Positions 1 to 64,000 of a DNA stretch of 64,000 nucleotides are shown here, piece by piece. The position numbers and the translations under genes were made by a program. Position 1 is the stretch's first letter. The number at the start of each line of letters is the position of its first letter. The stretch comes from Pseudobutyrivibrio xylanivorans DSM 14809 (GTDB lineage: Bacteria; Bacillota; Clostridia; Lachnospirales; Lachnospiraceae). The stretch lies in contig NZ_FQYQ01000011.1 in assembly GCF_900141825.1 (NCBI RefSeq), forward strand, positions 1-64,000, written 5' to 3'. The notes under the pieces are model-generated. The model did no database searches. It was given only the letters and a program-made list of their open reading frames with translations, and was not told the origin of the DNA.

Positions 1-203
1 TTAGATTCATCTGTAGTCTGAAGCTGACTTGCGAAATAGTCCTGAACTCGTCGCATGTGATCATAGAAGGTTGGTGGTTTAATATCGTGAAGGGCACACC
101 ATTCACGAACTGTCATGTCTTTGGGTCTGGAATTGAAGTCTTTAACTTCTTCAACCCATTGCTGATAACGCATCTGTCTTTTTAAGGCAGCTGAATTTTT
201 CAT
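1..203 (-). CDS. IS66-family accessory protein TnpA-like, partial (3' end beyond the window)
   Basis: The frame opens with ATG at 203, reads 67 codons and leaves the window with no stop. A strong Shine-Dalgarno AGGAGGA at about 211-217 lies 7 nt before the ATG. The peptide is basic and helical. It contains MTVREWCALHDIKPPTFYDH near residues 30-49, which resembles the helix-turn-helix of the small first ORF of IS66 elements (a W-C-x-x-H/N-x-I pattern followed by an aromatic residue). In this family the product is a DNA-binding accessory protein encoded before TnpB and the TnpC transposase. Only the N-terminal part is visible. Another small transposase-type HTH protein is possible. Confidence 0.6.
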   Translation of the reverse strand, partial: MKNSAALKRQMRYQQWVEEVKDFNSRPKDMTVREWCALHDIKPPTFYDHMRRVQDYFASQLQTTDES

Positions 204-238
204 ATGAGTATCCTCCTGTATGTTCGGGTTTTATGACT

Positions 239-270
239 TGTATGAGAACTATGTCCATAGTTTCCATACA
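239..270 (-). repeat. Near-perfect hairpin in the leader of the IS tnpA gene
   Basis: Two 15-nt arms (239-253 and 256-270) flank a 2-nt loop and pair with only two mismatches. The core is ACTATG-TC-CATAGT. It lies about 35 nt before the tnpA ATG, so it could be a leader hairpin limiting transposase expression or a protein-binding palindrome. The structure is seen directly; the role is inferred. Confidence 0.5.
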
Positions 271-375
271 ATCCATAGTTGTTATATAGAATTATCTCAA
301 ATCCGAACAAATGGAACGAGGTACCCACTATTTACCGTTTACAATTTTTCAAGTCTGTATTTCACCATTAAACAT

Positions 376-416
376 AAGAAGAGCTTAATACTCCTAATGA
401 GTATTAAGCTCTTCTT
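376..416 (-). terminator. Perfect 18-bp hairpin at the end of the surface-glycan cluster
   Basis: Stem arms 376-393 and 399-416 pair without mismatch around a 5-nt loop. The hairpin begins at the stop codon of the last cluster gene. The minus-strand flank after the stem is only moderately T-rich (ATGTTT). It probably ends transcription of the long minus-strand cluster and separates it from the IS element. The symmetrical A/T-rich arms could work in both directions. Confidence 0.75.
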
Positions 417-1885
417 TATCTTTGAATTTCACCTTTTAAAATTGTCACAACATCTATTACCTTTAACGTATTAAGATCATATACTACTATGTTAAGTCCT
501 AAATCTTTAGGTGAGTATTCTTGCCCATCAATCATTATAGAGCTAGAAGAATAAATCTCATTTCCATTACTATTTATAGAATAAACGGTATGCCCACCTC
601 TAAAGCTTCCTATATAATTGATTTCCTTTGTAGAAAAAACTTCTTTCTCAACAGATTGACCAATTATTACTGCAACAAATGACAAATCCGGTGGTATACC
701 ATCAACAGGCGTCAACCCCAACCCTGCCATTTCATCAAGCATTTCTTCACTGATTCCTTTGGCAGCATCTCCATAGGAAGACATAAACACTGCATAGTAT
801 GGTCTATTAATAGCATTTATATATTCTTCTGGATCAGCTATTTTACTTAAACGCAAACTATCAATAATTTCTAAATAGTATTCTTTAGTGTCTTCATATT
901 GTTGATCTTCAACTGGAGCTATGCCATAAGTATCTCGTAACAGTCCACCTATAAAATTACTTGTTTTTATTGCACCTAAGTAATTTTGATGATTCACGAC
1001 TCCATCTTCTGGTAAAACAGCATTTAGTTTTTCAAAATATTCTGTACCACAGAGATTATAATAACTAACATTATTCTGCTTAGCATACTTTACGTGAGTA
1101 TTATTTATAGCATCATTCATTTCATTTCCAGGCAAATCTATGAGCACTAGTTGAATATTGTTATCATTGCATAACTCTACTATCTTATCCAAATATTCTT
1201 GCATTAATGGATGAAACTCCATACTGATTGTTGCATCTGACTGATTATATGTTTTGTAAAAATCTGGACCATCAATTGTTAAAGGAGCATATCCTTTTAG
1301 TGGAGAATATTCGATTATACTTTTGTCAAAATCATATTCCTGTAATTCAGTCCATCTACTATGAAATCGTAAATTTGTCAGATAGTAACTCAATTCTGAT
1401 TGAGTCGAGTCTAACTTACATAACTCATGAATGGCTTCTTTTTTTACATTTGACCAGTGCATAGGATCTAGGCTCTTTCTAATCAACCCCTCTTCCATGT
1501 TTATAGGACAATCACTATGCAAATCACACATAAATTTCAAATCCAACACAACAACCTTCGGCTTTTGAAATCTAAGTGACTCTTTGAGCCAATAATAGCT
1601 TATAAATATGCTTTGCTGTTCACTTCCCAGATTATAGCTTCTTATTCCATAGTTATTATATATTTCTTGTGGAATAAATGCGTTTGCGACAACACTTGAG
1701 CCTAAAAATAAAACATCTATGCTATTCTCATCCATTTTATAAAATTGCTTGTAGGTTGATGTTGAAGGCCATCTACTATTTAGCAAAAGATACTTAGGCT
1801 CAAGTATCTGATTAATCTTTAATAATGATACGACTAATATCATCAAAAATATTAAAGACTTTACGGCATTTTTAATGTGTTTCAT
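416..1885 (-). CDS. SGNH-hydrolase-like membrane-anchored protein, partner of the MBOAT acyltransferase
   Basis: The 489-aa protein has one N-terminal membrane segment (about residues 8-26) and then a mostly extracytoplasmic body. Residues 57-66 (DVLFLGSSVV) form the block I GxS motif of SGNH/AlgJ/DltD-like proteins, with Ser63 or Ser64 as the likely nucleophile. A D-x-x-x-N-H stretch near residue 290 (EDGVVNHQNY) may supply the Asp/His pair. It follows the MBOAT gene by 5 nt. Such pairs typically O-acylate an exported polysaccharide, the MBOAT protein moving the acyl group across the membrane and the SGNH protein transferring it. This is the last gene of the cluster, and it is AT-rich. The acyl group and acceptor cannot be told from sequence. 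Confidence 0.7.
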   Translation of the reverse strand: MKHIKNAVKSLIFLMILVVSLLKINQILEPKYLLLNSRWPSTSTYKQFYKMDENSIDVLFLGSSVVANAFIPQEIYNNYGIRSYNLGSEQQSIFISYYWLKESLRFQKPKVVVLDLKFMCDLHSDCPINMEEGLIRKSLDPMHWSNVKKEAIHELCKLDSTQSELSYYLTNLRFHSRWTELQEYDFDKSIIEYSPLKGYAPLTIDGPDFYKTYNQSDATISMEFHPLMQEYLDKIVELCNDNNIQLVLIDLPGNEMNDAINNTHVKYAKQNNVSYYNLCGTEYFEKLNAVLPEDGVVNHQNYLGAIKTSNFIGGLLRDTYGIAPVEDQQYEDTKEYYLEIIDSLRLSKIADPEEYINAINRPYYAVFMSSYGDAAKGISEEMLDEMAGLGLTPVDGIPPDLSFVAVIIGQSVEKEVFSTKEINYIGSFRGGHTVYSINSNGNEIYSSSSIMIDGQEYSPKDLGLNIVVYDLNTLKVIDVVTILKGEIQR

Positions 1886-1890
1886 GAACT

Positions 1891-3345
1891 CTAAAATCCC
1901 CCATAAATAAAGTCTCTAGCATCATATCCATATCCATACGTTCCAAATATCCATATTATCCATATTGCAATCAAATAAATACTAAATCGAATAAAAATAT
2001 TTTGTTCACAAATCCATTCTCGAATTATAAGTCCTTTTTCTTGAGCTGTACTTACGAATAATAATACTAGTAAAGACATAAATAATACGTCCCACTCTTT
2101 CCATCCTAATCCAAGTCCTAATAACGAATCATTAAATAATATCCATGGATTAATAACCCTTATCATTTTTTTTATCATTTCAATTGCATCAGGTAGGGTT
2201 TCAGCTCTAAATATTACCCAGCCTATCATAACAAGAAAAAATGTTCCTATCTTTTTTATACATCTCTCTATTTGATCATGCTGATGTTCTTTTCGAGTGA
2301 TATTCATCTTCTTCATGACAAGGAATCTTATTTCACCTATTATCTGATAAACTCCATGTAATAAGCCCCAAATAATAAATTTCCAGCCACCGCCATGCCA
2401 TAAACCACTTATAAGGAAGGTAATAATAACATTAAGCCATTTTTTTAGGCGACCATTCTTACTACCCCCCAGAGGAATATATATATAATCCCTTAGCCAA
2501 TAGCTCAATGACATGTGCCATCTTCTCCAAAATTCTTTTATAGATTCAGAAAAATATGGATGATTAAAATTGCTGGATAGATGTATACCAAACATATTTG
2601 CCACTCCAATAGATAAAGTTGTACATGACAAAAAATCAGTATACAATTGGAAGCTATATAGAATTGCTGCTACCCACAAGAAAAATCCAGAATATCCTTG
2701 ATAGTTTTCAAAAATAGGAGTAACCACAATCGCCGCCTTATCTGCAATCATAAATTTAAGGAACAAGCCCCAAATTACCAGTTGAATCCCCTTAACTATG
2801 TTTTCAAAACTATACTCATTCCCATCAAATAATTCCGACTGTATTTGTCCATATCTTGGAATTGGTCCCTGAATAATTTGTGGAAAAAAAGTGATAAATA
2901 GCGCATACTTCAATGGATTTTTTTGAGCTTCAATCTTGCCCTTATAAATATCTACTAGATATGCGATTATTTGAAGAGAATAAAATGATAGTCCTACTGG
3001 AACTATAAATGAGAAGCTACCTATGTTATTTATAGGTTTACCATTAATTAATTGACCTAACTTTTCTACTAGCAGAGGACTTACAGAAATAACTATACCC
3101 GCTATAAGTATGGCTCTTTTCTTTATATCTGTATTTTTAATTTTTTCCAGCATCATTCCTGCCAAATAGCTTGTTGCTACTGATAAAGCAAAAATAAAAA
3201 GCTGTTCTCTTGAAACCAATAATTTTTTATAGAAATAAATACTACCTGCAAATAAACATATCCATCTGATTCGTTTAGGCAATATATAATAAATTATAAG
3301 TAAACCCACTATCATTACATAATAGGTCCAAGATGTATAACTCAT
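1891..3345 (-). CDS. MBOAT-family membrane O-acyltransferase (AlgI/DltB-like)
   Basis: This 484-aa polytopic membrane protein carries the MBOAT hallmarks. FPQIIQGPIPR is at 154-164, FWRRWHMSLSYWLRDYIYIP at 272-291, and SGLWHG at 313-318 contains the near-invariant histidine (His317). Length and order match AlgI/PatA/DltB-type enzymes, which move an acyl group across the membrane for O-acylation of polysaccharides or teichoic acids. No dltA/dltC genes are nearby, so D-alanylation is unlikely. Acetylation or acylation of the glycan made by this cluster fits better. The gene is 5 nt from its SGNH partner. Confidence 0.88.
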   Translation of the reverse strand: MSYTSWTYYVMIVGLLIIYYILPKRIRWICLFAGSIYFYKKLLVSREQLFIFALSVATSYLAGMMLEKIKNTDIKKRAILIAGIVISVSPLLVEKLGQLINGKPINNIGSFSFIVPVGLSFYSLQIIAYLVDIYKGKIEAQKNPLKYALFITFFPQIIQGPIPRYGQIQSELFDGNEYSFENIVKGIQLVIWGLFLKFMIADKAAIVVTPIFENYQGYSGFFLWVAAILYSFQLYTDFLSCTTLSIGVANMFGIHLSSNFNHPYFSESIKEFWRRWHMSLSYWLRDYIYIPLGGSKNGRLKKWLNVIITFLISGLWHGGGWKFIIWGLLHGVYQIIGEIRFLVMKKMNITRKEHQHDQIERCIKKIGTFFLVMIGWVIFRAETLPDAIEMIKKMIRVINPWILFNDSLLGLGLGWKEWDVLFMSLLVLLFVSTAQEKGLIIREWICEQNIFIRFSIYLIAIWIIWIFGTYGYGYDARDFIYGGF

Positions 3346-3390
3346 ATCATACCCCCATATAAATCCTCGTTCGACTGAATAACGGATAAT

Positions 3391-4317
3391 CTATTTATTC
3401 GATAGTTTTTCGAATAATCTATATTCTTTAACAAGTTCATTCCACACTTCATCATTTCTATTGTTCTGCTCCGAAGCATTTGTATGCCATAGCCCCGTGT
3501 TCTTATTAAATATATTATCAAAATATACTAATGGTTCTTCCACACAATTATATGCCTTTATGCCATTATTTAATTCCATCACCTTAAGCCATAAGTCATC
3601 CGTGTACAGTGAGTTCTTCTTGATTTTTTCAATATCAAAAAGCTCTTCATCAAAGAATTCTCTTTTATACAATACCCCATTACAACCTATTGGAACAGTC
3701 AGCTCATCAGGCGCATCAGTTAAAATTTCTTTCCAGGAATTGTAAGGTTCAAAACCATGTAAATCGTTAGTCATTGTAATTCTATGACTTCTATTGCAAA
3801 TTACAGCGTTTGGAAACATTTTTGATGTGCTAACAAGTCTCTCAATATGTCCTTCTGGGTAAAAAATATCATCATCTGCTGTGATAATTAAATCATTAGG
3901 GTATTCCTGCAATGCATAATAATATTTCTTATGTGGTTTTAAATCATCTTCAACAAATACTATTTCAAGACCTCTTTTCTGCAGCTTAACTAATTTCTTA
4001 GGTAATTCATTTAACTCTTCAGGAAACTGTTCTTTAGATAAATACAATAGAACCTTCTTAGGTTTATAGGACTGATTTAAAAGTGATTCGATAGTAACTC
4101 CAACTGTATTAATCCTAGCAGGGTACGTTGTCAAAGATACTATAATGTTATTCTTATCATCAACACCAATACTATGATTGAAACTCTGTATTATCGGAAA
4201 AAAGATATTAACCAACAGTTTATTAACCTTATATACATATGGCCATGCTTTACTATTCTTTTTCTTTAAATTCTGTACATCAGAATATAACTTTTCAATC
4301 ATTCCAACTTTCTCCAT
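3391..4317 (-). CDS. GT-A-fold glycosyltransferase
   Basis: The 308-aa soluble protein has VSLTTYPARI at 60-69 in the position of the nucleotide-binding strand. ADDDIFYP at 147-154 is the DxD-type metal and nucleotide-sugar motif. This resembles the bacterial glycosyltransferase group with an SLTTYPxR start found in capsule loci. It would act at the cytoplasmic face, adding a sugar to the lipid-linked glycan. It lies between a large membrane protein and the MBOAT pair, with the same AT-rich composition. Donor and linkage are unknown. Confidence 0.72.
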   Translation of the reverse strand: MEKVGMIEKLYSDVQNLKKKNSKAWPYVYKVNKLLVNIFFPIIQSFNHSIGVDDKNNIIVSLTTYPARINTVGVTIESLLNQSYKPKKVLLYLSKEQFPEELNELPKKLVKLQKRGLEIVFVEDDLKPHKKYYYALQEYPNDLIITADDDIFYPEGHIERLVSTSKMFPNAVICNRSHRITMTNDLHGFEPYNSWKEILTDAPDELTVPIGCNGVLYKREFFDEELFDIEKIKKNSLYTDDLWLKVMELNNGIKAYNCVEEPLVYFDNIFNKNTGLWHTNASEQNNRNDEVWNELVKEYRLFEKLSNK

Positions 4318-4333
4318 AGTGAAAACAAACGAA

Positions 4334-7219
4334 CTAATTTACTTCTCTGAGTTTCAAAAATTTTATTTCGTTTAGATTTATATTAGATATCACACTATCA
4401 TCACCATAAATAGAAATAGATATCCCATCATGCTTATTTAATAACCAACCAGTTCTTGCACCCAGCGGAATAAGTAATTTTCCTTCATCCATATTGCAGC
4501 TTATCTGTTGATATCTCCCCAAATCATCAACCCAAGAAACCTCAACATCCGTATCTGGATTATAATCACGTTTATATATGTACTTAAATATTCCTCTTGG
4601 TTCTTGAGTTATCTCATCATCACAAAAGAATAATTGGTATTTATAATTGGCTGTTAAATCTCCAAAATCTAAATAAATAAAGTCAGCTTCATCTCCATCA
4701 ATCTCATTTTCAAAACTAACTTCATAGTTACAATCTAGCTTTTTTATTTGATGTCCTAACTCGACTTCAGAAAAAATATTCTTAAGTGATTCCATTGAAG
4801 ATCCCCACGAGCCTGGTGTTTTCTCCAAGTTCAAGTCTCCCCATGAAATATCTGTTGGTTTATTCAGTTCTAACACTTTTTCTTTAGAATACATTCCCTC
4901 GTTAGGAAGAAATAAACGTGCATTATCATCCCAAATATATTCTCCCGAAGTTAAAAGCCAGTGATACAAATAATAATTACTATCAGAATTAACATATCGA
5001 CCTACTATAGAATGTTTTTCTTTGAGAATATCTATAGTTTCCTTAGCCGCTCCATATCCTCTTATAGTATTGGTGATTTCCATAACAGAATCACCTTTTA
5101 TATCACAAAAATAAAATAGTCCAAAATTCTCAACAATTCCCAAGAATGATCTATTTTTATCATATATACTTGTCACATCATTAAAATGATTAATATATTC
5201 ATAACCATCAGGAGCGATAAAACAATCTCCCAAATGTACACTTGTGTCATTTACACGAATATAGTCAGCTGGAACCTGATAATTTGCTGATAATTTTGAG
5301 TCAGAATCAATTTTCCAAAATCCTTCCGCTGAAGCAAAAGACAATAATGCTATTGAAAATGCCAATAACCATATTGAAATTTTATCTCCTTTAGGTATAT
5401 ACCTATACACTATAATGAGAAAAACAATAAATGCAGCTTTAACAATACCACTATTTCTAGAATATAGCTCCAAATGATCAAATCTTACTACTGTATAACT
5501 AAATGCTATTAAAAACATTATTGCTACAGTAATGGATATATAACCTGCTACTGGATTTTTAATATTTTTTCCAAATTTTATATCTCCACACTTAAGAAAT
5601 AGAGCAAATGATATCCAAACAATGGTTATCAGAACCATATAAGAAAGTAATAAATATATCATAACCCTAACTGACATATTCGATATATAAGGAAAAAAAT
5701 CATCTGGAGCCACTTGCCCAAATCTTGCCACACCATCTGCAAAAATTGTTTGTTTTCCCATTGCAAGCATATGTTTTAGCGTGCCTAACAACAATTTTGT
5801 TCCTGCAAGAATTGGAAGAAAGCATATAATCCACCAAGCCCAAAACTTCGTAGTTTTAATATCTACTAATAAATCACCCGATTTGACATAAGTATAAATC
5901 TGCCATATTCCAAGTGGTAAAAAGGCTATACAAACAGCTGCTCCGAAAACAGGATAATATAATCCATGAACATAACTTGATAAAAGCCATGCTTTTAGCC
6001 ACAAATTCTTCTTAGCTATTAAATCTGGCCATGTAAGTAATAAAATAGCCGGAACAATTAAGGCTACTCTATTATAATCTTCTACAACAAATAATATTGA
6101 TATTAACAATACCCACTCTGCTGCAAACTGCTTTCTAAGTAGGAAAACAATTATTAAGATAATCATCAAAAAATAGATATTTGTAGATAAATAATAATAG
6201 GTTTCTAATCCATGGCCAAAAAACCAAAACACAAATCCATGTAAAACAGAATACATACCTGAAACCGGGATATAATCTGCGAATGGTTTTTGTCCTAATT
6301 GGAAAATTTGTGAAAAACCAATTACATTTTCGTATGTATGATGAAAATCAAATACTGCTATCGATCCGCTCCCACTAAATCTATTAAAGGTCATTATTGA
6401 AACACACGTACCGTATGTCAAGATGCTATTAAGTGAATCTAAAGATAACAAATTTTTGCGTATTTTTATTATAGCTTCTATCTCAAACAACAGTATTAAG
6501 ACAATAATAAAAAAAGAAGCCCTTTTGGGAATTGATACAGTAGTAACGCTTCCAGTATTCTCTATATATTTATTTGCTATAAACACTAACAACAATAATG
6601 GAACTAAAGCCTGTGAAAATAGAATACCTTTTAAAAGAAGTTTTTTATCACTACTAATTAAAACTATAACTAGTGTAATCAACATACATAATATTGTAGG
6701 ATATATTATCTTTATATCGTTATTTCCACCGGCACTTACATATAATCTATACAAACCGCATGTTGCATAAATAGAAATAATATAAAAACTCAGTGCATTA
6801 ATCACTAATGATTCATCTTTTAACGTTGCAACAATATAGATTAACAGACCTGCCAAAAGTAAAACGCTTAATTTTTGATGAACCAAATAATTTATCCCTA
6901 TAAGCACAAGTAATGTAGTAAGTGCATATACACTGCTTTTTATTTCATTCTTAGAAACTAAGTTTTCTTTTATTTTAATATAGCAAAGTGTGTATATTAA
7001 CACTCCAATAATTGAGAATATATAAAACATATTTCTCTCTGCACTTTTATTGGAACCTTGTGCGGATGTGAACTCCATAACAACATCCGTAAATACTTGA
7101 TTATCATTTCCAGTCAATGCAGCATAAAAGAAAACAGCTATTAGGCCTGTTAAAAACAGACCTATAAATACAACTAATCTAAAATTTTTATTCTTGTCAC
7201 TAAGTTTTTTTCGCAACAT
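4334..7219 (-). CDS. Large polytopic membrane protein with an extracytoplasmic C-terminal domain (GT-C-like, function unknown)
   Basis: The 961-aa protein has many hydrophobic segments through about residue 640. A long polar domain of about 300 residues follows and looks extracytoplasmic, with many W, Y and D residues. I do not recognise a named family. The layout resembles GT-C glycosyltransferases that take sugars from polyprenyl-phosphate donors outside the membrane. This fits the DPM1/GtrB-type enzyme at 9470-10420, which would make such a donor. Its ATG shares one base with the stop of the preceding gene (TAATG), implying translational coupling. The GT-C role is inference. Confidence 0.5.
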   Translation of the reverse strand: MLRKKLSDKNKNFRLVVFIGLFLTGLIAVFFYAALTGNDNQVFTDVVMEFTSAQGSNKSAERNMFYIFSIIGVLIYTLCYIKIKENLVSKNEIKSSVYALTTLLVLIGINYLVHQKLSVLLLAGLLIYIVATLKDESLVINALSFYIISIYATCGLYRLYVSAGGNNDIKIIYPTILCMLITLVIVLISSDKKLLLKGILFSQALVPLLLLVFIANKYIENTGSVTTVSIPKRASFFIIVLILLFEIEAIIKIRKNLLSLDSLNSILTYGTCVSIMTFNRFSGSGSIAVFDFHHTYENVIGFSQIFQLGQKPFADYIPVSGMYSVLHGFVFWFFGHGLETYYYLSTNIYFLMIILIIVFLLRKQFAAEWVLLISILFVVEDYNRVALIVPAILLLTWPDLIAKKNLWLKAWLLSSYVHGLYYPVFGAAVCIAFLPLGIWQIYTYVKSGDLLVDIKTTKFWAWWIICFLPILAGTKLLLGTLKHMLAMGKQTIFADGVARFGQVAPDDFFPYISNMSVRVMIYLLLSYMVLITIVWISFALFLKCGDIKFGKNIKNPVAGYISITVAIMFLIAFSYTVVRFDHLELYSRNSGIVKAAFIVFLIIVYRYIPKGDKISIWLLAFSIALLSFASAEGFWKIDSDSKLSANYQVPADYIRVNDTSVHLGDCFIAPDGYEYINHFNDVTSIYDKNRSFLGIVENFGLFYFCDIKGDSVMEITNTIRGYGAAKETIDILKEKHSIVGRYVNSDSNYYLYHWLLTSGEYIWDDNARLFLPNEGMYSKEKVLELNKPTDISWGDLNLEKTPGSWGSSMESLKNIFSEVELGHQIKKLDCNYEVSFENEIDGDEADFIYLDFGDLTANYKYQLFFCDDEITQEPRGIFKYIYKRDYNPDTDVEVSWVDDLGRYQQISCNMDEGKLLIPLGARTGWLLNKHDGISISIYGDDSVISNINLNEIKFLKLREVN

Positions 7220-9450
7220 TATTCCCCAAAAATCTTCCCCTTGTTTTTAAAAAGAAAAATAATACAAATAAACAAATATAATATAGAAATTATTTCTGCT
7301 ATTCTCCAATAAAACGGTTCAACAAATGAGACATACAAGTACCCACTAAAATCTTCTGATAATGTAATCGCTATCTCTTTTTGTTCTCCGTCAAAAATAT
7401 CGTATCTATTTCCATTATCATCATATACTATATATCCCTTATAGTTCATAATAGGAAGCGTTACCTTTCCTGAGTCAACCATTTCTATCTCAAAAACATA
7501 ATCAGTTCCTTTATTTTCTACAAGGTAGCCTTTATCCATCCCTTGTCCAGTTACCTCAAAGGCAAGCTCTTTATAATCACTTCCTGCACGATAATACTCT
7601 GTAACATTTTGCATTGACAAGTCGGTAATGTACATAGGATTGTAAATACTAACAACATCATTAGCATAACTACTAATGTCAAATGTAACCTGAATAAAAA
7701 ATGCAACGAATAATAATCCATATACACTTTTCTTAATCATATCTTCCTTGCCGTCATAGTGTGCAACAATGTATCCAAACAACAATGTCATTGTCATACA
7801 GGCAAATGTTAAATATCTGAAAGGAAATTGGATCTGCACTAATAAATTTCCAATTCTATTTCCACTTAACACATCCCACGGGAATATATTTGAAGCTATA
7901 AAAAGAAACGCTACAGAAGAAATTATCAATTTCTTCATAATAGAATCGGCTTTATCGTTAACCCAAAGACCAATTCCCAATAAAAGCGTTGTCATTAATA
8001 ATAACCCTGGAGTCACTGATGGACGCATTGAAATAATATCACTGGTTCCACCACCAAAAAGAGTCTTAAATACAGCAAAATATTGAGTTATAAATGCACC
8101 ATATTTTTGTATATAAAGACCTCCATCAACTGTCTTATTAATGTTTACAGAAACGTTTTTATAGTAGTCAATAAATGGCACGGTAAACCATATCGTTAAC
8201 AAGATAGTGGATACAATAGATACTGCAATAGTGCATATTACTTCTTTCTTAATAGTTTTCTTCCAATAAATAAGTACAAAAACTAAAAGGACTATACAAA
8301 TCATTTCTGTACTTAAAATATGGGATGTAATGATTGAAGTCATTCCAATTGTAATATAGATTGCACCTCTATGATTAAACTTCTTATTGTCTTTTTCATA
8401 GTCTTCTGCAAAATATGTTTCGTATATTCCTAGCACAAGAATTGGAAGAAACATAATAGCAGAGTATTCTCCTAATGCACTTCTAACAAACACACACACA
8501 ATTCTATATGTAGCTAAAGTGTATGCTGCCGAAAATGCTAGAGAAATATAATCCTTTTTCCATAGTCGTTTTCCTAACAAGTAACTAAAAATCGATGTAC
8601 ATAAATTCATAATAAATACATTGATTTTATAAACTGTCAGCAGTCTGAATCCCATTATTCTGAGAAGTGCTGGGAAGTATAACAAAAAGTCTCCATAGTA
8701 AATAGATACCGGATATCCATATCCGCTATTCCAAAGAGATTGCATACGTACTGGAAAATGTCCAGCTAACAATTCTTCCTTTATTCCTTCGATTCTCATT
8801 AAGTGGAATTCAAGATCATGTCCTAATCCATGTCCCCATGAGAATATAGGCATTGATGCAAGTATTGTAATTGATAAAACTGAAGCCACTAACTTCTTGT
8901 TTTTATATAACCATTCTCTCTTTAAATATACTATGTTAAAAAATAACGCAAAAAAGACGAACTCTGCCAACCACCTTTTCTGCATATCTCGATTTCTATA
9001 TATAGTGATATTATTAATTTCCATGGAGCCACTACCTCCATAGAAAATTCCAATCCCAAGATTTTCAACCGTTTCTTTAGCTTCAAAACAAATATTTGTT
9101 ACATGTTCATTTGCTTTAAGATCACAGTCTCTAGATAGTAATCTGTCAGCATTTTTTGCACCAGAATTGATAACGACAGTTCCATCCTTGTCAGCAGAAT
9201 ACTCTATAATAACGTCATAACTGCCTCTTCCAACAGTAATAAATGGACCAACTAAATCGATAGTATTGGCATCATGGTCAAATTCATCCTTCATCTGCCA
9301 ACTTCCATCCTGAAATTTAAAAAAGGAAGATTGCCAATTATCCAATGAAGTATGAATCAATTCATTTGGTTTAGACGCCTTATACGCCAAAAGAACTGTC
9401 ATAAATAATTCAAATATAATAATTAGACAACCAATCCATTTCTTTTTCAT
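7219..9450 (-). CDS. PTPS-related-domain polytopic membrane protein
   Basis: The 743-aa protein has an N-terminal membrane segment, a roughly 130-residue beta-rich polar domain, then about 12 membrane segments and a C-terminal polar stretch. HDLEFHLMRIEGIKEEL at about 211-227, followed by the Y-G-Y-P-V-S-I-Y-Y region, matches the signature of the '6-pyruvoyl-tetrahydropterin synthase-related' membrane family. That family is common in Clostridia and has YfhO/GT-C-like topology; the name is historical and says nothing about pterins. It probably modifies an exported glycan or glycolipid with a polyprenyl-linked sugar. It is coupled by a 1-nt overlap to the following gene. Confidence 0.62.
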   Translation of the reverse strand: MKKKWIGCLIIIFELFMTVLLAYKASKPNELIHTSLDNWQSSFFKFQDGSWQMKDEFDHDANTIDLVGPFITVGRGSYDVIIEYSADKDGTVVINSGAKNADRLLSRDCDLKANEHVTNICFEAKETVENLGIGIFYGGSGSMEINNITIYRNRDMQKRWLAEFVFFALFFNIVYLKREWLYKNKKLVASVLSITILASMPIFSWGHGLGHDLEFHLMRIEGIKEELLAGHFPVRMQSLWNSGYGYPVSIYYGDFLLYFPALLRIMGFRLLTVYKINVFIMNLCTSIFSYLLGKRLWKKDYISLAFSAAYTLATYRIVCVFVRSALGEYSAIMFLPILVLGIYETYFAEDYEKDNKKFNHRGAIYITIGMTSIITSHILSTEMICIVLLVFVLIYWKKTIKKEVICTIAVSIVSTILLTIWFTVPFIDYYKNVSVNINKTVDGGLYIQKYGAFITQYFAVFKTLFGGGTSDIISMRPSVTPGLLLMTTLLLGIGLWVNDKADSIMKKLIISSVAFLFIASNIFPWDVLSGNRIGNLLVQIQFPFRYLTFACMTMTLLFGYIVAHYDGKEDMIKKSVYGLLFVAFFIQVTFDISSYANDVVSIYNPMYITDLSMQNVTEYYRAGSDYKELAFEVTGQGMDKGYLVENKGTDYVFEIEMVDSGKVTLPIMNYKGYIVYDDNGNRYDIFDGEQKEIAITLSEDFSGYLYVSFVEPFYWRIAEIISILYLFICIIFLFKNKGKIFGE

Positions 9451-9469
9451 TTACCATTCTCCATTTATG

Positions 9470-10420
9470 TTATTTGTCATAAGTTCTTTCACTAATTATG
9501 TATCTAGGTCTTGCCTTTGTCTCCATATAGGTCTTGCCAACGTATTCTCCAATGACACCAAGCGAAATAAGCTGAATTCCGCCAAGGAAGCAAACCGCTA
9601 TCATAGTACTTGTCCAGCCACTCATAGTATTTCCTGCAAAATGCTGAACAAGTGAATAGATAATAAGGCCTAAGCTTACTAAAGCTACAAAAATACCAAA
9701 GCCTGTTATCGTGCGGATTGGCTTTATGCTAAGCGATGTAATACCGTCAAATGCAAGGCTGAGCATCTTCGAAAGTGGGTAGTGGCTCTCTCCTGCAATA
9801 CGCTCATTACGCTCGTAATATACGCTTGTGCTCTTGAATCCAACAAGTGGGAACATTCCTCTAAGGAAAATATTTACCTCTTTGTAATTAGCAAATTCAT
9901 TGAGGACACGACTAGATACTAATCTATAGTCGGCATGGTTATAGACTACCTCAGCACCCATGCTGTTAAGAAGCTTATAGAAGCTCTCTGCTGTAAATCT
10001 CTTAAAGAATGTATCTGTGTCACGCTTGCTACGAACACCATAAACTACTTCGCAACCATCAGCATAAGCATCTACCATTTCATTCATGGCATTGATATCA
10101 TCCTGACCATCACAATCAATAGAGATAGTGATATCACAAAACTCTTTTGCTTCCATAAGACCTGCAAGAACTGCATTCTGGTGGCCTCGGTTTCGGCTCT
10201 GTGTAATACCGATATAGTGCTCGTCCTGCTTTGCAAGGTCTTTGATGATTTTCCAGGTGTTGTCCTTTGAACCATCGTTTACGAACATAACACGGGATTT
10301 ATCTGCAATCTTGTCTAGGCTAACTAATTCTTTTATCTTTTCCAAGAAAAGTGGAGCAGTTATAGGTAATACTGCTTCTTCATTGTAACAAGGTATAACT
10401 ATATATAAAGTTGGTTTCAT
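9470..10420 (-). CDS. GtrB/DPM1-type polyprenyl-phosphate glycosyltransferase (GT2)
   Basis: The 316-aa protein has a GT2 domain: IVIPCYNEE at 7-15, FVNDGSKDNT at 46-55 and the metal-binding DCDGQDD at 102-108. Two C-terminal membrane helices (about 225-290) follow, the GtrB/Dpm1 arrangement. The enzyme transfers a hexose from a nucleotide sugar to polyprenyl phosphate at the inner membrane face, making the donor for GT-C enzymes. The two large membrane proteins just downstream are candidate users. Its ATG lies 5 nt after a GAGGTG Shine-Dalgarno that is part of the two-hairpin element at 10426-10473. A second enzyme of this type is at 14978-15919. Confidence 0.85.
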   Translation of the reverse strand: MKPTLYIVIPCYNEEAVLPITAPLFLEKIKELVSLDKIADKSRVMFVNDGSKDNTWKIIKDLAKQDEHYIGITQSRNRGHQNAVLAGLMEAKEFCDITISIDCDGQDDINAMNEMVDAYADGCEVVYGVRSKRDTDTFFKRFTAESFYKLLNSMGAEVVYNHADYRLVSSRVLNEFANYKEVNIFLRGMFPLVGFKSTSVYYERNERIAGESHYPLSKMLSLAFDGITSLSIKPIRTITGFGIFVALVSLGLIIYSLVQHFAGNTMSGWTSTMIAVCFLGGIQLISLGVIGEYVGKTYMETKARPRYIISERTYDK

Positions 10421-10425
10421 TTTTC

Positions 10426-10473
10426 CACCTCATCAGTCAGCTAAAGCTGACAGCTTCCCCTCAAGGGGAAGCC
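10426..10473 (-). repeat. Two-hairpin element, copy 1, carrying the ribosome binding site of the GtrB-like gene
   Basis: On the minus strand the element has a GCTTCCCC/GGGGAAGC hairpin (453-460 with 465-472 after 10000), a GTCAGCT/AGCTGAC hairpin (436-442 with 445-451), and then GATGAGGTG at 10426-10434. GAGGTG is the Shine-Dalgarno of the gene starting at 10420, 5 nt before its ATG. The element fills almost the whole gap between the stop at 10479 and that ATG. Three related copies are in the window (11315-11361, 11896-11942, 63516-63562). It resembles the REP-like palindromic repeats common in gut and rumen Firmicutes. Confidence 0.85.
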
Positions 10474-10478
10474 TCTTT

Positions 10479-11309
10479 CTATCTCCAATTCATTAAAATC
10501 TTGTCTATCTTGCGTGAATCGCCCCATACTGCCTTTGAATCGTATGGACGATCTGGGAATGTACCGTAGGCAAGGCTAATGCTGTAGCCGTTGTCTGTAA
10601 TAAACTTCTCAACACGGTCTGCAAGCTTCATTGGCTTACCTGTGCAGCACTCGATGATACCAAGCACTTCATCCTGCATGCTGGCCTTTGCAACCTGCTC
10701 ACAGAATAAATCATAGTCTGTGAAATCAAACTGATTCTGTCCTGTTGTAAATGGGAATGTCTCATCACCAGCCTCTGCAGCTGCTGTAAGCTTAGAGAAA
10801 ATACTGCAGCCTCTGTGTGTGTTTCCTACTATGTAGTAACCACGTAGCCACTGTAGCTTTACATTGTTCTCTTTACATGCAAGGACCGTAGCCTGTCTGA
10901 GTGCATTCTTTGCAATACCGTAAAGTGACTGTGGAGCACATGGAGTATCTGCCTTAATGCAGCCTTCCATAAATCCAATCTCATGCATCGTGCCCATGAC
11001 ACACATCTTACGGATGCCTGCCTTACACATCTTCTCAATAAAAGAATAGTGATTAGGTAAGTCCTTCATATGATTCTCTGATGCATGCCTAAATCCATCG
11101 CGCCATGCAAGATGGATTACCACATCTGGCTTTTCAAAATAGCCATATGGGTCATCCAAAGTGAAGAGATCAGCATCAATTCTTTTTGCTCTCTCATCTA
11201 CTTCATCTGTATGGAAATCTGTGGCTACAACCTCTGCACCTAAATCAAGCATTGTCTTTACAACGCCCTGGCCGATGTAGCCATTTGCACCTGTTACTAA
11301 GTATTTCAT
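10479..11309 (-). CDS. NAD(P)-dependent sugar epimerase/dehydratase (extended SDR)
   Basis: The 276-aa protein starts with the Rossmann motif TGANGYIG (6-13) and has the SDR catalytic pair Tyr130/Lys134 (SLYGIAK). At 276 residues it is shorter than most nucleotide-sugar epimerases and dehydratases (310-340). The TTG/TAD-type substrate region is reduced, so the reaction (epimerase, reductase or dehydratase) cannot be set from sequence. Its place among glycosyltransferases suggests it makes or reduces a nucleotide sugar for this glycan. Its Shine-Dalgarno comes from the element at 11315-11361, 5 nt before the ATG. Confidence 0.75.
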   Translation of the reverse strand: MKYLVTGANGYIGQGVVKTMLDLGAEVVATDFHTDEVDERAKRIDADLFTLDDPYGYFEKPDVVIHLAWRDGFRHASENHMKDLPNHYSFIEKMCKAGIRKMCVMGTMHEIGFMEGCIKADTPCAPQSLYGIAKNALRQATVLACKENNVKLQWLRGYYIVGNTHRGCSIFSKLTAAAEAGDETFPFTTGQNQFDFTDYDLFCEQVAKASMQDEVLGIIECCTGKPMKLADRVEKFITDNGYSISLAYGTFPDRPYDSKAVWGDSRKIDKILMNWR

Positions 11310-11314
11310 ATTTA

Positions 11315-11361
11315 CACCTCATCCACCGCTATCGCGGTCCCCCTTCCCCTCAAGGGGAAGG
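11315..11361 (-). repeat. Two-hairpin element, copy 2, carrying the ribosome binding site of the SDR gene
   Basis: On the minus strand there is a CCTTCCCC/GGGGAAGG hairpin (11342-11349 with 11354-11361), an ACCGC/GCGGT hairpin (11325-11329 with 11334-11338), and then GATGAGGTG (11315-11323) placed 5 nt before the ATG at 11309. The second stem differs completely in sequence from copy 1 but keeps its pairing. The element abuts the stop codon at 11362. Confidence 0.85.
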
Positions 11362-12438
11362 CTAATTAAAAAGATTATCTATCCATGCGTGGATACTATA
11401 TTTTTGTCTTACTTCTTCATTTTCTAAATAAGGCTTATTCAGCCACTCTTCACCAGGGAGAATAAATTCACTATAATCTCCAGTCTGCTCAGCTTTGTCA
11501 GCCTTTGAAGAAAGGTCCGTAAAGATTAAGTCATTAGTTTCATTATAGAACTCATAGTCACGTAAATATATGTTGTTTGTGACTAGTTTTCTCTTTATTC
11601 CCAATGTTTCCATTGTACGCATTGTCAAGCCCTGCTGCTGTTCATGGGCTAAATCAAGGACAGCCTTGGAGTTCTTCACCATATCTCTGATTTCATCAGG
11701 AGAGAATGGCTCAAAACTGATGATGTCCATATCCAAATCCTTCACGAGCTTTGGATCCTTCAGCTTTTTACCACGATAGACCTTTGGGTCTAAATATATT
11801 TTAAGGCAAAGCTTTTTATCTGGGTTAGCTTTTTTGAAAGCTTTGAAGTAACGATATCGGAATGGGAAGAAAGCAGAGACACTGACATAATCAAACACCT
11901 CATCAGTCTGCTCCGCAGACAGCTTCCCCTCAAGGGGAAGCCTATTGGCATCAAATTCATCCGAATAAAACAAAGGTAAAAGCTTATAATCAAGCTTTGA
12001 TTCCTTTGCATCCACTGAATCAAAAGTGCCTCTCCAATCGAAAAGGCGTCCGATTTCACCTTTATGACGAAGATTCTTAAATGAATCCCATGAATAGTAA
12101 ATAGATTTTCCTGTAGACTTCAGCGCTTTGTTTTTAAGCTCGTGGATAGTCTGCTCTGAAAGAACATTTCCTCTGATTACAAGAAAATAGTCATATCCTT
12201 CTTCTGGCATTTCAGATAAAATCTTATTTTTTAATTTTTTATTGAAGCCATCAAATATCTTCTCATTATGGAAGATATCACCAAGATTTTTTAGAATAAG
12301 GAACTGAGTCTTATCTGGTTCCTCATTGTAAAAATGTGGGTGGGCTCCTCTGCTCTCTAAATCTTCTCTCATCTTAGTTTGATAAGAGTAGAACTGAGGC
12401 ATGATTATTAAAATATTTTTGTCTTTTAAGTCTCTCAT
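11362..12438 (-). CDS. CgeB/GT1-like glycosyltransferase with a repeat-encoded insertion
   Basis: The 358-aa protein is soluble. It starts KNILIIMPQFYSYQ, like a GT-B N-terminal domain. Its C-terminal half (SFEPFSPDEI, KAVLDLAHEQQQGLTMRTME at about 265-284) resembles the nucleotide-binding side of CgeB-like or 'spore-maturation' type glycosyltransferases found in capsule loci. Residues 166-181 (RLPLEGKLSAEQTDEV) are the in-frame translation of a two-hairpin repeat (11896-11942) inserted between the two halves. The insert probably forms a surface loop at the interdomain junction. The ATG overlaps the previous gene by 4 nt (ATGA). Whether the enzyme remains active is unknown. Confidence 0.6.
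   Translation of the reverse strand: MRDLKDKNILIIMPQFYSYQTKMREDLESRGAHPHFYNEEPDKTQFLILKNLGDIFHNEKIFDGFNKKLKNKILSEMPEEGYDYFLVIRGNVLSEQTIHELKNKALKSTGKSIYYSWDSFKNLRHKGEIGRLFDWRGTFDSVDAKESKLDYKLLPLFYSDEFDANRLPLEGKLSAEQTDEVFDYVSVSAFFPFRYRYFKAFKKANPDKKLCLKIYLDPKVYRGKKLKDPKLVKDLDMDIISFEPFSPDEIRDMVKNSKAVLDLAHEQQQGLTMRTMETLGIKRKLVTNNIYLRDYEFYNETNDLIFTDLSSKADKAEQTGDYSEFILPGEEWLNKPYLENEEVRQKYSIHAWIDNLFN
11896..11942 (-). repeat. Two-hairpin element, copy 3, inside a coding sequence
   Basis: The architecture is the same as in copies 1 and 2. It has a GCTTCCCC/GGGGAAGC hairpin (11922-11929 with 11934-11941), a GTCTGC/GCAGAC hairpin (11906-11911 with 11915-11920), and GATGAGGTG at 11896-11904. Here it is read through in frame as part of the glycosyltransferase at 11362-12438. 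It therefore also carries an internal Shine-Dalgarno-like sequence, though no ATG follows at the right distance. Confidence 0.85.
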
Positions 12439-13598
12439 AGTGTATATATTCTTCTTGAAATTACAGCATAGTCGAAGTTCAGGCGGGCGAAAGAGAATGA
12501 TTTTGCCTTAGCCTGCTCCAACACCTGCACATTATCAGTAATATCTGTAAACACCTTTACCATATCATCTTCGTTTTCCACGAAGAAATAGTTTTCAAAG
12601 TTACAGTCAGAGTAGTTCTCGTTAGTGTAATTCTCCATAGGATATGTCATATTCGCACAGCCACAGCACATGGCTGTCTCGAAGGTTACAGAATATCCAC
12701 CAGGCTGACAATACAAATCCACTCCAGCCAGGAACTCTTCTATCTCCTTGTCTACCTTCCATCCCATGAAATGAATTCGTTCATCCTCTTCCATAAGATT
12801 ACGAAGAAGCAAATTCATCTCTTTTGAAATAGTACCAAATATAAAGAGTGCTAACCTAGGATCTCTATTTTTTCGTACCGCATTTATCAATTCTCTTGTT
12901 CGACTTTTTTCGTCAAGTATTTTGGCCGAGTGCGCCATTATGATGGCATCCTGAGGCAGCGCATATTTTTTTATAATTTCTATGCGTGCATCTTTCTGCT
13001 GCTGTGCAGTATATATTGTACCTCCCAGAGCCAAGAATTCCTGTTTTTCAACTGGGATTGCAAATAAATCATTCATCCAATATCGCATATCCTCACCTGT
13101 ATAGAAGAATTTATCTACCTCAGGTGCTGCCTTTGATATGAAATGACCATGTATAAATTTATAGAAATTCTTACTTAAAAAAGTTTTAGCTGAACCGCTG
13201 TAATCAGCGTGACAATCTACAAAAAACAAACAATCTGGATGACTCTTGCAGTAGTCTGCTACAGTCATAATCTCGTATCCGCAGAGCCCATGAAATAAGA
13301 TACTGTCTGGCTGAATCTCCTTAAGGAGTTTCTTCACCTTGTGAGCTTTACGAATTTTTTCCGTCCACAAATCGCTAAAAAAAATCCTATCCCATTTAAG
13401 TCTGATTAAACGGGCTCCACTTTCCAAAATGGTATCTTCCTCTGGTCCCTTTACTAATTCACCATGCTCATAATGGAATACATCTGTGATAATAGTAACC
13501 TCATGACCGTCTGCCATTTGGCAGTTTATCATCTGATTTTCTTGGTACAGCATCCCTTCAGTAAAATGGGACGCAAGCGCTATATGAAGTATTTTCAT
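12435..13598 (-). CDS. GT4-type glycosyltransferase
   Basis: The 387-aa GT-B protein opens with MKILHIALASHFTEGMLYQE, typical of GT4 acceptor domains. The donor half includes FMGWKVDKEIEEFLAGVDLY and the E-x7-E-like stretch SVTFETAMCCGCANMTY (about 315-331). The second glutamate of the classical motif is not evident, as in several capsule GT4 branches. It would add a sugar to the lipid-linked intermediate. It overlaps the next gene by 4 nt, and 6 nt separate it from the upstream sugar transferase gene, so it may act just after chain initiation. Confidence 0.75.
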   Translation of the reverse strand: MKILHIALASHFTEGMLYQENQMINCQMADGHEVTIITDVFHYEHGELVKGPEEDTILESGARLIRLKWDRIFFSDLWTEKIRKAHKVKKLLKEIQPDSILFHGLCGYEIMTVADYCKSHPDCLFFVDCHADYSGSAKTFLSKNFYKFIHGHFISKAAPEVDKFFYTGEDMRYWMNDLFAIPVEKQEFLALGGTIYTAQQQKDARIEIIKKYALPQDAIIMAHSAKILDEKSRTRELINAVRKNRDPRLALFIFGTISKEMNLLLRNLMEEDERIHFMGWKVDKEIEEFLAGVDLYCQPGGYSVTFETAMCCGCANMTYPMENYTNENYSDCNFENYFFVENEDDMVKVFTDITDNVQVLEQAKAKSFSFARLNFDYAVISRRIYTL

Positions 13599-13604
13599 TA
13601 GTGA

Positions 13605-14978
13605 TTACTCATCTCCATTATCCTTCTGCTGTTCAAGTGAAGCTAAAATTTCGTCAGCAGACACCACTTTATCAAAGCCTTCTGTGCTTTCCTTCTTGAA
13701 AAGAATTCTGATTGTCATAAGCACAAGCTTTACATCTAATAAAAATGTGTAGTTCTCGATGTACATCAAATCAAGCTTAATCTTATCGTAAGCTGATGTA
13801 TTATACTTTCCGTAAATCTGAGCAAAACCAGTAAGGCCGCCCTTTACCTTGCTACGGAATTCAAACTCAGGTATTGCCGCTGTGTATTTCTCCACGTGCT
13901 CTGTACGTTCTGGACGTGGACCTACTATCGACATATCTCCCTTTATAATATTAAACAACTGTGGAAGCTCATCTACTCGTGTAGCACGAATAACATGTCC
14001 CACCTTTGTGATTCTATCATCGTCATCTGTGGCTGGACGTTGCTCAGCATCCTCTACCATACTTCTGAATTTAAGGATGTCAAAAATCTTTCCATCCTTT
14101 GTAACTCTTGCCTGCTTATAAAATACAGGTCCATGGTCCTCGAGCTTTATCGCAATTGCGATAATAAGCATCAGCGGTGAAAGAACTACTGCTGCAATAA
14201 CGCAAAGTATCACATCGAAGAATCTCTTAACAAGCTCCTGCTCAGGTGTAAGACCTGTAGTGTTAATCATAACAAGAGGAGTATCAAACTGATGAATATC
14301 CTCTCCACCGCCAATGATTACGTCTGAAATCTTAGGTGTAATATATGTCTGAATCTCATGCATGTAGCAGTACTTTAAAAGATCATTTCTATCCTCAGCA
14401 CTTACATCAGAAATTACAATTCCATCATAGTTTTCAAGCTCTTTGAATATGTTCTCAAGTCCCTCATCTACACTAATGATTTTCTTGATGTTATAACTAT
14501 CTTCTCTGGTGTCCATCTTTAACTTCAGGGATACTGATTCCTTGTTTCCATATACCATCAGAAGCTTGCTGGCATTTGAAAAACGATTGTAGATTGCAAA
14601 AAATATAAAAACAAATACTCCAGATATTACAAAATCTGTAAGGGTAAGACCAACCATTGGTCCTACTGGAATCATTACGTTAGCCATCAAGGAAAGCTGC
14701 AAATATGTAACTACATTTACAATGCATATAGCAATCCATTGTGAGAAAAGTACATCTGCTATTCTGAGTATTCCATATTTAAACCCTTCACATAAATGTA
14801 TGATTACAAGGTTCAATATGAAATAAACGCCCATAAAGACGTACTTTCCACGACCCCACATAGGATGAAAATAATCCCAGTTAAAAATGTAGGTCCAGTA
14901 AAAATATAGGTACACTAATGTCAGTACTACCAACTCTATGAAGCTTTCAATTTTTCTAACAGTATTCTTATTTTTCAC
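13605..14978 (-). CDS. Undecaprenyl-phosphate sugar phosphotransferase (polyprenyl glycosylphosphotransferase), first copy
   Basis: The 457-aa protein has about five N-terminal membrane segments (about 15-145), a Rossmann-like middle domain (about 150-240), a membrane re-entry (about 250-270) and a C-terminal bacterial sugar-transferase domain. The last shows KQARVTKDGKIFDILKFRSM, DELPQLFNIIKGDMSIVGPR and LTGFAQIYGKYNTSAYDK. It transfers a sugar-1-phosphate from a nucleotide sugar to undecaprenyl phosphate, starting glycan assembly (WbaP/CpsE/EpsL type). It shares one base with the preceding GT2 gene. A paralogue of almost the same size is at 36107-37492. Confidence 0.9.
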   Translation of the reverse strand: MKNKNTVRKIESFIELVVLTLVYLYFYWTYIFNWDYFHPMWGRGKYVFMGVYFILNLVIIHLCEGFKYGILRIADVLFSQWIAICIVNVVTYLQLSLMANVMIPVGPMVGLTLTDFVISGVFVFIFFAIYNRFSNASKLLMVYGNKESVSLKLKMDTREDSYNIKKIISVDEGLENIFKELENYDGIVISDVSAEDRNDLLKYCYMHEIQTYITPKISDVIIGGGEDIHQFDTPLVMINTTGLTPEQELVKRFFDVILCVIAAVVLSPLMLIIAIAIKLEDHGPVFYKQARVTKDGKIFDILKFRSMVEDAEQRPATDDDDRITKVGHVIRATRVDELPQLFNIIKGDMSIVGPRPERTEHVEKYTAAIPEFEFRSKVKGGLTGFAQIYGKYNTSAYDKIKLDLMYIENYTFLLDVKLVLMTIRILFKKESTEGFDKVVSADEILASLEQQKDNGDE

Positions 14979-15919
14979 TAGTCTTGCTCCTTGATGTATT
15001 TATCCCTCACTATGTACTGGGGAGAATTGTTATTATTAAGGAAATTTCTTCCAACATATTCCCCAAGCATTCCAAGCATTAACATCTGTACTCCCGAAAG
15101 AATAAGGATGGTGGCTATTAATGATGTCCATCCAGCGACATCACCATAAATCAACGTCTTAATTATGATTACAATTGCCAATAAAAATCCCAGAATGGTC
15201 GCAACAACACCAAGCACTGATGTAATTCTAAGTGGCTTTATTGAAAAGGATATAACTCCATCAAACCACAGTCCTACTAATTTTCTAAGAGTATAAGTAC
15301 TCTCGCCAACCTCTCTAGCCTTATGCTCTACATACACATTTGCCATATTATCTGTAGCTCGAAGCATAAGTCCCCAAATATAAGGATAAGCTCCCTGATA
15401 TTTTATCATTTGATCTCGCACAAATGATGTGATTACAAAATAGCTGTTTAACTCTATATCCTTTGGCTTCCCAATTAAAGTAGTTGCTATGTAACCATTT
15501 AAATTATGACCAAACTTTTTAAAGGCAGAATCCTTCTTCTCATGATATTTTGCAAAAACTATATCATAACCTTTTTCTATTTCCTCTAGTAATTTATGAG
15601 CTTCGCAAGGAGGATTTTGTCCATCATCATCTAATGCTACAATATAATCTCCTGTTGCATGAGTGAAGCCACACATTGTAGCTCCATCCTGTCCGAAGTT
15701 TCGTGACAAGTTGATAACAACCACTCGACTATCCTGATCAGCTAAAGATTTCAATACATTATAAGTATTGTCCTTAGAACCATCATTTACCAAAACTATC
15801 TCAATATTGTAATCTTCCCTAGGAAATTCAGTAAATATATCTCTTACAACATCTGAGACTGTATCCTGTGAATAATAACAAGGTATTACAAATGAAATCT
15901 TTTTTTCAATCTTAAGCAT
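14978..15919 (-). CDS. GtrB/DPM1-type polyprenyl-phosphate glycosyltransferase (GT2), second copy
   Basis: I start the protein at the ATG at 15919 (MLKIEKKISFVIPCYYS, 313 aa) because GGAG lies 6 nt before it; a TTG four codons upstream is less likely. The GT2 domain has VIPCYYSQD, LVNDGSKDN and the DxD-type ALDDDGQNPP, and is followed by two C-terminal membrane helices. It should charge polyprenyl phosphate with a hexose for a GT-C enzyme. The natural candidate is the membrane protein whose gene ends 14 nt upstream (15934-17391). It overlaps the sugar transferase gene by one base. Confidence 0.85.
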   Translation of the reverse strand: MLKIEKKISFVIPCYYSQDTVSDVVRDIFTEFPREDYNIEIVLVNDGSKDNTYNVLKSLADQDSRVVVINLSRNFGQDGATMCGFTHATGDYIVALDDDGQNPPCEAHKLLEEIEKGYDIVFAKYHEKKDSAFKKFGHNLNGYIATTLIGKPKDIELNSYFVITSFVRDQMIKYQGAYPYIWGLMLRATDNMANVYVEHKAREVGESTYTLRKLVGLWFDGVISFSIKPLRITSVLGVVATILGFLLAIVIIIKTLIYGDVAGWTSLIATILILSGVQMLMLGMLGEYVGRNFLNNNNSPQYIVRDKYIKEQD

Positions 15920-15933
15920 TTTACACTCCAACT

Positions 15934-17391
15934 TTATCTAATCTTATACATATTAGTTGTTCCATATGTAGCAACCAATTCACATCTTTCTGCTAAAAAA
16001 TCATCTAAATCTCCACCTGCTCTATACGCTATGTATTTACTATTTAGCTCATCAAAATGCTCGCGAACATAATCATCTATACAACAGTTGATTCCAAATC
16101 CTGATGGGATTGCATATAAGTCGTTGAAATATGTTATTCGAGTAAAAATTACTGTATTATCCCACTCATTATCTCCAAGCTTCATTACCTCGTCTAATTT
16201 TGTTTGTCCATCTTCAAGAGCTGCTATCTGATTAGCATCCTCAGGTATAAGCCTCATGTAGAACTCTTCTTTACATAGCCAAGTTGTATAAAGAAAAACA
16301 ACAACACAAATTCCAATTATTATTTTTTTATTTTCATATAATGGCAAAAACATAGCCAACACTAATATGGCTGCCATGAAATGTCTACAGCCTTCTTCTG
16401 GTCTATATAATGTCCACATCGCAAACAAAAGTCCAAGCCACGCAAGAAGTAAAGAATAATTTACAATATCTTTGTTTATCACACACCTATATATTAAGTA
16501 AATAATAGAGAGGAAATATAAAAGGTACCATGATCCTTTCATCGATTGCATTAAAATACATTGTTTTATGTATTTTAAACTCTCAATCAAACATATCAGA
16601 TTCTTCTTAACTAATGCTTTTGGATTAATCAAAGTATCAATTGCTATATCCGGTGTAAAATATGCTGCAAACATAAAGTGGGCGATACAAACAAATCCAA
16701 TAGCTGCTACTAAAGCAACTATTAACTGACTCCAAAAATTTACATCAATTTTTTTATTTTCTTTATATATGGCTGCCATTAGAATAACGGCAAATATCAC
16801 ATAATAACCTCTAATTAATGTCAACCAAACCAAAGAAAAATCCGCTAATATTAACCAAGTTTTGTTGTTTTGATTTCTAATAAAACTAATACAACCAATC
16901 GCATAAATCAAAAATAAAACATTAACCAAGGCTTCTGGAGTTGCTGAAAGCATATATCTAATATTAATTGCAAAGCTCAACCATACTGCACTTACAATCA
17001 ACATTTGTTTTACAGTCGGTTTAAGTCCAATAGCAAATAATCCTAATCCAAACATCCATAAAACGATATTAATAATGATTGGAGTCATATAATTCCAACC
17101 GAAGATTCTACCAATAAATGCATATGGTAGAAGCATGGCTACACTCCAACCACCCAAATTTCCTATAATTGCATGACTTTCATTGTATCCAAAATATCCT
17201 TGTGGTATTCCATAATCAACCATGCCTTGAATCATCTTGTAATAATAAAATTCATCATTCCAGTCTGTACAAGGAACAGATATTTCATTAAATCCAACTC
17301 CCCATACCATCATATATATATACAGCCCTACTAGTGGTGTTAATAGAGCAATTAGTAATACCGGAATATATTTTTTTTGTGGAAATTCCAT
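15934..17391 (-). CDS. Polytopic membrane protein, GT-C-like glycosyltransferase candidate
   Basis: The 485-aa protein has about 11 hydrophobic segments. The loop after the first one contains CTDWNDEFYYY (Asp43, Asp46, Glu47), the kind of acidic first extracytoplasmic loop that forms the GT-C active site. A C-terminal polar part (about 395-485) is probably outside the cell. I do not recognise a named family. The adjacent GtrB-like gene supports a role as the transferase that uses the polyprenyl-phosphate sugar. The gene is more AT-rich than its neighbours. Function is inference. Confidence 0.5.
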   Translation of the reverse strand: MEFPQKKYIPVLLIALLTPLVGLYIYMMVWGVGFNEISVPCTDWNDEFYYYKMIQGMVDYGIPQGYFGYNESHAIIGNLGGWSVAMLLPYAFIGRIFGWNYMTPIIINIVLWMFGLGLFAIGLKPTVKQMLIVSAVWLSFAINIRYMLSATPEALVNVLFLIYAIGCISFIRNQNNKTWLILADFSLVWLTLIRGYYVIFAVILMAAIYKENKKIDVNFWSQLIVALVAAIGFVCIAHFMFAAYFTPDIAIDTLINPKALVKKNLICLIESLKYIKQCILMQSMKGSWYLLYFLSIIYLIYRCVINKDIVNYSLLLAWLGLLFAMWTLYRPEEGCRHFMAAILVLAMFLPLYENKKIIIGICVVVFLYTTWLCKEEFYMRLIPEDANQIAALEDGQTKLDEVMKLGDNEWDNTVIFTRITYFNDLYAIPSGFGINCCIDDYVREHFDELNSKYIAYRAGGDLDDFLAERCELVATYGTTNMYKIR

Positions 17392-18651
17392 CTAGCCTTC
17401 CTCCGAGTTATTATTCAAAAAAGTATAGATTAATAAATATGTATAATAAGGTGTCATATACTTAAAGAACATATCAAGTCCTAAGTCCATAAATAATATG
17501 GATACTAAAAGCGAAATGCATACTATTTTAGCTTCTTTACTATGCACCTTGATTGTATCGATAATTAGTTTTACTGGGAACCAGTAGTACATAACAAATC
17601 CAAATATTCCAAAGCTAAACAGCAATTCCATAAAGTTCATATGAGTTTGGATATGTCTGTACATTATCTCTGTGCCCTCTCTGTATTCTTCCAGCTGAGA
17701 ATAAGGCATAGTGATAAATGAATAGAAACCATGACCAAATAAAGGACTCTCCCAAAAGTGTTTTTTGAAAGCATCCATTACGGCCATTCTTTGACCTGTA
17801 CTTGTATGTAAATCAAATTCAGTATTTCCAAAAGCTGTAAATACTTCTACTATACGTTTTCCCAAAATGTCATAAAGCATAGGTATAGTCAGTACTAAAA
17901 CTGTAGCTACTACTCCTAATCCCACTAAAATAGCTACATACTTTTTAACATCCTTGGCATTCTTTGCAGTGCCTAATAACATAATTGCTATAACAAGCAC
18001 AAGTGGAACAAATGAAGATTTTGATCCCGCCAAAACTATTCCAATTATACCAGCTAATGCTGGAATAATATTAGGCTTAACCTTACGTAAAACTATAACT
18101 GAATAGAGTATTGGAATAAGCATTAATAAATACAGATTTCCTGTATCAATATCTGTTCCTCCTGGAACGGCACCCACTCTATAGAACTCTCCATGCATCA
18201 TATCCCCCCATAAATGGTCGTACTTTATAGAGGTGATGTATGTAGCAAAAATTACTAGTGCACCAACAGGCGATAATACTTCAAACATATTATCTCTATT
18301 GTGCCATACTATCTCATAACACAAGAGTGCTGGTAACACAGTAAGAATTGTATACTGAACACTATAGTAATCAGTAGGTGTAAACAACTTGAAATGTCCA
18401 TATACAAACTGAACCACTTGGAACAATATCAACCACAATATAGCTAAGTTAAAAATACTCTTCTTTGTCTTTTGAAAATCGTCCTTTGTAAGAATAAGGC
18501 AGTAAACAAATCCGATAGCCTGAACCACAAGATTCATTGCCACAGCATAGCTTTTTGTTACGCCATAATCGCATCTAATATAAAGAATTAAGGCAAGTAA
18601 GATTATTGAGATAATCTTTTTATTCTTCCTAATGAACTCCATTATTATCAA
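17392..18651 (-). CDS. O-antigen polymerase/ligase family membrane protein (Wzy/WaaL-like)
   Basis: The 419-aa protein has about 11 membrane segments. GSKSSFVPLVLVIAIML (mid-protein) is followed by a long extracytoplasmic loop with TGQRMAVMDAF and SPLFGHGFYSF, then HIQTHMNFMELLFSFGIFGF. This is the pattern of the Wzy_C/O-antigen ligase domain, in which conserved Arg and His residues in the large loop take part in glycan transfer. In a Gram-positive cluster with a Wzx-like flippase (32498-33862) it most likely polymerises flipped repeat units. It is directly adjacent to 15934-17391. Confidence 0.82.
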   Translation of the reverse strand: MIIMEFIRKNKKIISIILLALILYIRCDYGVTKSYAVAMNLVVQAIGFVYCLILTKDDFQKTKKSIFNLAILWLILFQVVQFVYGHFKLFTPTDYYSVQYTILTVLPALLCYEIVWHNRDNMFEVLSPVGALVIFATYITSIKYDHLWGDMMHGEFYRVGAVPGGTDIDTGNLYLLMLIPILYSVIVLRKVKPNIIPALAGIIGIVLAGSKSSFVPLVLVIAIMLLGTAKNAKDVKKYVAILVGLGVVATVLVLTIPMLYDILGKRIVEVFTAFGNTEFDLHTSTGQRMAVMDAFKKHFWESPLFGHGFYSFITMPYSQLEEYREGTEIMYRHIQTHMNFMELLFSFGIFGFVMYYWFPVKLIIDTIKVHSKEAKIVCISLLVSILFMDLGLDMFFKYMTPYYTYLLIYTFLNNNSEEG

Positions 18652-18660
18652 GTCTCCTAA

Positions 18661-20226
18661 TTACAGCCCAAACACGTTTGGTGCTGTCTTATACCAAATA
18701 ACTCTCGCTCCCAATTCCTTCAGATATGCAGCCAGTGCTCCGGCTGTATATTCAGGACTTGTGATGAGCCAATCTGGTCCGTCAAATATCGCTACCTCAG
18801 GTGATACCGCCTCATAGAAGCCAGTGTCCTCAGGCATACTATTGTTTCCATGGTGAGCACACTGAAGGATGTCTGCATCCAGCTTCTCACCATATGTTTT
18901 TACTAAATATTCTGCTATATATCTGCTGTGAGCGTCAGCACAAATCAGTGCACTGCGCTTATCAGTTTCAATCTTAAAAACCAGAGAGTCGTTGTTTGGA
19001 ATATCTTCTCTTCCCTCTGAATTCAATACAATGTCATCCATGGCATTGTAGAAGGTAATCTTCAATCCATCGGAGTATTCCAACACCTGGTCACGCTTTA
19101 CATAATTAATATTTTCAGCGCCCTCTGTTATCTCCTGGAATTTTTTATATGTATCTACATCATCCCACTCCTGAAGATTCAAACTGTAGAAAGTCTCTGA
19201 ATCAAGTGGCGTAACGTATATATCCTTTATCTCAATACCCTTTGGGTTTTCATAGATAGCGTTAAATGTATCTATGTGATCCTTGTGGTAATGAGTAAGA
19301 ATCCAGACATCTACTGTACCGCCATTCTTTTTTATGACATCACGCATCTGTTTTTCGTTTCCGGCATTGCCACCGTCTATTACGATAAATGTGCCATCTT
19401 CAAGATTTTTAAGTGTATAGGCTAAGCCCTGATCGCCTGATTTGTCCTCATACTCTGTGAGCAGCCATGTTGGGTCGTTTGGCTGAAGTATAGCGTAATT
19501 AGCTGTACGACCATATAATGTAAATCCGTAGTTCAGATAGCTGTATAAAACATTTTCTACTGCTGCAACTACCACGTAATCAACATTGTTTTCCTTTGCA
19601 TACTCCACTACCTTTGATGGGTCTGGCTTTGCATTTGTAAGCTCGTAGGCTTCATCTGGAATCGCCCTGCTGTATGGCATGGAAAAACGACTGTCCATCT
19701 GTCTGAGATATACAGCCACATCCAACGGAGCCATTATTCTTATTTTATCGCCTTCATAATCTGCAAACACATCACAGATTGTAACCACATCCTGAGGAAC
19801 CTTATTGCGGTTCTCCGCCTTTGTAAACCAGTCTTCGGAATACATACTGTGTCCAAGAAATGTTATAGCAATACAAATAGCCGCAGTGGCTACAAGCTTT
19901 TTTACACCTGTCAGCTTCTTAACTGTGAGTGTAGCACCGTAAGCTATCACAATCATTATAGGCACAAGCCCATAAAATCTAAGATAGTACTGGTCAAATG
20001 TGGATGGCTCCAAAAATCTCCTGAAAATCATAAGAGAAATCGGATTATAAATTACTAATATAGTCACAAGCGAATACCAAAGATAGGCATAACGCTTGAT
20101 CTTTTCTTTTTCAAAAACAAGTATCCCTATAAGAGCAAGAACGAACAATGAGGCATAGCCATAATTATTCCAATAGTCCTTAGTGATACCTATTAAATAT
20201 TCTCTTTGAACCATTTGAACCACCAT
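18661..20226 (-). CDS. Membrane protein with a C-terminal metallo-beta-lactamase-fold domain
   Basis: The 521-aa frame has an N-terminal part with about four membrane segments (25-125). Then comes a polar region (about 130-260) and a metallo-beta-lactamase-fold domain with FIVIDGGN (280-287) and the metal motif THYHKDHID (311-319), like the ComEC/Rec2 hydrolase branch. The N-terminal part (VIYNPISLMIFRRF, YYLRFYGLVPI) looks like the missing C-terminal half of the protein encoded just upstream. The two frames overlap by 34 nt (20193-20226). No Shine-Dalgarno precedes the ATGs at 20226 or 20214. The unit may be one protein split by a frame change, or translationally coupled. The substrate is unknown. 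Confidence 0.6.
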   Translation of the reverse strand: MVVQMVQREYLIGITKDYWNNYGYASLFVLALIGILVFEKEKIKRYAYLWYSLVTILVIYNPISLMIFRRFLEPSTFDQYYLRFYGLVPIMIVIAYGATLTVKKLTGVKKLVATAAICIAITFLGHSMYSEDWFTKAENRNKVPQDVVTICDVFADYEGDKIRIMAPLDVAVYLRQMDSRFSMPYSRAIPDEAYELTNAKPDPSKVVEYAKENNVDYVVVAAVENVLYSYLNYGFTLYGRTANYAILQPNDPTWLLTEYEDKSGDQGLAYTLKNLEDGTFIVIDGGNAGNEKQMRDVIKKNGGTVDVWILTHYHKDHIDTFNAIYENPKGIEIKDIYVTPLDSETFYSLNLQEWDDVDTYKKFQEITEGAENINYVKRDQVLEYSDGLKITFYNAMDDIVLNSEGREDIPNNDSLVFKIETDKRSALICADAHSRYIAEYLVKTYGEKLDADILQCAHHGNNSMPEDTGFYEAVSPEVAIFDGPDWLITSPEYTAGALAAYLKELGARVIWYKTAPNVFGL

Positions 20227-21374
20227 TCATTACTTTTTCTAAATGGGAAATACTTATCTTCTGAACCAGACATATCATGCTGGAGCATCCATATTAAGGA
20301 ATAATATATTCCTAAAAACGCTGGACCAACCAGACTTGCAATCAAGTATCTGATTCCATAAATTCGTCTATGGTATACACACATTGATACCCAGACAATC
20401 ACTGCAACAATCGGAATAAACACTGTGGCAAGTGATGTAAGGGAGCTAGCTCCCAATGATACTGCTATAATCGGCAAAATAAGCCCATTTCGCAGTTTTC
20501 CACAATAAGCTGAGAATAGGTACATAGCAAAAAACGGAACTGCTATAACTGTTAATACGGCCTTTCCCTGCCATACCGCCCCCAACAATCTGAATGAAAC
20601 AGAATAATGGGAATACAATCCGAATATATATGCAAATGACAGAATGAGCATAAATATCATTCTGTCTTCTGTCTTAGCAAATAAAAATCTGGCAATGTAA
20701 AAATATACTAAATATGCCAATGCGATAAATAATACAGGCAGGATTGTGTGACATACTGTAGTAACCTCAAATGAGGATACCTTTGCGAGCATGGCAATGT
20801 ATGTATTCCAAGAGGATACTGCTCTCTTTTCAGCAACTGCTGGCATTGAGCCATCAATAATGTTCACATAAGAAAGCGTGTCGGATGATATAGTATCCTG
20901 ACTGGAAACTACATAATCATAATCATCATAAGACCACTCATTTATCTCATATCCATATGCCATGTACATCTGAATGAATAATACTGCTGCAAATGCCAAT
21001 GCATAAACTACAGTAAGCTTATCTGCCTTTACCCTTGCTCCTAAATCCTTGATTCTTGGTTTCATCTTTTTAAAAGGATGAAAAATAGCTTTTCTATCAA
21101 GAATCAGCCACAAAATAATAAGCAGGCTCATTACTGCAAAATAAAACCTAAGCAATATGGTAAATGCGCCTGTGACAGGCCACACAAAAGTAATCCAAAT
21201 CTGTATCCATGTAATGATAGAGTACAATATGTAAAATATCCCAAGGTTTCCAAAGAAACCTACGAGATAATCTACTATCAATCCCTTACGGGCTCTGTAT
21301 GTAATTAGTCGGCCCACTGCAAACGGAATCACCGTGAATAAAAGCAGAAAGGCTAATGCTCTAATTATTATCAA
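20193..21374 (-). CDS. Polytopic membrane protein, N-terminal half of a DUF6077-like protein (possibly frameshifted)
   Basis: The 393-aa protein has about ten hydrophobic segments and ends abruptly at NEWWFKWFKENI after a membrane-proximal stretch. It resembles the first two thirds of DUF6077-type clostridial membrane proteins, which are thought to be GT-C-like. An acidic first large loop (INEWSYDDYDYVVSSQDT) is present. The rest of that architecture continues in the -1 frame at 18661-20226. As annotated, this is either a truncated gene with a separate downstream gene, or one gene interrupted by a frame change near 20200. Confidence 0.5.
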   Translation of the reverse strand: MIIIRALAFLLLFTVIPFAVGRLITYRARKGLIVDYLVGFFGNLGIFYILYSIITWIQIWITFVWPVTGAFTILLRFYFAVMSLLIILWLILDRKAIFHPFKKMKPRIKDLGARVKADKLTVVYALAFAAVLFIQMYMAYGYEINEWSYDDYDYVVSSQDTISSDTLSYVNIIDGSMPAVAEKRAVSSWNTYIAMLAKVSSFEVTTVCHTILPVLFIALAYLVYFYIARFLFAKTEDRMIFMLILSFAYIFGLYSHYSVSFRLLGAVWQGKAVLTVIAVPFFAMYLFSAYCGKLRNGLILPIIAVSLGASSLTSLATVFIPIVAVIVWVSMCVYHRRIYGIRYLIASLVGPAFLGIYYSLIWMLQHDMSGSEDKYFPFRKSNEWWFKWFKENI

Positions 21375-22062
21375 GTTTTTTCTCCATCATTAATTCAGCT
21401 ATTTCAAAGTCTATCGGATAATCTATATCCACTGAATCCTCACGTGACATCACGTAGGTAGTGGTGTTATCGCAGTAATATGTTCTCTTTTCCTTAAGTA
21501 GCTCATAATCAAGGATATAGATAGCTCCATTTGGAATATAGAAGGTGGCGTTGGTCTGGCGGTTTGCAATATTAGAACCTGCTGCACCAAAACCTGCATT
21601 GCTTACGCGACCATTTTCATCTACCACGTGATACCATCCTGGTGGTGTCTCCGCCTCTGTAAATGAAATGAGAGTTGTAGACTTATCAGCCTCAAACTTC
21701 TCAATAGCCTCATCAATATGATGCTCGTCCCTGCAAGGTACTGTAGGGAGGCACACCATAAATTTTTCAAGCTTCTCGCCTGTTTCATTCATTACAAACT
21801 CTGCTGCATGAATGTACACATCTACAGCTGAAGCTGTATCGCTGGCCAGGTAATCTGGACGCATGAATGGAACCTCTGCGCCATACTCTCTTGCCACGCG
21901 AGCAATGTCTTCGTCGTCTGTTGTGACGATGACTCTATCAATATGCTTTGCCTTTTTGCAGGCCTCTATCGTATATGCGATAAGTGGCTTGCCACAAAGC
22001 TCTTTTATGTTCTTTCCAGGAACGCCCTTGCTTCCGCCTCGGGCTGGAATAAAAGCTATCAT
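21361..22062 (-). CDS. neuA: CMP-nonulosonate cytidylyltransferase (NeuA/LegF-like)
   Basis: I start at the ATG at 22062 (MIAFIPARGGSKGVPGKN, 233 aa). It lies one base after the neuB stop and 8 nt after GGGGAG; upstream in-frame codons lie within neuB. The N-terminal ARGGSKGVPGKN motif binds CTP, and VIVTTDDEDIARVAREYGAEV and FIPNGAIYILD follow the CMP-NeuAc/CMP-legionaminate synthetase pattern. It activates a nine-carbon acid as its CMP sugar. The preceding gene is the matching synthase. With a LegB-type dehydratase upstream in the cluster, legionaminic acid or a derivative is a more likely substrate than Neu5Ac; sequence alone does not decide. Confidence 0.85.
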   Translation of the reverse strand: MIAFIPARGGSKGVPGKNIKELCGKPLIAYTIEACKKAKHIDRVIVTTDDEDIARVAREYGAEVPFMRPDYLASDTASAVDVYIHAAEFVMNETGEKLEKFMVCLPTVPCRDEHHIDEAIEKFEADKSTTLISFTEAETPPGWYHVVDENGRVSNAGFGAAGSNIANRQTNATFYIPNGAIYILDYELLKEKRTYYCDNTTTYVMSREDSVDIDYPIDFEIAELMMEKKLDNN

Positions 22063-22063
22063 T

Positions 22064-23113
22064 TTAGAAGTCTCCCCATGTGAAGATATCATCATATTTT
22101 ACGTCATGCTTAAGCTCACGTCCGATAAGAGCCTCGTAGTACTTAGGAGAAATTCCTGTACCTGGACGCTTGTAATCAAGATCCTCGAATGTAAGCACAT
22201 GGCCTGCTGGCATGTCGTGCTTAGCTACGATTGAACGTTTGAACTCGTCACGACGGTTCTGATCCTCAACAACTACCTTGTGGTAGTTACCAAGCATGTT
22301 GTAACCCTGACGTGCAGCATCACAAATAACCTTGAGCTCTGCAGGATCTGCACTAACCTTGTGATCCCAACCTTCCATGTTCTTATCCATTGTGAAGTGC
22401 TTCTCGATAATGCATACGTTCTTTGCGATGCTCATGATAGGAGCAACTGTTCCGATTGTATGATCTGAGTAACCAACTGGATAATCAAATACCATGTTGT
22501 ACATGTCTATGTTGTTAAGGTTAACGTTCTCATCCTTTGGTGGGTACATAGATACACAGTGAAGAATAACAATCTCGTGGCAGCCGCCCTCTTCGAGAGC
22601 CTGTACTGCTGCACAAACATCATCCATGCCTGTAAGACCTGTTGAGATAACTACAGGAACACCCTTGCTACCAACGTGTCTAAGGAATGGAATGTTATCT
22701 ACATCAAGTGATGCAACCTTAAGATATGGAACGTGAAGCTCATCAACAAGGAAATCTGCACCAGCCATAGAGAATGGTGTAGATACGAAGTCGATATCAA
22801 GCTCCTCACAGTACTTCTGAAGCATAACGTGCTGCTCCTTAGAAACAGCGTAAGCTTCCATAACTGACTTTAATGTATAGTCTGTACGGTTTCTGTAGTC
22901 ATCTCCGAGGAAATAGTTATCCTCGTACTTCTTCTTTGAGAAGAGGTCATCTACTGTCCATGACTGAAGCTTAACAGCGTCAGCACCGCACTCCTTTGCT
23001 GTCTTGATAAGTGTCTTGGCAAGCTCCATATCACCATTGTGATTAGCGCCAAGCTCTGCAATAATATATGGTCTCTGATTTCCTTCAACCATTGCCTGAT
23101 AATTAAATCTCAT
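22064..23113 (-). CDS. neuB: Nonulosonic acid synthase (NeuB/LegI family)
   Basis: The 349-aa protein has a TIM-barrel NeuB domain, with IIAELGANHNGDMELAKTLI, AVKLQS, STPFSMAGADFL and GYSDHTIG. EKHFTMDKNMEGWDHKVSADP matches the EKHFT...D-H metal site, and a C-terminal SAF (antifreeze-like) domain starts near residue 285. It condenses phosphoenolpyruvate with a six-carbon amino sugar to give a nine-carbon 2-keto acid (Neu5Ac, legionaminic or pseudaminic type). It is followed after one base by its CMP-transferase. PtmE-like and LegB-like genes at 27479-29502 point to the legionaminic branch. No LegC aminotransferase or LegG epimerase is in the window. Confidence 0.88.
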   Translation of the reverse strand: MRFNYQAMVEGNQRPYIIAELGANHNGDMELAKTLIKTAKECGADAVKLQSWTVDDLFSKKKYEDNYFLGDDYRNRTDYTLKSVMEAYAVSKEQHVMLQKYCEELDIDFVSTPFSMAGADFLVDELHVPYLKVASLDVDNIPFLRHVGSKGVPVVISTGLTGMDDVCAAVQALEEGGCHEIVILHCVSMYPPKDENVNLNNIDMYNMVFDYPVGYSDHTIGTVAPIMSIAKNVCIIEKHFTMDKNMEGWDHKVSADPAELKVICDAARQGYNMLGNYHKVVVEDQNRRDEFKRSIVAKHDMPAGHVLTFEDLDYKRPGTGISPKYYEALIGRELKHDVKYDDIFTWGDF

Positions 23114-23115
23114 GT

Positions 23116-23949
23116 TTATTCCTCCATTTGAATATCACTCCACCAGTATCCCTGGTGATTTGGATTTTCTGTTAATTTATTTATATCTAATCCTTCCAAT
23201 TTTTCTAGTAATTTTTTATAGTACTTATCTTTTTTTGCAAGATTAGAATAGTGAACCTTTTTAACTTCATATTCCTTTTTAACATCTCTGGAAACACCCA
23301 CCATGTTATTATCAGAAATACGATATATACTTTCGGTATCTTCAACATAAACACCTATTCCATTATCTAAGACTATCCTAGAAAATAAATACCAGTCGAA
23401 TACAGGACTATCACTTTCTTTCAAGGAATCAATAAACTCCTGGGTAATAACCTTAGATTTCATATTAATTGCAGATGATGTCAAGCCAACAAAGTTACAC
23501 TGTGATAGAGCTTTTATGCCTTCAATTCGCTTCGGCATTGTCTTAAAAACATCTTTGCAATTATCAAATATTAATTTGTTGTAGAAGAATGCAACCTCTC
23601 TATTTTTCCAATATGCCTTTTTGTACTTATCTACTCTATTACAGCTGAAAGTATCATCTGCATCCCCAAGTATTACTAAATCATATCCTAAATCCTTGGC
23701 ACACTGCAGCATTTCTATTCTGGTTCCTGCGATAGATAACTTTTGCTGGCTTATATCTAATATCTTGTAATTTACTGTTAATGATTCAAGTATAGTTTGA
23801 ATTTCTTCTAACTCATTACTATTGTAATTATCATTAACCAATAATAAATCAAAATCCTTATCAGTCTGTCTATCAACTGAGCTTAGAAATTCTTCTAAAT
23901 ACTGCCTAGCCTGCTTGTAAATAACTGTAGCAAATGCAGTTTTCATCAT
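23116..23949 (-). CDS. GT2-type glycosyltransferase
   Basis: The 277-aa GT-A protein shows FATVIYKQARQYLEEFLSSV, LLVNDNYNS (nucleotide-binding) and VILGDADDTF (DxD-type). A Shine-Dalgarno GGAGAG lies 6 nt before the ATG. The ATG overlaps the stop of the 169-aa gene upstream (ATGA), so the two are co-translated. Both are clearly more AT-rich than neuB, which follows after 2 nt. A late-arriving cassette is likely. The sugar donor is unknown; transfer of, or to, a nonulosonic acid is a guess based on position. Confidence 0.72.
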   Translation of the reverse strand: MMKTAFATVIYKQARQYLEEFLSSVDRQTDKDFDLLLVNDNYNSNELEEIQTILESLTVNYKILDISQQKLSIAGTRIEMLQCAKDLGYDLVILGDADDTFSCNRVDKYKKAYWKNREVAFFYNKLIFDNCKDVFKTMPKRIEGIKALSQCNFVGLTSSAINMKSKVITQEFIDSLKESDSPVFDWYLFSRIVLDNGIGVYVEDTESIYRISDNNMVGVSRDVKKEYEVKKVHYSNLAKKDKYYKKLLEKLEGLDINKLTENPNHQGYWWSDIQMEE

Positions 23950-24455
23950 TTATTCTCTCCAGTCATTTTACTTTTATTGCGAACCTTACGCAATATTATA
24001 ACACCCTTTGCTATATCACCATAGTCATTCTCCAGACTCTCACCCTGTTCTTCTGCTATTCTTTCGATAGCTTGGTAAGGATCTAATGAATGATACGGAA
24101 AATATAATTTTCTTAAATATTCTGGTTTAGCTATTTTGTATATTTGCTTACTACTTTTGCCGCTTATATATGCCCAATAGCGATATATATATCCAATCCA
24201 ATGTAGTTCTTCTCTGGTGAATTGATCAACACCATAAGAACTAACACCATATTGTTCTTCTACTTCATCAATTGCATCGTGTATATCTAAAGCCTCAAAC
24301 ATGATACCATTTTTATCCATTCTAAACGCAACATCTGAATTCATAAACCTTCGAATGAATATCTTTGAACTACATTCAGTATTATCTATAGAAGCTTCAA
24401 ATAATTTTGCTTGATATCTACATTCACTTAAACCTAAAGAATCCATTTTTCTCAT
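23946..24455 (-). CDS. Conserved hypothetical protein resembling a family often found in DUF3990/DUF3791 toxin-antitoxin-like loci
   Basis: The 169-aa protein has no membrane segment. Its pattern is ECRYQAKLFEASIDNTECSS, IFIRRFMNSDVAFRMD, ELHWIGYIYRYWAYISGKSS, LRKLYFPYHSLDPYQAIERI. I recognise this as a widespread Firmicutes family, usually about 150-170 aa, encoded beside DUF3990 and DUF3791 proteins in small defence- or toxin-antitoxin-like gene groups. No such partner is present here; a glycosyltransferase gene follows with a 4-nt overlap. It has its own promoter with an operator-like palindrome (24477-24519). The molecular function is unknown and the family memory should be checked. Confidence 0.5.
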   Translation of the reverse strand: MRKMDSLGLSECRYQAKLFEASIDNTECSSKIFIRRFMNSDVAFRMDKNGIMFEALDIHDAIDEVEEQYGVSSYGVDQFTREELHWIGYIYRYWAYISGKSSKQIYKIAKPEYLRKLYFPYHSLDPYQAIERIAEEQGESLENDYGDIAKGVIILRKVRNKSKMTGENK

Positions 24456-24476
24456 GCAAGAAACATCCTCTTGTTA

Positions 24477-24519
24477 AGTATAAATCAATGAATTTCTATG
24501 TAAAATAGTTTACATAGAA
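24477..24519 (-). promoter_or_regulatory. Sigma-A-like promoter with a palindromic operator overlapping the -35 box
   Basis: On the minus strand TTTACA (24499-24504) and TATACT (24477-24482) are separated by 16 nt. An 11-bp perfect inverted repeat with a 4-nt loop (24494-24504 and 24509-24519) covers the -35 box. It would drive the 169-aa gene starting at 24455 and genes below it. The overlap suggests repression by a protein binding the palindrome; the regulator is not identified. Confidence 0.6.
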
Positions 24520-24554
24520 GTTTGCTATCTATGGCGAAAACCATTTCTATCAAA

Positions 24555-24574
24555 GGCTTTCCGTCAGGAAAGGC
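24555..24574 (-). terminator. Weak hairpin directly after the GT4 stop codon
   Basis: CTTTCC and GGAAAG pair around a GTCA loop, 6-7 nt after the stop at 24581. There is no clear T run behind it on the minus strand, so termination may be partial. Together with the promoter at 24477-24519 it suggests a transcription-unit break between 24581-25777 and the genes below. Confidence 0.35.
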
Positions 24575-24580
24575 TTCCTT

Positions 24581-25777
24581 TTATCTAAAATATACATCTA
24601 TCTCATCCATCAACTTCTTCTTCTCGAAGTGCTCCTTGTTGTATGCGTATGCATTCTCACCCATTTCCTGGATATACTGCTTTGGCATACTTCTCATTCT
24701 GATGATGTTCTTTGCTAAGCCTTCGGCATCGCCGATATCTGAGCAAAGTCCACACTCAGCTTCATTAATTACTCGAACTGTCTCGCCCTTGGCTGAGGCG
24801 ATGATAGGCATTGCACATGCCATGTAAGACTGAAGCTTTGCAGGAATAGTTTTTGCAAATATATCGTCATCTGCAAAAGAAAGAAACGCTGCATCTCCTG
24901 TAGCCAAAATATCTGGCACTTCAGTAGCCTTCACTCTTCCTTTAAATTCAAACAAATCCCACACACCAGCATTTGTAATACTATCTTCAAAGGAATGACG
25001 AGCTCTACCATCTCCTACGATAGTAAAACGAACATCCTTTACTCCCTCTTTTCGAAGGATAGCTGCCGCCTCTGGAAGGATTTCCAAGCCCTGAGCCTGA
25101 CCAATATTTCCTGTGAAGACTACATTAAATCCCTTGTGCTCCACCTTTGGCTTTGGCTCATAGAATTCCTCTGCATACTGTGGCCAGAAGCTGACCTTAT
25201 CATGCTCTGCTGGATCTACGTATTTACGAATCGCTTCTACAAAGCTTGGGCTGGTGCCCCAGATATGTGTGCAGCCCTTATAAATCTTTCTAACCATTCT
25301 CTCGATTGGCTTTATTACGATTGGGCTGTGGATTCCTGTAATCATCTCTACGTTCTCAGGCCACAAGTCCTGAACATACAAGTAGCATGGCACCTTATGC
25401 TTCTTTGCATATGCCACGCCTACCTTGCACTGATTCATCGGAGAAGTCTCCAGCATGAATACCTCATCCGCTTCAATTTTTGTAAATAAATTCCAGAAGA
25501 AACCAAAGAATGGAAAGCTGAAATAATTGAGAACTAAGCCAAACTTGTTATGTCCTCTTGGTATCTCAGGGATACGAATTACCTCCACCCCATTGATAAT
25601 CTCTCTTCTCTTTTTAAATAATCCATAACCAGGATATACCTTACCCTCTGGGTAATTAGGTAAACCTGTCACCACAGTTACTTTATAGCCTCTCTTTACC
25701 CACTCAAAAGCTATATCGCTTATACGAAATGGCTCTGGGTAAAAGAACTGGCATACTATCAAAATATGTTTTTTCAT
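24581..25777 (-). CDS. GT4 glycosyltransferase (WbuB/WcaI-like)
   Basis: The 398-aa GT-B protein opens HILIVCQFFYPEPFRISDIA and has GLPNYPEGKVYPGY, LYVQDLWPEN, VVFTGNIGQAQGLEILPEA and a C-terminal P-A-K-L-Q-S-Y-M-A-C-A-M-P-I-I region in place of the E-x7-E motif. All are typical of the WbuB/WcaI branch, which often transfers an N-acetyl-6-deoxy amino sugar to the lipid-linked acceptor. It probably adds an early sugar of the repeat unit at the cytoplasmic face. Upstream neighbours are the DUF2142-like membrane protein and the CBS-nucleotidyltransferase. Confidence 0.83.
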   Translation of the reverse strand: MKKHILIVCQFFYPEPFRISDIAFEWVKRGYKVTVVTGLPNYPEGKVYPGYGLFKKRREIINGVEVIRIPEIPRGHNKFGLVLNYFSFPFFGFFWNLFTKIEADEVFMLETSPMNQCKVGVAYAKKHKVPCYLYVQDLWPENVEMITGIHSPIVIKPIERMVRKIYKGCTHIWGTSPSFVEAIRKYVDPAEHDKVSFWPQYAEEFYEPKPKVEHKGFNVVFTGNIGQAQGLEILPEAAAILRKEGVKDVRFTIVGDGRARHSFEDSITNAGVWDLFEFKGRVKATEVPDILATGDAAFLSFADDDIFAKTIPAKLQSYMACAMPIIASAKGETVRVINEAECGLCSDIGDAEGLAKNIIRMRSMPKQYIQEMGENAYAYNKEHFEKKKLMDEIDVYFR

Positions 25778-25800
25778 ATATTCTCTCTATTAATTATTTA

Positions 25801-27459
25801 TTAGAACGGAGCGCCCATTCCATCGCGCAAATGGAATAAGAAATATAAAAGCCCGCACATTGAGAACACCAGCGCAAGATTCTGTATATAAATCAATGCT
25901 AGTGAAACCTTATTTTCCTTTGCATCCGTACCAAGTATGATGCATAAAGACATATATAGCGGAATCAGATATCTATATGAAATCTGAATACGCTGACTAT
26001 CGACAGGTGTAAATCTAGTCATACATCCGATGAAAATAGCAAGAAGACAGATAAATAATCCTAAACCAAGAACCACATACTGCCACTTCTTAATACGATT
26101 GCCCTTAATCATAATAATACTTGCAATCATAAGAACCAGAATAACAATTGTACAAGCCATTGGAACCTTTGCATTTAGCATAACGTGTCCCAATTCACTA
26201 CCGACAACGTGCTTGATGTTGTACCAGAAATCCACCTTGATTCCATCCCATGCAAACTTAAATGTCTCAAGCTTATGGTTTTGGAAATACTCCCAGCTCC
26301 AAACCTGTCTTGAAGGATCAACCTCAGAAACCGTTTCATTACGTGACCAAAAAACAAGACTATAAATTCGCCAATAATATTTCACTAATACTTTTTCAAA
26401 TACAACAACAGCTCCAGCAACGATGACACCTAAGATGCAATATTCATACCATTTCTTGCTGAGCACTACATCTGACCACCACTTCTTTACTGGAATGGCA
26501 AAAATCCAAATAGCAAATAATGCATAAACTATCTTGTTAGGGATGAGCATAACAACACATCCGCCAAGAATAATCAAATCCCACGCATGAAGCTTTACAT
26601 GTGGCTGACTATAATACAGACACAATGTAAGAAGTGCTAATGAGAATAGGATACTCATGTTGTCATATGAATATGAACTGCAAAGATTAATTACAGCAGG
26701 GAACATTGCGAATGCAAAAAACTGATGCTTACCTACTGGAAGTAGCTTCAGTGCAATCCATCCTGCAATGATGAGGGACAATGAATTCATAAAACGTCCC
26801 ATAAATATTACTCCTGCAAAACCAAATCCTAACAGTCTTGCGATAGTAATTCCGAAACCTGATACCAAATATCTGGATGCCTTTGTCGGCGCGATGTTGT
26901 GAACCTCCACATTGTCCTGCAAATCTTCTGCATGCTTAATCCATGTTCCATTTGCAAGAACTGCATACTGATAAGGGAATGTAACATCCAAATATGGCAT
27001 CATGTAATAATCTTCCGCTCTCATATAGAAGAATGTATCATCAGTCCAAATCATTCCATGATATTGATCAAGCCCCAAGTTATGGTCTTTCATTCCCATC
27101 ATAATATTTGAACAATGGTACGCACTGTAGTAATGCTCCACCTCGTCAACACCAGATATAGGTGGCATAACAAACTGCATACAGAATGTCCATGCAATTG
27201 CTGTAATTACGAACAATCTTGGGTAATTCCACTTCTTATCCAGTATTAATAATCTTAGTGTGTATATCGTAATTGCGAACATTACTATGAAAATAATTCC
27301 ATAGTAGAAATTAACTCGCTTTGTAGCCGCTGCATTAAAGCAGTTGGCAAAGTAAAAGTACACACCAAAAATAATTGTTGCTGCTGCAAGAACTACAGCA
27401 GCAAGCTTTAATGCCTTTTCTTTATTCATTTCCGAAAAATATGATTTTATTTTTTCCAA
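25801..27459 (-). CDS. DUF2142-like polytopic membrane protein (GT-C-like)
   Basis: I choose a TTG start at 27459 (552 aa). AAGGGGA lies about 7 nt upstream of it, and it leaves a normal 19-nt gap after the preceding gene. The next ATG in frame is at 27429. Longer frames would run into that gene. The protein has about 12 membrane segments, an acidic first loop (PPISGVDEVEHYYSAYH), YLVSGFGITIARLLGFG, and the SSYSYDNMSILFSLA stretch typical of DUF2142 proteins from Gram-positive surface-polysaccharide loci. These look like GT-C glycosyltransferases or glycan-handling proteins. The role is inference. Confidence 0.65.
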   Translation of the reverse strand: MEKIKSYFSEMNKEKALKLAAVVLAAATIIFGVYFYFANCFNAAATKRVNFYYGIIFIVMFAITIYTLRLLILDKKWNYPRLFVITAIAWTFCMQFVMPPISGVDEVEHYYSAYHCSNIMMGMKDHNLGLDQYHGMIWTDDTFFYMRAEDYYMMPYLDVTFPYQYAVLANGTWIKHAEDLQDNVEVHNIAPTKASRYLVSGFGITIARLLGFGFAGVIFMGRFMNSLSLIIAGWIALKLLPVGKHQFFAFAMFPAVINLCSSYSYDNMSILFSLALLTLCLYYSQPHVKLHAWDLIILGGCVVMLIPNKIVYALFAIWIFAIPVKKWWSDVVLSKKWYEYCILGVIVAGAVVVFEKVLVKYYWRIYSLVFWSRNETVSEVDPSRQVWSWEYFQNHKLETFKFAWDGIKVDFWYNIKHVVGSELGHVMLNAKVPMACTIVILVLMIASIIMIKGNRIKKWQYVVLGLGLFICLLAIFIGCMTRFTPVDSQRIQISYRYLIPLYMSLCIILGTDAKENKVSLALIYIQNLALVFSMCGLLYFLFHLRDGMGAPF

Positions 27460-27478
27460 AAATATTCCCCTTTTGAGA

Positions 27479-28519
27479 TTACTTTCCTCTAAGTCGACTT
27501 TCCATTTTGTTAAGCTCATCAAGCTGACCCATATCCATCCATGAATTCTCATTGATTGGATATACGCCTACCTTCTTACCATCATCCTTAATACGGTTGA
27601 TGATATCTGGGAATCCGATGAACTCGCCATCCTTGATGTAATCGAACACTTCTGGTTCTACAATGTAAATACCAGTATTTGTGAAGAAGCTAAACTCTGG
27701 CTTCTCCTTCATATCTGTGATATTTCCATGCTCACCAAACTCTACGACGCCGTAAGCTACCTGGAAATTTCTAAGAGAGCAAACCATAGTAATGACGTTG
27801 CCCTCTTTTTTATGATGATCATAAATCTTTGAATAGTCATCCTCAATAAGGATATCGCAGTTTGTAAGAATAAATGTCTCATCAAGCTTTCCACGAAGAA
27901 GAGCAAGACCTCCACCTGTACCAAGTGGTGTATCCTCATCTGCGTACTCGATTGTGTAAGGCTTCTCCACCTCACCGAAGTATGACTTAATCATGTTCTT
28001 CTTATGATTAACAATCATAATCATACGATTGATTCCGTACTCTGCGAAGCCATCAAAAATAATCTCTGCAATTGGCTTCTCACCAACTGGGATAAGAGGC
28101 TTAGGAAGGATTCGTGTGTATGGATAAAGACGTGTACCCTTTCCTCCTGCCATCATAACAACAGGCACTGAAAGGTCGCTCTGTCTTGTTCTCTTTCCTG
28201 CACTCCAAAAGATGGTATCTCTAACGATGCCATTCTCGTCTACAATTGGAACACCTTCGATATTATGACGGCTGAGGAATTCCTTTGCTTCATCCCTGTC
28301 ATCCTCTTTCATGGTACGTGGATGATAATTTGCAATAGTGCTTACCTCGTTGTTTAAATCTCCACCTGAGAGAATAAAACGGCGCACATCACCTTCAGAA
28401 AGTGCTGCGATTAATTTCATATTCTCATCTACGATGAAAACAGTTCTGCGGGCACTTTCATCAAAGGTCTTCATGGCCTGTAAAATTGTGTCAGTCTCTT
28501 TAATAAAAACGTTTTCCAT
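27479..28519 (-). CDS. CBS-domain sugar-phosphate nucleotidyltransferase (PtmE-like)
   Basis: The 346-aa protein has two N-terminal CBS domains (about 5-115) and a nucleotidyltransferase domain starting MMAGGKGTRLYPYTRILPKP (about 121-140), with TPLGTGGGLALL and LTNCDILIEDDY. The fusion is that of Campylobacter PtmE and its homologues. PtmE makes GDP-activated glucosamine or GlcNAc for legionaminic acid synthesis. The adjacent LegB-type dehydratase (2 nt away) uses exactly that product, which strongly supports the role. CBS domains usually bind adenine nucleotides and may regulate activity. Donor nucleotide (GTP or another) is inferred from the pathway. Confidence 0.83.
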   Translation of the reverse strand: MENVFIKETDTILQAMKTFDESARRTVFIVDENMKLIAALSEGDVRRFILSGGDLNNEVSTIANYHPRTMKEDDRDEAKEFLSRHNIEGVPIVDENGIVRDTIFWSAGKRTRQSDLSVPVVMMAGGKGTRLYPYTRILPKPLIPVGEKPIAEIIFDGFAEYGINRMIMIVNHKKNMIKSYFGEVEKPYTIEYADEDTPLGTGGGLALLRGKLDETFILTNCDILIEDDYSKIYDHHKKEGNVITMVCSLRNFQVAYGVVEFGEHGNITDMKEKPEFSFFTNTGIYIVEPEVFDYIKDGEFIGFPDIINRIKDDGKKVGVYPINENSWMDMGQLDELNKMESRLRGK

Positions 28520-28521
28520 AA

Positions 28522-29502
28522 TTAAATGTTGTAAATATCTACCTTATACTTATCTAAGTTGTGACGAAGGAACTCGATTGTCTCAGCTAATCCCTGCTCG
28601 AATGTGTACTGAGGCTTCCAATCTGTAAGCTGAAGAATCTTCTCGTTAGAGCCAAGAAGACGGTTAACCTCAGACTTCTCTGGACGAAGTCTGTCCTCAT
28701 CGCAGATAATCTTTGCGTTTGGATTAATCTGACGGATAAGCTCCTCAGCAAGCTGTCCGATAGAGATTTCCTTCTGTGTTGCGATATTTATTTCCTGACC
28801 AATAGTCTTGTCGCTCTCGTACATAGCGATGAAACCATTAGCTGTATCCTTTACATAGTTGAAATCACGTGTTGGTGTAAGGCTGCCAAGCTTGATTTCT
28901 TCCTTACCTGCAAGAAGTTGTGTGATGATTGTAGGAATAACCGCACGAGCTGACTGACGTGGTCCAAATGTATTGAATGGACGCACGATTGTAACAGGTA
29001 AATCGAATGAACGATAGAATGACTCTGCGAGTCTGTCTGCACCAATCTTTGTAGCAGAATATGGTGACTGTCCCTGATATGGGTGCTTCTCATCGATTGG
29101 CACGTACTGAGCTGTTCCATAAACCTCTGATGTAGATGTAACAAGAATACGCTTTGTGCCAAGGTCTCTTGCAGCCTGAAGGATGTTAAGAGTTCCCTTG
29201 ATATTAGTATCTACATAAGCATCTGGGCTGTGATAAGAAAATGGAATGGCGATAAGTGCTGCAAGGTGGAATACTGCGTCGCATCCCTTCATAGCCTCGC
29301 GGACACCATTAGGGTCGCGGACATCTCCAGCGAATACCTCTACGTGATCCATGATGCTCTTATCAAGTGTATCGAGCCATCCCCAGTTATTAAAACTGTT
29401 GTAATATACGAATGCTTTTACTTCATAGCCTTTTTTAACTAATTCCTCAACTAAGTGAGAACCTATAAATCCATCTGAGCCTGTAACTAAAACTTTACTC
29501 AT
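28522..29502 (-). CDS. legB: LegB-type nucleotide-sugar 4,6-dehydratase (GDP-GlcNAc 4,6-dehydratase family)
   Basis: The 326-aa extended SDR has VLVTGSDGFIGSHLVEELVK (4-23), the LegB-characteristic FVYYNSFNNWGWLD (about 35-48), VTSTSEVYGTAQYVP and the catalytic SPYSATK (YxxxK). The NSF-x-x-WGWLD signature separates LegB proteins from RfbB and GalE. It converts a GDP-linked (in other systems UDP-linked) N-acetylglucosamine to the 4-keto-6-deoxy sugar, the first committed step toward legionaminic acid. It is sandwiched between a PtmE-like enzyme and a capsule-type protein, with an 8-nt overlap to the gene before it. The next enzyme, a LegC aminotransferase, is not in this window. Confidence 0.85.
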   Translation of the reverse strand: MSKVLVTGSDGFIGSHLVEELVKKGYEVKAFVYYNSFNNWGWLDTLDKSIMDHVEVFAGDVRDPNGVREAMKGCDAVFHLAALIAIPFSYHSPDAYVDTNIKGTLNILQAARDLGTKRILVTSTSEVYGTAQYVPIDEKHPYQGQSPYSATKIGADRLAESFYRSFDLPVTIVRPFNTFGPRQSARAVIPTIITQLLAGKEEIKLGSLTPTRDFNYVKDTANGFIAMYESDKTIGQEINIATQKEISIGQLAEELIRQINPNAKIICDEDRLRPEKSEVNRLLGSNEKILQLTDWKPQYTFEQGLAETIEFLRHNLDKYKVDIYNI

Positions 29503-30922
29503 GTTTCATCTCCTTAAAATATTTATACATTGACTCCGCTACTAATGAGATGTTCTCATCCTTTAAGCGGTCTTCCGACATTACGTATGTATTTCCTGGA
29601 CGAGCGCAGCTCATATAAACTGCCAGGTACTGGATAATATCCTCGCGGCTAGGCTGCTTGTAGCTTGCCATGGCGCTCTCGTAATTTCCAAATACCTCTT
29701 CCAAGTGCATAACACCAGGTGCCCCAGTGTAAACAATGTCACCACTCATAAATACTGGATGACGAAGAAGCATTGCTTCCTGTCCTGCTGTACCTGTAAG
29801 TGTAGCAACACATTCACTCTTATCGATGAGCTTCAGTGAATCCTCCCATGGGTCGATTAAGACTACATTTGGATACTGATTAAACTGCTCATAAAAGCTG
29901 TTTGGACGAATGCCAAGGAATGAATAATGTTCCTTAACATAAAGTACAGTATCTGCTGGCAAAGATTTCACCAAATTATCGATGAAATACAGCTGCTTTT
30001 CGTACTTTTGTGCACATACAATTGTGGTGGCCTCCGGCTGAAGGTGAAGTGGGAAGTATACGAATTTCTTGCTGTAATCAGCCTTCTTGAAATACTTCTT
30101 AGCCTTCTGATATCTGAAATACCACTTGATTGGGTCCATTGTAGCTTCATAGGCCTTGTAATAAATGTATGAGCCCTTGTCCCTTGTATGTGGATTGAAA
30201 AATCTCTGTCTAATATAGAATAATGGCAGGATAAAAAACTTAGCCTTCCATTTTGGCTTCTTACCTGAAAACTGCATGAATGCTGGCTTCGACTGCTTCT
30301 CCTCAAACTTTGTAAGGAAAGCCTCTGCCTCTGCACGCTGCTCCTCAGTAACTGGGATATCAGCGTAGTTCTCTGGCATGTTGTAAATCTTCTCAAATGG
30401 ATCATTTAAAATGTAATGATGAGTAAGATCCTTGCCGCAGGCTCTCATAAACATAAGTGAGTAGTAGCCTGTGCCAGTCTTCTGACCAACAAGGTAAGCT
30501 GCATATGTAAGGAATGTAGCGATAACCTCATCATAGAAGAAATCTACTTTATATGTAGTGAAAACATACTCCCAGAAGGCAATCAATCCTGCTGCAGTAT
30601 GCACACAATAATCATAATCACGATAGATTAAAAATCTGTCTGTGTAGATGTATTTCCACATTGGAGCTGCATCATACTTCTTCTCGTACTCAGCAAGCTT
30701 CTCTAATGTAAATTCATCCCAGTGCTCATTCATAAAGGATGACATGTCGCATACAACAACCTCATCCTTACCAAATTTATCATAGATATATTTTGACTCT
30801 TTTTTATCGCAGGTGATAAACACACCTTTAACATCCGAATCGAATTTTTCCTTTATCTTTTTATAAACGGCAGGGGAAAAATCGTTAAATGGATGCCTTG
30901 CCATAAAACAAATAGTATACAA
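29495..30922 (-). CDS. Capsule polysaccharide biosynthesis-like protein (KpsC/KpsS-like glycosyltransferase fold)
   Basis: The 475-aa soluble protein starts MYTICFMARHPFNDFSPAVY. Its C-terminal half has FVYFPLHLQPEATTI, LYVKEHYSFLG, VVLIDPWEDSLKLIDKSECV and TLTGTAGQEAMLLRHPVF. This HLQPE...KEH...TGTAGQEA pattern is that of the capsule-synthesis (KpsC/LipB) family and polysialyl/Kdo-type transferases. With CMP-nonulosonate synthesis genes in the same cluster, a transferase using a CMP sugar is a reasonable guess. It overlaps legB by 8 nt, so the two are translationally coupled. Family confidence is good; the reaction is inferred. Confidence 0.7.
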   Translation of the reverse strand: MYTICFMARHPFNDFSPAVYKKIKEKFDSDVKGVFITCDKKESKYIYDKFGKDEVVVCDMSSFMNEHWDEFTLEKLAEYEKKYDAAPMWKYIYTDRFLIYRDYDYCVHTAAGLIAFWEYVFTTYKVDFFYDEVIATFLTYAAYLVGQKTGTGYYSLMFMRACGKDLTHHYILNDPFEKIYNMPENYADIPVTEEQRAEAEAFLTKFEEKQSKPAFMQFSGKKPKWKAKFFILPLFYIRQRFFNPHTRDKGSYIYYKAYEATMDPIKWYFRYQKAKKYFKKADYSKKFVYFPLHLQPEATTIVCAQKYEKQLYFIDNLVKSLPADTVLYVKEHYSFLGIRPNSFYEQFNQYPNVVLIDPWEDSLKLIDKSECVATLTGTAGQEAMLLRHPVFMSGDIVYTGAPGVMHLEEVFGNYESAMASYKQPSREDIIQYLAVYMSCARPGNTYVMSEDRLKDENISLVAESMYKYFKEMKHE

Positions 30923-30933
30923 TTTATGCTCTC

Positions 30934-31596
30934 CTAATCTAAGCGGCTCTTAATAAGATAAAAAGCCTCCGCATATTTATAGTAGGCTGTGGCTCCTCTG
31001 TAGGCAGCCAGGCCCTTTATAGCCTCTGCATTTCTAGGGAATGGAGGGGCTGTAATTTCACTTTCGTATGTGTTCATGATTTCGATTTTCTTATCGATGT
31101 AATCTGTAATATCCACGAACACGTTTGGCACGAAGCCATTTTCCTGCATAGCCTGATCTGTCTCTGAAAGAATCTCCATAGCAAGAACAGTCTTAAGGTA
31201 TGGTGCACGGAAAGATTTTGTGCATGAGTATGCAGCCTCGAAAATCACACGGTGATCTGAGTGAACATCATGCTGATATGGAAGAAGTAAAAGCTCTGGC
31301 TTTACCTCCTCGAAAACTTCCTTAAGCATAGGAATGAATTTTCCTAAGTCAATCTTATCAACCCCTGCTGGCTCCAGCTCAAGGTTGTAGAAGCCATCAA
31401 AACCGTAAGTCTCCTTTACCTTCTGAATCTCCCCGTTGCGCTCTGCGATTCGTTCTGGTGTGTAGCCATACTCCGGCTTCATGTTTGTGATATTAAGCCA
31501 GTAAATCTCATGACCTTCTGACTTCATTTTTAAAAGTGTTCCACCTGCGCCCAGTGTCTCATCATCTGGATGTGGTGAAATAACCATTACCTTCAT
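30934..31596 (-). CDS. PIG-L/LmbE-family N-deacetylase
   Basis: The 220-aa protein carries the zinc motif SPHPDDETLGAGG (6-18) and the second metal histidine in QHDVHSDHR (about 108-116). Members remove N-acetyl groups from sugars such as GlcNAc-PI, GlcNAc-Ins and BshB substrates. Here it is directly adjacent (no gap) to a formyltransferase gene. The pair could exchange N-acetyl for N-formyl on an amino sugar of this pathway, which is an inference from position. A role in bacillithiol synthesis is unlikely because no bshA/bshC genes are nearby. Confidence 0.82.
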   Translation of the reverse strand: MKVMVISPHPDDETLGAGGTLLKMKSEGHEIYWLNITNMKPEYGYTPERIAERNGEIQKVKETYGFDGFYNLELEPAGVDKIDLGKFIPMLKEVFEEVKPELLLLPYQHDVHSDHRVIFEAAYSCTKSFRAPYLKTVLAMEILSETDQAMQENGFVPNVFVDITDYIDKKIEIMNTYESEITAPPFPRNAEAIKGLAAYRGATAYYKYAEAFYLIKSRLD

Positions 31597-32484
31597 TTAG
31601 AGATAATCTCCTTCTTTTAAGCTGACAGCGTCGCTGTCTAATATATGAACGATTCCATCGTATGCTTTGATGACGAAATCTGTCTGTGAATTCACCCTCA
31701 ATACCTTACCAGGCTCCAGGTTTGCATATTCATCTGTGAGCTCGTACTCACATTTCCAAACCTTTACCTCTTGGTCCCCATTCATAAAGTGGGCACCTAC
31801 GTAAGGATGTGTAAGTCCTCGAACCAAATTGTAGATAGCGTGTCCTGACATTCTCCAGTCAATCTGTCCATCCATGCGGCCACGCTTACGCCATGTATTT
31901 CCTGCATTAGGATCCTGCTTTACAGGCTTCACTCTATCCTCTGCAAATTCCTTTGTAAAGGTAAGCACCTGCTCCTTTGCCACATCAAGAACCTTGTTAT
32001 ATAAATCCTGAGCGTCATCAGTTTCATCGATGATGACCTCTCTCTGGCTGATGATATCTCCTGTATCTGCCCCCTCATCCATAATGAAAAATGTGGATGC
32101 AGTCTTCTTAAGCCCAAGCACCAGCGCCCAGATAAGTGGGTGTCTTCCCTTATTACATGGAAGAGCTGCTGGGTGGAAACCTACTACACCATACTTTGGA
32201 AGAGATAAAAGTTCTTTTCCAATGAGGCGAGACCAGCCGAAGCAATATATTACATCAGGTGACTTGGATTTTGCAAATCCTACTGTCTCCTCGTCGTTAA
32301 CATTCTTTGTGCAGATGTAATCAATTCCGTATTTTTCTGCAAGTGGTACAAGTGATTTAAAGTCTGAGTTGATGGCTGAGCTTTCCATGGTGATGATACC
32401 ATCTACCTTGTAGCCCTTCTCCAGCATTGCTTCTAGCAACACGTAAGAGCTCTCCACACAGCCGATGAATAAAGTCGTTTTCAA
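31597..32484 (-). CDS. Formyltransferase-family protein (sugar N-formyltransferase candidate)
   Basis: The 295-aa protein has the formyl-transferase fold: FHPAALPCNKGRHPLIWAL, then MDEGADTGDIISQ, which holds the catalytic Asp, and a C-terminal OB-like part (about 205-295). It is shorter than tRNA formyltransferase Fmt (about 310) and sits in a glycan locus, so an N-formyl amino-sugar enzyme using 10-formyl-THF is more likely than Fmt. The Asn of the usual N-x-H active-site triad appears to be Gly (GFHPA). His and Asp are kept. The coupled PIG-L deacetylase gene supports sugar remodelling. Confidence 0.72.
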   Translation of the reverse strand: MKTTLFIGCVESSYVLLEAMLEKGYKVDGIITMESSAINSDFKSLVPLAEKYGIDYICTKNVNDEETVGFAKSKSPDVIYCFGWSRLIGKELLSLPKYGVVGFHPAALPCNKGRHPLIWALVLGLKKTASTFFIMDEGADTGDIISQREVIIDETDDAQDLYNKVLDVAKEQVLTFTKEFAEDRVKPVKQDPNAGNTWRKRGRMDGQIDWRMSGHAIYNLVRGLTHPYVGAHFMNGDQEVKVWKCEYELTDEYANLEPGKVLRVNSQTDFVIKAYDGIVHILDSDAVSLKEGDYL

Positions 32485-32497
32485 TTATATACCTCTT

Positions 32498-33862
32498 TTA
32501 TAGTAGTAACAAATATATTATTAGGCCTGGAACAATCAGCGCTACTGCTGGTCCCCAGCTTCTTATTAACAGCTTGCTGAAGGAATACTTAAACCTTCTG
32601 GAAAGCTTAATAATCAACATCAAAGAATACAGCGCATAGGAAAGTCCTGTTCCGATTGCAACCATATTAATGCTTCTTTCTACAAACAGCACCAGGCCGC
32701 TTGAGAAGATTACATTGAAAATACAAAGTGCAACTGAGTTTGCAATCAATGACTTATTCAGCTTAAGTACGCTGAAGATATTTCCATAAAGCATTGTTGT
32801 GGAATATACTGCCACGCCAATAACAAGTATCTGTGTAGCTGCTGTTCCATCTGTGTACATCGGCATGAAATAATGTACAAATACAGGCATTACATAGAAA
32901 ACGAAAAGGCAAGCTGCACCAGAAATCAGTGCTGTAATGCTGGTGAAGTATCCAGCCTTATCCAGAAGCTCCTTTTCATCCTGATGGGCTCCATATAAAT
33001 GTGAAACCTTTATATAAAATACCTGTGATATTGTCTGTGGCACCAGCACCATGGTAGTAAATCCCATAAGTGGTACTGAATACACACCCAAATCATCTGT
33101 AGATAAGAATCCTAAGATAACAAATTTATCAACTGACTGAACGATTGTCCAAATGAGGCTGTTAATAAGCAGTGGTAATCCGCCTAATATCATCAGCTTC
33201 ATATAAGGCCAGTCGAACTGTAATCTGGCTCCCTTGAATGCATCATTTCTAAACATGATGATTCCAAGAGCTGCAGATGAAAGTGTCATGGCATAAAGGC
33301 CATAGTAACCTGCCACGTTGATAGCAAGCACACCAATACCAAGTGCCAGCAAAGTGCGGACAAATCCGATGATTGCTGATTTATTGTAATGTCCATTCAT
33401 TCTTACTGTGGCATTTGACATATCATCAAAGCTCTTTAGGAGAATGAGAATAGGACACATGGCATAACCAAATGCATATCTTGCACCGTCTGATTCTGTT
33501 CCGATGCTGCCGCGATAATAAATCAATACCCATGCTTCAAACACAACAAAGATAGCTGCGTAAATCAAAAGCATAAAGGTCATTGCTGTATTTTTAAGCT
33601 TTCCTGCCTCATCCATATCCCTGCGGCCAAGCGCCTGTGGATAATCTCTATTATAGGCATTGAGCACGCCAAACTGAGCGTAATTCATATATGTCATTGC
33701 CAGCAAACAGGTCTGGTATATTCCCAGTAAATGTGAGCTTACCAGTGACTTATTATATACGCTAAATATAAATGACATTGCTGAACATGCAACGGTGGAA
33801 AGTGTCACCAATATGAAATCTGCATTTTTCAGCTTATTTAACAGTTTTGTAAACATCCTCAT
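32498..33862 (-). CDS. Wzx-like polysaccharide flippase (MOP superfamily)
   Basis: The 454-aa protein has about 12-14 membrane segments. It starts NKLKNADFILVTLSTVACSA and has the loose pattern of polysaccharide-transport proteins (a GVLNAYNRDYPQALG loop, GLPLLINSLIWTIVQSVDKF around helix 7). It should move undecaprenyl-linked repeat units to the outer face before polymerisation by the Wzy-like protein at 17392-18651. The ATG at 33862 overlaps the upstream GT4 gene by 29 nt; the ATG at 33856 is an alternative. No strong Shine-Dalgarno decides between them. Confidence 0.83.
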   Translation of the reverse strand: MRMFTKLLNKLKNADFILVTLSTVACSAMSFIFSVYNKSLVSSHLLGIYQTCLLAMTYMNYAQFGVLNAYNRDYPQALGRRDMDEAGKLKNTAMTFMLLIYAAIFVVFEAWVLIYYRGSIGTESDGARYAFGYAMCPILILLKSFDDMSNATVRMNGHYNKSAIIGFVRTLLALGIGVLAINVAGYYGLYAMTLSSAALGIIMFRNDAFKGARLQFDWPYMKLMILGGLPLLINSLIWTIVQSVDKFVILGFLSTDDLGVYSVPLMGFTTMVLVPQTISQVFYIKVSHLYGAHQDEKELLDKAGYFTSITALISGAACLFVFYVMPVFVHYFMPMYTDGTAATQILVIGVAVYSTTMLYGNIFSVLKLNKSLIANSVALCIFNVIFSSGLVLFVERSINMVAIGTGLSYALYSLMLIIKLSRRFKYSFSKLLIRSWGPAVALIVPGLIIYLLLL

Positions 33863-34922
33863 AAATCTTAACTACTTCTTCCATGTATGCGTCAAAGTTA
33901 TTCAAAGCCTTGGCGCGCTTTCTGGCTCCGTCAGACTTCATTCGATAAATCTCGCTGTTAGTCAGGAGCTCTTCTATATTCGAAACAAAAGCTTCTCTGT
34001 CGATTGGCTTCTTGTCATTTCCGCAAATCTTACCGCAGCAATCATCCACTGTGACCATAAATCCGCCCACCTTACTGGTAAGTGTAGGCTTTCCAAAGGC
34101 CATAGCTTCTACAGCCGCCATTCCAAATCCTTCGAACTTGGAAGGTGCCACAAGTATCTTTGTCTGATTCATATAGATGTATGGGTTATGCTGCATTCCC
34201 GCCATCTTTATGTTGTCCAAAAGCCCAAGCTTTGTAATAAGCTTCAGACATTCGCTTCCTAAATCTCCACCACCTACGATAGTCGCTTTGACATCAGGGT
34301 GATTCTTACTAACTTCTTTTACAATCTTTATAAATTCCAGAGGGTTCTTATCCTCTGTAAGGTAACCCACAAAAAGCAGGTCTGATTTAAAGCCTTCCAA
34401 CTTCTCCTTTGTCATTTCAGTAGCAGCCACATATCCCTTTTCAAAGATAGCCACTGCATTAAATGGAACGCCAAGCACAACAGTCCTGTCTTCCATCTTG
34501 TCCCTAAACCATGATTTTTCAAGCACTGCACTATTAGGAACAATTATTTTGGCAAAGCTCTTGCAGGCTCCACCATACACAACTGCCTTTGGGCCAATTC
34601 GCTCTACCCACTTTGGAAGAGAGTACAAATGACTGATGATTGGAATCTCATCTGTAACCTTTGTACACATGAGACTCACATCATATTCATAGGCATGGAT
34701 AATATCAGGATGAAGCTCATCAATGACTTCCTTGATGGCCTTCTCATCAATTTTTTCCATGCCGATGTATTCAATATTGTTGTCCAACAGCTTTGTCTCT
34801 ATTGAACCTGTAGCTGTCAGATACACACAACGTATATCATCTGGCATAGATTTCATAATGTTTATAGCAACATTCTCCATGCCAGAGTATTTGTTTGACT
34901 TAGATATGTGTAAGACTATCAT
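33834..34922 (-). CDS. GT4 glycosyltransferase, paralogue of the enzyme at 51196-52230
   Basis: The 362-aa GT-B protein begins MIVLHISKSNKYSGMENVAI and has LLFVGYLTEDKNPLEFI and a classical E-x7-E region SKFEGFGMAAVEAMAFGKPT (about 270-289). A GAGGGGGA Shine-Dalgarno lies 3-4 nt before the ATG. The same opening (LHVIKSNIYSGAENVV) and domain order are found in the plus-strand gene at 51196-52230, so the two are paralogues. It would add one sugar to the lipid-linked intermediate. It overlaps both neighbours (23 nt upstream, 29 nt downstream). Confidence 0.83.
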   Translation of the reverse strand: MIVLHISKSNKYSGMENVAINIMKSMPDDIRCVYLTATGSIETKLLDNNIEYIGMEKIDEKAIKEVIDELHPDIIHAYEYDVSLMCTKVTDEIPIISHLYSLPKWVERIGPKAVVYGGACKSFAKIIVPNSAVLEKSWFRDKMEDRTVVLGVPFNAVAIFEKGYVAATEMTKEKLEGFKSDLLFVGYLTEDKNPLEFIKIVKEVSKNHPDVKATIVGGGDLGSECLKLITKLGLLDNIKMAGMQHNPYIYMNQTKILVAPSKFEGFGMAAVEAMAFGKPTLTSKVGGFMVTVDDCCGKICGNDKKPIDREAFVSNIEELLTNSEIYRMKSDGARKRAKALNNFDAYMEEVVKIYEDVYKTVK

Positions 34923-36120
34923 AAATCCCCCTCATGATCTCATTAACCTTCTCTTTATCAAACTCTTTCATTGTCTCGACATTGATTTGTCCCATCTCGT
35001 GACGCTTGTCCTCGTTATCTACGAGGGCTTTATTAAGAGCTGCAACCAATGTCTTGGCATCCTTCGCATCGAAAAGATATCCACCTTCTCCATCCTGAAT
35101 CAAATCGATGTTGCCTCGAATCTTTGAGCAAACCACTGGCATTCCCACTGACATAGCCTCCATAAGTGCCACAGGAAGTCCTTCCTGATGAGATGGGAAC
35201 ACGTAGATATCACTAGCTGCAAAGACATCTGCTACATCTCTTCTAAATCCAAGAAGCTGCACATAATCCTGCAAACCAAGGTGCTTGATGCTTTCCTCTA
35301 ATTCCTTTTGGATTTTGCCTCGTCCAGCAATAAGATATTTAATCTTATATTTAGGCTGAACTCGCTCATCACTGTCAGGTGTAAGAAGCGTGCCATTGTC
35401 CTTCATGATTTTAAGAGCTCTAAGAACCTCCCCATGGTTCTTTCTGTGAATAAGCTCTCCTACCGATAGAAGGACGATTGTGTCATCATCTATTCCAAGT
35501 TCCTTGCGGACACGGGCTCTGCCGTCCTCGCTGGCCACGAATTTGTGGGTATCCACTCCTGCACCAGGAATGTATGCCACCTGCTTGGCATTGAACTTTC
35601 TGGCGTTGTCGTAATCCTCTTTGTTGATAGTTATCAACAGGTCAGTGAATTTTGAACAATACTTTTCAACATTGTAGTACACCAGCCAGTTCTTAAGTGG
35701 TGCTCCCTTGAAGAAATGGAAACCGTGGGCTGCATAAACTACCTTGGTTCCATACATCATTCTGGCTCTTCTGCATGCCAATCTACAGATAACACCACCG
35801 ATTGGCGACTGGGTGTGAACAATCTGGTACTGGTTTGCCTCTACCTCTTTTTTCAGCTCCAAATATGCTTTTCTAAGCTCACCTATGTTGAAAATCTTTC
35901 GCATACTAGCCTGCTCAATAACTCGGCATCCCAAATCATCAAGCTTCTTTCTGCGTTCTTTCATAGCCTCTGGACTAAGTGCACTATCTTCATCTTTCCA
36001 GCAACAGGCCACATCTACAGTGTAACCTAAATCCTGCAAAATCTTTATGTTATCGATATTAAACTGAGTCACCATGTACGCCGTATGGGCGTGCATAAGC
36101 GCTTTCTTATTTGTGGACAT
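34900..36120 (-). CDS. GT4 glycosyltransferase (EpsD/EpsF-like)
   Basis: I start at the ATG at 36120 (MSTNKKALMHAHTAYMVTQF, 406 aa), with GGGAGA about 12 nt upstream; the longer frame lies within the previous gene. The pattern ASMRKIFNIG, VHTQSPIGGVICRLACRRAR, YAAHGFHFFKGAP, YIPGAGVDTHKF and SHQEGLPVALMEAMSVGMPV (E-x7-E) is that of the EpsD-type enzymes encoded next to an initiating sugar transferase. It probably adds the second sugar after the priming enzyme at 36107-37492, whose 3' end it overlaps by 14 nt. Confidence 0.86.
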   Translation of the reverse strand: MSTNKKALMHAHTAYMVTQFNIDNIKILQDLGYTVDVACCWKDEDSALSPEAMKERRKKLDDLGCRVIEQASMRKIFNIGELRKAYLELKKEVEANQYQIVHTQSPIGGVICRLACRRARMMYGTKVVYAAHGFHFFKGAPLKNWLVYYNVEKYCSKFTDLLITINKEDYDNARKFNAKQVAYIPGAGVDTHKFVASEDGRARVRKELGIDDDTIVLLSVGELIHRKNHGEVLRALKIMKDNGTLLTPDSDERVQPKYKIKYLIAGRGKIQKELEESIKHLGLQDYVQLLGFRRDVADVFAASDIYVFPSHQEGLPVALMEAMSVGMPVVCSKIRGNIDLIQDGEGGYLFDAKDAKTLVAALNKALVDNEDKRHEMGQINVETMKEFDKEKVNEIMRGIYDSLTHI

Positions 36121-37492
36121 TAGCGTTAGTTTCTCCCTCGGCCACACCTTCTGTGGCATCTTTTGTAAATATGACTCTTAAAGTCATAAGTATTAACTGT
36201 ATGTCGAGAAGCACACTGCACTTCTCGCAATAAATCATATCAAGCTTCAGCTTGTCGTATGATGTGGTGTTGTACTTTCCGTAAACCTGTGCGTAGCCTG
36301 TAAGACCAGCCTTTACATGTGTTCTGAAAGCAAACTCTGGCACTTCCTTAACGTATTCAGCGATAATTTCTGGACGCTCTGGACGAGGTCCTACCACTGA
36401 CATATCGCCAAGGAATATATTGAAGAACTGTGGAAGCTCATCAATTCTTGTGGCACGAATAAAGTGACCGATAGGTGTAATTCTGTCATCATTTACGCTG
36501 GCAAGACGAGCCTTGCCATCCTTCTCGGCATCCATAATCATGGAACGGAACTTCATGATTTTGTATTCCTTTCCACCGATGGTGCAGCGTGTCTGTTTAT
36601 AAAGTGCTGGTCCGCCATCGTATTTGTGGATAAGTATAGCTGTAACAAGCATAATTGGAGAAGTAAGGATAATTCCAATACCTGAAATTACAATATCTCC
36701 TGCACGCTTGATTGCTGCTGATATTCCGTCCATTCCCACATTCTTGCAAAGGTAAAGTGGTGTATCGAAAAGATTTACCTCATCAGAACCCTTGATAAGA
36801 ATATCTGAAATCTTTGGTGTAAAATATACTCTCTTGCCTGTAGCAAAGCATGCCTTGATAATATCGTTTCTTGTCTCTGCTGGTACGTCGTTGATAAGCA
36901 CAGCATCATAATTATCAAGCTCTTTAGTAATCTTCTCGATTGGCTCTCTGCAGCTGATTTCACCAGTGATGCTGTACTTGTCAGCACGCTGATTCATCTT
37001 CCAAACCAAATCATTCTCATACCCGCCAAAAATATTGAGGATAGAAAATGGTGGGAAAATCTTTCTGTAAATCTTTGTACTGAAATAAGTAACAAACAGC
37101 ACTGCCACTGCATCTGCCACCGTAAGTACGATTACATAAGCAAGTGTAATCCACATCAATGCTTTGATTCTTGTCATCAAAATCAAAATGAAGAATTCCA
37201 AAACATTTACAAGTCCCATAGCAATAGCCTGTGACATGGTAAGGATAGAAATACGTCCTGTACCAATGCCAAAGCCCTTGAAGGTATTAATCATCAAGAT
37301 GGTGAGAACCATATAAAGTCCTATCATCAGATAATTTCCTTTGCCAAGGAATCGTGTGTATGGATTCATAAGGTACTGAAATCTCATGTACCACATAACG
37401 CCAAAGAGCGTGGCTAGTACTACTACTAAAACCACGCTACTTACGAAGCGGAATAATTTTTTGTTTGTCTCTATCGTATTTGTATTATTCAT
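36107..37492 (-). CDS. Undecaprenyl-phosphate sugar phosphotransferase, second copy
   Basis: This 461-aa paralogue of 13605-14978 has five N-terminal membrane segments, a Rossmann-like middle domain and a C-terminal sugar-transferase domain with IMKFRSMIMDAEKDGKA, RIDELPQFFNIFLGDMSVVG, PRPERPE and LTGYAQVYGKYNTTSYDKL. It primes glycan synthesis by placing a sugar phosphate on undecaprenyl phosphate. Being first among the glycosyltransferase genes of the cluster, after the muramidase gene, it is the best candidate for the main initiating enzyme. Why a second copy lies 21 kb downstream is unclear. Confidence 0.9.
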   Translation of the reverse strand: MNNTNTIETNKKLFRFVSSVVLVVVLATLFGVMWYMRFQYLMNPYTRFLGKGNYLMIGLYMVLTILMINTFKGFGIGTGRISILTMSQAIAMGLVNVLEFFILILMTRIKALMWITLAYVIVLTVADAVAVLFVTYFSTKIYRKIFPPFSILNIFGGYENDLVWKMNQRADKYSITGEISCREPIEKITKELDNYDAVLINDVPAETRNDIIKACFATGKRVYFTPKISDILIKGSDEVNLFDTPLYLCKNVGMDGISAAIKRAGDIVISGIGIILTSPIMLVTAILIHKYDGGPALYKQTRCTIGGKEYKIMKFRSMIMDAEKDGKARLASVNDDRITPIGHFIRATRIDELPQFFNIFLGDMSVVGPRPERPEIIAEYVKEVPEFAFRTHVKAGLTGYAQVYGKYNTTSYDKLKLDMIYCEKCSVLLDIQLILMTLRVIFTKDATEGVAEGETNANVHK

Positions 37493-37504
37493 ATAATCTT
37501 TCCA

Positions 37505-40189
37505 TTAGAAGAACGATTTATTCATATCTACGTGACCCTTAATACCAGGTACTGAACCCTTTGATGAATACTGCCACATTGAATACTTACCACTGTAAGT
37601 ACAAGATGTGTTGTACTGTGCAATCCAGATGTATGCAGAACCGTTGATTCCGCCTGCATTCATTCTCTTATTCATCCAGTTCTTACTGCAGTATACACCG
37701 GCCTTGTAGCCTGATGACTGAACTGTAGATATAAAGGCATTTGCGATAGCTGTACGCTGTGCAGCCGATAAACCGCCGCCTCTTGCTGTGTCTTCCATAT
37801 CTATAAAGATTGGATATGCGCATCCTCCTGCACTGTTTGCCATAGCAACAGCCATAGATGCTTCCTGAACAGCCTCTGCCTCGTTGACAGCACGTGAGAA
37901 GATGTAAACACCTGTCGCTACGCCTGCCGCCTTGGCACCCTTCATGTTCTTGTAGAAATATGGGTCCTCGTGAAGCTGTCCATCAGTCTGTCCACGGTAT
38001 CCGCAACGGATAATTGCGAAGCTGACAGCTGACTTAGCCTGATTCCAATCAATATTTCCTTGATACTTGGAAACATCGATACCGTTACCCTTTACGAGAA
38101 GGCCTCCGTCAGGACCAAAGTTGTACTTAACACCCTGAATTACCTGCTCACCTGTAACCTTGTTTCCGTTCTTATCGAAGAAATAGCTTACGCCATTAAT
38201 TGACTGCCATCCATAATATGCATATGTTGGAGCCTTGAAGTAGAAAGTCTTGTCTGCTGCAAAATCTGCTGCTGTAGCAGGCTTTGTAAGAGCCTCATCA
38301 AGGAAAAGCTCGTGACCTTCCTTATCCTTAAGTCTTTCTGTAGATGCTGTGCCATAGCCTGAAACTGTGTAGGTAACGCTAAGCTTTTCAGCATCTGTAG
38401 CTGCAATCTTATCACTCCAGACTGGTACACCTGCAAGTGTGTAATCTCCATCCTTTGTAACTGTAAATGTGCCCTTGCCATCCTTCATTGTGACAGCTGT
38501 TCCATTTACTGTTACTGAACCAACATTTGCTGTAGCTGTGATTGTAAACACACCATTAGAGTAACTCATATCAAGTGAAGCTTTTTCCTCTGTAGCTGTG
38601 TTTGCAGCTATTCTCTTTCCAATTTTAGCAGCCATGAATCTGTTGATATTCATGGAAACTGCTAATGGACGATTTGTATAGAACCATGCTGCATCATCCT
38701 GTGGAGTAGGAGTTGGATCCTGTGAAGGTGATGGCGAAGCTGTTGGTGCCTTTGTAGGCTCCACTGTTGGCTCCTTAGTTGGTTCTTTAGTAGGTTCTGC
38801 TGTTGGCTCCGGTGTAGATGTTGGAGACGGAGTAGCAGTAGGACTTGGTGTAGCTGTTGGACTTGGGCTAACACTTGGTGTTGTAGTTGGACTAGGTGAT
38901 GGCTCATTCTTCTTATACTTGAACTCAATAGTCTTGTCCTTATCAGCCTTTACCGTCTGCTGCTTATCTGAAGTAAGTGTATAACCATCAAATGTCTTAG
39001 CTTCAAATGTTTTATCTGTATTCTGTGGAACGGCTACTGTTTCTTTGCCAAGCTCCTTATCATCTGCTTTATATATAACAGTGATATTGAAGTTCTTAAC
39101 TTCCTGCTTAAGCTTATGAACTACAGAAGTTACGCCATTGCCCTTCTTAGTAGCCTTACTTGAGCCCTTTGTAGACTTAGGCGCTGCAATTTCAGAGCCC
39201 TTAATTCCCTTGGCTGAGCCGCCGTTTTCAACCTTGCTTGAAGCTACATACTCCACGGTATCCTTAAGAACCGCCTCAACAGGAGCTGCTTCCTTAGGCT
39301 GATTATCCTCGGCTGCCACATCCTTCTTAATCTGCTTTTTGATTTCCTTCTGAACCTTGAATTCTACTTTATCCTTTACATTAACTGTAGGTGCAAAATC
39401 TGTAGGCTCATAAATCTCCTGATTATCAAAATCATACATGAGGCAGGCTACATAATCGCCTGGCTCCATGTCTTTCTCAGAAATAACACCATCCTGATCA
39501 TCATCAGTGTAGATGGTTCCTTCTACCTGCTTTACAGCCATAGCATATGACTGAATAGCACTTTCCTTATCGAGAATAAGCTGATAAAGTGGGTCATCCT
39601 TGATGCGACCCTTCTGAGTATCAACAACTTCTCCATTCTCGTCAGTTACTGTAATATCTACATTTCTTGATTCGAGTAAGGCAAGAATCTTTTCTGAATC
39701 AGATTGTGCTGTCTCCTCAGTAGATTCCTCTGTTGTCTCTTCTTTAACTTCTTCAGTATCTTCTGCCTCTTCTGTACCTAAAGCTCCGCCAGCCATCTCC
39801 TTGATGTCTGCATCAATCTTCTTTATCTCATCGATAGAGCTCTGAAGATTCTCTGCGTCGGATGGCTTGATAAGCTTAATCTGGAAAGGCACACCTGTGA
39901 TAGCGTTGTCTTCTGTATCTGAAATGTAAATTGTTAAATCCTTTTCAAGGGATTCACTTGTGAGGACTATGTTCTTGAAAGCTGGAATGTAGACATCCTC
40001 GGCTGCTGCCTCTTCTTCTACTTCCACCTCTTCAACTACCTCTTCTGGTGCGACGTCATCATTTAAGATTGCATAAATTCCTGCTCCGCCAGCACCGAGT
40101 GCAGATGCGCCCACAACAGCAGCCAAAGCAATTCTAGCTACCTTATTTGTGGCAAAGAAAAACCTTATGCCCTCAATTATTCCTCTCAT
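37505..40189 (-). CDS. Surface-anchored GH25 muramidase with acidic, Pro/Thr-rich and cell-wall-binding regions
   Basis: I prefer the ATG at 40189 (894 aa), 9 nt after GGGAG; ATGs at 40198 and 40195 are too close to that site. In order: an N-terminal membrane segment (about 15-40), an acidic Glu/Thr-rich stretch, a polar domain, a MucBP-like module ([15 protein letters not shown]), a P-S-P-T-A/E-P-T-K linker, a small beta domain, two choline-binding-like repeats ([19 protein letters not shown]), and a C-terminal GH25 domain of about 190 residues. That domain has the N-terminal Asp (GIDVSKYQG) and the DxE pair (FIDMEDT). It hydrolyses peptidoglycan outside the membrane, perhaps opening the wall for glycan display. 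Confidence 0.85.
38692..38910 (-). repeat. Degenerate in-frame repeat coding a Pro/Ser/Thr/Glu linker
   Basis: Short units coding S-P-T-A-T-P and E-P-T-K are repeated in the muramidase gene. They form a flexible, probably wall-spanning linker between the module with a membrane anchor and the binding and catalytic modules. Such repeats often vary in number between strains. Confidence 0.7.
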
Positions 40190-40240
40190 ATTCATCATCT
40201 CCCAAAACTTCTAGTCTAATCGATGTTGTCGTTAAACCAA

Positions 40241-41326
40241 TTATTTTCCTGAATACATATCGTTATAGTACTTCTGATAATCACCAGATGTTACATTCTT
40301 CATCCAATCCTCGTGCTCAAAGAACCAAGCGATAGTCTTCTTGATACCTTCCTCGAAGCATGTCTCTGGATACCAGCCGATTTCAGCCTTAATCTTGTCT
40401 GGTGCGATAGCATATCTTCTATCATGACCCTTACGGTCTGTAACGTACTTAATAAGCTTCTCTGAAACAAGCTCCTTACGTGGGTCTCCCTCTGGAAGCA
40501 TCTCCTGAAGTGTATCAAGGATGATGTGGATAATCTGGATGTTCTGTTTCTCGTTGTGACCACCGATATTGTATGTCTCGAAGAGCTTGCCCTGCTCCTG
40601 AACCATATCGATTCCCTTAGCGTGATCCTCTACATAGAGCCAGTCACGTACGTTCTTTCCGTCACCATATACTGGAAGATCCTTGCCCTGAAGCGCATTG
40701 TTGATAATAAGTGGAATGAGCTTCTCTGGGAACTGGTAAGGGCCATAATTGTTAGAGCAGTTTGTAATGTTTGCAGGGAACTTGTAAGTATCCATGTAAG
40801 CCTTTACAAGCATGTCTGAGCTAGCCTTTGAAGCTGAGTATGGTGAATGTGGATCGTATGGTGTTGTCTCATAGAAGAATGCGTTATCATCATCTGGAAG
40901 TGATCCGTAAACTTCGTCTGTAGAAACGTGAAGGAACTTCTTTCCTTCCTTGAATGAACCATCCTCGAGCTCCCAAGCTTCCTTGGCGCAGTTAAGCATT
41001 ACAGCTGTACCAAGTACGTTTGTCTGAACGAAAACCTCAGGGTTTACGATTGAACGGTCTACGTGTGACTCAGCTGCAAAGTGAACTACACGGTCGATAT
41101 CGTTCTCCTGGAAGATCTTTCTGATAGCTTCCTTATCGCAGATATCAGCCTTTACAAATGTGTAGTTATCGCGGTTCTCGATGTCCTTAAGGTTCTCGAG
41201 GTTACCTGCGTATGTAAGCTTATCAACGTTGATGATTCTAATCTCGTTGTCATACTTCTTAAACATGTAGTGAATGTAATTTGAGCCGATGAATCCCGCT
41301 CCACCTGTTACTAAATAAGTTCTCAT
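40241..41326 (-). CDS. rfbB: dTDP-glucose 4,6-dehydratase
   Basis: The 361-aa extended SDR has YLVTGGAGFIGSNYIHYMFK, HFAAESHVDRSI, the RfbB-type VSTDEVYGSL and catalytic SPYSASK, then NCSNNYGPYQFPEKLIPLII, all standard for RmlB. It makes dTDP-4-keto-6-deoxyglucose, precursor of rhamnose and other deoxy sugars. No rmlA, rmlC or rmlD is in the window; they must be elsewhere, or the product is used differently. It is the gene before the muramidase (51 nt) and could share its transcript. A palindromic stretch separates it from leuA. Confidence 0.93.
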   Translation of the reverse strand: MRTYLVTGGAGFIGSNYIHYMFKKYDNEIRIINVDKLTYAGNLENLKDIENRDNYTFVKADICDKEAIRKIFQENDIDRVVHFAAESHVDRSIVNPEVFVQTNVLGTAVMLNCAKEAWELEDGSFKEGKKFLHVSTDEVYGSLPDDDNAFFYETTPYDPHSPYSASKASSDMLVKAYMDTYKFPANITNCSNNYGPYQFPEKLIPLIINNALQGKDLPVYGDGKNVRDWLYVEDHAKGIDMVQEQGKLFETYNIGGHNEKQNIQIIHIILDTLQEMLPEGDPRKELVSEKLIKYVTDRKGHDRRYAIAPDKIKAEIGWYPETCFEEGIKKTIAWFFEHEDWMKNVTSGDYQKYYNDMYSGK

Positions 41327-41356
41327 TTCTTATTAATCCTTTCTCTCTCCTTTAAC

Positions 41357-41424
41357 ATTCATAATCCTTATATTACTTTATTCTCTTAGCTTAAAATACT
41401 AAAGAATTCTAAAGAATTATGAAT
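41357..41424. other. Nested inverted repeats between leuA and rfbB
   Basis: An outer pair (ATTCATAATCCTT at 41357-41369 with its near-complement at 41411-41424) encloses an inner pair (41380-41389 with 41399-41407) around a short A/T loop. The 108-nt gap is AT-rich. The structure could end leuA transcription or control rfbB; there is no T run behind it, so it is not a typical intrinsic terminator. Confidence 0.4.
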
Positions 41425-41434
41425 CTTAGGGTAT

Positions 41435-43123
41435 TTATACATAGTCTTTTGCTTTTGCTATTAATCTATTATACGCAGAGAATAAACTGCGGATAGATGC
41501 TCTTGTGATGTTAGAGCTTACGCCAACACCGAATGTTGTGTTGCCATGACGCTCATCACGCATTTCAATGTATGCTGCAGCCTTAGCTCCAGAACCCTGT
41601 GACTGAGCAAGTGTATGCTCTGTGTAGTCGATGAGTGTAAACTCAAGCTCTGGTATGCACTGCTTGATTGCAAGCTTAACAGCATCGATAGGTCCGTTTC
41701 CTTCTGCCTCTGAATGGAACTTCTCACCATTGTAGCTGAAGTCGAGAACTGCAACTGTATCGTCTGTGTCCTTGCTATCCTGAATAACAACGTATTCAAG
41801 TGTAAGTGGCTCCTTGTTCTCAAGATACTGAGACTTGAATGCCTCCATAATACGCTGTGGTGTAACCTCGCCGCCCTGCTTTTCAGAAATGTACTGAACA
41901 ACATCGGCGAACTCACGCTGCATCTTCTTTGGAAGCTTGTAGCCGTATACTGTATCCATAACAAAGGCTACGCCACCCTTGCCAGACTGGCTGTTGATAC
42001 GAACCACTGGCTCGTACATACGTCCGATATCTGCAGGATCGATTGGAAGATATGGAACCTCCCAGTACATGTTCTGACGATCCTTCATAGCGCGGACGCC
42101 CTTATTTATAGCATCCTGGTGTGAACCAGAGAATGCTGTAAACACAAGCTCACCTGCATATGGGTGTCTTGCATCTGTAGGCATTTTGGTAACTCGCTCA
42201 CAAACCTCAACGATTTCTTTAATATCCTCAAGGTGAAGCTCTGGGTTAACACCCTGTGAGAACATATTGTAAGCGATTGTAAGAATATCTACGTTACCAG
42301 TACGCTCACCGTTTCCAAGAAGTGTTCCCTCTACACGGTCTGCGCCTGCAAGAAGTCCAAGCTCTGTAATAGCAACACCTGTACCTCTGTCGTTATGTGG
42401 ATGAATTGAAAGGATGATGTTTTCTCTGTCCTTGAAGTGTGTGCTCATCCACTCAATCTGGTCTGCGTAAACATTTGGTGTATTCATCTCAACAGTTGCA
42501 GGAAGATTAAAGATGATTGGTGCATCTGTTGCTTTGTTCCATGTATCCTGCACTGCTGTACAAATATCAAGTGCAAACTCAACCTCTGTACCTGTAAATG
42601 ATTCTGGTGAATACTCCAACTGTAAATTTCCATCGAAGCGGTCCAGACGGTCTTTTACCATCTGTGTACCCTTCTTTGCAATCTCAATGATCTCTTCCTT
42701 TTCAGCATTGAAAACAACATCACGCTGAAGAGTAGATGTGGAATTGTAAATATGGAAAATTACATTTTTGATACCCTTGATTGCCTCAAAGGTACGGTCA
42801 ATTAATTCTTCTCTACACTGAGAAAGTACCTGAACCTTTACATCATCAGGAATCTTATTCTCAGCGACAAGCTGTCTTAAAAAGTCAAATTCTATCTGGC
42901 TGGCTGCGGGAAAGCCAATTTCAATCTCTTTAAAGCCTAGCTTAATTAGGAGGTCGAATAGTTCCATTTTTTCGTCAACCGACATTGGTTCGACGAGAGC
43001 CTGATTACCGTCACGTAGGTCAACTGAGCACCAAATTGGAGCTTTTGTGATCTGCTTTTCAGGCCATGTACGCTCTGGAAACTGTAACACTGGGTTCGCT
43101 TTGTAACGCTTGTAGTTCAACAT
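41435..43123 (-). CDS. leuA: 2-isopropylmalate synthase
   Basis: The 562-aa protein belongs to the longer LeuA type. Its DRE-TIM motif is SVDLRDGNQALVEPMSVDEK, the metal site is SIHPHNDRGT, and GTLLGNGERTGNVD is typical. A C-terminal regulatory domain (from about residue 440) should bind leucine. It condenses acetyl-CoA with 2-ketoisovalerate, the first step of leucine synthesis. AGGAGGACAGAATA precedes the ATG. No other leu genes are nearby, and the 121-nt upstream gap is too short and lacks the features of a T-box leader. The gene seems to be a passenger in the cell-envelope block. Confidence 0.95.
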   Translation of the reverse strand: MLNYKRYKANPVLQFPERTWPEKQITKAPIWCSVDLRDGNQALVEPMSVDEKMELFDLLIKLGFKEIEIGFPAASQIEFDFLRQLVAENKIPDDVKVQVLSQCREELIDRTFEAIKGIKNVIFHIYNSTSTLQRDVVFNAEKEEIIEIAKKGTQMVKDRLDRFDGNLQLEYSPESFTGTEVEFALDICTAVQDTWNKATDAPIIFNLPATVEMNTPNVYADQIEWMSTHFKDRENIILSIHPHNDRGTGVAITELGLLAGADRVEGTLLGNGERTGNVDILTIAYNMFSQGVNPELHLEDIKEIVEVCERVTKMPTDARHPYAGELVFTAFSGSHQDAINKGVRAMKDRQNMYWEVPYLPIDPADIGRMYEPVVRINSQSGKGGVAFVMDTVYGYKLPKKMQREFADVVQYISEKQGGEVTPQRIMEAFKSQYLENKEPLTLEYVVIQDSKDTDDTVAVLDFSYNGEKFHSEAEGNGPIDAVKLAIKQCIPELEFTLIDYTEHTLAQSQGSGAKAAAYIEMRDERHGNTTFGVGVSSNITRASIRSLFSAYNRLIAKAKDYV

Positions 43124-43152
43124 TATTCTGTCCTCCTAATATATCTCTCGCC

Positions 43153-43165
43153 TGTTACGGTAACA
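43153..43165. promoter_or_regulatory. 13-nt palindrome upstream of leuA
   Basis: TGTTAC-G-GTAACA is a perfect inverted repeat about 30 nt before the leuA ATG, in the ptsH-leuA gap. It could be an operator or a small hairpin near the ribosome binding site. The 7-bp arms of the stem at 49763-49782 begin with the same TGTTAC, which may be coincidence. Confidence 0.3.
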
Positions 43166-43244
43166 AGCCATATGATTTCTACACTCAGCTATAGAAAGCT
43201 TCGCTTAAGAAATATATGAGCTTGTCTCCTACAGGCTATTTTTA

Positions 43245-43511
43245 CTACTCTCCTAATCCTGCTTCAATTGAACTAACGAGATCTGCTAAAGCATCTATCT
43301 CGTCTGCCCCATCGCAGCATATCTCAACTTCTTCACCACTCTTAACACATGCACCAAGTACACTTAATACTGACTTTGCATTTGCTTCGTAGTTGTCACT
43401 TGTGTGAAAAGTGACTTTACACCCATATTTCATGGCTATCTCGCAAAGTAGTCCCGCTGGTCTCAGGTGCAAACCTGTGGCATTCTTAATCTTTACTTTT
43501 TGTGAAACCAT
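43245..43511 (-). CDS. ptsH: HPr phosphocarrier protein
   Basis: The 88-aa protein matches HPr in length and motifs: ATGLHLRPAG puts the phosphorylated His at position 15, and NAKSVLSVLG carries the regulatory serine (Ser47) phosphorylated by HPr kinase. Having His rather than Gln at 15, it is HPr and not Crh. It passes phosphate from EI to PTS transporters and takes part in CcpA-dependent catabolite control. The gene lies between glmM (31 nt) and leuA; ptsI is not in the window. Confidence 0.92.
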   Translation of the reverse strand: MVSQKVKIKNATGLHLRPAGLLCEIAMKYGCKVTFHTSDNYEANAKSVLSVLGACVKSGEEVEICCDGADEIDALADLVSSIEAGLGE

Positions 43512-43542
43512 ATCTATTCTCTAAAATCCCAAAAATCCCCAA

Positions 43543-44892
43543 TTACAACATTGTGCTTGTGATTAACTCCGCTAACGCTTTAGCATCGTTCTCAATCTCT
43601 GCCTGATCCTTGCCCTCAATCATAACACGAACAAGTGGCTCTGTGCCTGATGGGCGGATAAGTACACGACCTTCTCCTGCGAACTTTTTTTCAAGCTCTG
43701 CGATTGCTGCTGCAATCTCAGGATACTCCATGTAGCTTTCCTTCTTGTGGTTTGGCACCTTTGCATTTACAAGTGCCTGTGGCAATACATCCATGATAGA
43801 TGCAAGCTCTGAAAGTGACTTCTTTGTCTCCACAAGAACACGAAGAAGGTGAAGTGCTGAAAGAAGTCCATCACCTGTGGTGTTGTCGTCTAAGAAGATA
43901 ACGTGACCACTCTGCTCGCCTCCGATATTGTAACCCTTAGCAAGCATGTTCTCTAATACATATCTATCGCCTACCTTAGTCACCTCTACATTGATGCCCT
44001 GTTCCTTTGCCATAAGTGTGAAACCAAGGTTTGTCATTACTGTAACAACGCAGGTATCCTTCTTAAGAGTACCCTTGTCCTTCATATGCTTGGCGCAGAT
44101 AGCCATAATCTGGTCGCCATCTACAAGGCGTCCCTTCTCATCTACCGCAAGCATTCTGTCGGCATCACCATCGAAGGCGAGACCGATCTGTGCATTCTCA
44201 GCAACAACGCGAGCTCTAAGCTCGTCCATGTGAGTACTTCCGCAGTTGCTGTTGATGTTTGTTCCATCTGGATTGTTGTGAAGAGTAATAAGCTCTGCGC
44301 CCATCTCTGAAAGACAAGCAACGCTTGTGCGATAAGAAGCACCCTCTGCACAGTCGATAACAATCTTTAATCCTGATAAATCAAGTGGAACTGTCTTCTT
44401 AAGGAAATCTACATACTCGCGACCAAGGTCGAAACGATACTCAATCTTTCCAATCTCTGCGCCAGTAGGAAGGCTTACGCCCTTCATATCTGCTTCAATA
44501 AGAGCCTGAATTTCATCCTCAAGCTCATCTGAAAGCTTGAAGCCATCTCCATTGAAGAACTTGATTCCGTTAAACTCCATTGGGTTATGGCTGGCTGAAA
44601 TAACAACTCCCGCATCAACCTTGTGCTTACGAGTAAGGTAAGCAATTGCAGGTGTTGGAAGTACTCCAACATAAACTGCGTTAGCGCCTACTGAGCAGAT
44701 ACCTGCCATAAGTGCAGATGCAAGCATTGTACCAGAAATACGTGTGTCGCATCCTACGATGATTGTAGGCTGGTGGCTTGCCTCCTTAGTAAGCACATAA
44801 GCTCCTGCCTGTCCAAGTGAGCGAGCAAGCTCTATTGTAAGCTCAGAGCCAGCTACTCCTCTGACTCCGTCTGTTCCAAATAATCTTCCCAT
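43543..44892 (-). CDS. glmM: Phosphoglucosamine mutase
   Basis: The 449-aa protein starts [20 protein letters not shown]. It has the phosphoserine loop [18 protein letters not shown] (Ser101), the metal loop [10 protein letters not shown] and the C-terminal [12 protein letters not shown] phosphate site. It converts glucosamine-6-P to glucosamine-1-P for UDP-GlcNAc, feeding peptidoglycan and the glycan cluster. Its position after cdaA-cdaR is the conserved Firmicutes arrangement in which CdaA and GlmM interact. Length and motifs are standard. Confidence 0.96.
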
Positions 44893-44934
44893 TATTATTA
44901 ATCCTCATTTCTTTTTCTTCACTGTAATCAAATA

Positions 44935-46182
44935 TTATTCTTTCTTTGCTTCGATTACTGTGACTGTAACTGATGTATTCTGTACGGTGATTCCCTCAAG
45001 GTTCTCAAATTGTAAAACTGCATTCTGACCTTCGCCAACGCTGAGATTAGAGCAATCAATGTAGCCCTTAACATCCTCAGCCTTTAGACCGGCTAAAGCA
45101 CTTTCACTTCCAAATACATCAACAGTAATTTTTTCTACATCCAACGAAACTGCCAGTCCCTCAGGAACATTTCTAAGTTCTATGTTCTCTGCCGGCACAG
45201 TAATCGTAGACGCTGTTTCATTAGCCATAGTGACATAGATAGCAACCTTAGAAGAGGTGCCCTCTGCCAGCTGAACACCATCCGGTAGATAAGCTGAAAT
45301 ATCTACTGATGTGGTGAATGAGCCTGTAAGGTTCGACAGATTGATAACTGTTTCTGGAATGGTGATGTTGCTCACTTCATTAAGTGCGCTAGGTTCACCA
45401 ATAATCATTACAGATGCTGGATCTGTCTTTATACTTCCAAGGGTAAGCTCAGGCGACAGGATGCCGCTGGTCTTAACCACTATGTCTGCTGCCTTCGTAT
45501 TTACGAATGAAACACTGACGCTGACTGTAGATACTGACATATTAAGTGAAGATGTATCTACTACTTCGCCCTTTGCATCGTAAAACTTCGGAATAACGTT
45601 TTCTGTGAAGTTGCTTGTAACACCTGTGATGTTTGCAGAAGCAACAACAGATTCTATCTTATTAACAATATCCTGTGGACCCGTAACAGTAATGACTGTA
45701 GGGCTGCAGGTCACTTCTTCTACTGCAAGCTCAGGCTCCAAATCACCAGTAGTCTGTGCGTTAATTAGGAATCTCTCTGTAGTAAGATCCTTAAGATTTA
45801 CATAGAGATAATTCTGACGGCTGGAAATAGTAATGTAGTTAACATATGACTTCGCTGCAATTGTAACAGGCACACGCTCACTGTTTTCCAGATTGTTCAT
45901 ATCAGCTACAGCAGAGAAATCTGAAGGCGAAAGCTTTTCAATGATAGAACGCTTTGCCGTAACTCGGAAGCTGACTGTATTAACGCCATCCTTGATTTCG
46001 TAAAGCTTACCAGCCTGAGTAAGCACATCCTCGTTGGTAACTGTAACAACCGACGTGAATGTTCTTGTCTGCTTAGGATCATCGATGTTTACCACAACAA
46101 GCCATAGCAGGAATGAGAATATGATAGCTAAAATTTTTAATCCTACGTCCTTGGTGAGGGCATTAATTATTTTCTGCTGCAT
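44935..46182 (-). CDS. cdaR: YbbR-domain protein, CdaA regulator CdaR
   Basis: The 415-aa protein has one N-terminal membrane segment (about 15-33, ILAIIFSFLLWLVVVNID) followed by extracytoplasmic YbbR repeats (recurring V-x-G-P/S-x-x-x-L/V-x-x-I patterns such as VTGPQDIVNKIESV and IIGEPSALNEVSNI). CdaR modulates the diadenylate cyclase CdaA from outside the membrane. It directly abuts cdaA and precedes glmM, the canonical three-gene order. Confidence 0.92.
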   Translation of the reverse strand: MQQKIINALTKDVGLKILAIIFSFLLWLVVVNIDDPKQTRTFTSVVTVTNEDVLTQAGKLYEIKDGVNTVSFRVTAKRSIIEKLSPSDFSAVADMNNLENSERVPVTIAAKSYVNYITISSRQNYLYVNLKDLTTERFLINAQTTGDLEPELAVEEVTCSPTVITVTGPQDIVNKIESVVASANITGVTSNFTENVIPKFYDAKGEVVDTSSLNMSVSTVSVSVSFVNTKAADIVVKTSGILSPELTLGSIKTDPASVMIIGEPSALNEVSNITIPETVINLSNLTGSFTTSVDISAYLPDGVQLAEGTSSKVAIYVTMANETASTITVPAENIELRNVPEGLAVSLDVEKITVDVFGSESALAGLKAEDVKGYIDCSNLSVGEGQNAVLQFENLEGITVQNTSVTVTVIEAKKE

Positions 46183-47049
46183 TTATTTGCCCTCCTTTTC
46201 AGTTTTTGTGAAAGCCTCAACTGCTTCTTCAGGATTCTGGAGACGCTTAAGCTCTGCAATAAGCTCGTCTTCCTTTACATCACGAACGATGCGTCCTTCA
46301 CGAGCATAAGAAACTGTTCCAGTCTCTTCGGAAACAACAATGGTGAGTGAATCAGATACCTCACTGATACCAACTGCCGCTCTGTGTCTGGTTCCAAGGT
46401 CCTTTGAAAGGGCCATGTTATCAGAAAGTGGCAGATAGCATGTAGCTGAAACAACTCTGTCTCCGCGGACGATAACCGCTCCATCATGAAGAGGAGTGTT
46501 CTTTTCAAATATATTGATAAGCAGCTGTCTGCTGACTACTGCATCAATGCCAATACCTGTACGCTCAAACTCTGTAAGCTGCATATCCTTTTCTACAACG
46601 ATAAGTGCACCTGTCTTAACTGCCCCCATTTCATAGCAGGCTGTAACAAGACCAACGATAGTAGAATCGTCAAATTTCTTGGCACCAGTCTTTAAAATAT
46701 TCCACGTGAACAGAGATGTGATCTTACGACGACCAATCTGCTCCAGTGCTCGACGAAGCTCTGGTTGGAATACCACGATAAGCACCGTCACTGCAACTGA
46801 AACCAGCTTCTCGCCTAACCACAAAATGGTGTTCATCTGGAAAACAGCTGCCACCAGGAAAAACAGCATGATAATCAGCACACCTCGGATAAGCATCCAG
46901 ACGCGGCTGTTCTTAACCCAAACCAACAGGTGGTACATAAAATATGCAATTATAAAAACCTCGATTACATCTGTGATGGAAACATCTGGAATATTTACAT
47001 TGAAATAGTCATCGATGAATGCATCTACAGCGTTTACAAAATCAACCAC
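46183..47049 (-). CDS. cdaA: Diadenylate cyclase CdaA
   Basis: The 288-aa protein has three N-terminal membrane segments (about 28-92) and a DisA_N/DAC domain with LHDGAVIV (DGA at 189-191) and GTRHRAAVG (RHR at 221-223), the catalytic motifs that bind ATP. It makes c-di-AMP, which controls potassium and osmolyte balance and cell-wall integrity. The gene is followed without a gap by cdaR. Two membrane-protein genes of unknown role precede it. Confidence 0.96.
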   Translation of the reverse strand: MVDFVNAVDAFIDDYFNVNIPDVSITDVIEVFIIAYFMYHLLVWVKNSRVWMLIRGVLIIMLFFLVAAVFQMNTILWLGEKLVSVAVTVLIVVFQPELRRALEQIGRRKITSLFTWNILKTGAKKFDDSTIVGLVTACYEMGAVKTGALIVVEKDMQLTEFERTGIGIDAVVSRQLLINIFEKNTPLHDGAVIVRGDRVVSATCYLPLSDNMALSKDLGTRHRAAVGISEVSDSLTIVVSEETGTVSYAREGRIVRDVKEDELIAELKRLQNPEEAVEAFTKTEKEGK

Positions 47050-47082
47050 CGAATTCCTTCCTTCTACCCTATACGGGATGTT

Positions 47083-47994
47083 TTATATTTTCTTTACTTC
47101 TTTGTCTTCTTCTGCAATTCGAATCTTTGGAACCGCTGTAACATAGTAGTAATAATCGTCATCCTCAAACTGAACCTTCTCAATTCTTGAGTAGTCCAAA
47201 TCCAATACAAAATAATTCAAGATAAAACCTACCGCAAATACGATAATGTTTCCTAAGATGAGCCCTGGAATTGCGCCCTTCTGGCTGGCGAGAAGATATC
47301 CTGCAAGCATGATGATAAATTCAACAGCAACACCAGCTGCATTTGCTATCATCCAGGACATATTTATGCTGGCCTGGCGTAGCATATAAACCACCAAAAA
47401 CATGGCAACCATGGCGATGATGAAGAACCAGAACAGGCGGTTCTGCAACATCTGCTCCTGAATCAGTGAAAATACTGAAACATCGGAAGTCTCATCCACA
47501 ATCGCAGTAGTATTATCCTTAATAACATGGAGATAAAACGCGATAACTGAGCCACAAATAACCGATGTGAGCTCGTTAATATTTGACATCAGGCCTGCGC
47601 CCAACGACATGACATATGGCGCGCCAAAGGAATAGCAGATTGGCACTGTAACCATATTAGACGTAACTTTGCTTCTAAAATAAGCACAAACAAGGTAACC
47701 CACTACCACCATACCAAGCGCCACAACAGCAACCATTGGTGAAAGTGAGACTAAATCTATAAGTAATACAATTGTAAGAACGAGCGACACACCCTGAATA
47801 GGGAAAAATGCGCAGATGATAGCGATAATAATAGAAACCCAAAGCTGACTCACATGCTTGTTATGACCAAAATTGGCTCTGATACACATGAGACCTACAA
47901 ATGCCACAAGGGCACTCCATATTTTTAAGAAAAGCATTTCGCGAGAAAGTACAAATCTTCGTATATCATCTCGTAATCTAATAAAAGCGTTCAT
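47083..47994 (-). CDS. Polytopic membrane protein of unknown function upstream of cdaA
   Basis: The 303-aa protein has about eight hydrophobic segments, an N-terminal cytoplasmic RLRDDIRRFV stretch, and a C-terminal acidic tail rich in D and Y (FEDDDYYYYV) ending in charged residues. I do not recognise a family. It abuts the preceding gene (no gap) and lies 33 nt before cdaA, so it is probably co-transcribed with the c-di-AMP genes. A role in osmolyte or envelope physiology would be a guess. Confidence 0.55.
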   Translation of the reverse strand: MNAFIRLRDDIRRFVLSREMLFLKIWSALVAFVGLMCIRANFGHNKHVSQLWVSIIIAIICAFFPIQGVSLVLTIVLLIDLVSLSPMVAVVALGMVVVGYLVCAYFRSKVTSNMVTVPICYSFGAPYVMSLGAGLMSNINELTSVICGSVIAFYLHVIKDNTTAIVDETSDVSVFSLIQEQMLQNRLFWFFIIAMVAMFLVVYMLRQASINMSWMIANAAGVAVEFIIMLAGYLLASQKGAIPGLILGNIIVFAVGFILNYFVLDLDYSRIEKVQFEDDDYYYYVTAVPKIRIAEEDKEVKKI

Positions 47995-48447
47995 TTAGAA
48001 TTCCTCTAGTCCTTTTTTATCGTCGTAATCTCTGGCAAGAAATGGCTTAGTCTGCTGCATCTCTGCCTCGTACATATGATTAAGCTTTGAGTATTTAACT
48101 CCAAGCTCCTTGATAAGGCGTTTGCCGCGTTTGTAACGCTTGCTTGCCCGTGCTCTGGCCGAATGCACATGAATAATTATGTAGGCCGCGTAAACTAACA
48201 GCCCTGCCAAAGCTATCATTAATATGTACATAGTTGTGATATTCTCAAGAACGTTGCTAACCAGATATAAAACAATGGCTGCATATATAACACCGTAGAA
48301 GAGAGTGCCTGCAATGAAGCCTCCCCAGCCGTGAAGTGCAATATATTCTTTTTTCGAATAGCGAAGCATTGGCTGGTATTCAGGGCCCATTTCCTTCTCG
48401 AAAATGGCCATGACAGTCATATGCCTAACGCGCTCTTCATTTATCAT
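47995..48447 (-). CDS. Small membrane protein of unknown function, first gene of the cdaA unit
   Basis: I start at the ATG at 48447 (MINEERVRHMTVMAIFEKEM, 150 aa), with GAGGA about 10 nt upstream; a TTG two codons earlier is possible. Two hydrophobic segments (about 45-68 and 75-95) lie between a charged N-terminus and a basic, then acidic, cytoplasmic tail with ARARASKRYKRGKR. No known family is recognised. It is the first gene after the promoter at 48490-48498 and directly adjoins 47083-47994. Confidence 0.55.
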   Translation of the reverse strand: MINEERVRHMTVMAIFEKEMGPEYQPMLRYSKKEYIALHGWGGFIAGTLFYGVIYAAIVLYLVSNVLENITTMYILMIALAGLLVYAAYIIIHVHSARARASKRYKRGKRLIKELGVKYSKLNHMYEAEMQQTKPFLARDYDDKKGLEEF

Positions 48448-48489
48448 AAACAATTATCCTCTGTCTTCTACACCTAGTAATTCAGAATC

Positions 48490-48498
48490 AGTATAGCA
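48490..48498 (-). promoter_or_regulatory. Extended -10 promoter of the cdaA-cdaR-glmM unit
   Basis: On the minus strand TGC-TATACT (48498-48490) is an extended -10 element about 43 nt before the first ATG. It lies just after the yvyF terminator. The -35 region falls in the terminator's T-run side and is poor, as is usual for extended -10 promoters. Confidence 0.55.
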
Positions 48499-48510
48499 TA
48501 AACAGTTTCT

Positions 48511-48545
48511 AAAAAAAACACCTACCGGCGAATGCCGGCAGGTGT
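48511..48545 (-). terminator. Intrinsic terminator of comFC-yvyF
   Basis: On the minus strand a GC-rich stem (ACACCT and CCGGC on one side; GCCGG and AGGTGT on the other, with one mismatched pair) and a 4-nt loop are followed by eight T residues (48518-48511). It starts about 19 nt after the yvyF stop. This is the clearest rho-independent terminator in the window. Confidence 0.92.
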
Positions 48546-48563
48546 ATGTATAGTTTTAGTTTA

Positions 48564-48965
48564 TTACTGGATAAAACGCATCTTATTTTCTTTTTTAGGT
48601 TTCTGTACAGGTGGTGGAGCCTGTGGTTTTTCAATAGACTTAGCCAAAGCGTCAGCCGTCTTATTCTTACAGTTCTCACAATACTTACCCGTTCTGATAG
48701 TTGCTCCGCAAATCTCACACTCGATACCAACTGGAGAATCATCGGCAAACTGAAGGCGCTCTTCACGAATCCACTGGCGAATCTGCTGTGGTGTTACTTC
48801 ATTAGCTTCAGAAATTTCCTGAATATTGGCACGAGGATTCTCTCTGATGTATTCCTTTGTATTCTGGAACTTTTTCTCAAGATCCGCGCGGCAAGCCTCG
48901 CAAATATTAGGGCCGCCTAAATAATTATATAACCTTCCACAAGTTTTACAGTTACGCACCTCCAT
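48564..48965 (-). CDS. yvyF: YvyF-like flagellar operon protein (TIGR03826 type)
   Basis: The 133-aa protein has an N-terminal zinc-finger-like C-x2-C...C-x2-C set (NCKTCGRLYNYLGGPNICEAC). A helical part with a MerR/HTH-like stretch follows (NIQEISEANEVTPQQIRQWI), and then a second four-Cys site (ECEICGATIRTGKYCENC). This order is that of YvyF, encoded between comFC and flgM in many motile Firmicutes; here comFC is directly upstream, but flgM does not follow. Its role is still poorly defined; it is linked to flagellar gene control. Confidence 0.85.
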   Translation of the reverse strand: MEVRNCKTCGRLYNYLGGPNICEACRADLEKKFQNTKEYIRENPRANIQEISEANEVTPQQIRQWIREERLQFADDSPVGIECEICGATIRTGKYCENCKNKTADALAKSIEKPQAPPPVQKPKKENKMRFIQ

Positions 48966-48982
48966 AGATGATACCTCCTAAT

Positions 48983-49717
48983 TTACTGCACCTCTCCGAT
49001 GCAGACACACATGCCATAAACCTGGTCTATTCCCCCTTGCTTAAGCACTTTAGCGACCTCATCCATTGTTGTTCCAGTTGTGTAAATATCATCAACTAAT
49101 AGCACTTTTCTAAATTGTACATCATTTTTCGTCAAACTAAAAGCTTTTAACAGATTTTTCTTTCTTTTTAAAGCATTTAACTGTTTCATTGCCTCAGTAT
49201 CTTTATCTCGTTGCACAATTTCTTCTGCCACCGGAATCCCTGTAACCTGACTTAAAGCCTGGGCAAACACTGCCGCCTGGTTATATCCACGGCGTTTTTC
49301 CTTTGGCTTATACATAGGAACGGGAACAATTGCCTCTATCCCCTTTTCGTTAATCCAGTTTCTATAATAATGAAGGGCGTGGGCAGCAAAGGTCATTGCA
49401 TAGCATCTTCTATTTCCATATTTAAATCGATACATGGCATCCTTCATATCTCCCGCATACTGATAGATTGCCCTGTTTTGAATAAAAGCCCTGGTCGCGC
49501 CCTGACAGTCCTTACAATATTCTACCCTGTCATCCGCCAGTGGCGTGCCACATTTCATACAGAACACTGGCCCCACCAGCTTCACTTTTTTACTGCAGGA
49601 GGCGCAAAAACCCATTTCTTTTTCTATTTTTAATAAAACTTTGTCACAAGCCACGCATCGTTTTGGATACAATACACCTAACAAGGGGGCTATAATACCT
49701 TTTATATGTAAATACAT
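48983..49717 (-). CDS. comFC: ComFC-like phosphoribosyltransferase-fold protein
   Basis: The 244-aa protein has an N-terminal double zinc ribbon (CVACDKV, FCASCSKK, FCMKCGTP, YCKDCQG) and a C-terminal phosphoribosyltransferase fold with the PRPP loop VLLVDDIYTTGTTMDE (about 206-221). ComFC takes part in DNA uptake during transformation. The gene is followed after 17 nt by yvyF, as in Bacillus, but no comFA helicase gene lies upstream. AAGGAG stands 7 nt before the ATG. The unit diverges from the lipoprotein gene at 49807. Confidence 0.9.
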   Translation of the reverse strand: MYLHIKGIIAPLLGVLYPKRCVACDKVLLKIEKEMGFCASCSKKVKLVGPVFCMKCGTPLADDRVEYCKDCQGATRAFIQNRAIYQYAGDMKDAMYRFKYGNRRCYAMTFAAHALHYYRNWINEKGIEAIVPVPMYKPKEKRRGYNQAAVFAQALSQVTGIPVAEEIVQRDKDTEAMKQLNALKRKKNLLKAFSLTKNDVQFRKVLLVDDIYTTGTTMDEVAKVLKQGGIDQVYGMCVCIGEVQ

Positions 49718-49727
49718 TCAATACTCC

Positions 49728-49757
49728 TTGAAAAAAATAAATTACTGCATATATAAT
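49728..49757 (+). promoter_or_regulatory. Sigma-A promoter of the lipoprotein gene
   Basis: TTGAAA (49728-49733) and a perfect TATAAT (49752-49757) are separated by 18 nt, about 50 nt before the ATG at 49807. This is the best consensus promoter in the window. Confidence 0.8.
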
Positions 49758-49762
49758 CAAGA

Positions 49763-49782
49763 TGTTACTGTGAATAGTAACA
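49763..49782 (+). promoter_or_regulatory. Hairpin or operator at the start of the lipoprotein transcript
   Basis: A 7-bp perfect inverted repeat (TGTTACT / AGTAACA) with a 6-nt spacer lies just after the -10 box, at or near the expected start site. It could be an operator overlapping +1 or a 5' stabilising hairpin. Confidence 0.45.
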
Positions 49783-49806
49783 ACAATTAAAAAAAGGAAT
49801 TTTAAT

Positions 49807-51192
49807 ATGAAGAAACGATTTTTAAGTTTGATTTTAATAGCAACCATGGCATTTTCCATGACCGCATGTGGAAAAAAGACTGACTCGCAGCCTGCTAATG
49901 AGGTAAAAGATGAATCAGATAATGATTCGTATTGCTATAATATATCAGCACTTTTATCAGAAGACAATACCTATAATCAGGTTTTATTACAGGGCTTTAC
50001 AGATTGCCTTACAGACTACCTTGGCCAGCAGCATTTCAAAATTTCCACTGCTACTGTTGATGAAGAGAACACCAGTGATATGCTTACAGCCCGTGCTATT
50101 TCAAAATCACCAGATATGATTTTCACAGCCGGTAAATCCACTCTTCTTTCTGCTAAATCAGGTACAGATATTATTCCAATCGTTGCCACAGGCATCATCG
50201 ATTTCAAGGGTACCCTTCGAATCGCCAGCCTTAATGGTAAGTCTTGGGACAAGACTACTGGCACAAATGTTACTGGTGTCAGCAGCAAGCCTAGCATTGT
50301 CGATCAGGTTTCACTCATGATTGAGGCCACTAAGGATTTACAGACTGTTGGTATTCTTTTCTCAGCTGAGGATACAGATGCCATTTACCAGAACGAAATC
50401 TTCGAAGCATACTTAAACCAGGCAGGTATCCCTTGGAAGGAGTATTTAATCCCTTCTCCTGCGGACACCACTGTCAACAACGAGGACCAGAATTCCACTG
50501 CTCTCTCAGCCAGCAAATATGTTGCATTCTCAGCTAAGCAGGGTATGGACAACATGGTTGTGTCTCTTGGAGAGACTGATGAGGATCCAGGTCTTAACTC
50601 TACTTCATCTACACGAGTTGCTTTAGTTTCTGAATTCTGGACAGGCGGCAAGGTTCTTCCAGCTACTGAAACAGAAGCTGAGGAAGATGATGCATCTAAC
50701 GCTACCGAAGAAAAGGCTTCAAAAGATAACAAGACTTCAAAGGCTTCAGAGGATGAGGAGGAAGCTGCTCCTACTCTTGAAGAGCTTATTACAGAAGTTT
50801 GCAGTGAGTGTTCTGCCATCTATATTCCTTTCGGCAGCTCGCTTTCAGGCGAGATGGATATTATCGGAGATATTACAACAAAAGCTGGTGTCACTGTAGT
50901 TGCTGGTGATACAGAAGTTGGGAAAAATACACTTGTTACACTTTTCCAGGATCCTTACACACTAGGCTATGCCGCAGGTAAGAAGGCTGTTAAGGTGTTT
51001 AACGGTGATGAGATTTCTTCTATTAAGATTGGTTCAGGTGATTCTGATGACGCTGTAAAGCTCTACAATGGAGCTATCGCAGAGAAGTTCGAGATGGAAT
51101 TTCCAAAGTCATTCAAGGAGATTAACGAATTCATTGATACTTATGAGTACGGCAGCACCACAACAAGATATCAGGCTTCGGGGGAAGAATAA
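49807..51192 (+). CDS. ABC-type substrate-binding lipoprotein (TrpX/YtfQ-like, PF04392 type)
   Basis: The 461-aa protein has a lipoprotein signal peptide with lipobox MTACG (Cys21). The following part (ALLSEDNTYNQVLLQGFTDC, ISKSPDMIFTAGKSTLLSAK, TGVSSKPSIVDQVSLMIEAT, TVGILFSAEDTDAIYQNEIF) is that of the TrpX-like ABC substrate-binding family. That family usually works with TrpY/TrpZ permease and ATPase genes. None are adjacent here. An acidic Glu/Asp/Lys/Ser stretch (about 285-320) is inserted in the second lobe, which is unusual. The ligand is unknown. The GT4 gene follows after 3 nt. Confidence 0.72.
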   Translation: MKKRFLSLILIATMAFSMTACGKKTDSQPANEVKDESDNDSYCYNISALLSEDNTYNQVLLQGFTDCLTDYLGQQHFKISTATVDEENTSDMLTARAISKSPDMIFTAGKSTLLSAKSGTDIIPIVATGIIDFKGTLRIASLNGKSWDKTTGTNVTGVSSKPSIVDQVSLMIEATKDLQTVGILFSAEDTDAIYQNEIFEAYLNQAGIPWKEYLIPSPADTTVNNEDQNSTALSASKYVAFSAKQGMDNMVVSLGETDEDPGLNSTSSTRVALVSEFWTGGKVLPATETEAEEDDASNATEEKASKDNKTSKASEDEEEAAPTLEELITEVCSECSAIYIPFGSSLSGEMDIIGDITTKAGVTVVAGDTEVGKNTLVTLFQDPYTLGYAAGKKAVKVFNGDEISSIKIGSGDSDDAVKLYNGAIAEKFEMEFPKSFKEINEFIDTYEYGSTTTRYQASGEE

Positions 51193-51195
51193 TTC

Positions 51196-52230
51196 ATGAT
51201 TTTACATGTAATCAAATCCAACATTTATTCCGGTGCGGAAAATGTTGTATGTAAAATAATCAACGGGCTTTCAGACAAGGAGGAGTTCATTTATATGGCT
51301 CCTCACGGCCCTATTGAAGACAAGCTCAAATCTATCGGTCTCTATGATTGCTACTACGGCATCGATAAGCTTGATGTAGCTACTATCAAAGCAGCTGTAG
51401 ATAAGTTTCATCCTACAGCACTCCACGCTCACGATTTCACCGCCAGCGTTCTTTGCGGCCTTGCTGTAAAGGGCAAGATTCCAGTGATTTCACATCTACA
51501 CTGCAATCCGCTATGGCTTAAAAATCCATTACATCCAAATACAATTTCATATCTGTTTGCAAGCAGATGGTTCAGCCAGATTATCACTGTTTCAGAGGCT
51601 GTTGAGAAGGAATATTGCTATTCTTCTAAATTGAAGTGTCCTGTAAATGTGCTTGGCAATCCATTTTCTGCACAGACTGTTTTGGATGCAGCTGGCGATT
51701 CTGATGATGAATTTGTTTCAGATTTGCTTTATGTAGGACGCTTCAATCCAGCCAAGAATCCTCTTGGCGCCATCAAGATTTTCGAAGCCCTTCCTAATAG
51801 AGATAATCTCATCTTTAGAATGGTAGGCAACGGAGAGCTTCTCGATGAATGTAAGGAATACGCCGCAAGTCACGGTTTATCCATAAGCTTTGAAGGCTTC
51901 CAGGACAACGTTTACAAATACATGAAGAACACTAAGGTTCTTCTGATGCCATCTATCTTCGAAGGCTTCGGGCTAGTAGCTCTTGAATCCATGACCCTCG
52001 GCATCCCTGTTGTCTGCTCCGGAGTCGGCGGCCTCCCAGGCATCGTAAACGACACCTGCGGCTACATATGTAACGAAACATCAGAATACGTAGATGCGAT
52101 TAGCTCGTTACTCTCCGATTCGTCGTTATATAGCTCCAAATCAGAATCTGCGATTATCAAATCCTCAACGTTTGATAACTTATCAAGTTATCTAGAAAAC
52201 ATTTTATCTTTATACAAGAAATTACGATAG
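51196..52230 (+). CDS. GT4 glycosyltransferase, paralogue of the enzyme at 33834-34922
   Basis: The 344-aa GT-B protein has MILHVIKSNIYSGAENVVCK, LHAHDFTASVLCGLAV, LYVGRFNPAKNPLGAIKIFE and the E-x7-E region SIFEGFGLVALESMTLGIPV. GGGGGAAGAATAATTC precedes the ATG. It shares its opening and layout with the cluster enzyme at 33834-34922. Being downstream of a lipoprotein gene and upstream of a flagellar gene, it may glycosylate a surface protein or glycan outside the main cluster. A long hairpin begins at its stop codon. Confidence 0.8.
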   Translation: MILHVIKSNIYSGAENVVCKIINGLSDKEEFIYMAPHGPIEDKLKSIGLYDCYYGIDKLDVATIKAAVDKFHPTALHAHDFTASVLCGLAVKGKIPVISHLHCNPLWLKNPLHPNTISYLFASRWFSQIITVSEAVEKEYCYSSKLKCPVNVLGNPFSAQTVLDAAGDSDDEFVSDLLYVGRFNPAKNPLGAIKIFEALPNRDNLIFRMVGNGELLDECKEYAASHGLSISFEGFQDNVYKYMKNTKVLLMPSIFEGFGLVALESMTLGIPVVCSGVGGLPGIVNDTCGYICNETSEYVDAISSLLSDSSLYSSKSESAIIKSSTFDNLSSYLENILSLYKKLR

Positions 52231-52321
52231 GCTAGTAGGTATCAATCTCTAAGTAATACTTAAGCGAGGCTTTCTTCAGCCGAGCGGAGTATTATCTTAG
52301 GATTGAGACCGTAACTAGCCT
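52229..52321 (+). terminator. Hairpin of about 93 nt at the stop of the GT4 gene
   Basis: Outer arms AGGCTAGT/ACTAGCCT (52229-52236, 52314-52321), a middle helix (52238-52247 with 52301-52310, one mismatch) and an inner helix (52249-52260 with 52288-52300, one bulge) form a nearly continuous stem. A small GGCT/AGCC hairpin forms its tip. The 3' flank is TTTTATTATC. It could end transcription, but its length is more like a mobile palindromic unit or a structured RNA. A degenerate copy of the 3' arm follows at about 52324-52358. Confidence 0.55.
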
Positions 52322-52409
52322 TTTATTATCTAAGGCTTGAGAGCGTAACCAACTTTTTCTATTTCTATATCTAGCGTAATTGTCTGAAAATATTACAGAA
52401 TCTAGTATG

Positions 52410-52438
52410 TTTACAGATTTTTATTTGTATGGTATTAT
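52410..52438 (+). promoter_or_regulatory. Sigma-A-like promoter of the FliD-like gene
   Basis: TTTACA (52410-52415) and TATTAT (52433-52438) are 17 nt apart, giving a leader of about 85 nt before the ATG at 52530. I do not see a convincing flagellar sigma-28 box. In the leader GTCCC (52467-52471) can pair with GGGAC (52520-52524), which overlaps the Shine-Dalgarno region. Confidence 0.5.
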
Positions 52439-52529
52439 GATAGTAGCTATAAGTATCGATATCTATGTCCCGGCTTAGGCAAAGGATTGTCGAAGGTTAT
52501 TTTATCAAGGAAGAAAGGAGGGACGTCTC

Positions 52530-53804
52530 ATGGCACGCATCGACGCAGCGTACAACTATTTCATGACTACCTATGGCCAAAACATAGGCTCTCGTTATGA
52601 ATCCCATAAGAAAAGTGAGTTACGCGACACATACAATAAAATAGTGAAAGCCAATAAGGACGCTCCTCTGTACAAGATAAAGGACACAGAGGACATGGGT
52701 CAGTTTGCGATTGATATCAAAGAGAACGCTAACTCTATGTCGATGTCTGTTTCTAATCTCTCTTCTGCCGGCGATAGCATCGAAGATATCCTTAACAAGC
52801 GAATCGCTTCATCTTCTAATCCAGGTTCAGTCGACGCAAAATTTGTCGGTGACGAATCTACCCCAGCAGATGATTTCACGATAGACGTTAGGTCACTAGC
52901 CACTCCACAGGTTAACATGGGCAACTTCCTTCCTGCAGATGGGCATAACTTCGAGGAAGGTCAGTATTCATTTGATTTGGATATTAAGAATCATTCTTAT
53001 GAATTCCAGTTCAACGTTAATGCTGGCGAGCCTAACCAGTCAGTTCAGCAAAAGATTATCCGTCTGATTAACAGCTCTGATGTTGGATTAAACGCATCAC
53101 TGATGACCAGCAGCAATGGAGAGAATGCTATACAGATTACATCCAAGGCCACAGGCCTTCCAGAAGGCAACACTACTCTCTTCAATATTTCATCTAATAT
53201 TTCTTGGAAAGAGCTGAATCTACTTGGTATAGACAGAACTATTCAGGAGCCAGTTAATTCCGACTTTACATTAAACGGTGTTGACCACTCATCTATGTCC
53301 AATACCTTCACCGTTAACAAAGCTTATGAGCTCACACTAAAAGCACCTTCCAATGGAGAGGTCACAGTAGGACTTATGAACGATACAGAAGCCCTTACCG
53401 ATGGTGTCAGCCAGCTGCTTACCAGCTACAACGGAATGATTAACATAGGCTTGAAATACAACGGCATTCATCAGAATCGTACTCTTTTAAATGAGATTTC
53501 TTCTATTGCAAAGGGTATGCAAAGCAGCCTTGAGTATGCAGGTATCCACATCGACGAAGTTGGGCACCTCATTCTTAACGAAGCTCAGCTTTCAGAGATT
53601 ATAAACAGTGAAGACAGAGCTGAAGCCTTCACAGTTCTCAATGAATTAAAAGCAGCCATCAGCAGGGCAGCCTCAAAGGCTTCCATTAATCCGATGGCTT
53701 ACGTTGATAAAGCTATTGTAGAATATAAGAATCCTGGAAAGAGCCTGTCGGCACCATATGCCACAAGCGCTTACTCAGGAATGTTAATGAACTATGGATT
53801 ATAA
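52530..53804 (+). CDS. FliD-like flagellar hook-associated/cap protein
   Basis: The 424-aa protein has a helical N-terminus. Residues about 45-95 (a helical stretch with SVSNLSSAGDSIEDILNKRI) are followed by FTIDVRSLATPQVNMGNFLP (about 116-135), a beta-rich middle with the FliD-like FTLNGVDHSSMSNTFTVNKA, VTVGLMNDTEALTDGVSQLL, and a C-terminal helical part (LTSYNGMINIGL, ELKAAISRAASKA). This order is that of FliD's central and C-terminal regions, but it is somewhat short (FliD is about 450-500) and lacks the usual N-terminal GLDT/SGID start. A specialised filament-associated protein is likely. AGGAGGGA lies 8 nt before the ATG. No fliS or flagellin gene is adjacent. Confidence 0.65.
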   Translation: MARIDAAYNYFMTTYGQNIGSRYESHKKSELRDTYNKIVKANKDAPLYKIKDTEDMGQFAIDIKENANSMSMSVSNLSSAGDSIEDILNKRIASSSNPGSVDAKFVGDESTPADDFTIDVRSLATPQVNMGNFLPADGHNFEEGQYSFDLDIKNHSYEFQFNVNAGEPNQSVQQKIIRLINSSDVGLNASLMTSSNGENAIQITSKATGLPEGNTTLFNISSNISWKELNLLGIDRTIQEPVNSDFTLNGVDHSSMSNTFTVNKAYELTLKAPSNGEVTVGLMNDTEALTDGVSQLLTSYNGMINIGLKYNGIHQNRTLLNEISSIAKGMQSSLEYAGIHIDEVGHLILNEAQLSEIINSEDRAEAFTVLNELKAAISRAASKASINPMAYVDKAIVEYKNPGKSLSAPYATSAYSGMLMNYGL

Positions 53805-53843
53805 AAAGGGGCGTTCACTTCACATCGGAACGGCCCCTTTTTA
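53804..53843. terminator. Bidirectional terminator between the FliD-like and GH120 genes
   Basis: The stem AAAAGGGGC-GTTC / GAAC-GGCCCCTTTT (with one bulged base) encloses an 11-nt loop. T runs follow on both strands. The two genes converge on it: the plus-strand stop is at 53802-53804 and the minus-strand stop at 53864. Confidence 0.88.
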
Positions 53844-53863
53844 TTACTTTTATTTTATTGTTT

Positions 53864-55876
53864 TTATTCTATTGTTAGTTTGCTATAGAGCTGCCCCTTG
53901 GCAGCTTCTTTTGTTGCGAATGGTCCTGGAATCACATTTAAGCTGCGATGATTTCCAAGGTAATCACTATCGAATGTGATAGGCGTTCCGTCAGCATTTT
54001 CAAATCTCTGTTGAGGTTCAAATGCTTTTCCCAAAACATCTGAAGATATCATTCCAGCGCTGAAGTCGCCCAAAACTTCATAAATATTTGTATCAAGGAA
54101 ATAGCTTCCATCCTTTTCCACAACATCTACATGCACCTTCTTTGAATCATCAACAAAGAAATTCTTCTCCTTTTTCCAGCTCTTTGCTCCTTCAAAATAA
54201 GCGTTTCCATCAATCCATACCGGAAGATGTGAGAAATGATATGGATCATGCTTCATCATGTTAGGATGCTCTTCTTCCATATCAAACTGTGGCAACCATT
54301 CATCATACGTAGGATACTCGTCAAAACAATCTGTTCCTACCTTTCTGTTCTCCACATACTTTTTATCTGGCTGTGAATCATTCAAAAGAACAAGGTCATC
54401 TGAAGGCCATTTTTGAATGAAAATATTATTGTAAATACGGTCGTCTCCGTGGAGTATAGTCATAAATCCCATAACCTCAGTTCTGTGAGGCATGTGATAT
54501 GGTGTATATCTCCAGGTAGTGCCATCGCCAACCATGGTAAAAGCGCCAGCACAAAGGTTATGAACCATAGCCACACCCTGGGTTGCAATACGAAGTGATA
54601 CATCAGATAACAACACGTTGTTATCAATAAGTGTAGGTCCATGGCTGACTTCCACAAATATATCCTGGCAGGTCATGCCACCCTCAAGCTGCTCTGCAAA
54701 TTCCGGACGTTGATTGTCATGTAGTAGATTCTGAGTGATTCGTGTGCCCTGAGCTTCCCAATCACACCAGATACCCATAGTACAATGATGTATATGATTT
54801 CTTCTCATAATAACATCAATTGCCGCATGCATTTTTATTCCAGCAATCTCAGCACCACCAAGCTCCATCATGTTATTAATGTGATGAATATGGTTGTCTT
54901 CAATTATAGAAAATACGCCGCCCATACGACCAATTATTCCACCCTGCTCACAATGGTGAATATTGTTTCGACGTATGATGTGGCCACCAATTTTTTCTTT
55001 TAACCATCCATAATACTGACCGCGGCAGACAGAATCTCTTTCCATTTGAGTAGGACTCTTCACATGCTTTGTGGTATAGTAATTGCTATTTTCTGGATCA
55101 AAGTATCTTCCTACGCAAATTCCTGCACACTTACTTCCCCAAATCTCGCAATCTTCTATTATCCAGCCCTTGCTCCAGTGAGGGCTTATCATACCATCCT
55201 GATAAGCAGCAGGTGGTGCCCATGTAGTTGCTGCCTTGTTAATATTAAAGCCGCTGACTGTAATGAAGCCTACGCCCTCCTCCTGAGGCATGAAGCACTC
55301 ACGTCTCACTGTAATTTCTACATTTTCATTATTAGGATTTGCACCACCAAAATTAGCATAGAATACTGTCTCATCTTTTTCATCGTCCTGTTTTGCAAAC
55401 CATTTTTTCTTTGAGTTTTCAGGATCCCATGAGCACTCATAAACTTTTGCTTCCAGACATTCCTCCACACTTAATGCCTCGTAAAGTGCCATGTCATTTA
55501 ACCATACACAGCCTGTGTGCTTGTTTGGTGTAGCAAAATACCAGTCACCATATACTAATGTGGTGTATGGATTATAACCGTTAAAGACACTATTCTTAAC
55601 TGTTGCTGTCCATACATCACCCTTGTACTGAACCCATCCTGTCAATCTCTCAGCACCTGTAATAATAGCACCCAAAGGTTTTTCACTTTTATATACTATT
55701 CTATTATCTTCAGTGCCCGCATTTACAGGGTTTACATACTCTCTGTATGTTCCTGGTGCAACAATTACCTCATCACCAGGCTTTGCTATCTTAGCCGCCT
55801 CATTTATCCTGCGAAAAGGCAACTGCTTTGTTCCATTGCCATCGTGTTTTGCATTAGCATCTACATAAATTATCAT
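53864..55876 (-). CDS. GH120-family beta-xylosidase (right-handed beta-helix)
   Basis: The 670-aa protein has no signal peptide and starts MIIYVDANAKHDGNGTKQLP, then PGDEVIVAPGTYREYV, a DUF1565-type beta-helix beginning. It then has ATTWAPPAAYQDGMISPHWS and KGWIIEDCEIWGSKCAGIC, closely like the Thermoanaerobacterium XylC enzyme. The two catalytic residues of that family are kept: the nucleophile Asp372 in CDWEAQGTR and the acid/base Glu409 in DIFVEVSHGP. It should cleave xylo-oligosaccharides to xylose in the cytoplasm after uptake by the ABC importer encoded just upstream (37-nt gap). It is slightly longer than XylC (about 640). Confidence 0.88.
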   Translation of the reverse strand: MIIYVDANAKHDGNGTKQLPFRRINEAAKIAKPGDEVIVAPGTYREYVNPVNAGTEDNRIVYKSEKPLGAIITGAERLTGWVQYKGDVWTATVKNSVFNGYNPYTTLVYGDWYFATPNKHTGCVWLNDMALYEALSVEECLEAKVYECSWDPENSKKKWFAKQDDEKDETVFYANFGGANPNNENVEITVRRECFMPQEEGVGFITVSGFNINKAATTWAPPAAYQDGMISPHWSKGWIIEDCEIWGSKCAGICVGRYFDPENSNYYTTKHVKSPTQMERDSVCRGQYYGWLKEKIGGHIIRRNNIHHCEQGGIIGRMGGVFSIIEDNHIHHINNMMELGGAEIAGIKMHAAIDVIMRRNHIHHCTMGIWCDWEAQGTRITQNLLHDNQRPEFAEQLEGGMTCQDIFVEVSHGPTLIDNNVLLSDVSLRIATQGVAMVHNLCAGAFTMVGDGTTWRYTPYHMPHRTEVMGFMTILHGDDRIYNNIFIQKWPSDDLVLLNDSQPDKKYVENRKVGTDCFDEYPTYDEWLPQFDMEEEHPNMMKHDPYHFSHLPVWIDGNAYFEGAKSWKKEKNFFVDDSKKVHVDVVEKDGSYFLDTNIYEVLGDFSAGMISSDVLGKAFEPQQRFENADGTPITFDSDYLGNHRSLNVIPGPFATKEAAKGQLYSKLTIE

Positions 55877-55914
55877 AAAATTATTTCCCTCTTTCTTATA
55901 ATGTCATTTATGAT

Positions 55915-56775
55915 CTAGCCCTTAACCGCACCTGCCATCATACCCTTTACAAGCTTGTCCTGGAAAACGATGAACAGGATTATCATAGGTAAAACTGAAA
56001 GTGTCAAAACAGCAAGTATGATTGGAATATCCAGCGCATGCTCGCCCTTGAACTGTCCTAAAGCAAGCGGCAATGTCTTGTGGGACGCTGTCTGAAGAAG
56101 TGTATTGGCAAAAGCAAATTCATTCCATGTAGCAACACCATTGTATATTGCCAATGTAGATAGTCCCGGCTTTGAAAGAGGCAAAATAATACTGAAGAAA
56201 TTACGGAAGCGGCCGCATCCATCAATCTCAGCCGACTCCTCCAACTCCTTAGGAATAGTCATCATAAATGCTGTCAAAATAAATACCGACATAGGCAACG
56301 CAAATGTAACATATGGTCCAATCAACGAGAATAAATTATCGTAAAGTCCCATATCTGTAGTCAATTTGAATACTGGAATAAGTGTAACGTGCATAGGTAC
56401 TGACATCAGCGCCACAATACCAGCATAAATAATCCCACGAAAGCGGAACTTCATTCTAGCAAGTGGGTATGCTGCAAATGCTGAAATCAAAAGCATAAGC
56501 ACCAGTGAAATCGCCACTACAATCACACTTCTAAAAAAGTATCCAAAGAATCCATGGGTTACAACTTCAACGTAGTTTAGAAAGTACCATGGATCAGGAA
56601 GATGAAAAACTCCCTGCTGAAGCATATCAAACTGTTTACGGAAGGAATTCAATACCATAAACACAAATGGTGTTAGTGTGAGAACCAACCAAAAACATGC
56701 CATTATGATTGCAATTGTCCATGCTATTACTGATTTTCTTTTTTCTTTTTTGTAATCAACTGTCTTAGTCTGCAT
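55915..56775 (-). CDS. Sugar ABC transporter permease (MalG/AraQ type)
   Basis: The 286-aa protein has six membrane segments and the EAA-loop motif ELEESAEIDGCGRFRNFFSI (about 190-209), which docks the ATPase. It ends in the MalG-type FQDKLVKGMMAGAVKG. It forms the channel with the permease encoded 1 nt upstream. Its ATPase is not encoded here; as in many Firmicutes a shared MsmK-type ATPase probably serves. The likely substrate is xylo-oligosaccharide, judged from the GH120 gene below. Confidence 0.92.
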   Translation of the reverse strand: MQTKTVDYKKEKRKSVIAWTIAIIMACFWLVLTLTPFVFMVLNSFRKQFDMLQQGVFHLPDPWYFLNYVEVVTHGFFGYFFRSVIVVAISLVLMLLISAFAAYPLARMKFRFRGIIYAGIVALMSVPMHVTLIPVFKLTTDMGLYDNLFSLIGPYVTFALPMSVFILTAFMMTIPKELEESAEIDGCGRFRNFFSIILPLSKPGLSTLAIYNGVATWNEFAFANTLLQTASHKTLPLALGQFKGEHALDIPIILAVLTLSVLPMIILFIVFQDKLVKGMMAGAVKG

Positions 56776-56776
56776 A

Positions 56777-57694
56777 TCAGTAATCCTCCTTAACTACGAA
56801 TACCTTTTGGAATAATAGCGCAATGACTGTAATCAAAATAAACATTCCTGCAGCCACGCAAGAACCATAGCCCATATTAAACTGCTGGAATGACAGCTTA
56901 TACATATAGGTTGCCATCAACTCTGTTGAATTGACAGGACCTCCCTGAGTTAAATTCCAAATCAAATCGAAGTACTTGAGTGAACCAATAAGCGACATTG
57001 TGCAAGCTGTCTTAAAGATAGGTCCAAGTAATGGTATTGCAATCAGTCTCACATACTGACCTCTTGTAGCTCCATCGATAATTGCTGCCTCATAAATAGT
57101 GGTATCAATATTTCCGTAACCTGCCATAAAATAAACCATATAGAACGGTGTATACTGCCATGCCATTACACCAATTACAGCAAATAGTGCATGTGGCGAT
57201 CTTCCCAATAAATCTATGGTAACCTTTGTCCCCTTGATAATAGAGGCAAGGGAAGAAAATATACCACCGTTAGTAGCCAGTGCATATGTAAACAAAAACG
57301 CTATCGCTACTGAGCTCATAAGATATGGTAAGAACCATATGATTTTGAATGCATTGAACTTCTTACCACCTGCATCCAGGAAGGTTGCAAGCAACATTCC
57401 TATAGGAATCTGAAGCATGATGGAAAACACCATAATGATTATGTTATGCTCGAAAGCATCCCAAAAATTCTTATCATGTATCAGCGTTTTCCAATTTTCC
57501 AATCCTACAAAGGTACGTGCTGATGAAATTCCGTTCCATTTATAGGCACTAATAACGAAAGTATCAATAATTGGATAAATAAAATAGATTGCGATTAACA
57601 AAAATGCAGGAAGAAGGAAAACGCCTGCCGCCACTGCAGTCTTCTTTCTCTTCACATTTGCAAGACTAGTATTACTCTCATTTTTCAAAGCCAT
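56777..57694 (-). CDS. Sugar ABC transporter permease (MalF/UgpA type)
   Basis: The 305-aa protein has six membrane segments (the first at about 18-40, FLLPAFLLIAIYFIYPII) and the EAA motif IYEAAIIDGATRGQYVRLIA (about 205-224). It is the first permease of the binding-protein-dependent importer and precedes its partner by 1 nt. CAGGAGGAT lies directly before the ATG. A strong hairpin in the 88-nt gap after the binding-protein gene may lower its expression relative to that gene. Confidence 0.92.
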   Translation of the reverse strand: MALKNESNTSLANVKRKKTAVAAGVFLLPAFLLIAIYFIYPIIDTFVISAYKWNGISSARTFVGLENWKTLIHDKNFWDAFEHNIIIMVFSIMLQIPIGMLLATFLDAGGKKFNAFKIIWFLPYLMSSVAIAFLFTYALATNGGIFSSLASIIKGTKVTIDLLGRSPHALFAVIGVMAWQYTPFYMVYFMAGYGNIDTTIYEAAIIDGATRGQYVRLIAIPLLGPIFKTACTMSLIGSLKYFDLIWNLTQGGPVNSTELMATYMYKLSFQQFNMGYGSCVAAGMFILITVIALLFQKVFVVKEDY

Positions 57695-57712
57695 ATCCTC
57701 CTGTATCTAAAA

Positions 57713-57743
57713 ACTGTCTGCCAACTTATGGCTGGCAGACAGT
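57713..57743 (-). terminator. Strong intercistronic hairpin (partial terminator) between binding-protein and permease genes
   Basis: A perfect 11-bp stem (57713-57723 with 57733-57743) and a 9-nt loop are followed on the minus strand by TTTTTAGA. It lies in the 88-nt gap between the binding-protein stop (57783) and the permease ATG (57694). In ABC sugar operons such hairpins commonly give more binding protein than permease, by partial termination or by protecting the upstream mRNA. Confidence 0.75.
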
Positions 57744-57782
57744 CATTCTCATGCCTGTTTATGTGGCAAGGCATTTTCATTT

Positions 57783-59177
57783 CTATTGTTCTTCAATAGC
57801 TGCTTTCATTGCTGCATCCTGGTCTGCTCCTATTTCAGCGCCATTCTTTTCAAGTCCAAATAGAGCTGACATGCTGTTCTTGTGTACTTCAGTAACTGAA
57901 GCTGGAAGATACTGATCATACCAAAGCTGAACATTTGATGCCTGGAAGAATACATCTGTGATTATCTTCATGTTAGGATCTGTAACCTGATTCTCAAATC
58001 CTTTGATTGAAGGAGTCTGGAAGCTATCCATCTGCATCTGATTGTATGTATCATCGTTGTAATACTGTGTAGCAAGAACATACATTGCCTCAAGCTTAGC
58101 CTGATCACCCTTGCTGTTGAAGTTGAAGCAGTTACCAATAGCTGTACCAATTTCTACATCCTGTGGAACGCCCTTAGCCTTAGCTTCTGAATCTTCTGGG
58201 AAGCGGAATACACCGATATTTTCCTGATACCACTCTGCATTATCAGATGACATGCTTCCTGCCATCCATGAACCATGTAACATCATTGCGCAGCTGCCAT
58301 CATAAAGTAACTGTTTGTCCTGTCCATCATCTGGAGAAAGTGAGTTAACACCATCTGGGAAATATCCCTTCTTTACCCAATCCTGAATCTTATCACTTGC
58401 AAAAAGGAATGCCTCTGAACCAAATGAACCTTCCTGTGTATAAGCAGCATCAAACTCATCATTTCCAGAATGACGTGCTACAAGGTACATATAGTACATA
58501 GAGCCTGTCCACTTTGCTGAGTTTGCTAAAGCAAATGGAGTAATACCATTTTCTTTAAGCTTTGCACATACATCCTCAAGCTCATCTATAGTTTCTGGAA
58601 CCTCAAGACCTAAGTCCTTAAAGATTGTCTTGTTATAGAAAATATCGCAACCTGAAAGGCTTCCGAATGGAATTCCAAGAATCTTATCTTTGTACGATCC
58701 CTGTGCAATAGCTGCATCAATAAAATCAGGATGATCATATTTGTTGTATAAATCTGTGATATCATCTGCAAAGCCTGACTTATAATACTCAGCCATTGGA
58801 CCACCGCCCCATGATACGTACATATCAGGACACTGACCGGAACTCATGGCAACAACAAGCTGCTGCTTATAGTTATCATTCTGCTGATGAACCTGCTCAA
58901 CATGAATATTTGGATAATCCTTCATAAAGCGCGCAACTGCAGCTTCCTGTGTAGGTCTGCCTGGCTCTTCTGTAGCAATATCCCACAATGTAATTGTCAT
59001 CTCTTCTGTTGTAAGTTCTGGAAGATTCTTTCCATCTGTCTGCTTTCCTGTAGTGGATTCATCTGGACCTGTAGCAGGTACCTCTGCTGAATCAATTGAG
59101 GCACTGCTTCCACAACCAACAAGTGTTGTAACAGTTAATACTGCTACAGATAAAACTGCCAAGATTCTGTTTTTCAT
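57783..59177 (-). CDS. Sugar ABC transporter substrate-binding lipoprotein (xylo-oligosaccharide candidate)
   Basis: The 464-aa protein has a lipoprotein signal with lipobox TLVGCGSS (Cys22) and the family 1 solute-binding pattern: MTITLWDIATEEPGRPTQEA, FMKDYPNIHVEQVHQQNDNY, QLLYDGSCAMMLHGSWMAGS and a Trp-rich C-terminal part. It would capture an oligosaccharide outside the membrane and hand it to the two permeases. GGAGGG lies about 6 nt before the ATG. Substrate assignment rests on the adjacent GH120 and AraC genes. Confidence 0.9.
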   Translation of the reverse strand: MKNRILAVLSVAVLTVTTLVGCGSSASIDSAEVPATGPDESTTGKQTDGKNLPELTTEEMTITLWDIATEEPGRPTQEAAVARFMKDYPNIHVEQVHQQNDNYKQQLVVAMSSGQCPDMYVSWGGGPMAEYYKSGFADDITDLYNKYDHPDFIDAAIAQGSYKDKILGIPFGSLSGCDIFYNKTIFKDLGLEVPETIDELEDVCAKLKENGITPFALANSAKWTGSMYYMYLVARHSGNDEFDAAYTQEGSFGSEAFLFASDKIQDWVKKGYFPDGVNSLSPDDGQDKQLLYDGSCAMMLHGSWMAGSMSSDNAEWYQENIGVFRFPEDSEAKAKGVPQDVEIGTAIGNCFNFNSKGDQAKLEAMYVLATQYYNDDTYNQMQMDSFQTPSIKGFENQVTDPNMKIITDVFFQASNVQLWYDQYLPASVTEVHKNSMSALFGLEKNGAEIGADQDAAMKAAIEEQ

Positions 59178-59490
59178 ACAATACCCTCCTCCTTCGACTA
59201 TAAGTTGTACGTTTTCTGACAGTATTCACGTTCCTGAAACATTGATATGTTTCTCTTAAATATAAATGTATAATGATTATTGCTTTTCCGCCAATAAATA
59301 ATTGCTACTTACCCTACAAAAATTGCTATTATTGACTAACTATTCTTCTAATGTTCATATATTTTACACACTTCTTCGTCATAATGCTGTCAATTTGTGT
59401 TGTTTAACCACTCTATTATGTTATAATGTCTATAATTATCAGGCGAGAATATAGCAATTTTCGTCATTTATTAAGGGAGAGTTTTTACAT
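59178..59490. promoter_or_regulatory. Divergent control region between the xylo-oligosaccharide operon and its AraC regulator
   Basis: This 313-nt gap has no gene. For the plus strand, TTGTTT (59400-59405) and TATAAT (59422-59427) with a 16-nt spacer lead to the regulator. For the minus strand, TTGGCG (59289-59294) and TATACA (59267-59272), spacer 16, lead to the binding-protein gene. A perfect 7-bp inverted repeat with a 4-nt loop (59236-59253, GAAACAT/ATGTTTC) lies just downstream of the minus promoter. The AraC-type protein probably binds between the promoters. Half-sites cannot be set by eye. Confidence 0.6.
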
Positions 59491-60477
59491 ATGAGAAGTG
59501 ATTTAGTATTAGCGGCTAGCGCAAAGGAATTGGTACAGCACAAAATAAATACCAATCTACGAATGTTTATAAATCGCTTGCATGCAGATTTTCCGCCTCA
59601 CTGGCATACAGACATAGAAATCATATGGCCAAAGGATGCTCCATACAAAGTAGTTTGTTCTTCGCAAACCTATAATGTGGATATAGATGATATTCTACTA
59701 ATCTGTCCTGCTGTGCTTCACGAGATATTTTCGCCGACTCCTGGCTCCAGAGTATATATCCAGGCTGATTTTTCTGGAATTAATTCCCTTAAAGAAATTG
59801 AGAAAGCCTTCAATCTGATGGCACCTGCTATTCACATAAAGAAAAGCACCTGCCCTACAGAAATATATGACCAGGTATGTAAATATTTAGAAATGATTAT
59901 GGAGCTCTATTTCGGTAAAGATCCATCAATTTATACAACTGATAACGAAGAGGATGACAGCGTTATCGCATATACGGAACTAGATCCATATGATGAGTTG
60001 GAGATTTACTCCATACTGTTGAAATTAATCTCCTTCTGTGCCAAAAACATTAACCTTTTTAAGGAGACAGATTACGTATCCAACACCACATATAAGAACG
60101 CTATCTCCCTCAGTAATGTTTGCACTTATATTTCTGAACACTTCACAGAGAACCTGACTCTTGAAAGTGTCTCTACATATGCAGGCTTTAGCAAATATCA
60201 TTTTGAACGAATATTTACTGATTATACAGGGACCACCTTTTATCAATACCTGCAACAAATACGGGTAAATTATGCCCAAACTCTTCTGTCAAACCCTGAG
60301 CTGTCAATTACAGATATATCCTTCCAATCTGGCTTTGCCAGCAGTACTGCATTTACCCGTGCCTTCAAAAAAAGCACTGGTTACACACCTTCTCAGTTCA
60401 GAATGTTTAACGAAACCCAGCATCCACTACCAATTAATTTTTACGAGCAGGGAAAAGGGTATCTAGAATCTCATTAA
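59491..60477 (+). CDS. AraC-family transcriptional regulator of the xylo-oligosaccharide operon
   Basis: The 328-aa protein has an N-terminal cupin-like sensing domain (FPPHWHTDIEIIWP near 31-44, ILLICPAVLHEIF) and a C-terminal AraC domain with two helix-turn-helix units: LTLESVSTYAGFSKYHFERI and LSITDISFQSGFASSTAFTR, then FKKSTGYTPSQFR. A roughly 25-residue acidic loop (DNEEDDS) lies between them. It likely senses a xylan-derived sugar and activates the divergent operon. AAGGGAGA stands about 10 nt before the ATG. Its 3' end overlaps the convergent gene at 60434 by 44 nt. Confidence 0.9.
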   Translation: MRSDLVLAASAKELVQHKINTNLRMFINRLHADFPPHWHTDIEIIWPKDAPYKVVCSSQTYNVDIDDILLICPAVLHEIFSPTPGSRVYIQADFSGINSLKEIEKAFNLMAPAIHIKKSTCPTEIYDQVCKYLEMIMELYFGKDPSIYTTDNEEDDSVIAYTELDPYDELEIYSILLKLISFCAKNINLFKETDYVSNTTYKNAISLSNVCTYISEHFTENLTLESVSTYAGFSKYHFERIFTDYTGTTFYQYLQQIRVNYAQTLLSNPELSITDISFQSGFASSTAFTRAFKKSTGYTPSQFRMFNETQHPLPINFYEQGKGYLESH

Positions 60478-61606
60478 TTCTTGCTTCGTAAGAGCAGTGC
60501 GCCTTAACATACTCATATCCAGCTCGGGCAATCTGCTCTCTTTCAGCATCATGGCACAGGTAGTAATCCACTTTTTCAAAAAGGTCTCTTTGATTGTAGT
60601 ACCATACCATGTGCTTCTCGTTTTCAAAAAACATAGGAAGTTCTGCCTGAAAGTTTGTAATGCAGAAACCTCCTGCCCCCAGAATATCGTATACACGAAG
60701 TGGAACTCCACTTTTGATGTTTGGAATTGTCATATTCAGGTTGATTTTGGATTCACGAAATACCTTAGGCATTTCCTCCCAATAGTCCACGCTTCCCCTG
60801 TAGTTTACTCTTATTAAATCATGTACATTGGAATTAGTGTAGATGCTTACATCATGGTGCTTTGATAATTCTATTAATATACTTCTTCGCTGCTTTTCAG
60901 CAATCTTAAATCCAAGGGTCGTCACAGAAAAAATCAAATTCAAATCTGACAGAGAATCCTCAGACTTTTCAAGCTCGAAATACTGCTGCAACTCCATGAG
61001 AATTTCAGGCGTAAGCATTCTGTCTATGATGTTGATTCCCTGCAAATCCTTCTGTGCTTCCATGGTTGCTTCAAAGTATCCCCTAAGGTAATCCGGCAAC
61101 GTAAACTCCATTTTATCGTAGGAATTTTTCTCATAGAGAGAGCCCACAAAGCTTATCTCATTTTTGTATAAATCAAGGCCTGTAGCATTTGTAAAAAGAT
61201 AATCCAAGCGCTGCGTATCCACAGCCAGCGGAAGGTGATAGATATGGTCTGCCCCCATTCCTTTGAACTCTTCAACATTAGTTAAATCGAATAAAAAGAT
61301 TCGGTTAACATCATTGAAAACAGATTTATGGTACATGGAAATCAGCGGATTATCGCAGCTCCAGCATACATAAAGTAAACCCAGTTCCTGACACACATTG
61401 GATATCAGTGGAAAGTAATTTACTGTGAAGAAAAATTCATATACGTCTTTACGAATTATGCCTTTTAGCTTTTCTGCAAACTCTTCATCCACATCATAAT
61501 TGAGGAGGTCCTGATAGACCTCCTCCACTTCATACCCAAACTTTATGAAGGTATACTTTATATCTTTGTAGTTATACGCCTTCCAGCGGTACATTAAAAT
61601 TTTCAT
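60434..61606 (-). CDS. CgeB/DUF3880-like glycosyltransferase
   Basis: I start at the ATG at 61606 (MKILMYRWKAYNYKDI, 390 aa) with GGTGG 8 nt before it; a GTG four codons upstream overlaps that site. The N-terminal half has the DUF3880 look (VYEFFFTVNYFPLISNVCQE, LLYVCWSCDNPLISMYHKSV, NRIFLFD). The C-terminal half is a GT1-like domain with INLNMTIPNIKSGVPLRVYD, ILGAGGFCITNFQAELPMFF. Such proteins occur with flagellar or surface glycosylation genes in Lachnospiraceae. It converges on the AraC gene and overlaps it by 44 nt. Confidence 0.75.
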   Translation of the reverse strand: MKILMYRWKAYNYKDIKYTFIKFGYEVEEVYQDLLNYDVDEEFAEKLKGIIRKDVYEFFFTVNYFPLISNVCQELGLLYVCWSCDNPLISMYHKSVFNDVNRIFLFDLTNVEEFKGMGADHIYHLPLAVDTQRLDYLFTNATGLDLYKNEISFVGSLYEKNSYDKMEFTLPDYLRGYFEATMEAQKDLQGINIIDRMLTPEILMELQQYFELEKSEDSLSDLNLIFSVTTLGFKIAEKQRRSILIELSKHHDVSIYTNSNVHDLIRVNYRGSVDYWEEMPKVFRESKINLNMTIPNIKSGVPLRVYDILGAGGFCITNFQAELPMFFENEKHMVWYYNQRDLFEKVDYYLCHDAEREQIARAGYEYVKAHCSYEARINEILDTLFPARKN

Positions 61607-61643
61607 ACTTTGCGCCACCAGTTACACTAACAAGCATAATGAT

Positions 61644-63509
61644 TTATACGTGAAGCGTTTCTACTCCATATGTATTCTTAATCGCCATGATAAGCTCTTG
61701 GTACGTTGCGACGGCCTCGTCCACCTGCCCTGCTTCATCCAGCTCTGCAATCTGGCGAAGGATAGCATCTTCAAGGTTGTACATTTCCTGGAATTTGACT
61801 GGATCTTTGGCTCGCAATGCATCTAGCATCTGCTTTCTACCGTACATGTCCGCAAGCTCACCTATTGCTGCGTTCATAATTGGTCGTCTTCCAATCATAT
61901 CCTTAATGTATGATAATGCCTTTGGAATGTCCGTACCTTCACACTCGATGAAATCGTTTATATCACATGCCAGCTTGGTTTCCTGTGCCAATGTGAATGA
62001 AGGATTTTCTGATGGAAACATTAAATCGTGCACCTTTTGCCACTTTACAGCCAGCTGTGCATATGCTTCCAAAATATCTGTAAGCTGTTTGAAGTTATCC
62101 CAGTTTTCTATGCATGATATCTGATACTCCAGGATTCTTACATCCATGTAAAGGTTCATTTCCTTCTCACCTTCTGTTGTCTTGAAGGCATTCTTTATGT
62201 TCTGCAGTCCTTCCTCATCAAATTCTCTTGTAGCCTCATCAATCAACTTTTCAAGTAGATTTCTGAAGCCTTCGCTGGAGAAGAATTTATTCAAAACATC
62301 TCTGATTTCTTTTTTATATCCAACCTTAGCTGCCTCTGCTATAAGAGTCATGACAAAGCCACGATTAAGTCTGACCACCTTTGCATTCCATGAGATTCTT
62401 CTGTAATAATGAACCATAGGGCCATAGTCGCCTTTTCTCAGGCCACAGGTCATAGCATAGCAGTACATCAGGTTCATATTTGTCTCATTGAAGGTATCGT
62501 TGGAGAAAATACCGCCCTGAATAAACATAAGTCCTCGGTCATTGCCCACCTTCTCATATACGTCAAAGTAATATTTAATCTCCGCCTCACACTTATCGTT
62601 CTCATCTCTGATGAAATATATTTTCGATGCATAGAATGCAATCTTCGCCATAGGAAGCGGATACAGGTTCTTCTTCTCCTGGACTTCCTTATAGAATGCC
62701 AACAGCTCATCCAGCATTTCAAGCCTAGCCATAGCAATAACAATGCCACAAGCAAAACTACCGCGGTATTTCTTATCTACCTCATCTGCCGAATCGGCTA
62801 TCTTGTTATAGGTTTCCGTACAAAGATCTAAAAGCTCTTTGTTATATTTGATAGCCTTATACTCCTGTGCCAGCTGATATGGCCAGCGCAGCTCCTTTGG
62901 CTCCTCCTCCATCATCTCAATCAATAGCGGTATATTTCTGAGAGAATGTTTTACATTCTCCTCCTCAGACTCATACACGTATCCAAAATGCCCAGCTCTG
63001 GCGTCCATAAACATTGTGTTTCCACAGCCTGGATATATATACTCATGGATTTTTCCTTTGAAGCATACGTCAGGATCCACGCGGCACATTCTCATAACCT
63101 CGATGTCCTCGTACTCCTTACCTTCAAAATCCAGATAGTTTCTCTGGAAATACCCTCCCACGTTATAGGAGGTACATCTAGGGTCCTGGAAAAATTCGAT
63201 GATATACTTTGTATCAAGGAACCACTCGTCATCATCTATATACAAGAACATCTTTCCATTGGCCTGGTCCAACTGGAAATTTCTGGCTGCTGCAAAATCC
63301 TTTACCCATGTAAATTCAAAGATTTCATCAGCATATTTTTCAATAATCTTCCTTGTTTCCTTTGAGCATCCAGTATCAACAACCTGAATCTCTGAGTCGA
63401 TAGCCTCACGAATAGGCATCAAAGATTTAAGGCAGCGCTCTGTTGTATCAGGTCTGCCACAGCATAATAAAGAAATTGTAAGTAATTTGGTTTTAGGCTT
63501 GTTGTTCAT
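61644..63509 (-). CDS. GT2 glycosyltransferase fused to a long helical (TPR-like) domain
   Basis: I start at the ATG at 63509 (MNNKPKTKLLTISLLCCGRP, 621 aa). Its GAGGTG Shine-Dalgarno is 6 nt upstream and is supplied by the element at 63516-63562; translation from further upstream would include that repeat. The GT2 domain (residues about 8-230) has IQVVDTGCSKETRKIIEKYA, DFAAARNFQLDQANGKMFLY and the DxD motif YIDDDEWF. The rest is a helical repeat region. This design is common near flagellin genes and in surface glycosylation of Firmicutes. The substrate is unknown. Confidence 0.8.
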   Translation of the reverse strand: MNNKPKTKLLTISLLCCGRPDTTERCLKSLMPIREAIDSEIQVVDTGCSKETRKIIEKYADEIFEFTWVKDFAAARNFQLDQANGKMFLYIDDDEWFLDTKYIIEFFQDPRCTSYNVGGYFQRNYLDFEGKEYEDIEVMRMCRVDPDVCFKGKIHEYIYPGCGNTMFMDARAGHFGYVYESEEENVKHSLRNIPLLIEMMEEEPKELRWPYQLAQEYKAIKYNKELLDLCTETYNKIADSADEVDKKYRGSFACGIVIAMARLEMLDELLAFYKEVQEKKNLYPLPMAKIAFYASKIYFIRDENDKCEAEIKYYFDVYEKVGNDRGLMFIQGGIFSNDTFNETNMNLMYCYAMTCGLRKGDYGPMVHYYRRISWNAKVVRLNRGFVMTLIAEAAKVGYKKEIRDVLNKFFSSEGFRNLLEKLIDEATREFDEEGLQNIKNAFKTTEGEKEMNLYMDVRILEYQISCIENWDNFKQLTDILEAYAQLAVKWQKVHDLMFPSENPSFTLAQETKLACDINDFIECEGTDIPKALSYIKDMIGRRPIMNAAIGELADMYGRKQMLDALRAKDPVKFQEMYNLEDAILRQIAELDEAGQVDEAVATYQELIMAIKNTYGVETLHV

Positions 63510-63515
63510 TTTTTC

Positions 63516-63562
63516 CACCTCATCACCCTTAAAGTGATAAAGGCTCGTCTTGTGACGAGCCT
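63516..63562 (-). repeat. Two-hairpin element, copy 4 (divergent), carrying the ribosome binding site of the GT2-TPR gene
   Basis: On the minus strand a perfect AGGCTCGTC/GACGAGCCT hairpin (63541-63549 with 63554-63562) is followed by an ATCAC/GTGAT hairpin (63522-63526 with 63534-63538) and GATGAGGTG (63516-63524). The GAGGTG is 6 nt before the ATG at 63509. Both stems differ in sequence from copies 1-3, while the layout and the Shine-Dalgarno end are the same. Confidence 0.75.
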
Positions 63563-63575
63563 TACTGTTCATTTA

Positions 63576-64000
63576 TTAGTATGTTCCGATTACTAGTGGT
63601 CTGTACATTTCTTCTCCTTCTTCAAGTGGTCCTGCACTGCTTAAGCAGGAATCAATCAATCGATTGATTTCATTGCTAACGATGCGCTTCTCTCCGGGAG
63701 CTTCTACCAATCCTCTAAAGTCGTAAATATCAATACTTCTAATTTCTACTATTCTGTTTTCTATCTCACTAATGATGTCGCAAATCTTGTGATCGATTCT
63801 AGCTTTTCTGTCCATTACTAAAACTGTATCACTAAGGTTTTCACTTATATCGTAAACCATGTTGCAGTAGTTTTCAAATTTTTCTACGATGTCCGAGTAA
63901 TCCATGCCCATTGATTCTAAGTACTCACCAAGTACTAATGCTTTCTGCTGGCAGGCGATGAGGACTTTTAAGTCTTCTGCATCATCCCCTGTGCCGCCCT
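63576..64000 (-). CDS. Unrecognised protein, C-terminal part (5' end beyond the right edge)
   Basis: The frame is open from the right edge to the stop at 63576, giving 140 visible residues plus the terminator codon. An internal ATG at 63911 is not the likely start because the frame continues upstream (LKVLIACQQKALVLGEYLES). The visible part is helical and charged, with KFENYCNMVYDISENL and EIENRIVEIRSIDIYDFRGL, and ends EMYRPLVIGTY. I do not recognise a family. A helical accessory protein of the flagellar or glycosylation neighbourhood is possible. The downstream element at 63516-63562 begins 13 nt after its stop. Confidence 0.6.
   Translation of the reverse strand, partial: GGTGDDAEDLKVLIACQQKALVLGEYLESMGMDYSDIVEKFENYCNMVYDISENLSDTVLVMDRKARIDHKICDIISEIENRIVEIRSIDIYDFRGLVEAPGEKRIVSNEINRLIDSCLSSAGPLEEGEEMYRPLVIGTY

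Follow-up and report, generated by a model that had tools for sequence, protein, structure and literature searches.

Three gaps between genes in a stretch of the Pseudobutyrivibrio xylanivorans DSM 14809 genome raise the question of whether a repeated element can supply the Shine-Dalgarno (SD) sequence of the gene that follows it. The stretch, hereafter the window, comprises 64,000 nucleotides (G000:C26:1-64000, where G000 is the source genome, a 3.42-Mb draft, and all other G-numbers are congeners). A locus of congener G009 aligns at 76.7% over 2078 nt with a contig of a P. ruminis MAG, from which Pseudobutyrivibrio is the probable genus of this group. A sequence-only reading of this DNA had proposed that the gaps hold one family of two-hairpin elements ending in a constant sequence, GATGAGGTG, placed 5, 5 and 6 nt before an ATG, and that insertion of the element replaces the native ribosome-binding site (RBS) and could regulate translation. 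The coordinates and spacings proved correct, and all three gaps fold into two hairpins (z of -4.7, -3.1 and -5.0, with 0 of 200 shuffles as good). GATGAGGTG is present at four sites in the window, 10426, 11315, 11896 and 63516, every one on the minus strand, compared to a chance expectation of 0.47 from shuffles. Genome-wide, it occurs 78 times in G000 versus 20 times for a reversed control.

We aligned 11 own-genome copies, including the window copies at 10426, 11315 and 11896, and built from them a covariance model, R1, with 46 positions. The model recovered the family, with 36 matches at E<=0.01 at 33 places in G000; three of the 36 are copies counted a second time because their palindrome also reads on the opposite strand. 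Twelve congeners had 1, 0, 36, 0, 17, 69, 0, 61, 7, 30, 53 and 0 matches (range 0-69), with scoring that covered 150 candidates per genome and counts that include opposite-strand readings of the palindrome. These matches, together with copies in further taxa described below, bear out the existence of a repeat family. The element is about 45 nt long and consists of hairpin 1, hairpin 2 and an unpaired constant tail, GATGAGGTG, that contains GAGGTG, a good SD sequence. The copy at 11896 lies inside an open reading frame; it is a full copy, and the loop at its place is shorter in most relatives.

Features at the three gaps and the in-gene copy (positions in the window)
Feature	Position	Strand	Remarks
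Family member	10426-10472	minus	before gene 9470-10420; tail 5 nt from ATG; R1 64.2 bits
Parts of 10426 copy	hairpin 1 10453-10472; hairpin 2 10436-10451; tail GATGAGGTG 10426-10434	minus	
Family member	11315-11361	minus	before gene 10479-11309; tail 5 nt from ATG; R1 62.7 bits
Parts of 11315 copy	hairpin 1 11342-11361; hairpin 2 11325-11338; tail 11315-11323	minus	
Family member	11896-11941	minus	inside ORF 11362-12438, in-frame (RLPLEGKLSAEQTDEV); R1 67.1 bits
Terminator-like hairpin, non-family	63540-63563	minus	first hairpin of third gap, conserved
GATGAGGTG with ATG (63509) 6 nt downstream	63516-63524	minus	SD by position; candidate family origin
Gene behind 10426 copy	9470-10420	minus	protein MKPTLYIVIPCYN...; SD by position = tail; product presumably glycosyltransferase-like
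Gene behind 11315 copy	10479-11309	minus	protein MKYLVTGANGYIG...; product presumably NAD-dependent epimerase-like

The claim that one family fills all three gaps stood for 10426 and 11315, which R1 matches, and fell for 63516. R1 found no match at this site at E<=0.01, nor at E<=0.1 in the genome-wide search, and the first hairpin, AAGGCTCGTC...GACGAGCC, is present by eye with or without GATGAGGTG behind it. Inspection by eye showed its pattern, GGCTCGTC...GACG(A/G)GCC, in 21 genomes out of the 22 with a located start; in the 22nd, the compared stretch was cut short. GATGAGGT is found at about the same position in G003, G010, G027 and G030, and most other genomes are without it. Since R1 is silent and the genus as a whole conserves the first hairpin as part of the gap, we rejected 63516 as a family member. 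Scans of 10200-12200 for intrinsic terminators (a G+C-rich hairpin with a T run behind it) called no element hairpin on the gene strand and, of the element hairpins, 10453-10472 only on the opposite strand.

As the sequence-only reading had noted, the stems differ in sequence, keep pairing and are followed by a constant end. Each of 106 distinct hairpin 2 segments contains a stem when analyzed with a mismatch-tolerant finder; there are 69 distinct stems, and 249 of the 269 inner pairs are Watson-Crick. G-U pairs outnumbered A-C pairs by 13 to 2 among the matches listed for the GTDB set, compared to 5:5 and 0:1 in the genus, and these counts do not demonstrate RNA-level selection. The tail is constant also in copies distant from any start codon and in the copy within a gene, which argues that GATGAGGTG is part of the repeat itself or else of an obligate target. 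We take the family to be a REP/REPIN-like, non-coding palindromic repeat that is probably mobile.

Start codons were assigned by script, as the first ATG that opens a frame of 60 aa or more, or a GTG or TTG that opens one of 150 or more. Among 149 distinct genus copies (matches listed for one pattern, with the fullest copy kept in de-duplication and relatives' copies of about 40 bits and up drawn from G003, G005, G006, G008, G009, G010 and G011), 91 have the GAGGTG tail. A start codon lies 2-8 nt downstream of this tail in 26 of the 91 (12/29 in the source genome and 14/62 in relatives), with a mode of 5; copies that do not match the pattern stand outside these counts, among them L056 (8 nt), as does L005 (6 nt), whose 52-aa frame is too short for the ORF rule. 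By contrast, the hairpin 1 end has a start within 2-9 nt in a single copy of the 91 (binomial p = 4e-7 for 26 versus 1, where several of the 26 are orthologues across species). A comparison of 2-9 nt with 10-39 nt gave p = 3e-7 under a uniform null, which is crude because short operon gaps by themselves favor small distances. The remaining GAGGTG copies have a start at 10-39 nt (21 copies), at 40-59 nt (5) or none (39). In 18 of the 21 copies at 10-39 nt, another SD-like word lies between the element and the start, as expected if only close copies need the tail. When 35 copies of the source genome were listed separately, 14 had a start 2-8 nt away; judging by protein starts, the genes behind these 14 include ones that we take to be exoIII (with a GTG start), hisF and flgL.

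Placement of the tail as an SD is supported in the genus, and the bias is absent or weak in the broader GTDB set, where a start lies at 2-9 nt in 5 of 125 copies and at the opposite end in 3 of 125 (matches listed, under a stricter pattern requiring an exact hairpin 1 and with 18 copies near contig ends left out). This result indicates that the start-proximal bias is not general; the set is broad and not strictly extra-generic, as it includes at least two Pseudobutyrivibrio contigs. Copies of relatives with a GATGAGGG tail, a weaker SD, served as a natural control (GAGGTG versus GAGGG). Six of these lie at 2-9 nt and nine at 10-39 nt from a start (Fisher p = 0.38), and this lack of a significant difference leaves the TG of the tail without demonstrated importance.

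We then compared orthologous gaps with and without the element; eleven rows flagged as having a doubtful start were kept outside the SD totals for empty gaps, and in an 8-kb region compared with five close congeners the sites were mostly filled. At the 10420 gene, the empty gaps read GAATTGGAGATAGT-ATG in G003 and GAACTGGAGATAAAC-ATG in G005, with G009 similar, and in all three a GGAG overlaps the stop codon. In G000 this GGAG is separated from the ATG by the element, and the GAGGTG has no counterpart in these relatives; of 18 empty gaps at this gene, only 1 contains GAGGT. Here the proposal that insertion replaces the native RBS agrees with the data. It does not for the 11309 gene, where G003 has TTTGAGGTATAAATATG and G000 GATGAGGTGTAAATATG: the close empty sites of G003, G005, G010 and G021 already read GAGGTATAAA, and GAGGT is present in 5 of 16 empty gaps. 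Nor does it for flgL, with native GAGGT in 24 of 24. For the gene whose protein begins MKRGEIVQ, empty gaps contain GAGGT in 11 of 21 cases and AGGT in 15 of 21. Orthologues that have the same SD and no element had been set beforehand as counting against the proposal, and they exist for part of the genes: flgL, the MKRGEIVQ gene and the 11309 gene. At hisF, GAGGT is present in 4 of 18 empty gaps; in G000, G005 and G030 the sole SD is the element tail, and G027 and six others have the element plus a retained native SD. At exoIII, the closest relatives, G009 and G005, read GAGGACAAATTAATG with no GAGGTG, G000 has the element followed by the GTG start 4 nt on, and G027 has a copy with a different hairpin 2 at the same place. 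These mixed empty gaps indicate that the SD was supplied in some genes and already present in others.

The reading that we favor, and hold to be fairly probable, is that a mobile palindromic repeat has an SD-like tail that supplies or rebuilds an SD, so that insertions close to a start can be tolerated. The repeat would spread via some machinery and land mostly between genes. An insertion just 5' of a start would normally be lost, because the SD and the start are pulled apart and selection acts against their separation; in the right orientation, the tail would restore an SD at a workable spacing and the insertion would survive. In some genes the tail may take over from a displaced native SD, and in others it may rebuild a pre-existing AGGT or GAGGT SD. 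That ribosomes use the tail and that selection produced the bias are inferences from the sequences. An SD role is supported by the position of copies in the genus and by the gap comparisons at the 10420 gene and exoIII, and it reads as a by-product of the repeat. With the anti-SD sequence that we assumed, the calculated binding energy of GAUGAGGUG is -8.9 kcal/mol, compared to -8.7 for GGAGG, -5.7 for AGGAG and -10.1 for AAGGAGG; a search of the G000 draft genome for the 16S 3' end gave 0 matches. If the reading is correct, it describes a concrete route by which a selfish repeat could enter the bases between a native SD and its start and persist there. It would also mean that translation start signals have been rewired in G000, where the presumed hisF, exoIII and flgL, among others, begin right behind the repeat.

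The sequence-only reading had further suggested that the element could regulate translation, and we found no support for this idea. Of the 25 leaders that were folded, 21 have two self-closed hairpins, according to our reading of the predicted folds, and two of the remaining four have a nested second palindrome. Mean predicted SD access was 0.41 with the element body and 0.39 without it, and because the element body leaves predicted access unchanged, we rejected the idea that the hairpins mask the SD. There is no sign of a dedicated regulator, and the predicted folds are consistent with an SD that is insulated, not switched.

The orientation and distance bias could also arise from target choice and not from selection alone. 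The mobile repeat would aim at the RBS core before genes, inserting at AG^GTG (or GAG^GT), and the core would be rebuilt by the GATGAG with which the element ends. We regard this explanation as unlikely, and the evidence for AG^GTG targeting as suggestive. One gap-free pair of filled and empty sites, with CTAGATTAG directly followed by GTGTATATG in G003 and with CTAGACTAG, the element and GTGTAATG in G000, points to AG^GTG as the insertion site and to GATGAG as the element end. Consistent with this, of 73 genus copies whose hairpin 1 is exact, 63 have a left flank ending in AG and 72 read GTG on the right side. Element-bearing genes are also richer in native AGGT in empty relatives (7 versus 5 genes, Mann-Whitney p = 0.004, post hoc, on hand-entered values with one repeat of the same gene omitted and with exoIII and the MAYFTRN gene moved to the element-bearing side); cell totals were 49/97 versus 23/116, the cells not being independent. 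However, in the closest relatives neither exoIII nor the 10420 gap has AGGT at this position, and GGTG is missing from the gap-free site in G005, G010 and G011, so the G003 sequence could be a scar left by excision. A search for target duplications among 346 copies with flanks yielded candidate empty sites for 34, and one gave the gap-free pair whereas the others were shifted. Moreover, most of the GTDB-set copies among the matches listed do not precede genes. If true, a targeting repeat could settle at the translation starts of operon genes in different phyla and yet not silence these genes.

We consider it improbable that the elements have no SD role and merely adjoin native SDs, the tail coinciding with GAGGT as a common native SD word of the genus. 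The empty gaps of flgL, the MKRGEIVQ gene and the 11309 gene, all with native GAGGT at the frequencies given above, point in this direction. They stand against the constancy of GATGAGGTG far from starts and within a gene, against the 10420 gap and exoIII, which have no GAGGTG in the closest relatives, and against the SD scoring of 51 window ORFs, in which, the three GATGAGGTG starts aside, GAGGT was scored for one ORF and GGAGG for nine. Least probable of all, with only a very slim chance of being right, is a dedicated cis-regulatory RNA whose two hairpins control access to the SD: the conserved two-hairpin design directly 5' of the SD, with variable, paired stems, and the excess of G-U pairs in the GTDB set speak for it, but the genus ratios do not repeat that excess, the same element is found at non-RBS places and within a gene, the downstream genes are unrelated by name, predicted SD access is the same without the element, and no Rfam family matches at the gathering score in the window or in five further loci (the best sub-threshold match on the element has 24.4 bits versus a cut-off of 37).

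The favored reading, a probably mobile repeat with a tolerated SD-like tail, invites comparison with known repeats. An exact pattern scan of GTDB genomes returned at least 119 stretches, and the matches listed include Lachnospiraceae, Oscillospiraceae, Ruminococcus, Eubacterium, Selenomonas and Bifidobacterium, the last with the named strains B. vansinderenii, B. callimiconis and B. simiarum. The REP/REPIN-like repeat occurs in many gut and rumen bacteria, many Clostridia included. REP elements are tagged by GTAG or CGTC (PMC3733652). Like them, the present repeat is a short palindrome that ends on one side in a constant, unpaired motif, in many copies that are mostly intergenic, with inverted neighbors and some copies in genes. 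Unlike them, it has two hairpins and is tagged by GATGAGGTG (CACCTCATC on the opposite strand) instead of GTAG or CGTC, and the REP abstract describes no SD role (PMC3733652). The text of PMC3733652 does not mention Clostridia, Firmicutes or any of four gut genera looked for by name. The repeat resembles REPINs, which are inverted doublets of REP-like units: adjacent copies (<=120 bp) are inverted in 42 cases and direct in one, among 190 loosely defined copies in the GTDB loci listed. It differs from them in that G000 has no RAYT-type transposase gene. PF01797 (Y1_Tnp) is absent at E<=1e-4 from G000, G005 and G008, which have 36, 17 and 61 R1 matches, respectively, and the Y1 family has no evident relation to copy number. 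Mobilization by a RAYT within G000 was rejected on this ground.

Word searches and sequence searches with six stretches in open-licence papers returned no account of the present repeat or of any SD-supplying repeat. They also gave no name for the repeat, which is short and shared very widely among bacteria of the gut and rumen. MITEs such as ERIC are small non-autonomous repeats that can alter the neighboring mRNA in an orientation-dependent manner (passages of PMC2229807 and PMC10969869). Their effect in these passages is on mRNA stability, unlike an SD supply, which the passages do not describe, and the words "ribosom" and "Shine-Dalgarno" are absent from PMC10969869. By eye, the present element has no terminal inverted repeat, and a 2-nt AG duplication is possible from the one gap-free pair. 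Rickettsia palindromic elements, as described in PMC10969869, are about 150 bp long, half of them lie in ORFs, and they are tolerated in-frame within genes. By this description, they are similar to the 11896 copy, also an in-frame palindrome within a gene.

Among the GTDB matches listed, adjacent copies of the palindromic repeat lying no more than 120 bp apart were inverted in 42 pairs (14 head to head and 28 tail to tail) and direct in 1. In composite copies, of which there are at least two kinds, a second palindrome sits inside hairpin 1; related genomes of the genus hold pieces resembling those of these copies.

Adjacent and composite copies, by locus
Feature	Locus	Position
Adjacent copies (example)	L162	143-271
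Adjacent copies (example)	L177	3295-3401
Adjacent copies (example)	L115	1749-1866
Composite copy	L054	1501-1586
Composite copy	L053	1501-1591
Composite copy	L052	1501-1590
Composite copies	L003, L005, L011, L061, L062	

The repeat is a short, cross-phylum element. Among the GTDB matches listed, both Actinomycetota and Negativicutes carry it, with hairpin 1 and the tail exact in Bifidobacterium (loci L128, L130, L154, L167, L188, L217 and L223; carriers include named strains) and Selenomonas ruminantium (L145, L166, L187 and L225).

In the window, hairpin 1 of the 10426 copy (10453-10472) has T-rich sequence downstream when read on the + strand, where it is classed as terminator-like. A resemblance to Rfam RF01687 (Acido-Lenti-1) at 11342-11375 (+) fell below threshold (24.4 bits; cut-off 37) and is probably due to chance. 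The hairpin at 63540-63563 (-), outside the repeat family, is also terminator-like; it precedes the MNNKPK gene, and its sequence is kept genus-wide at one gap (seen by eye in 21 of 22 genomes).
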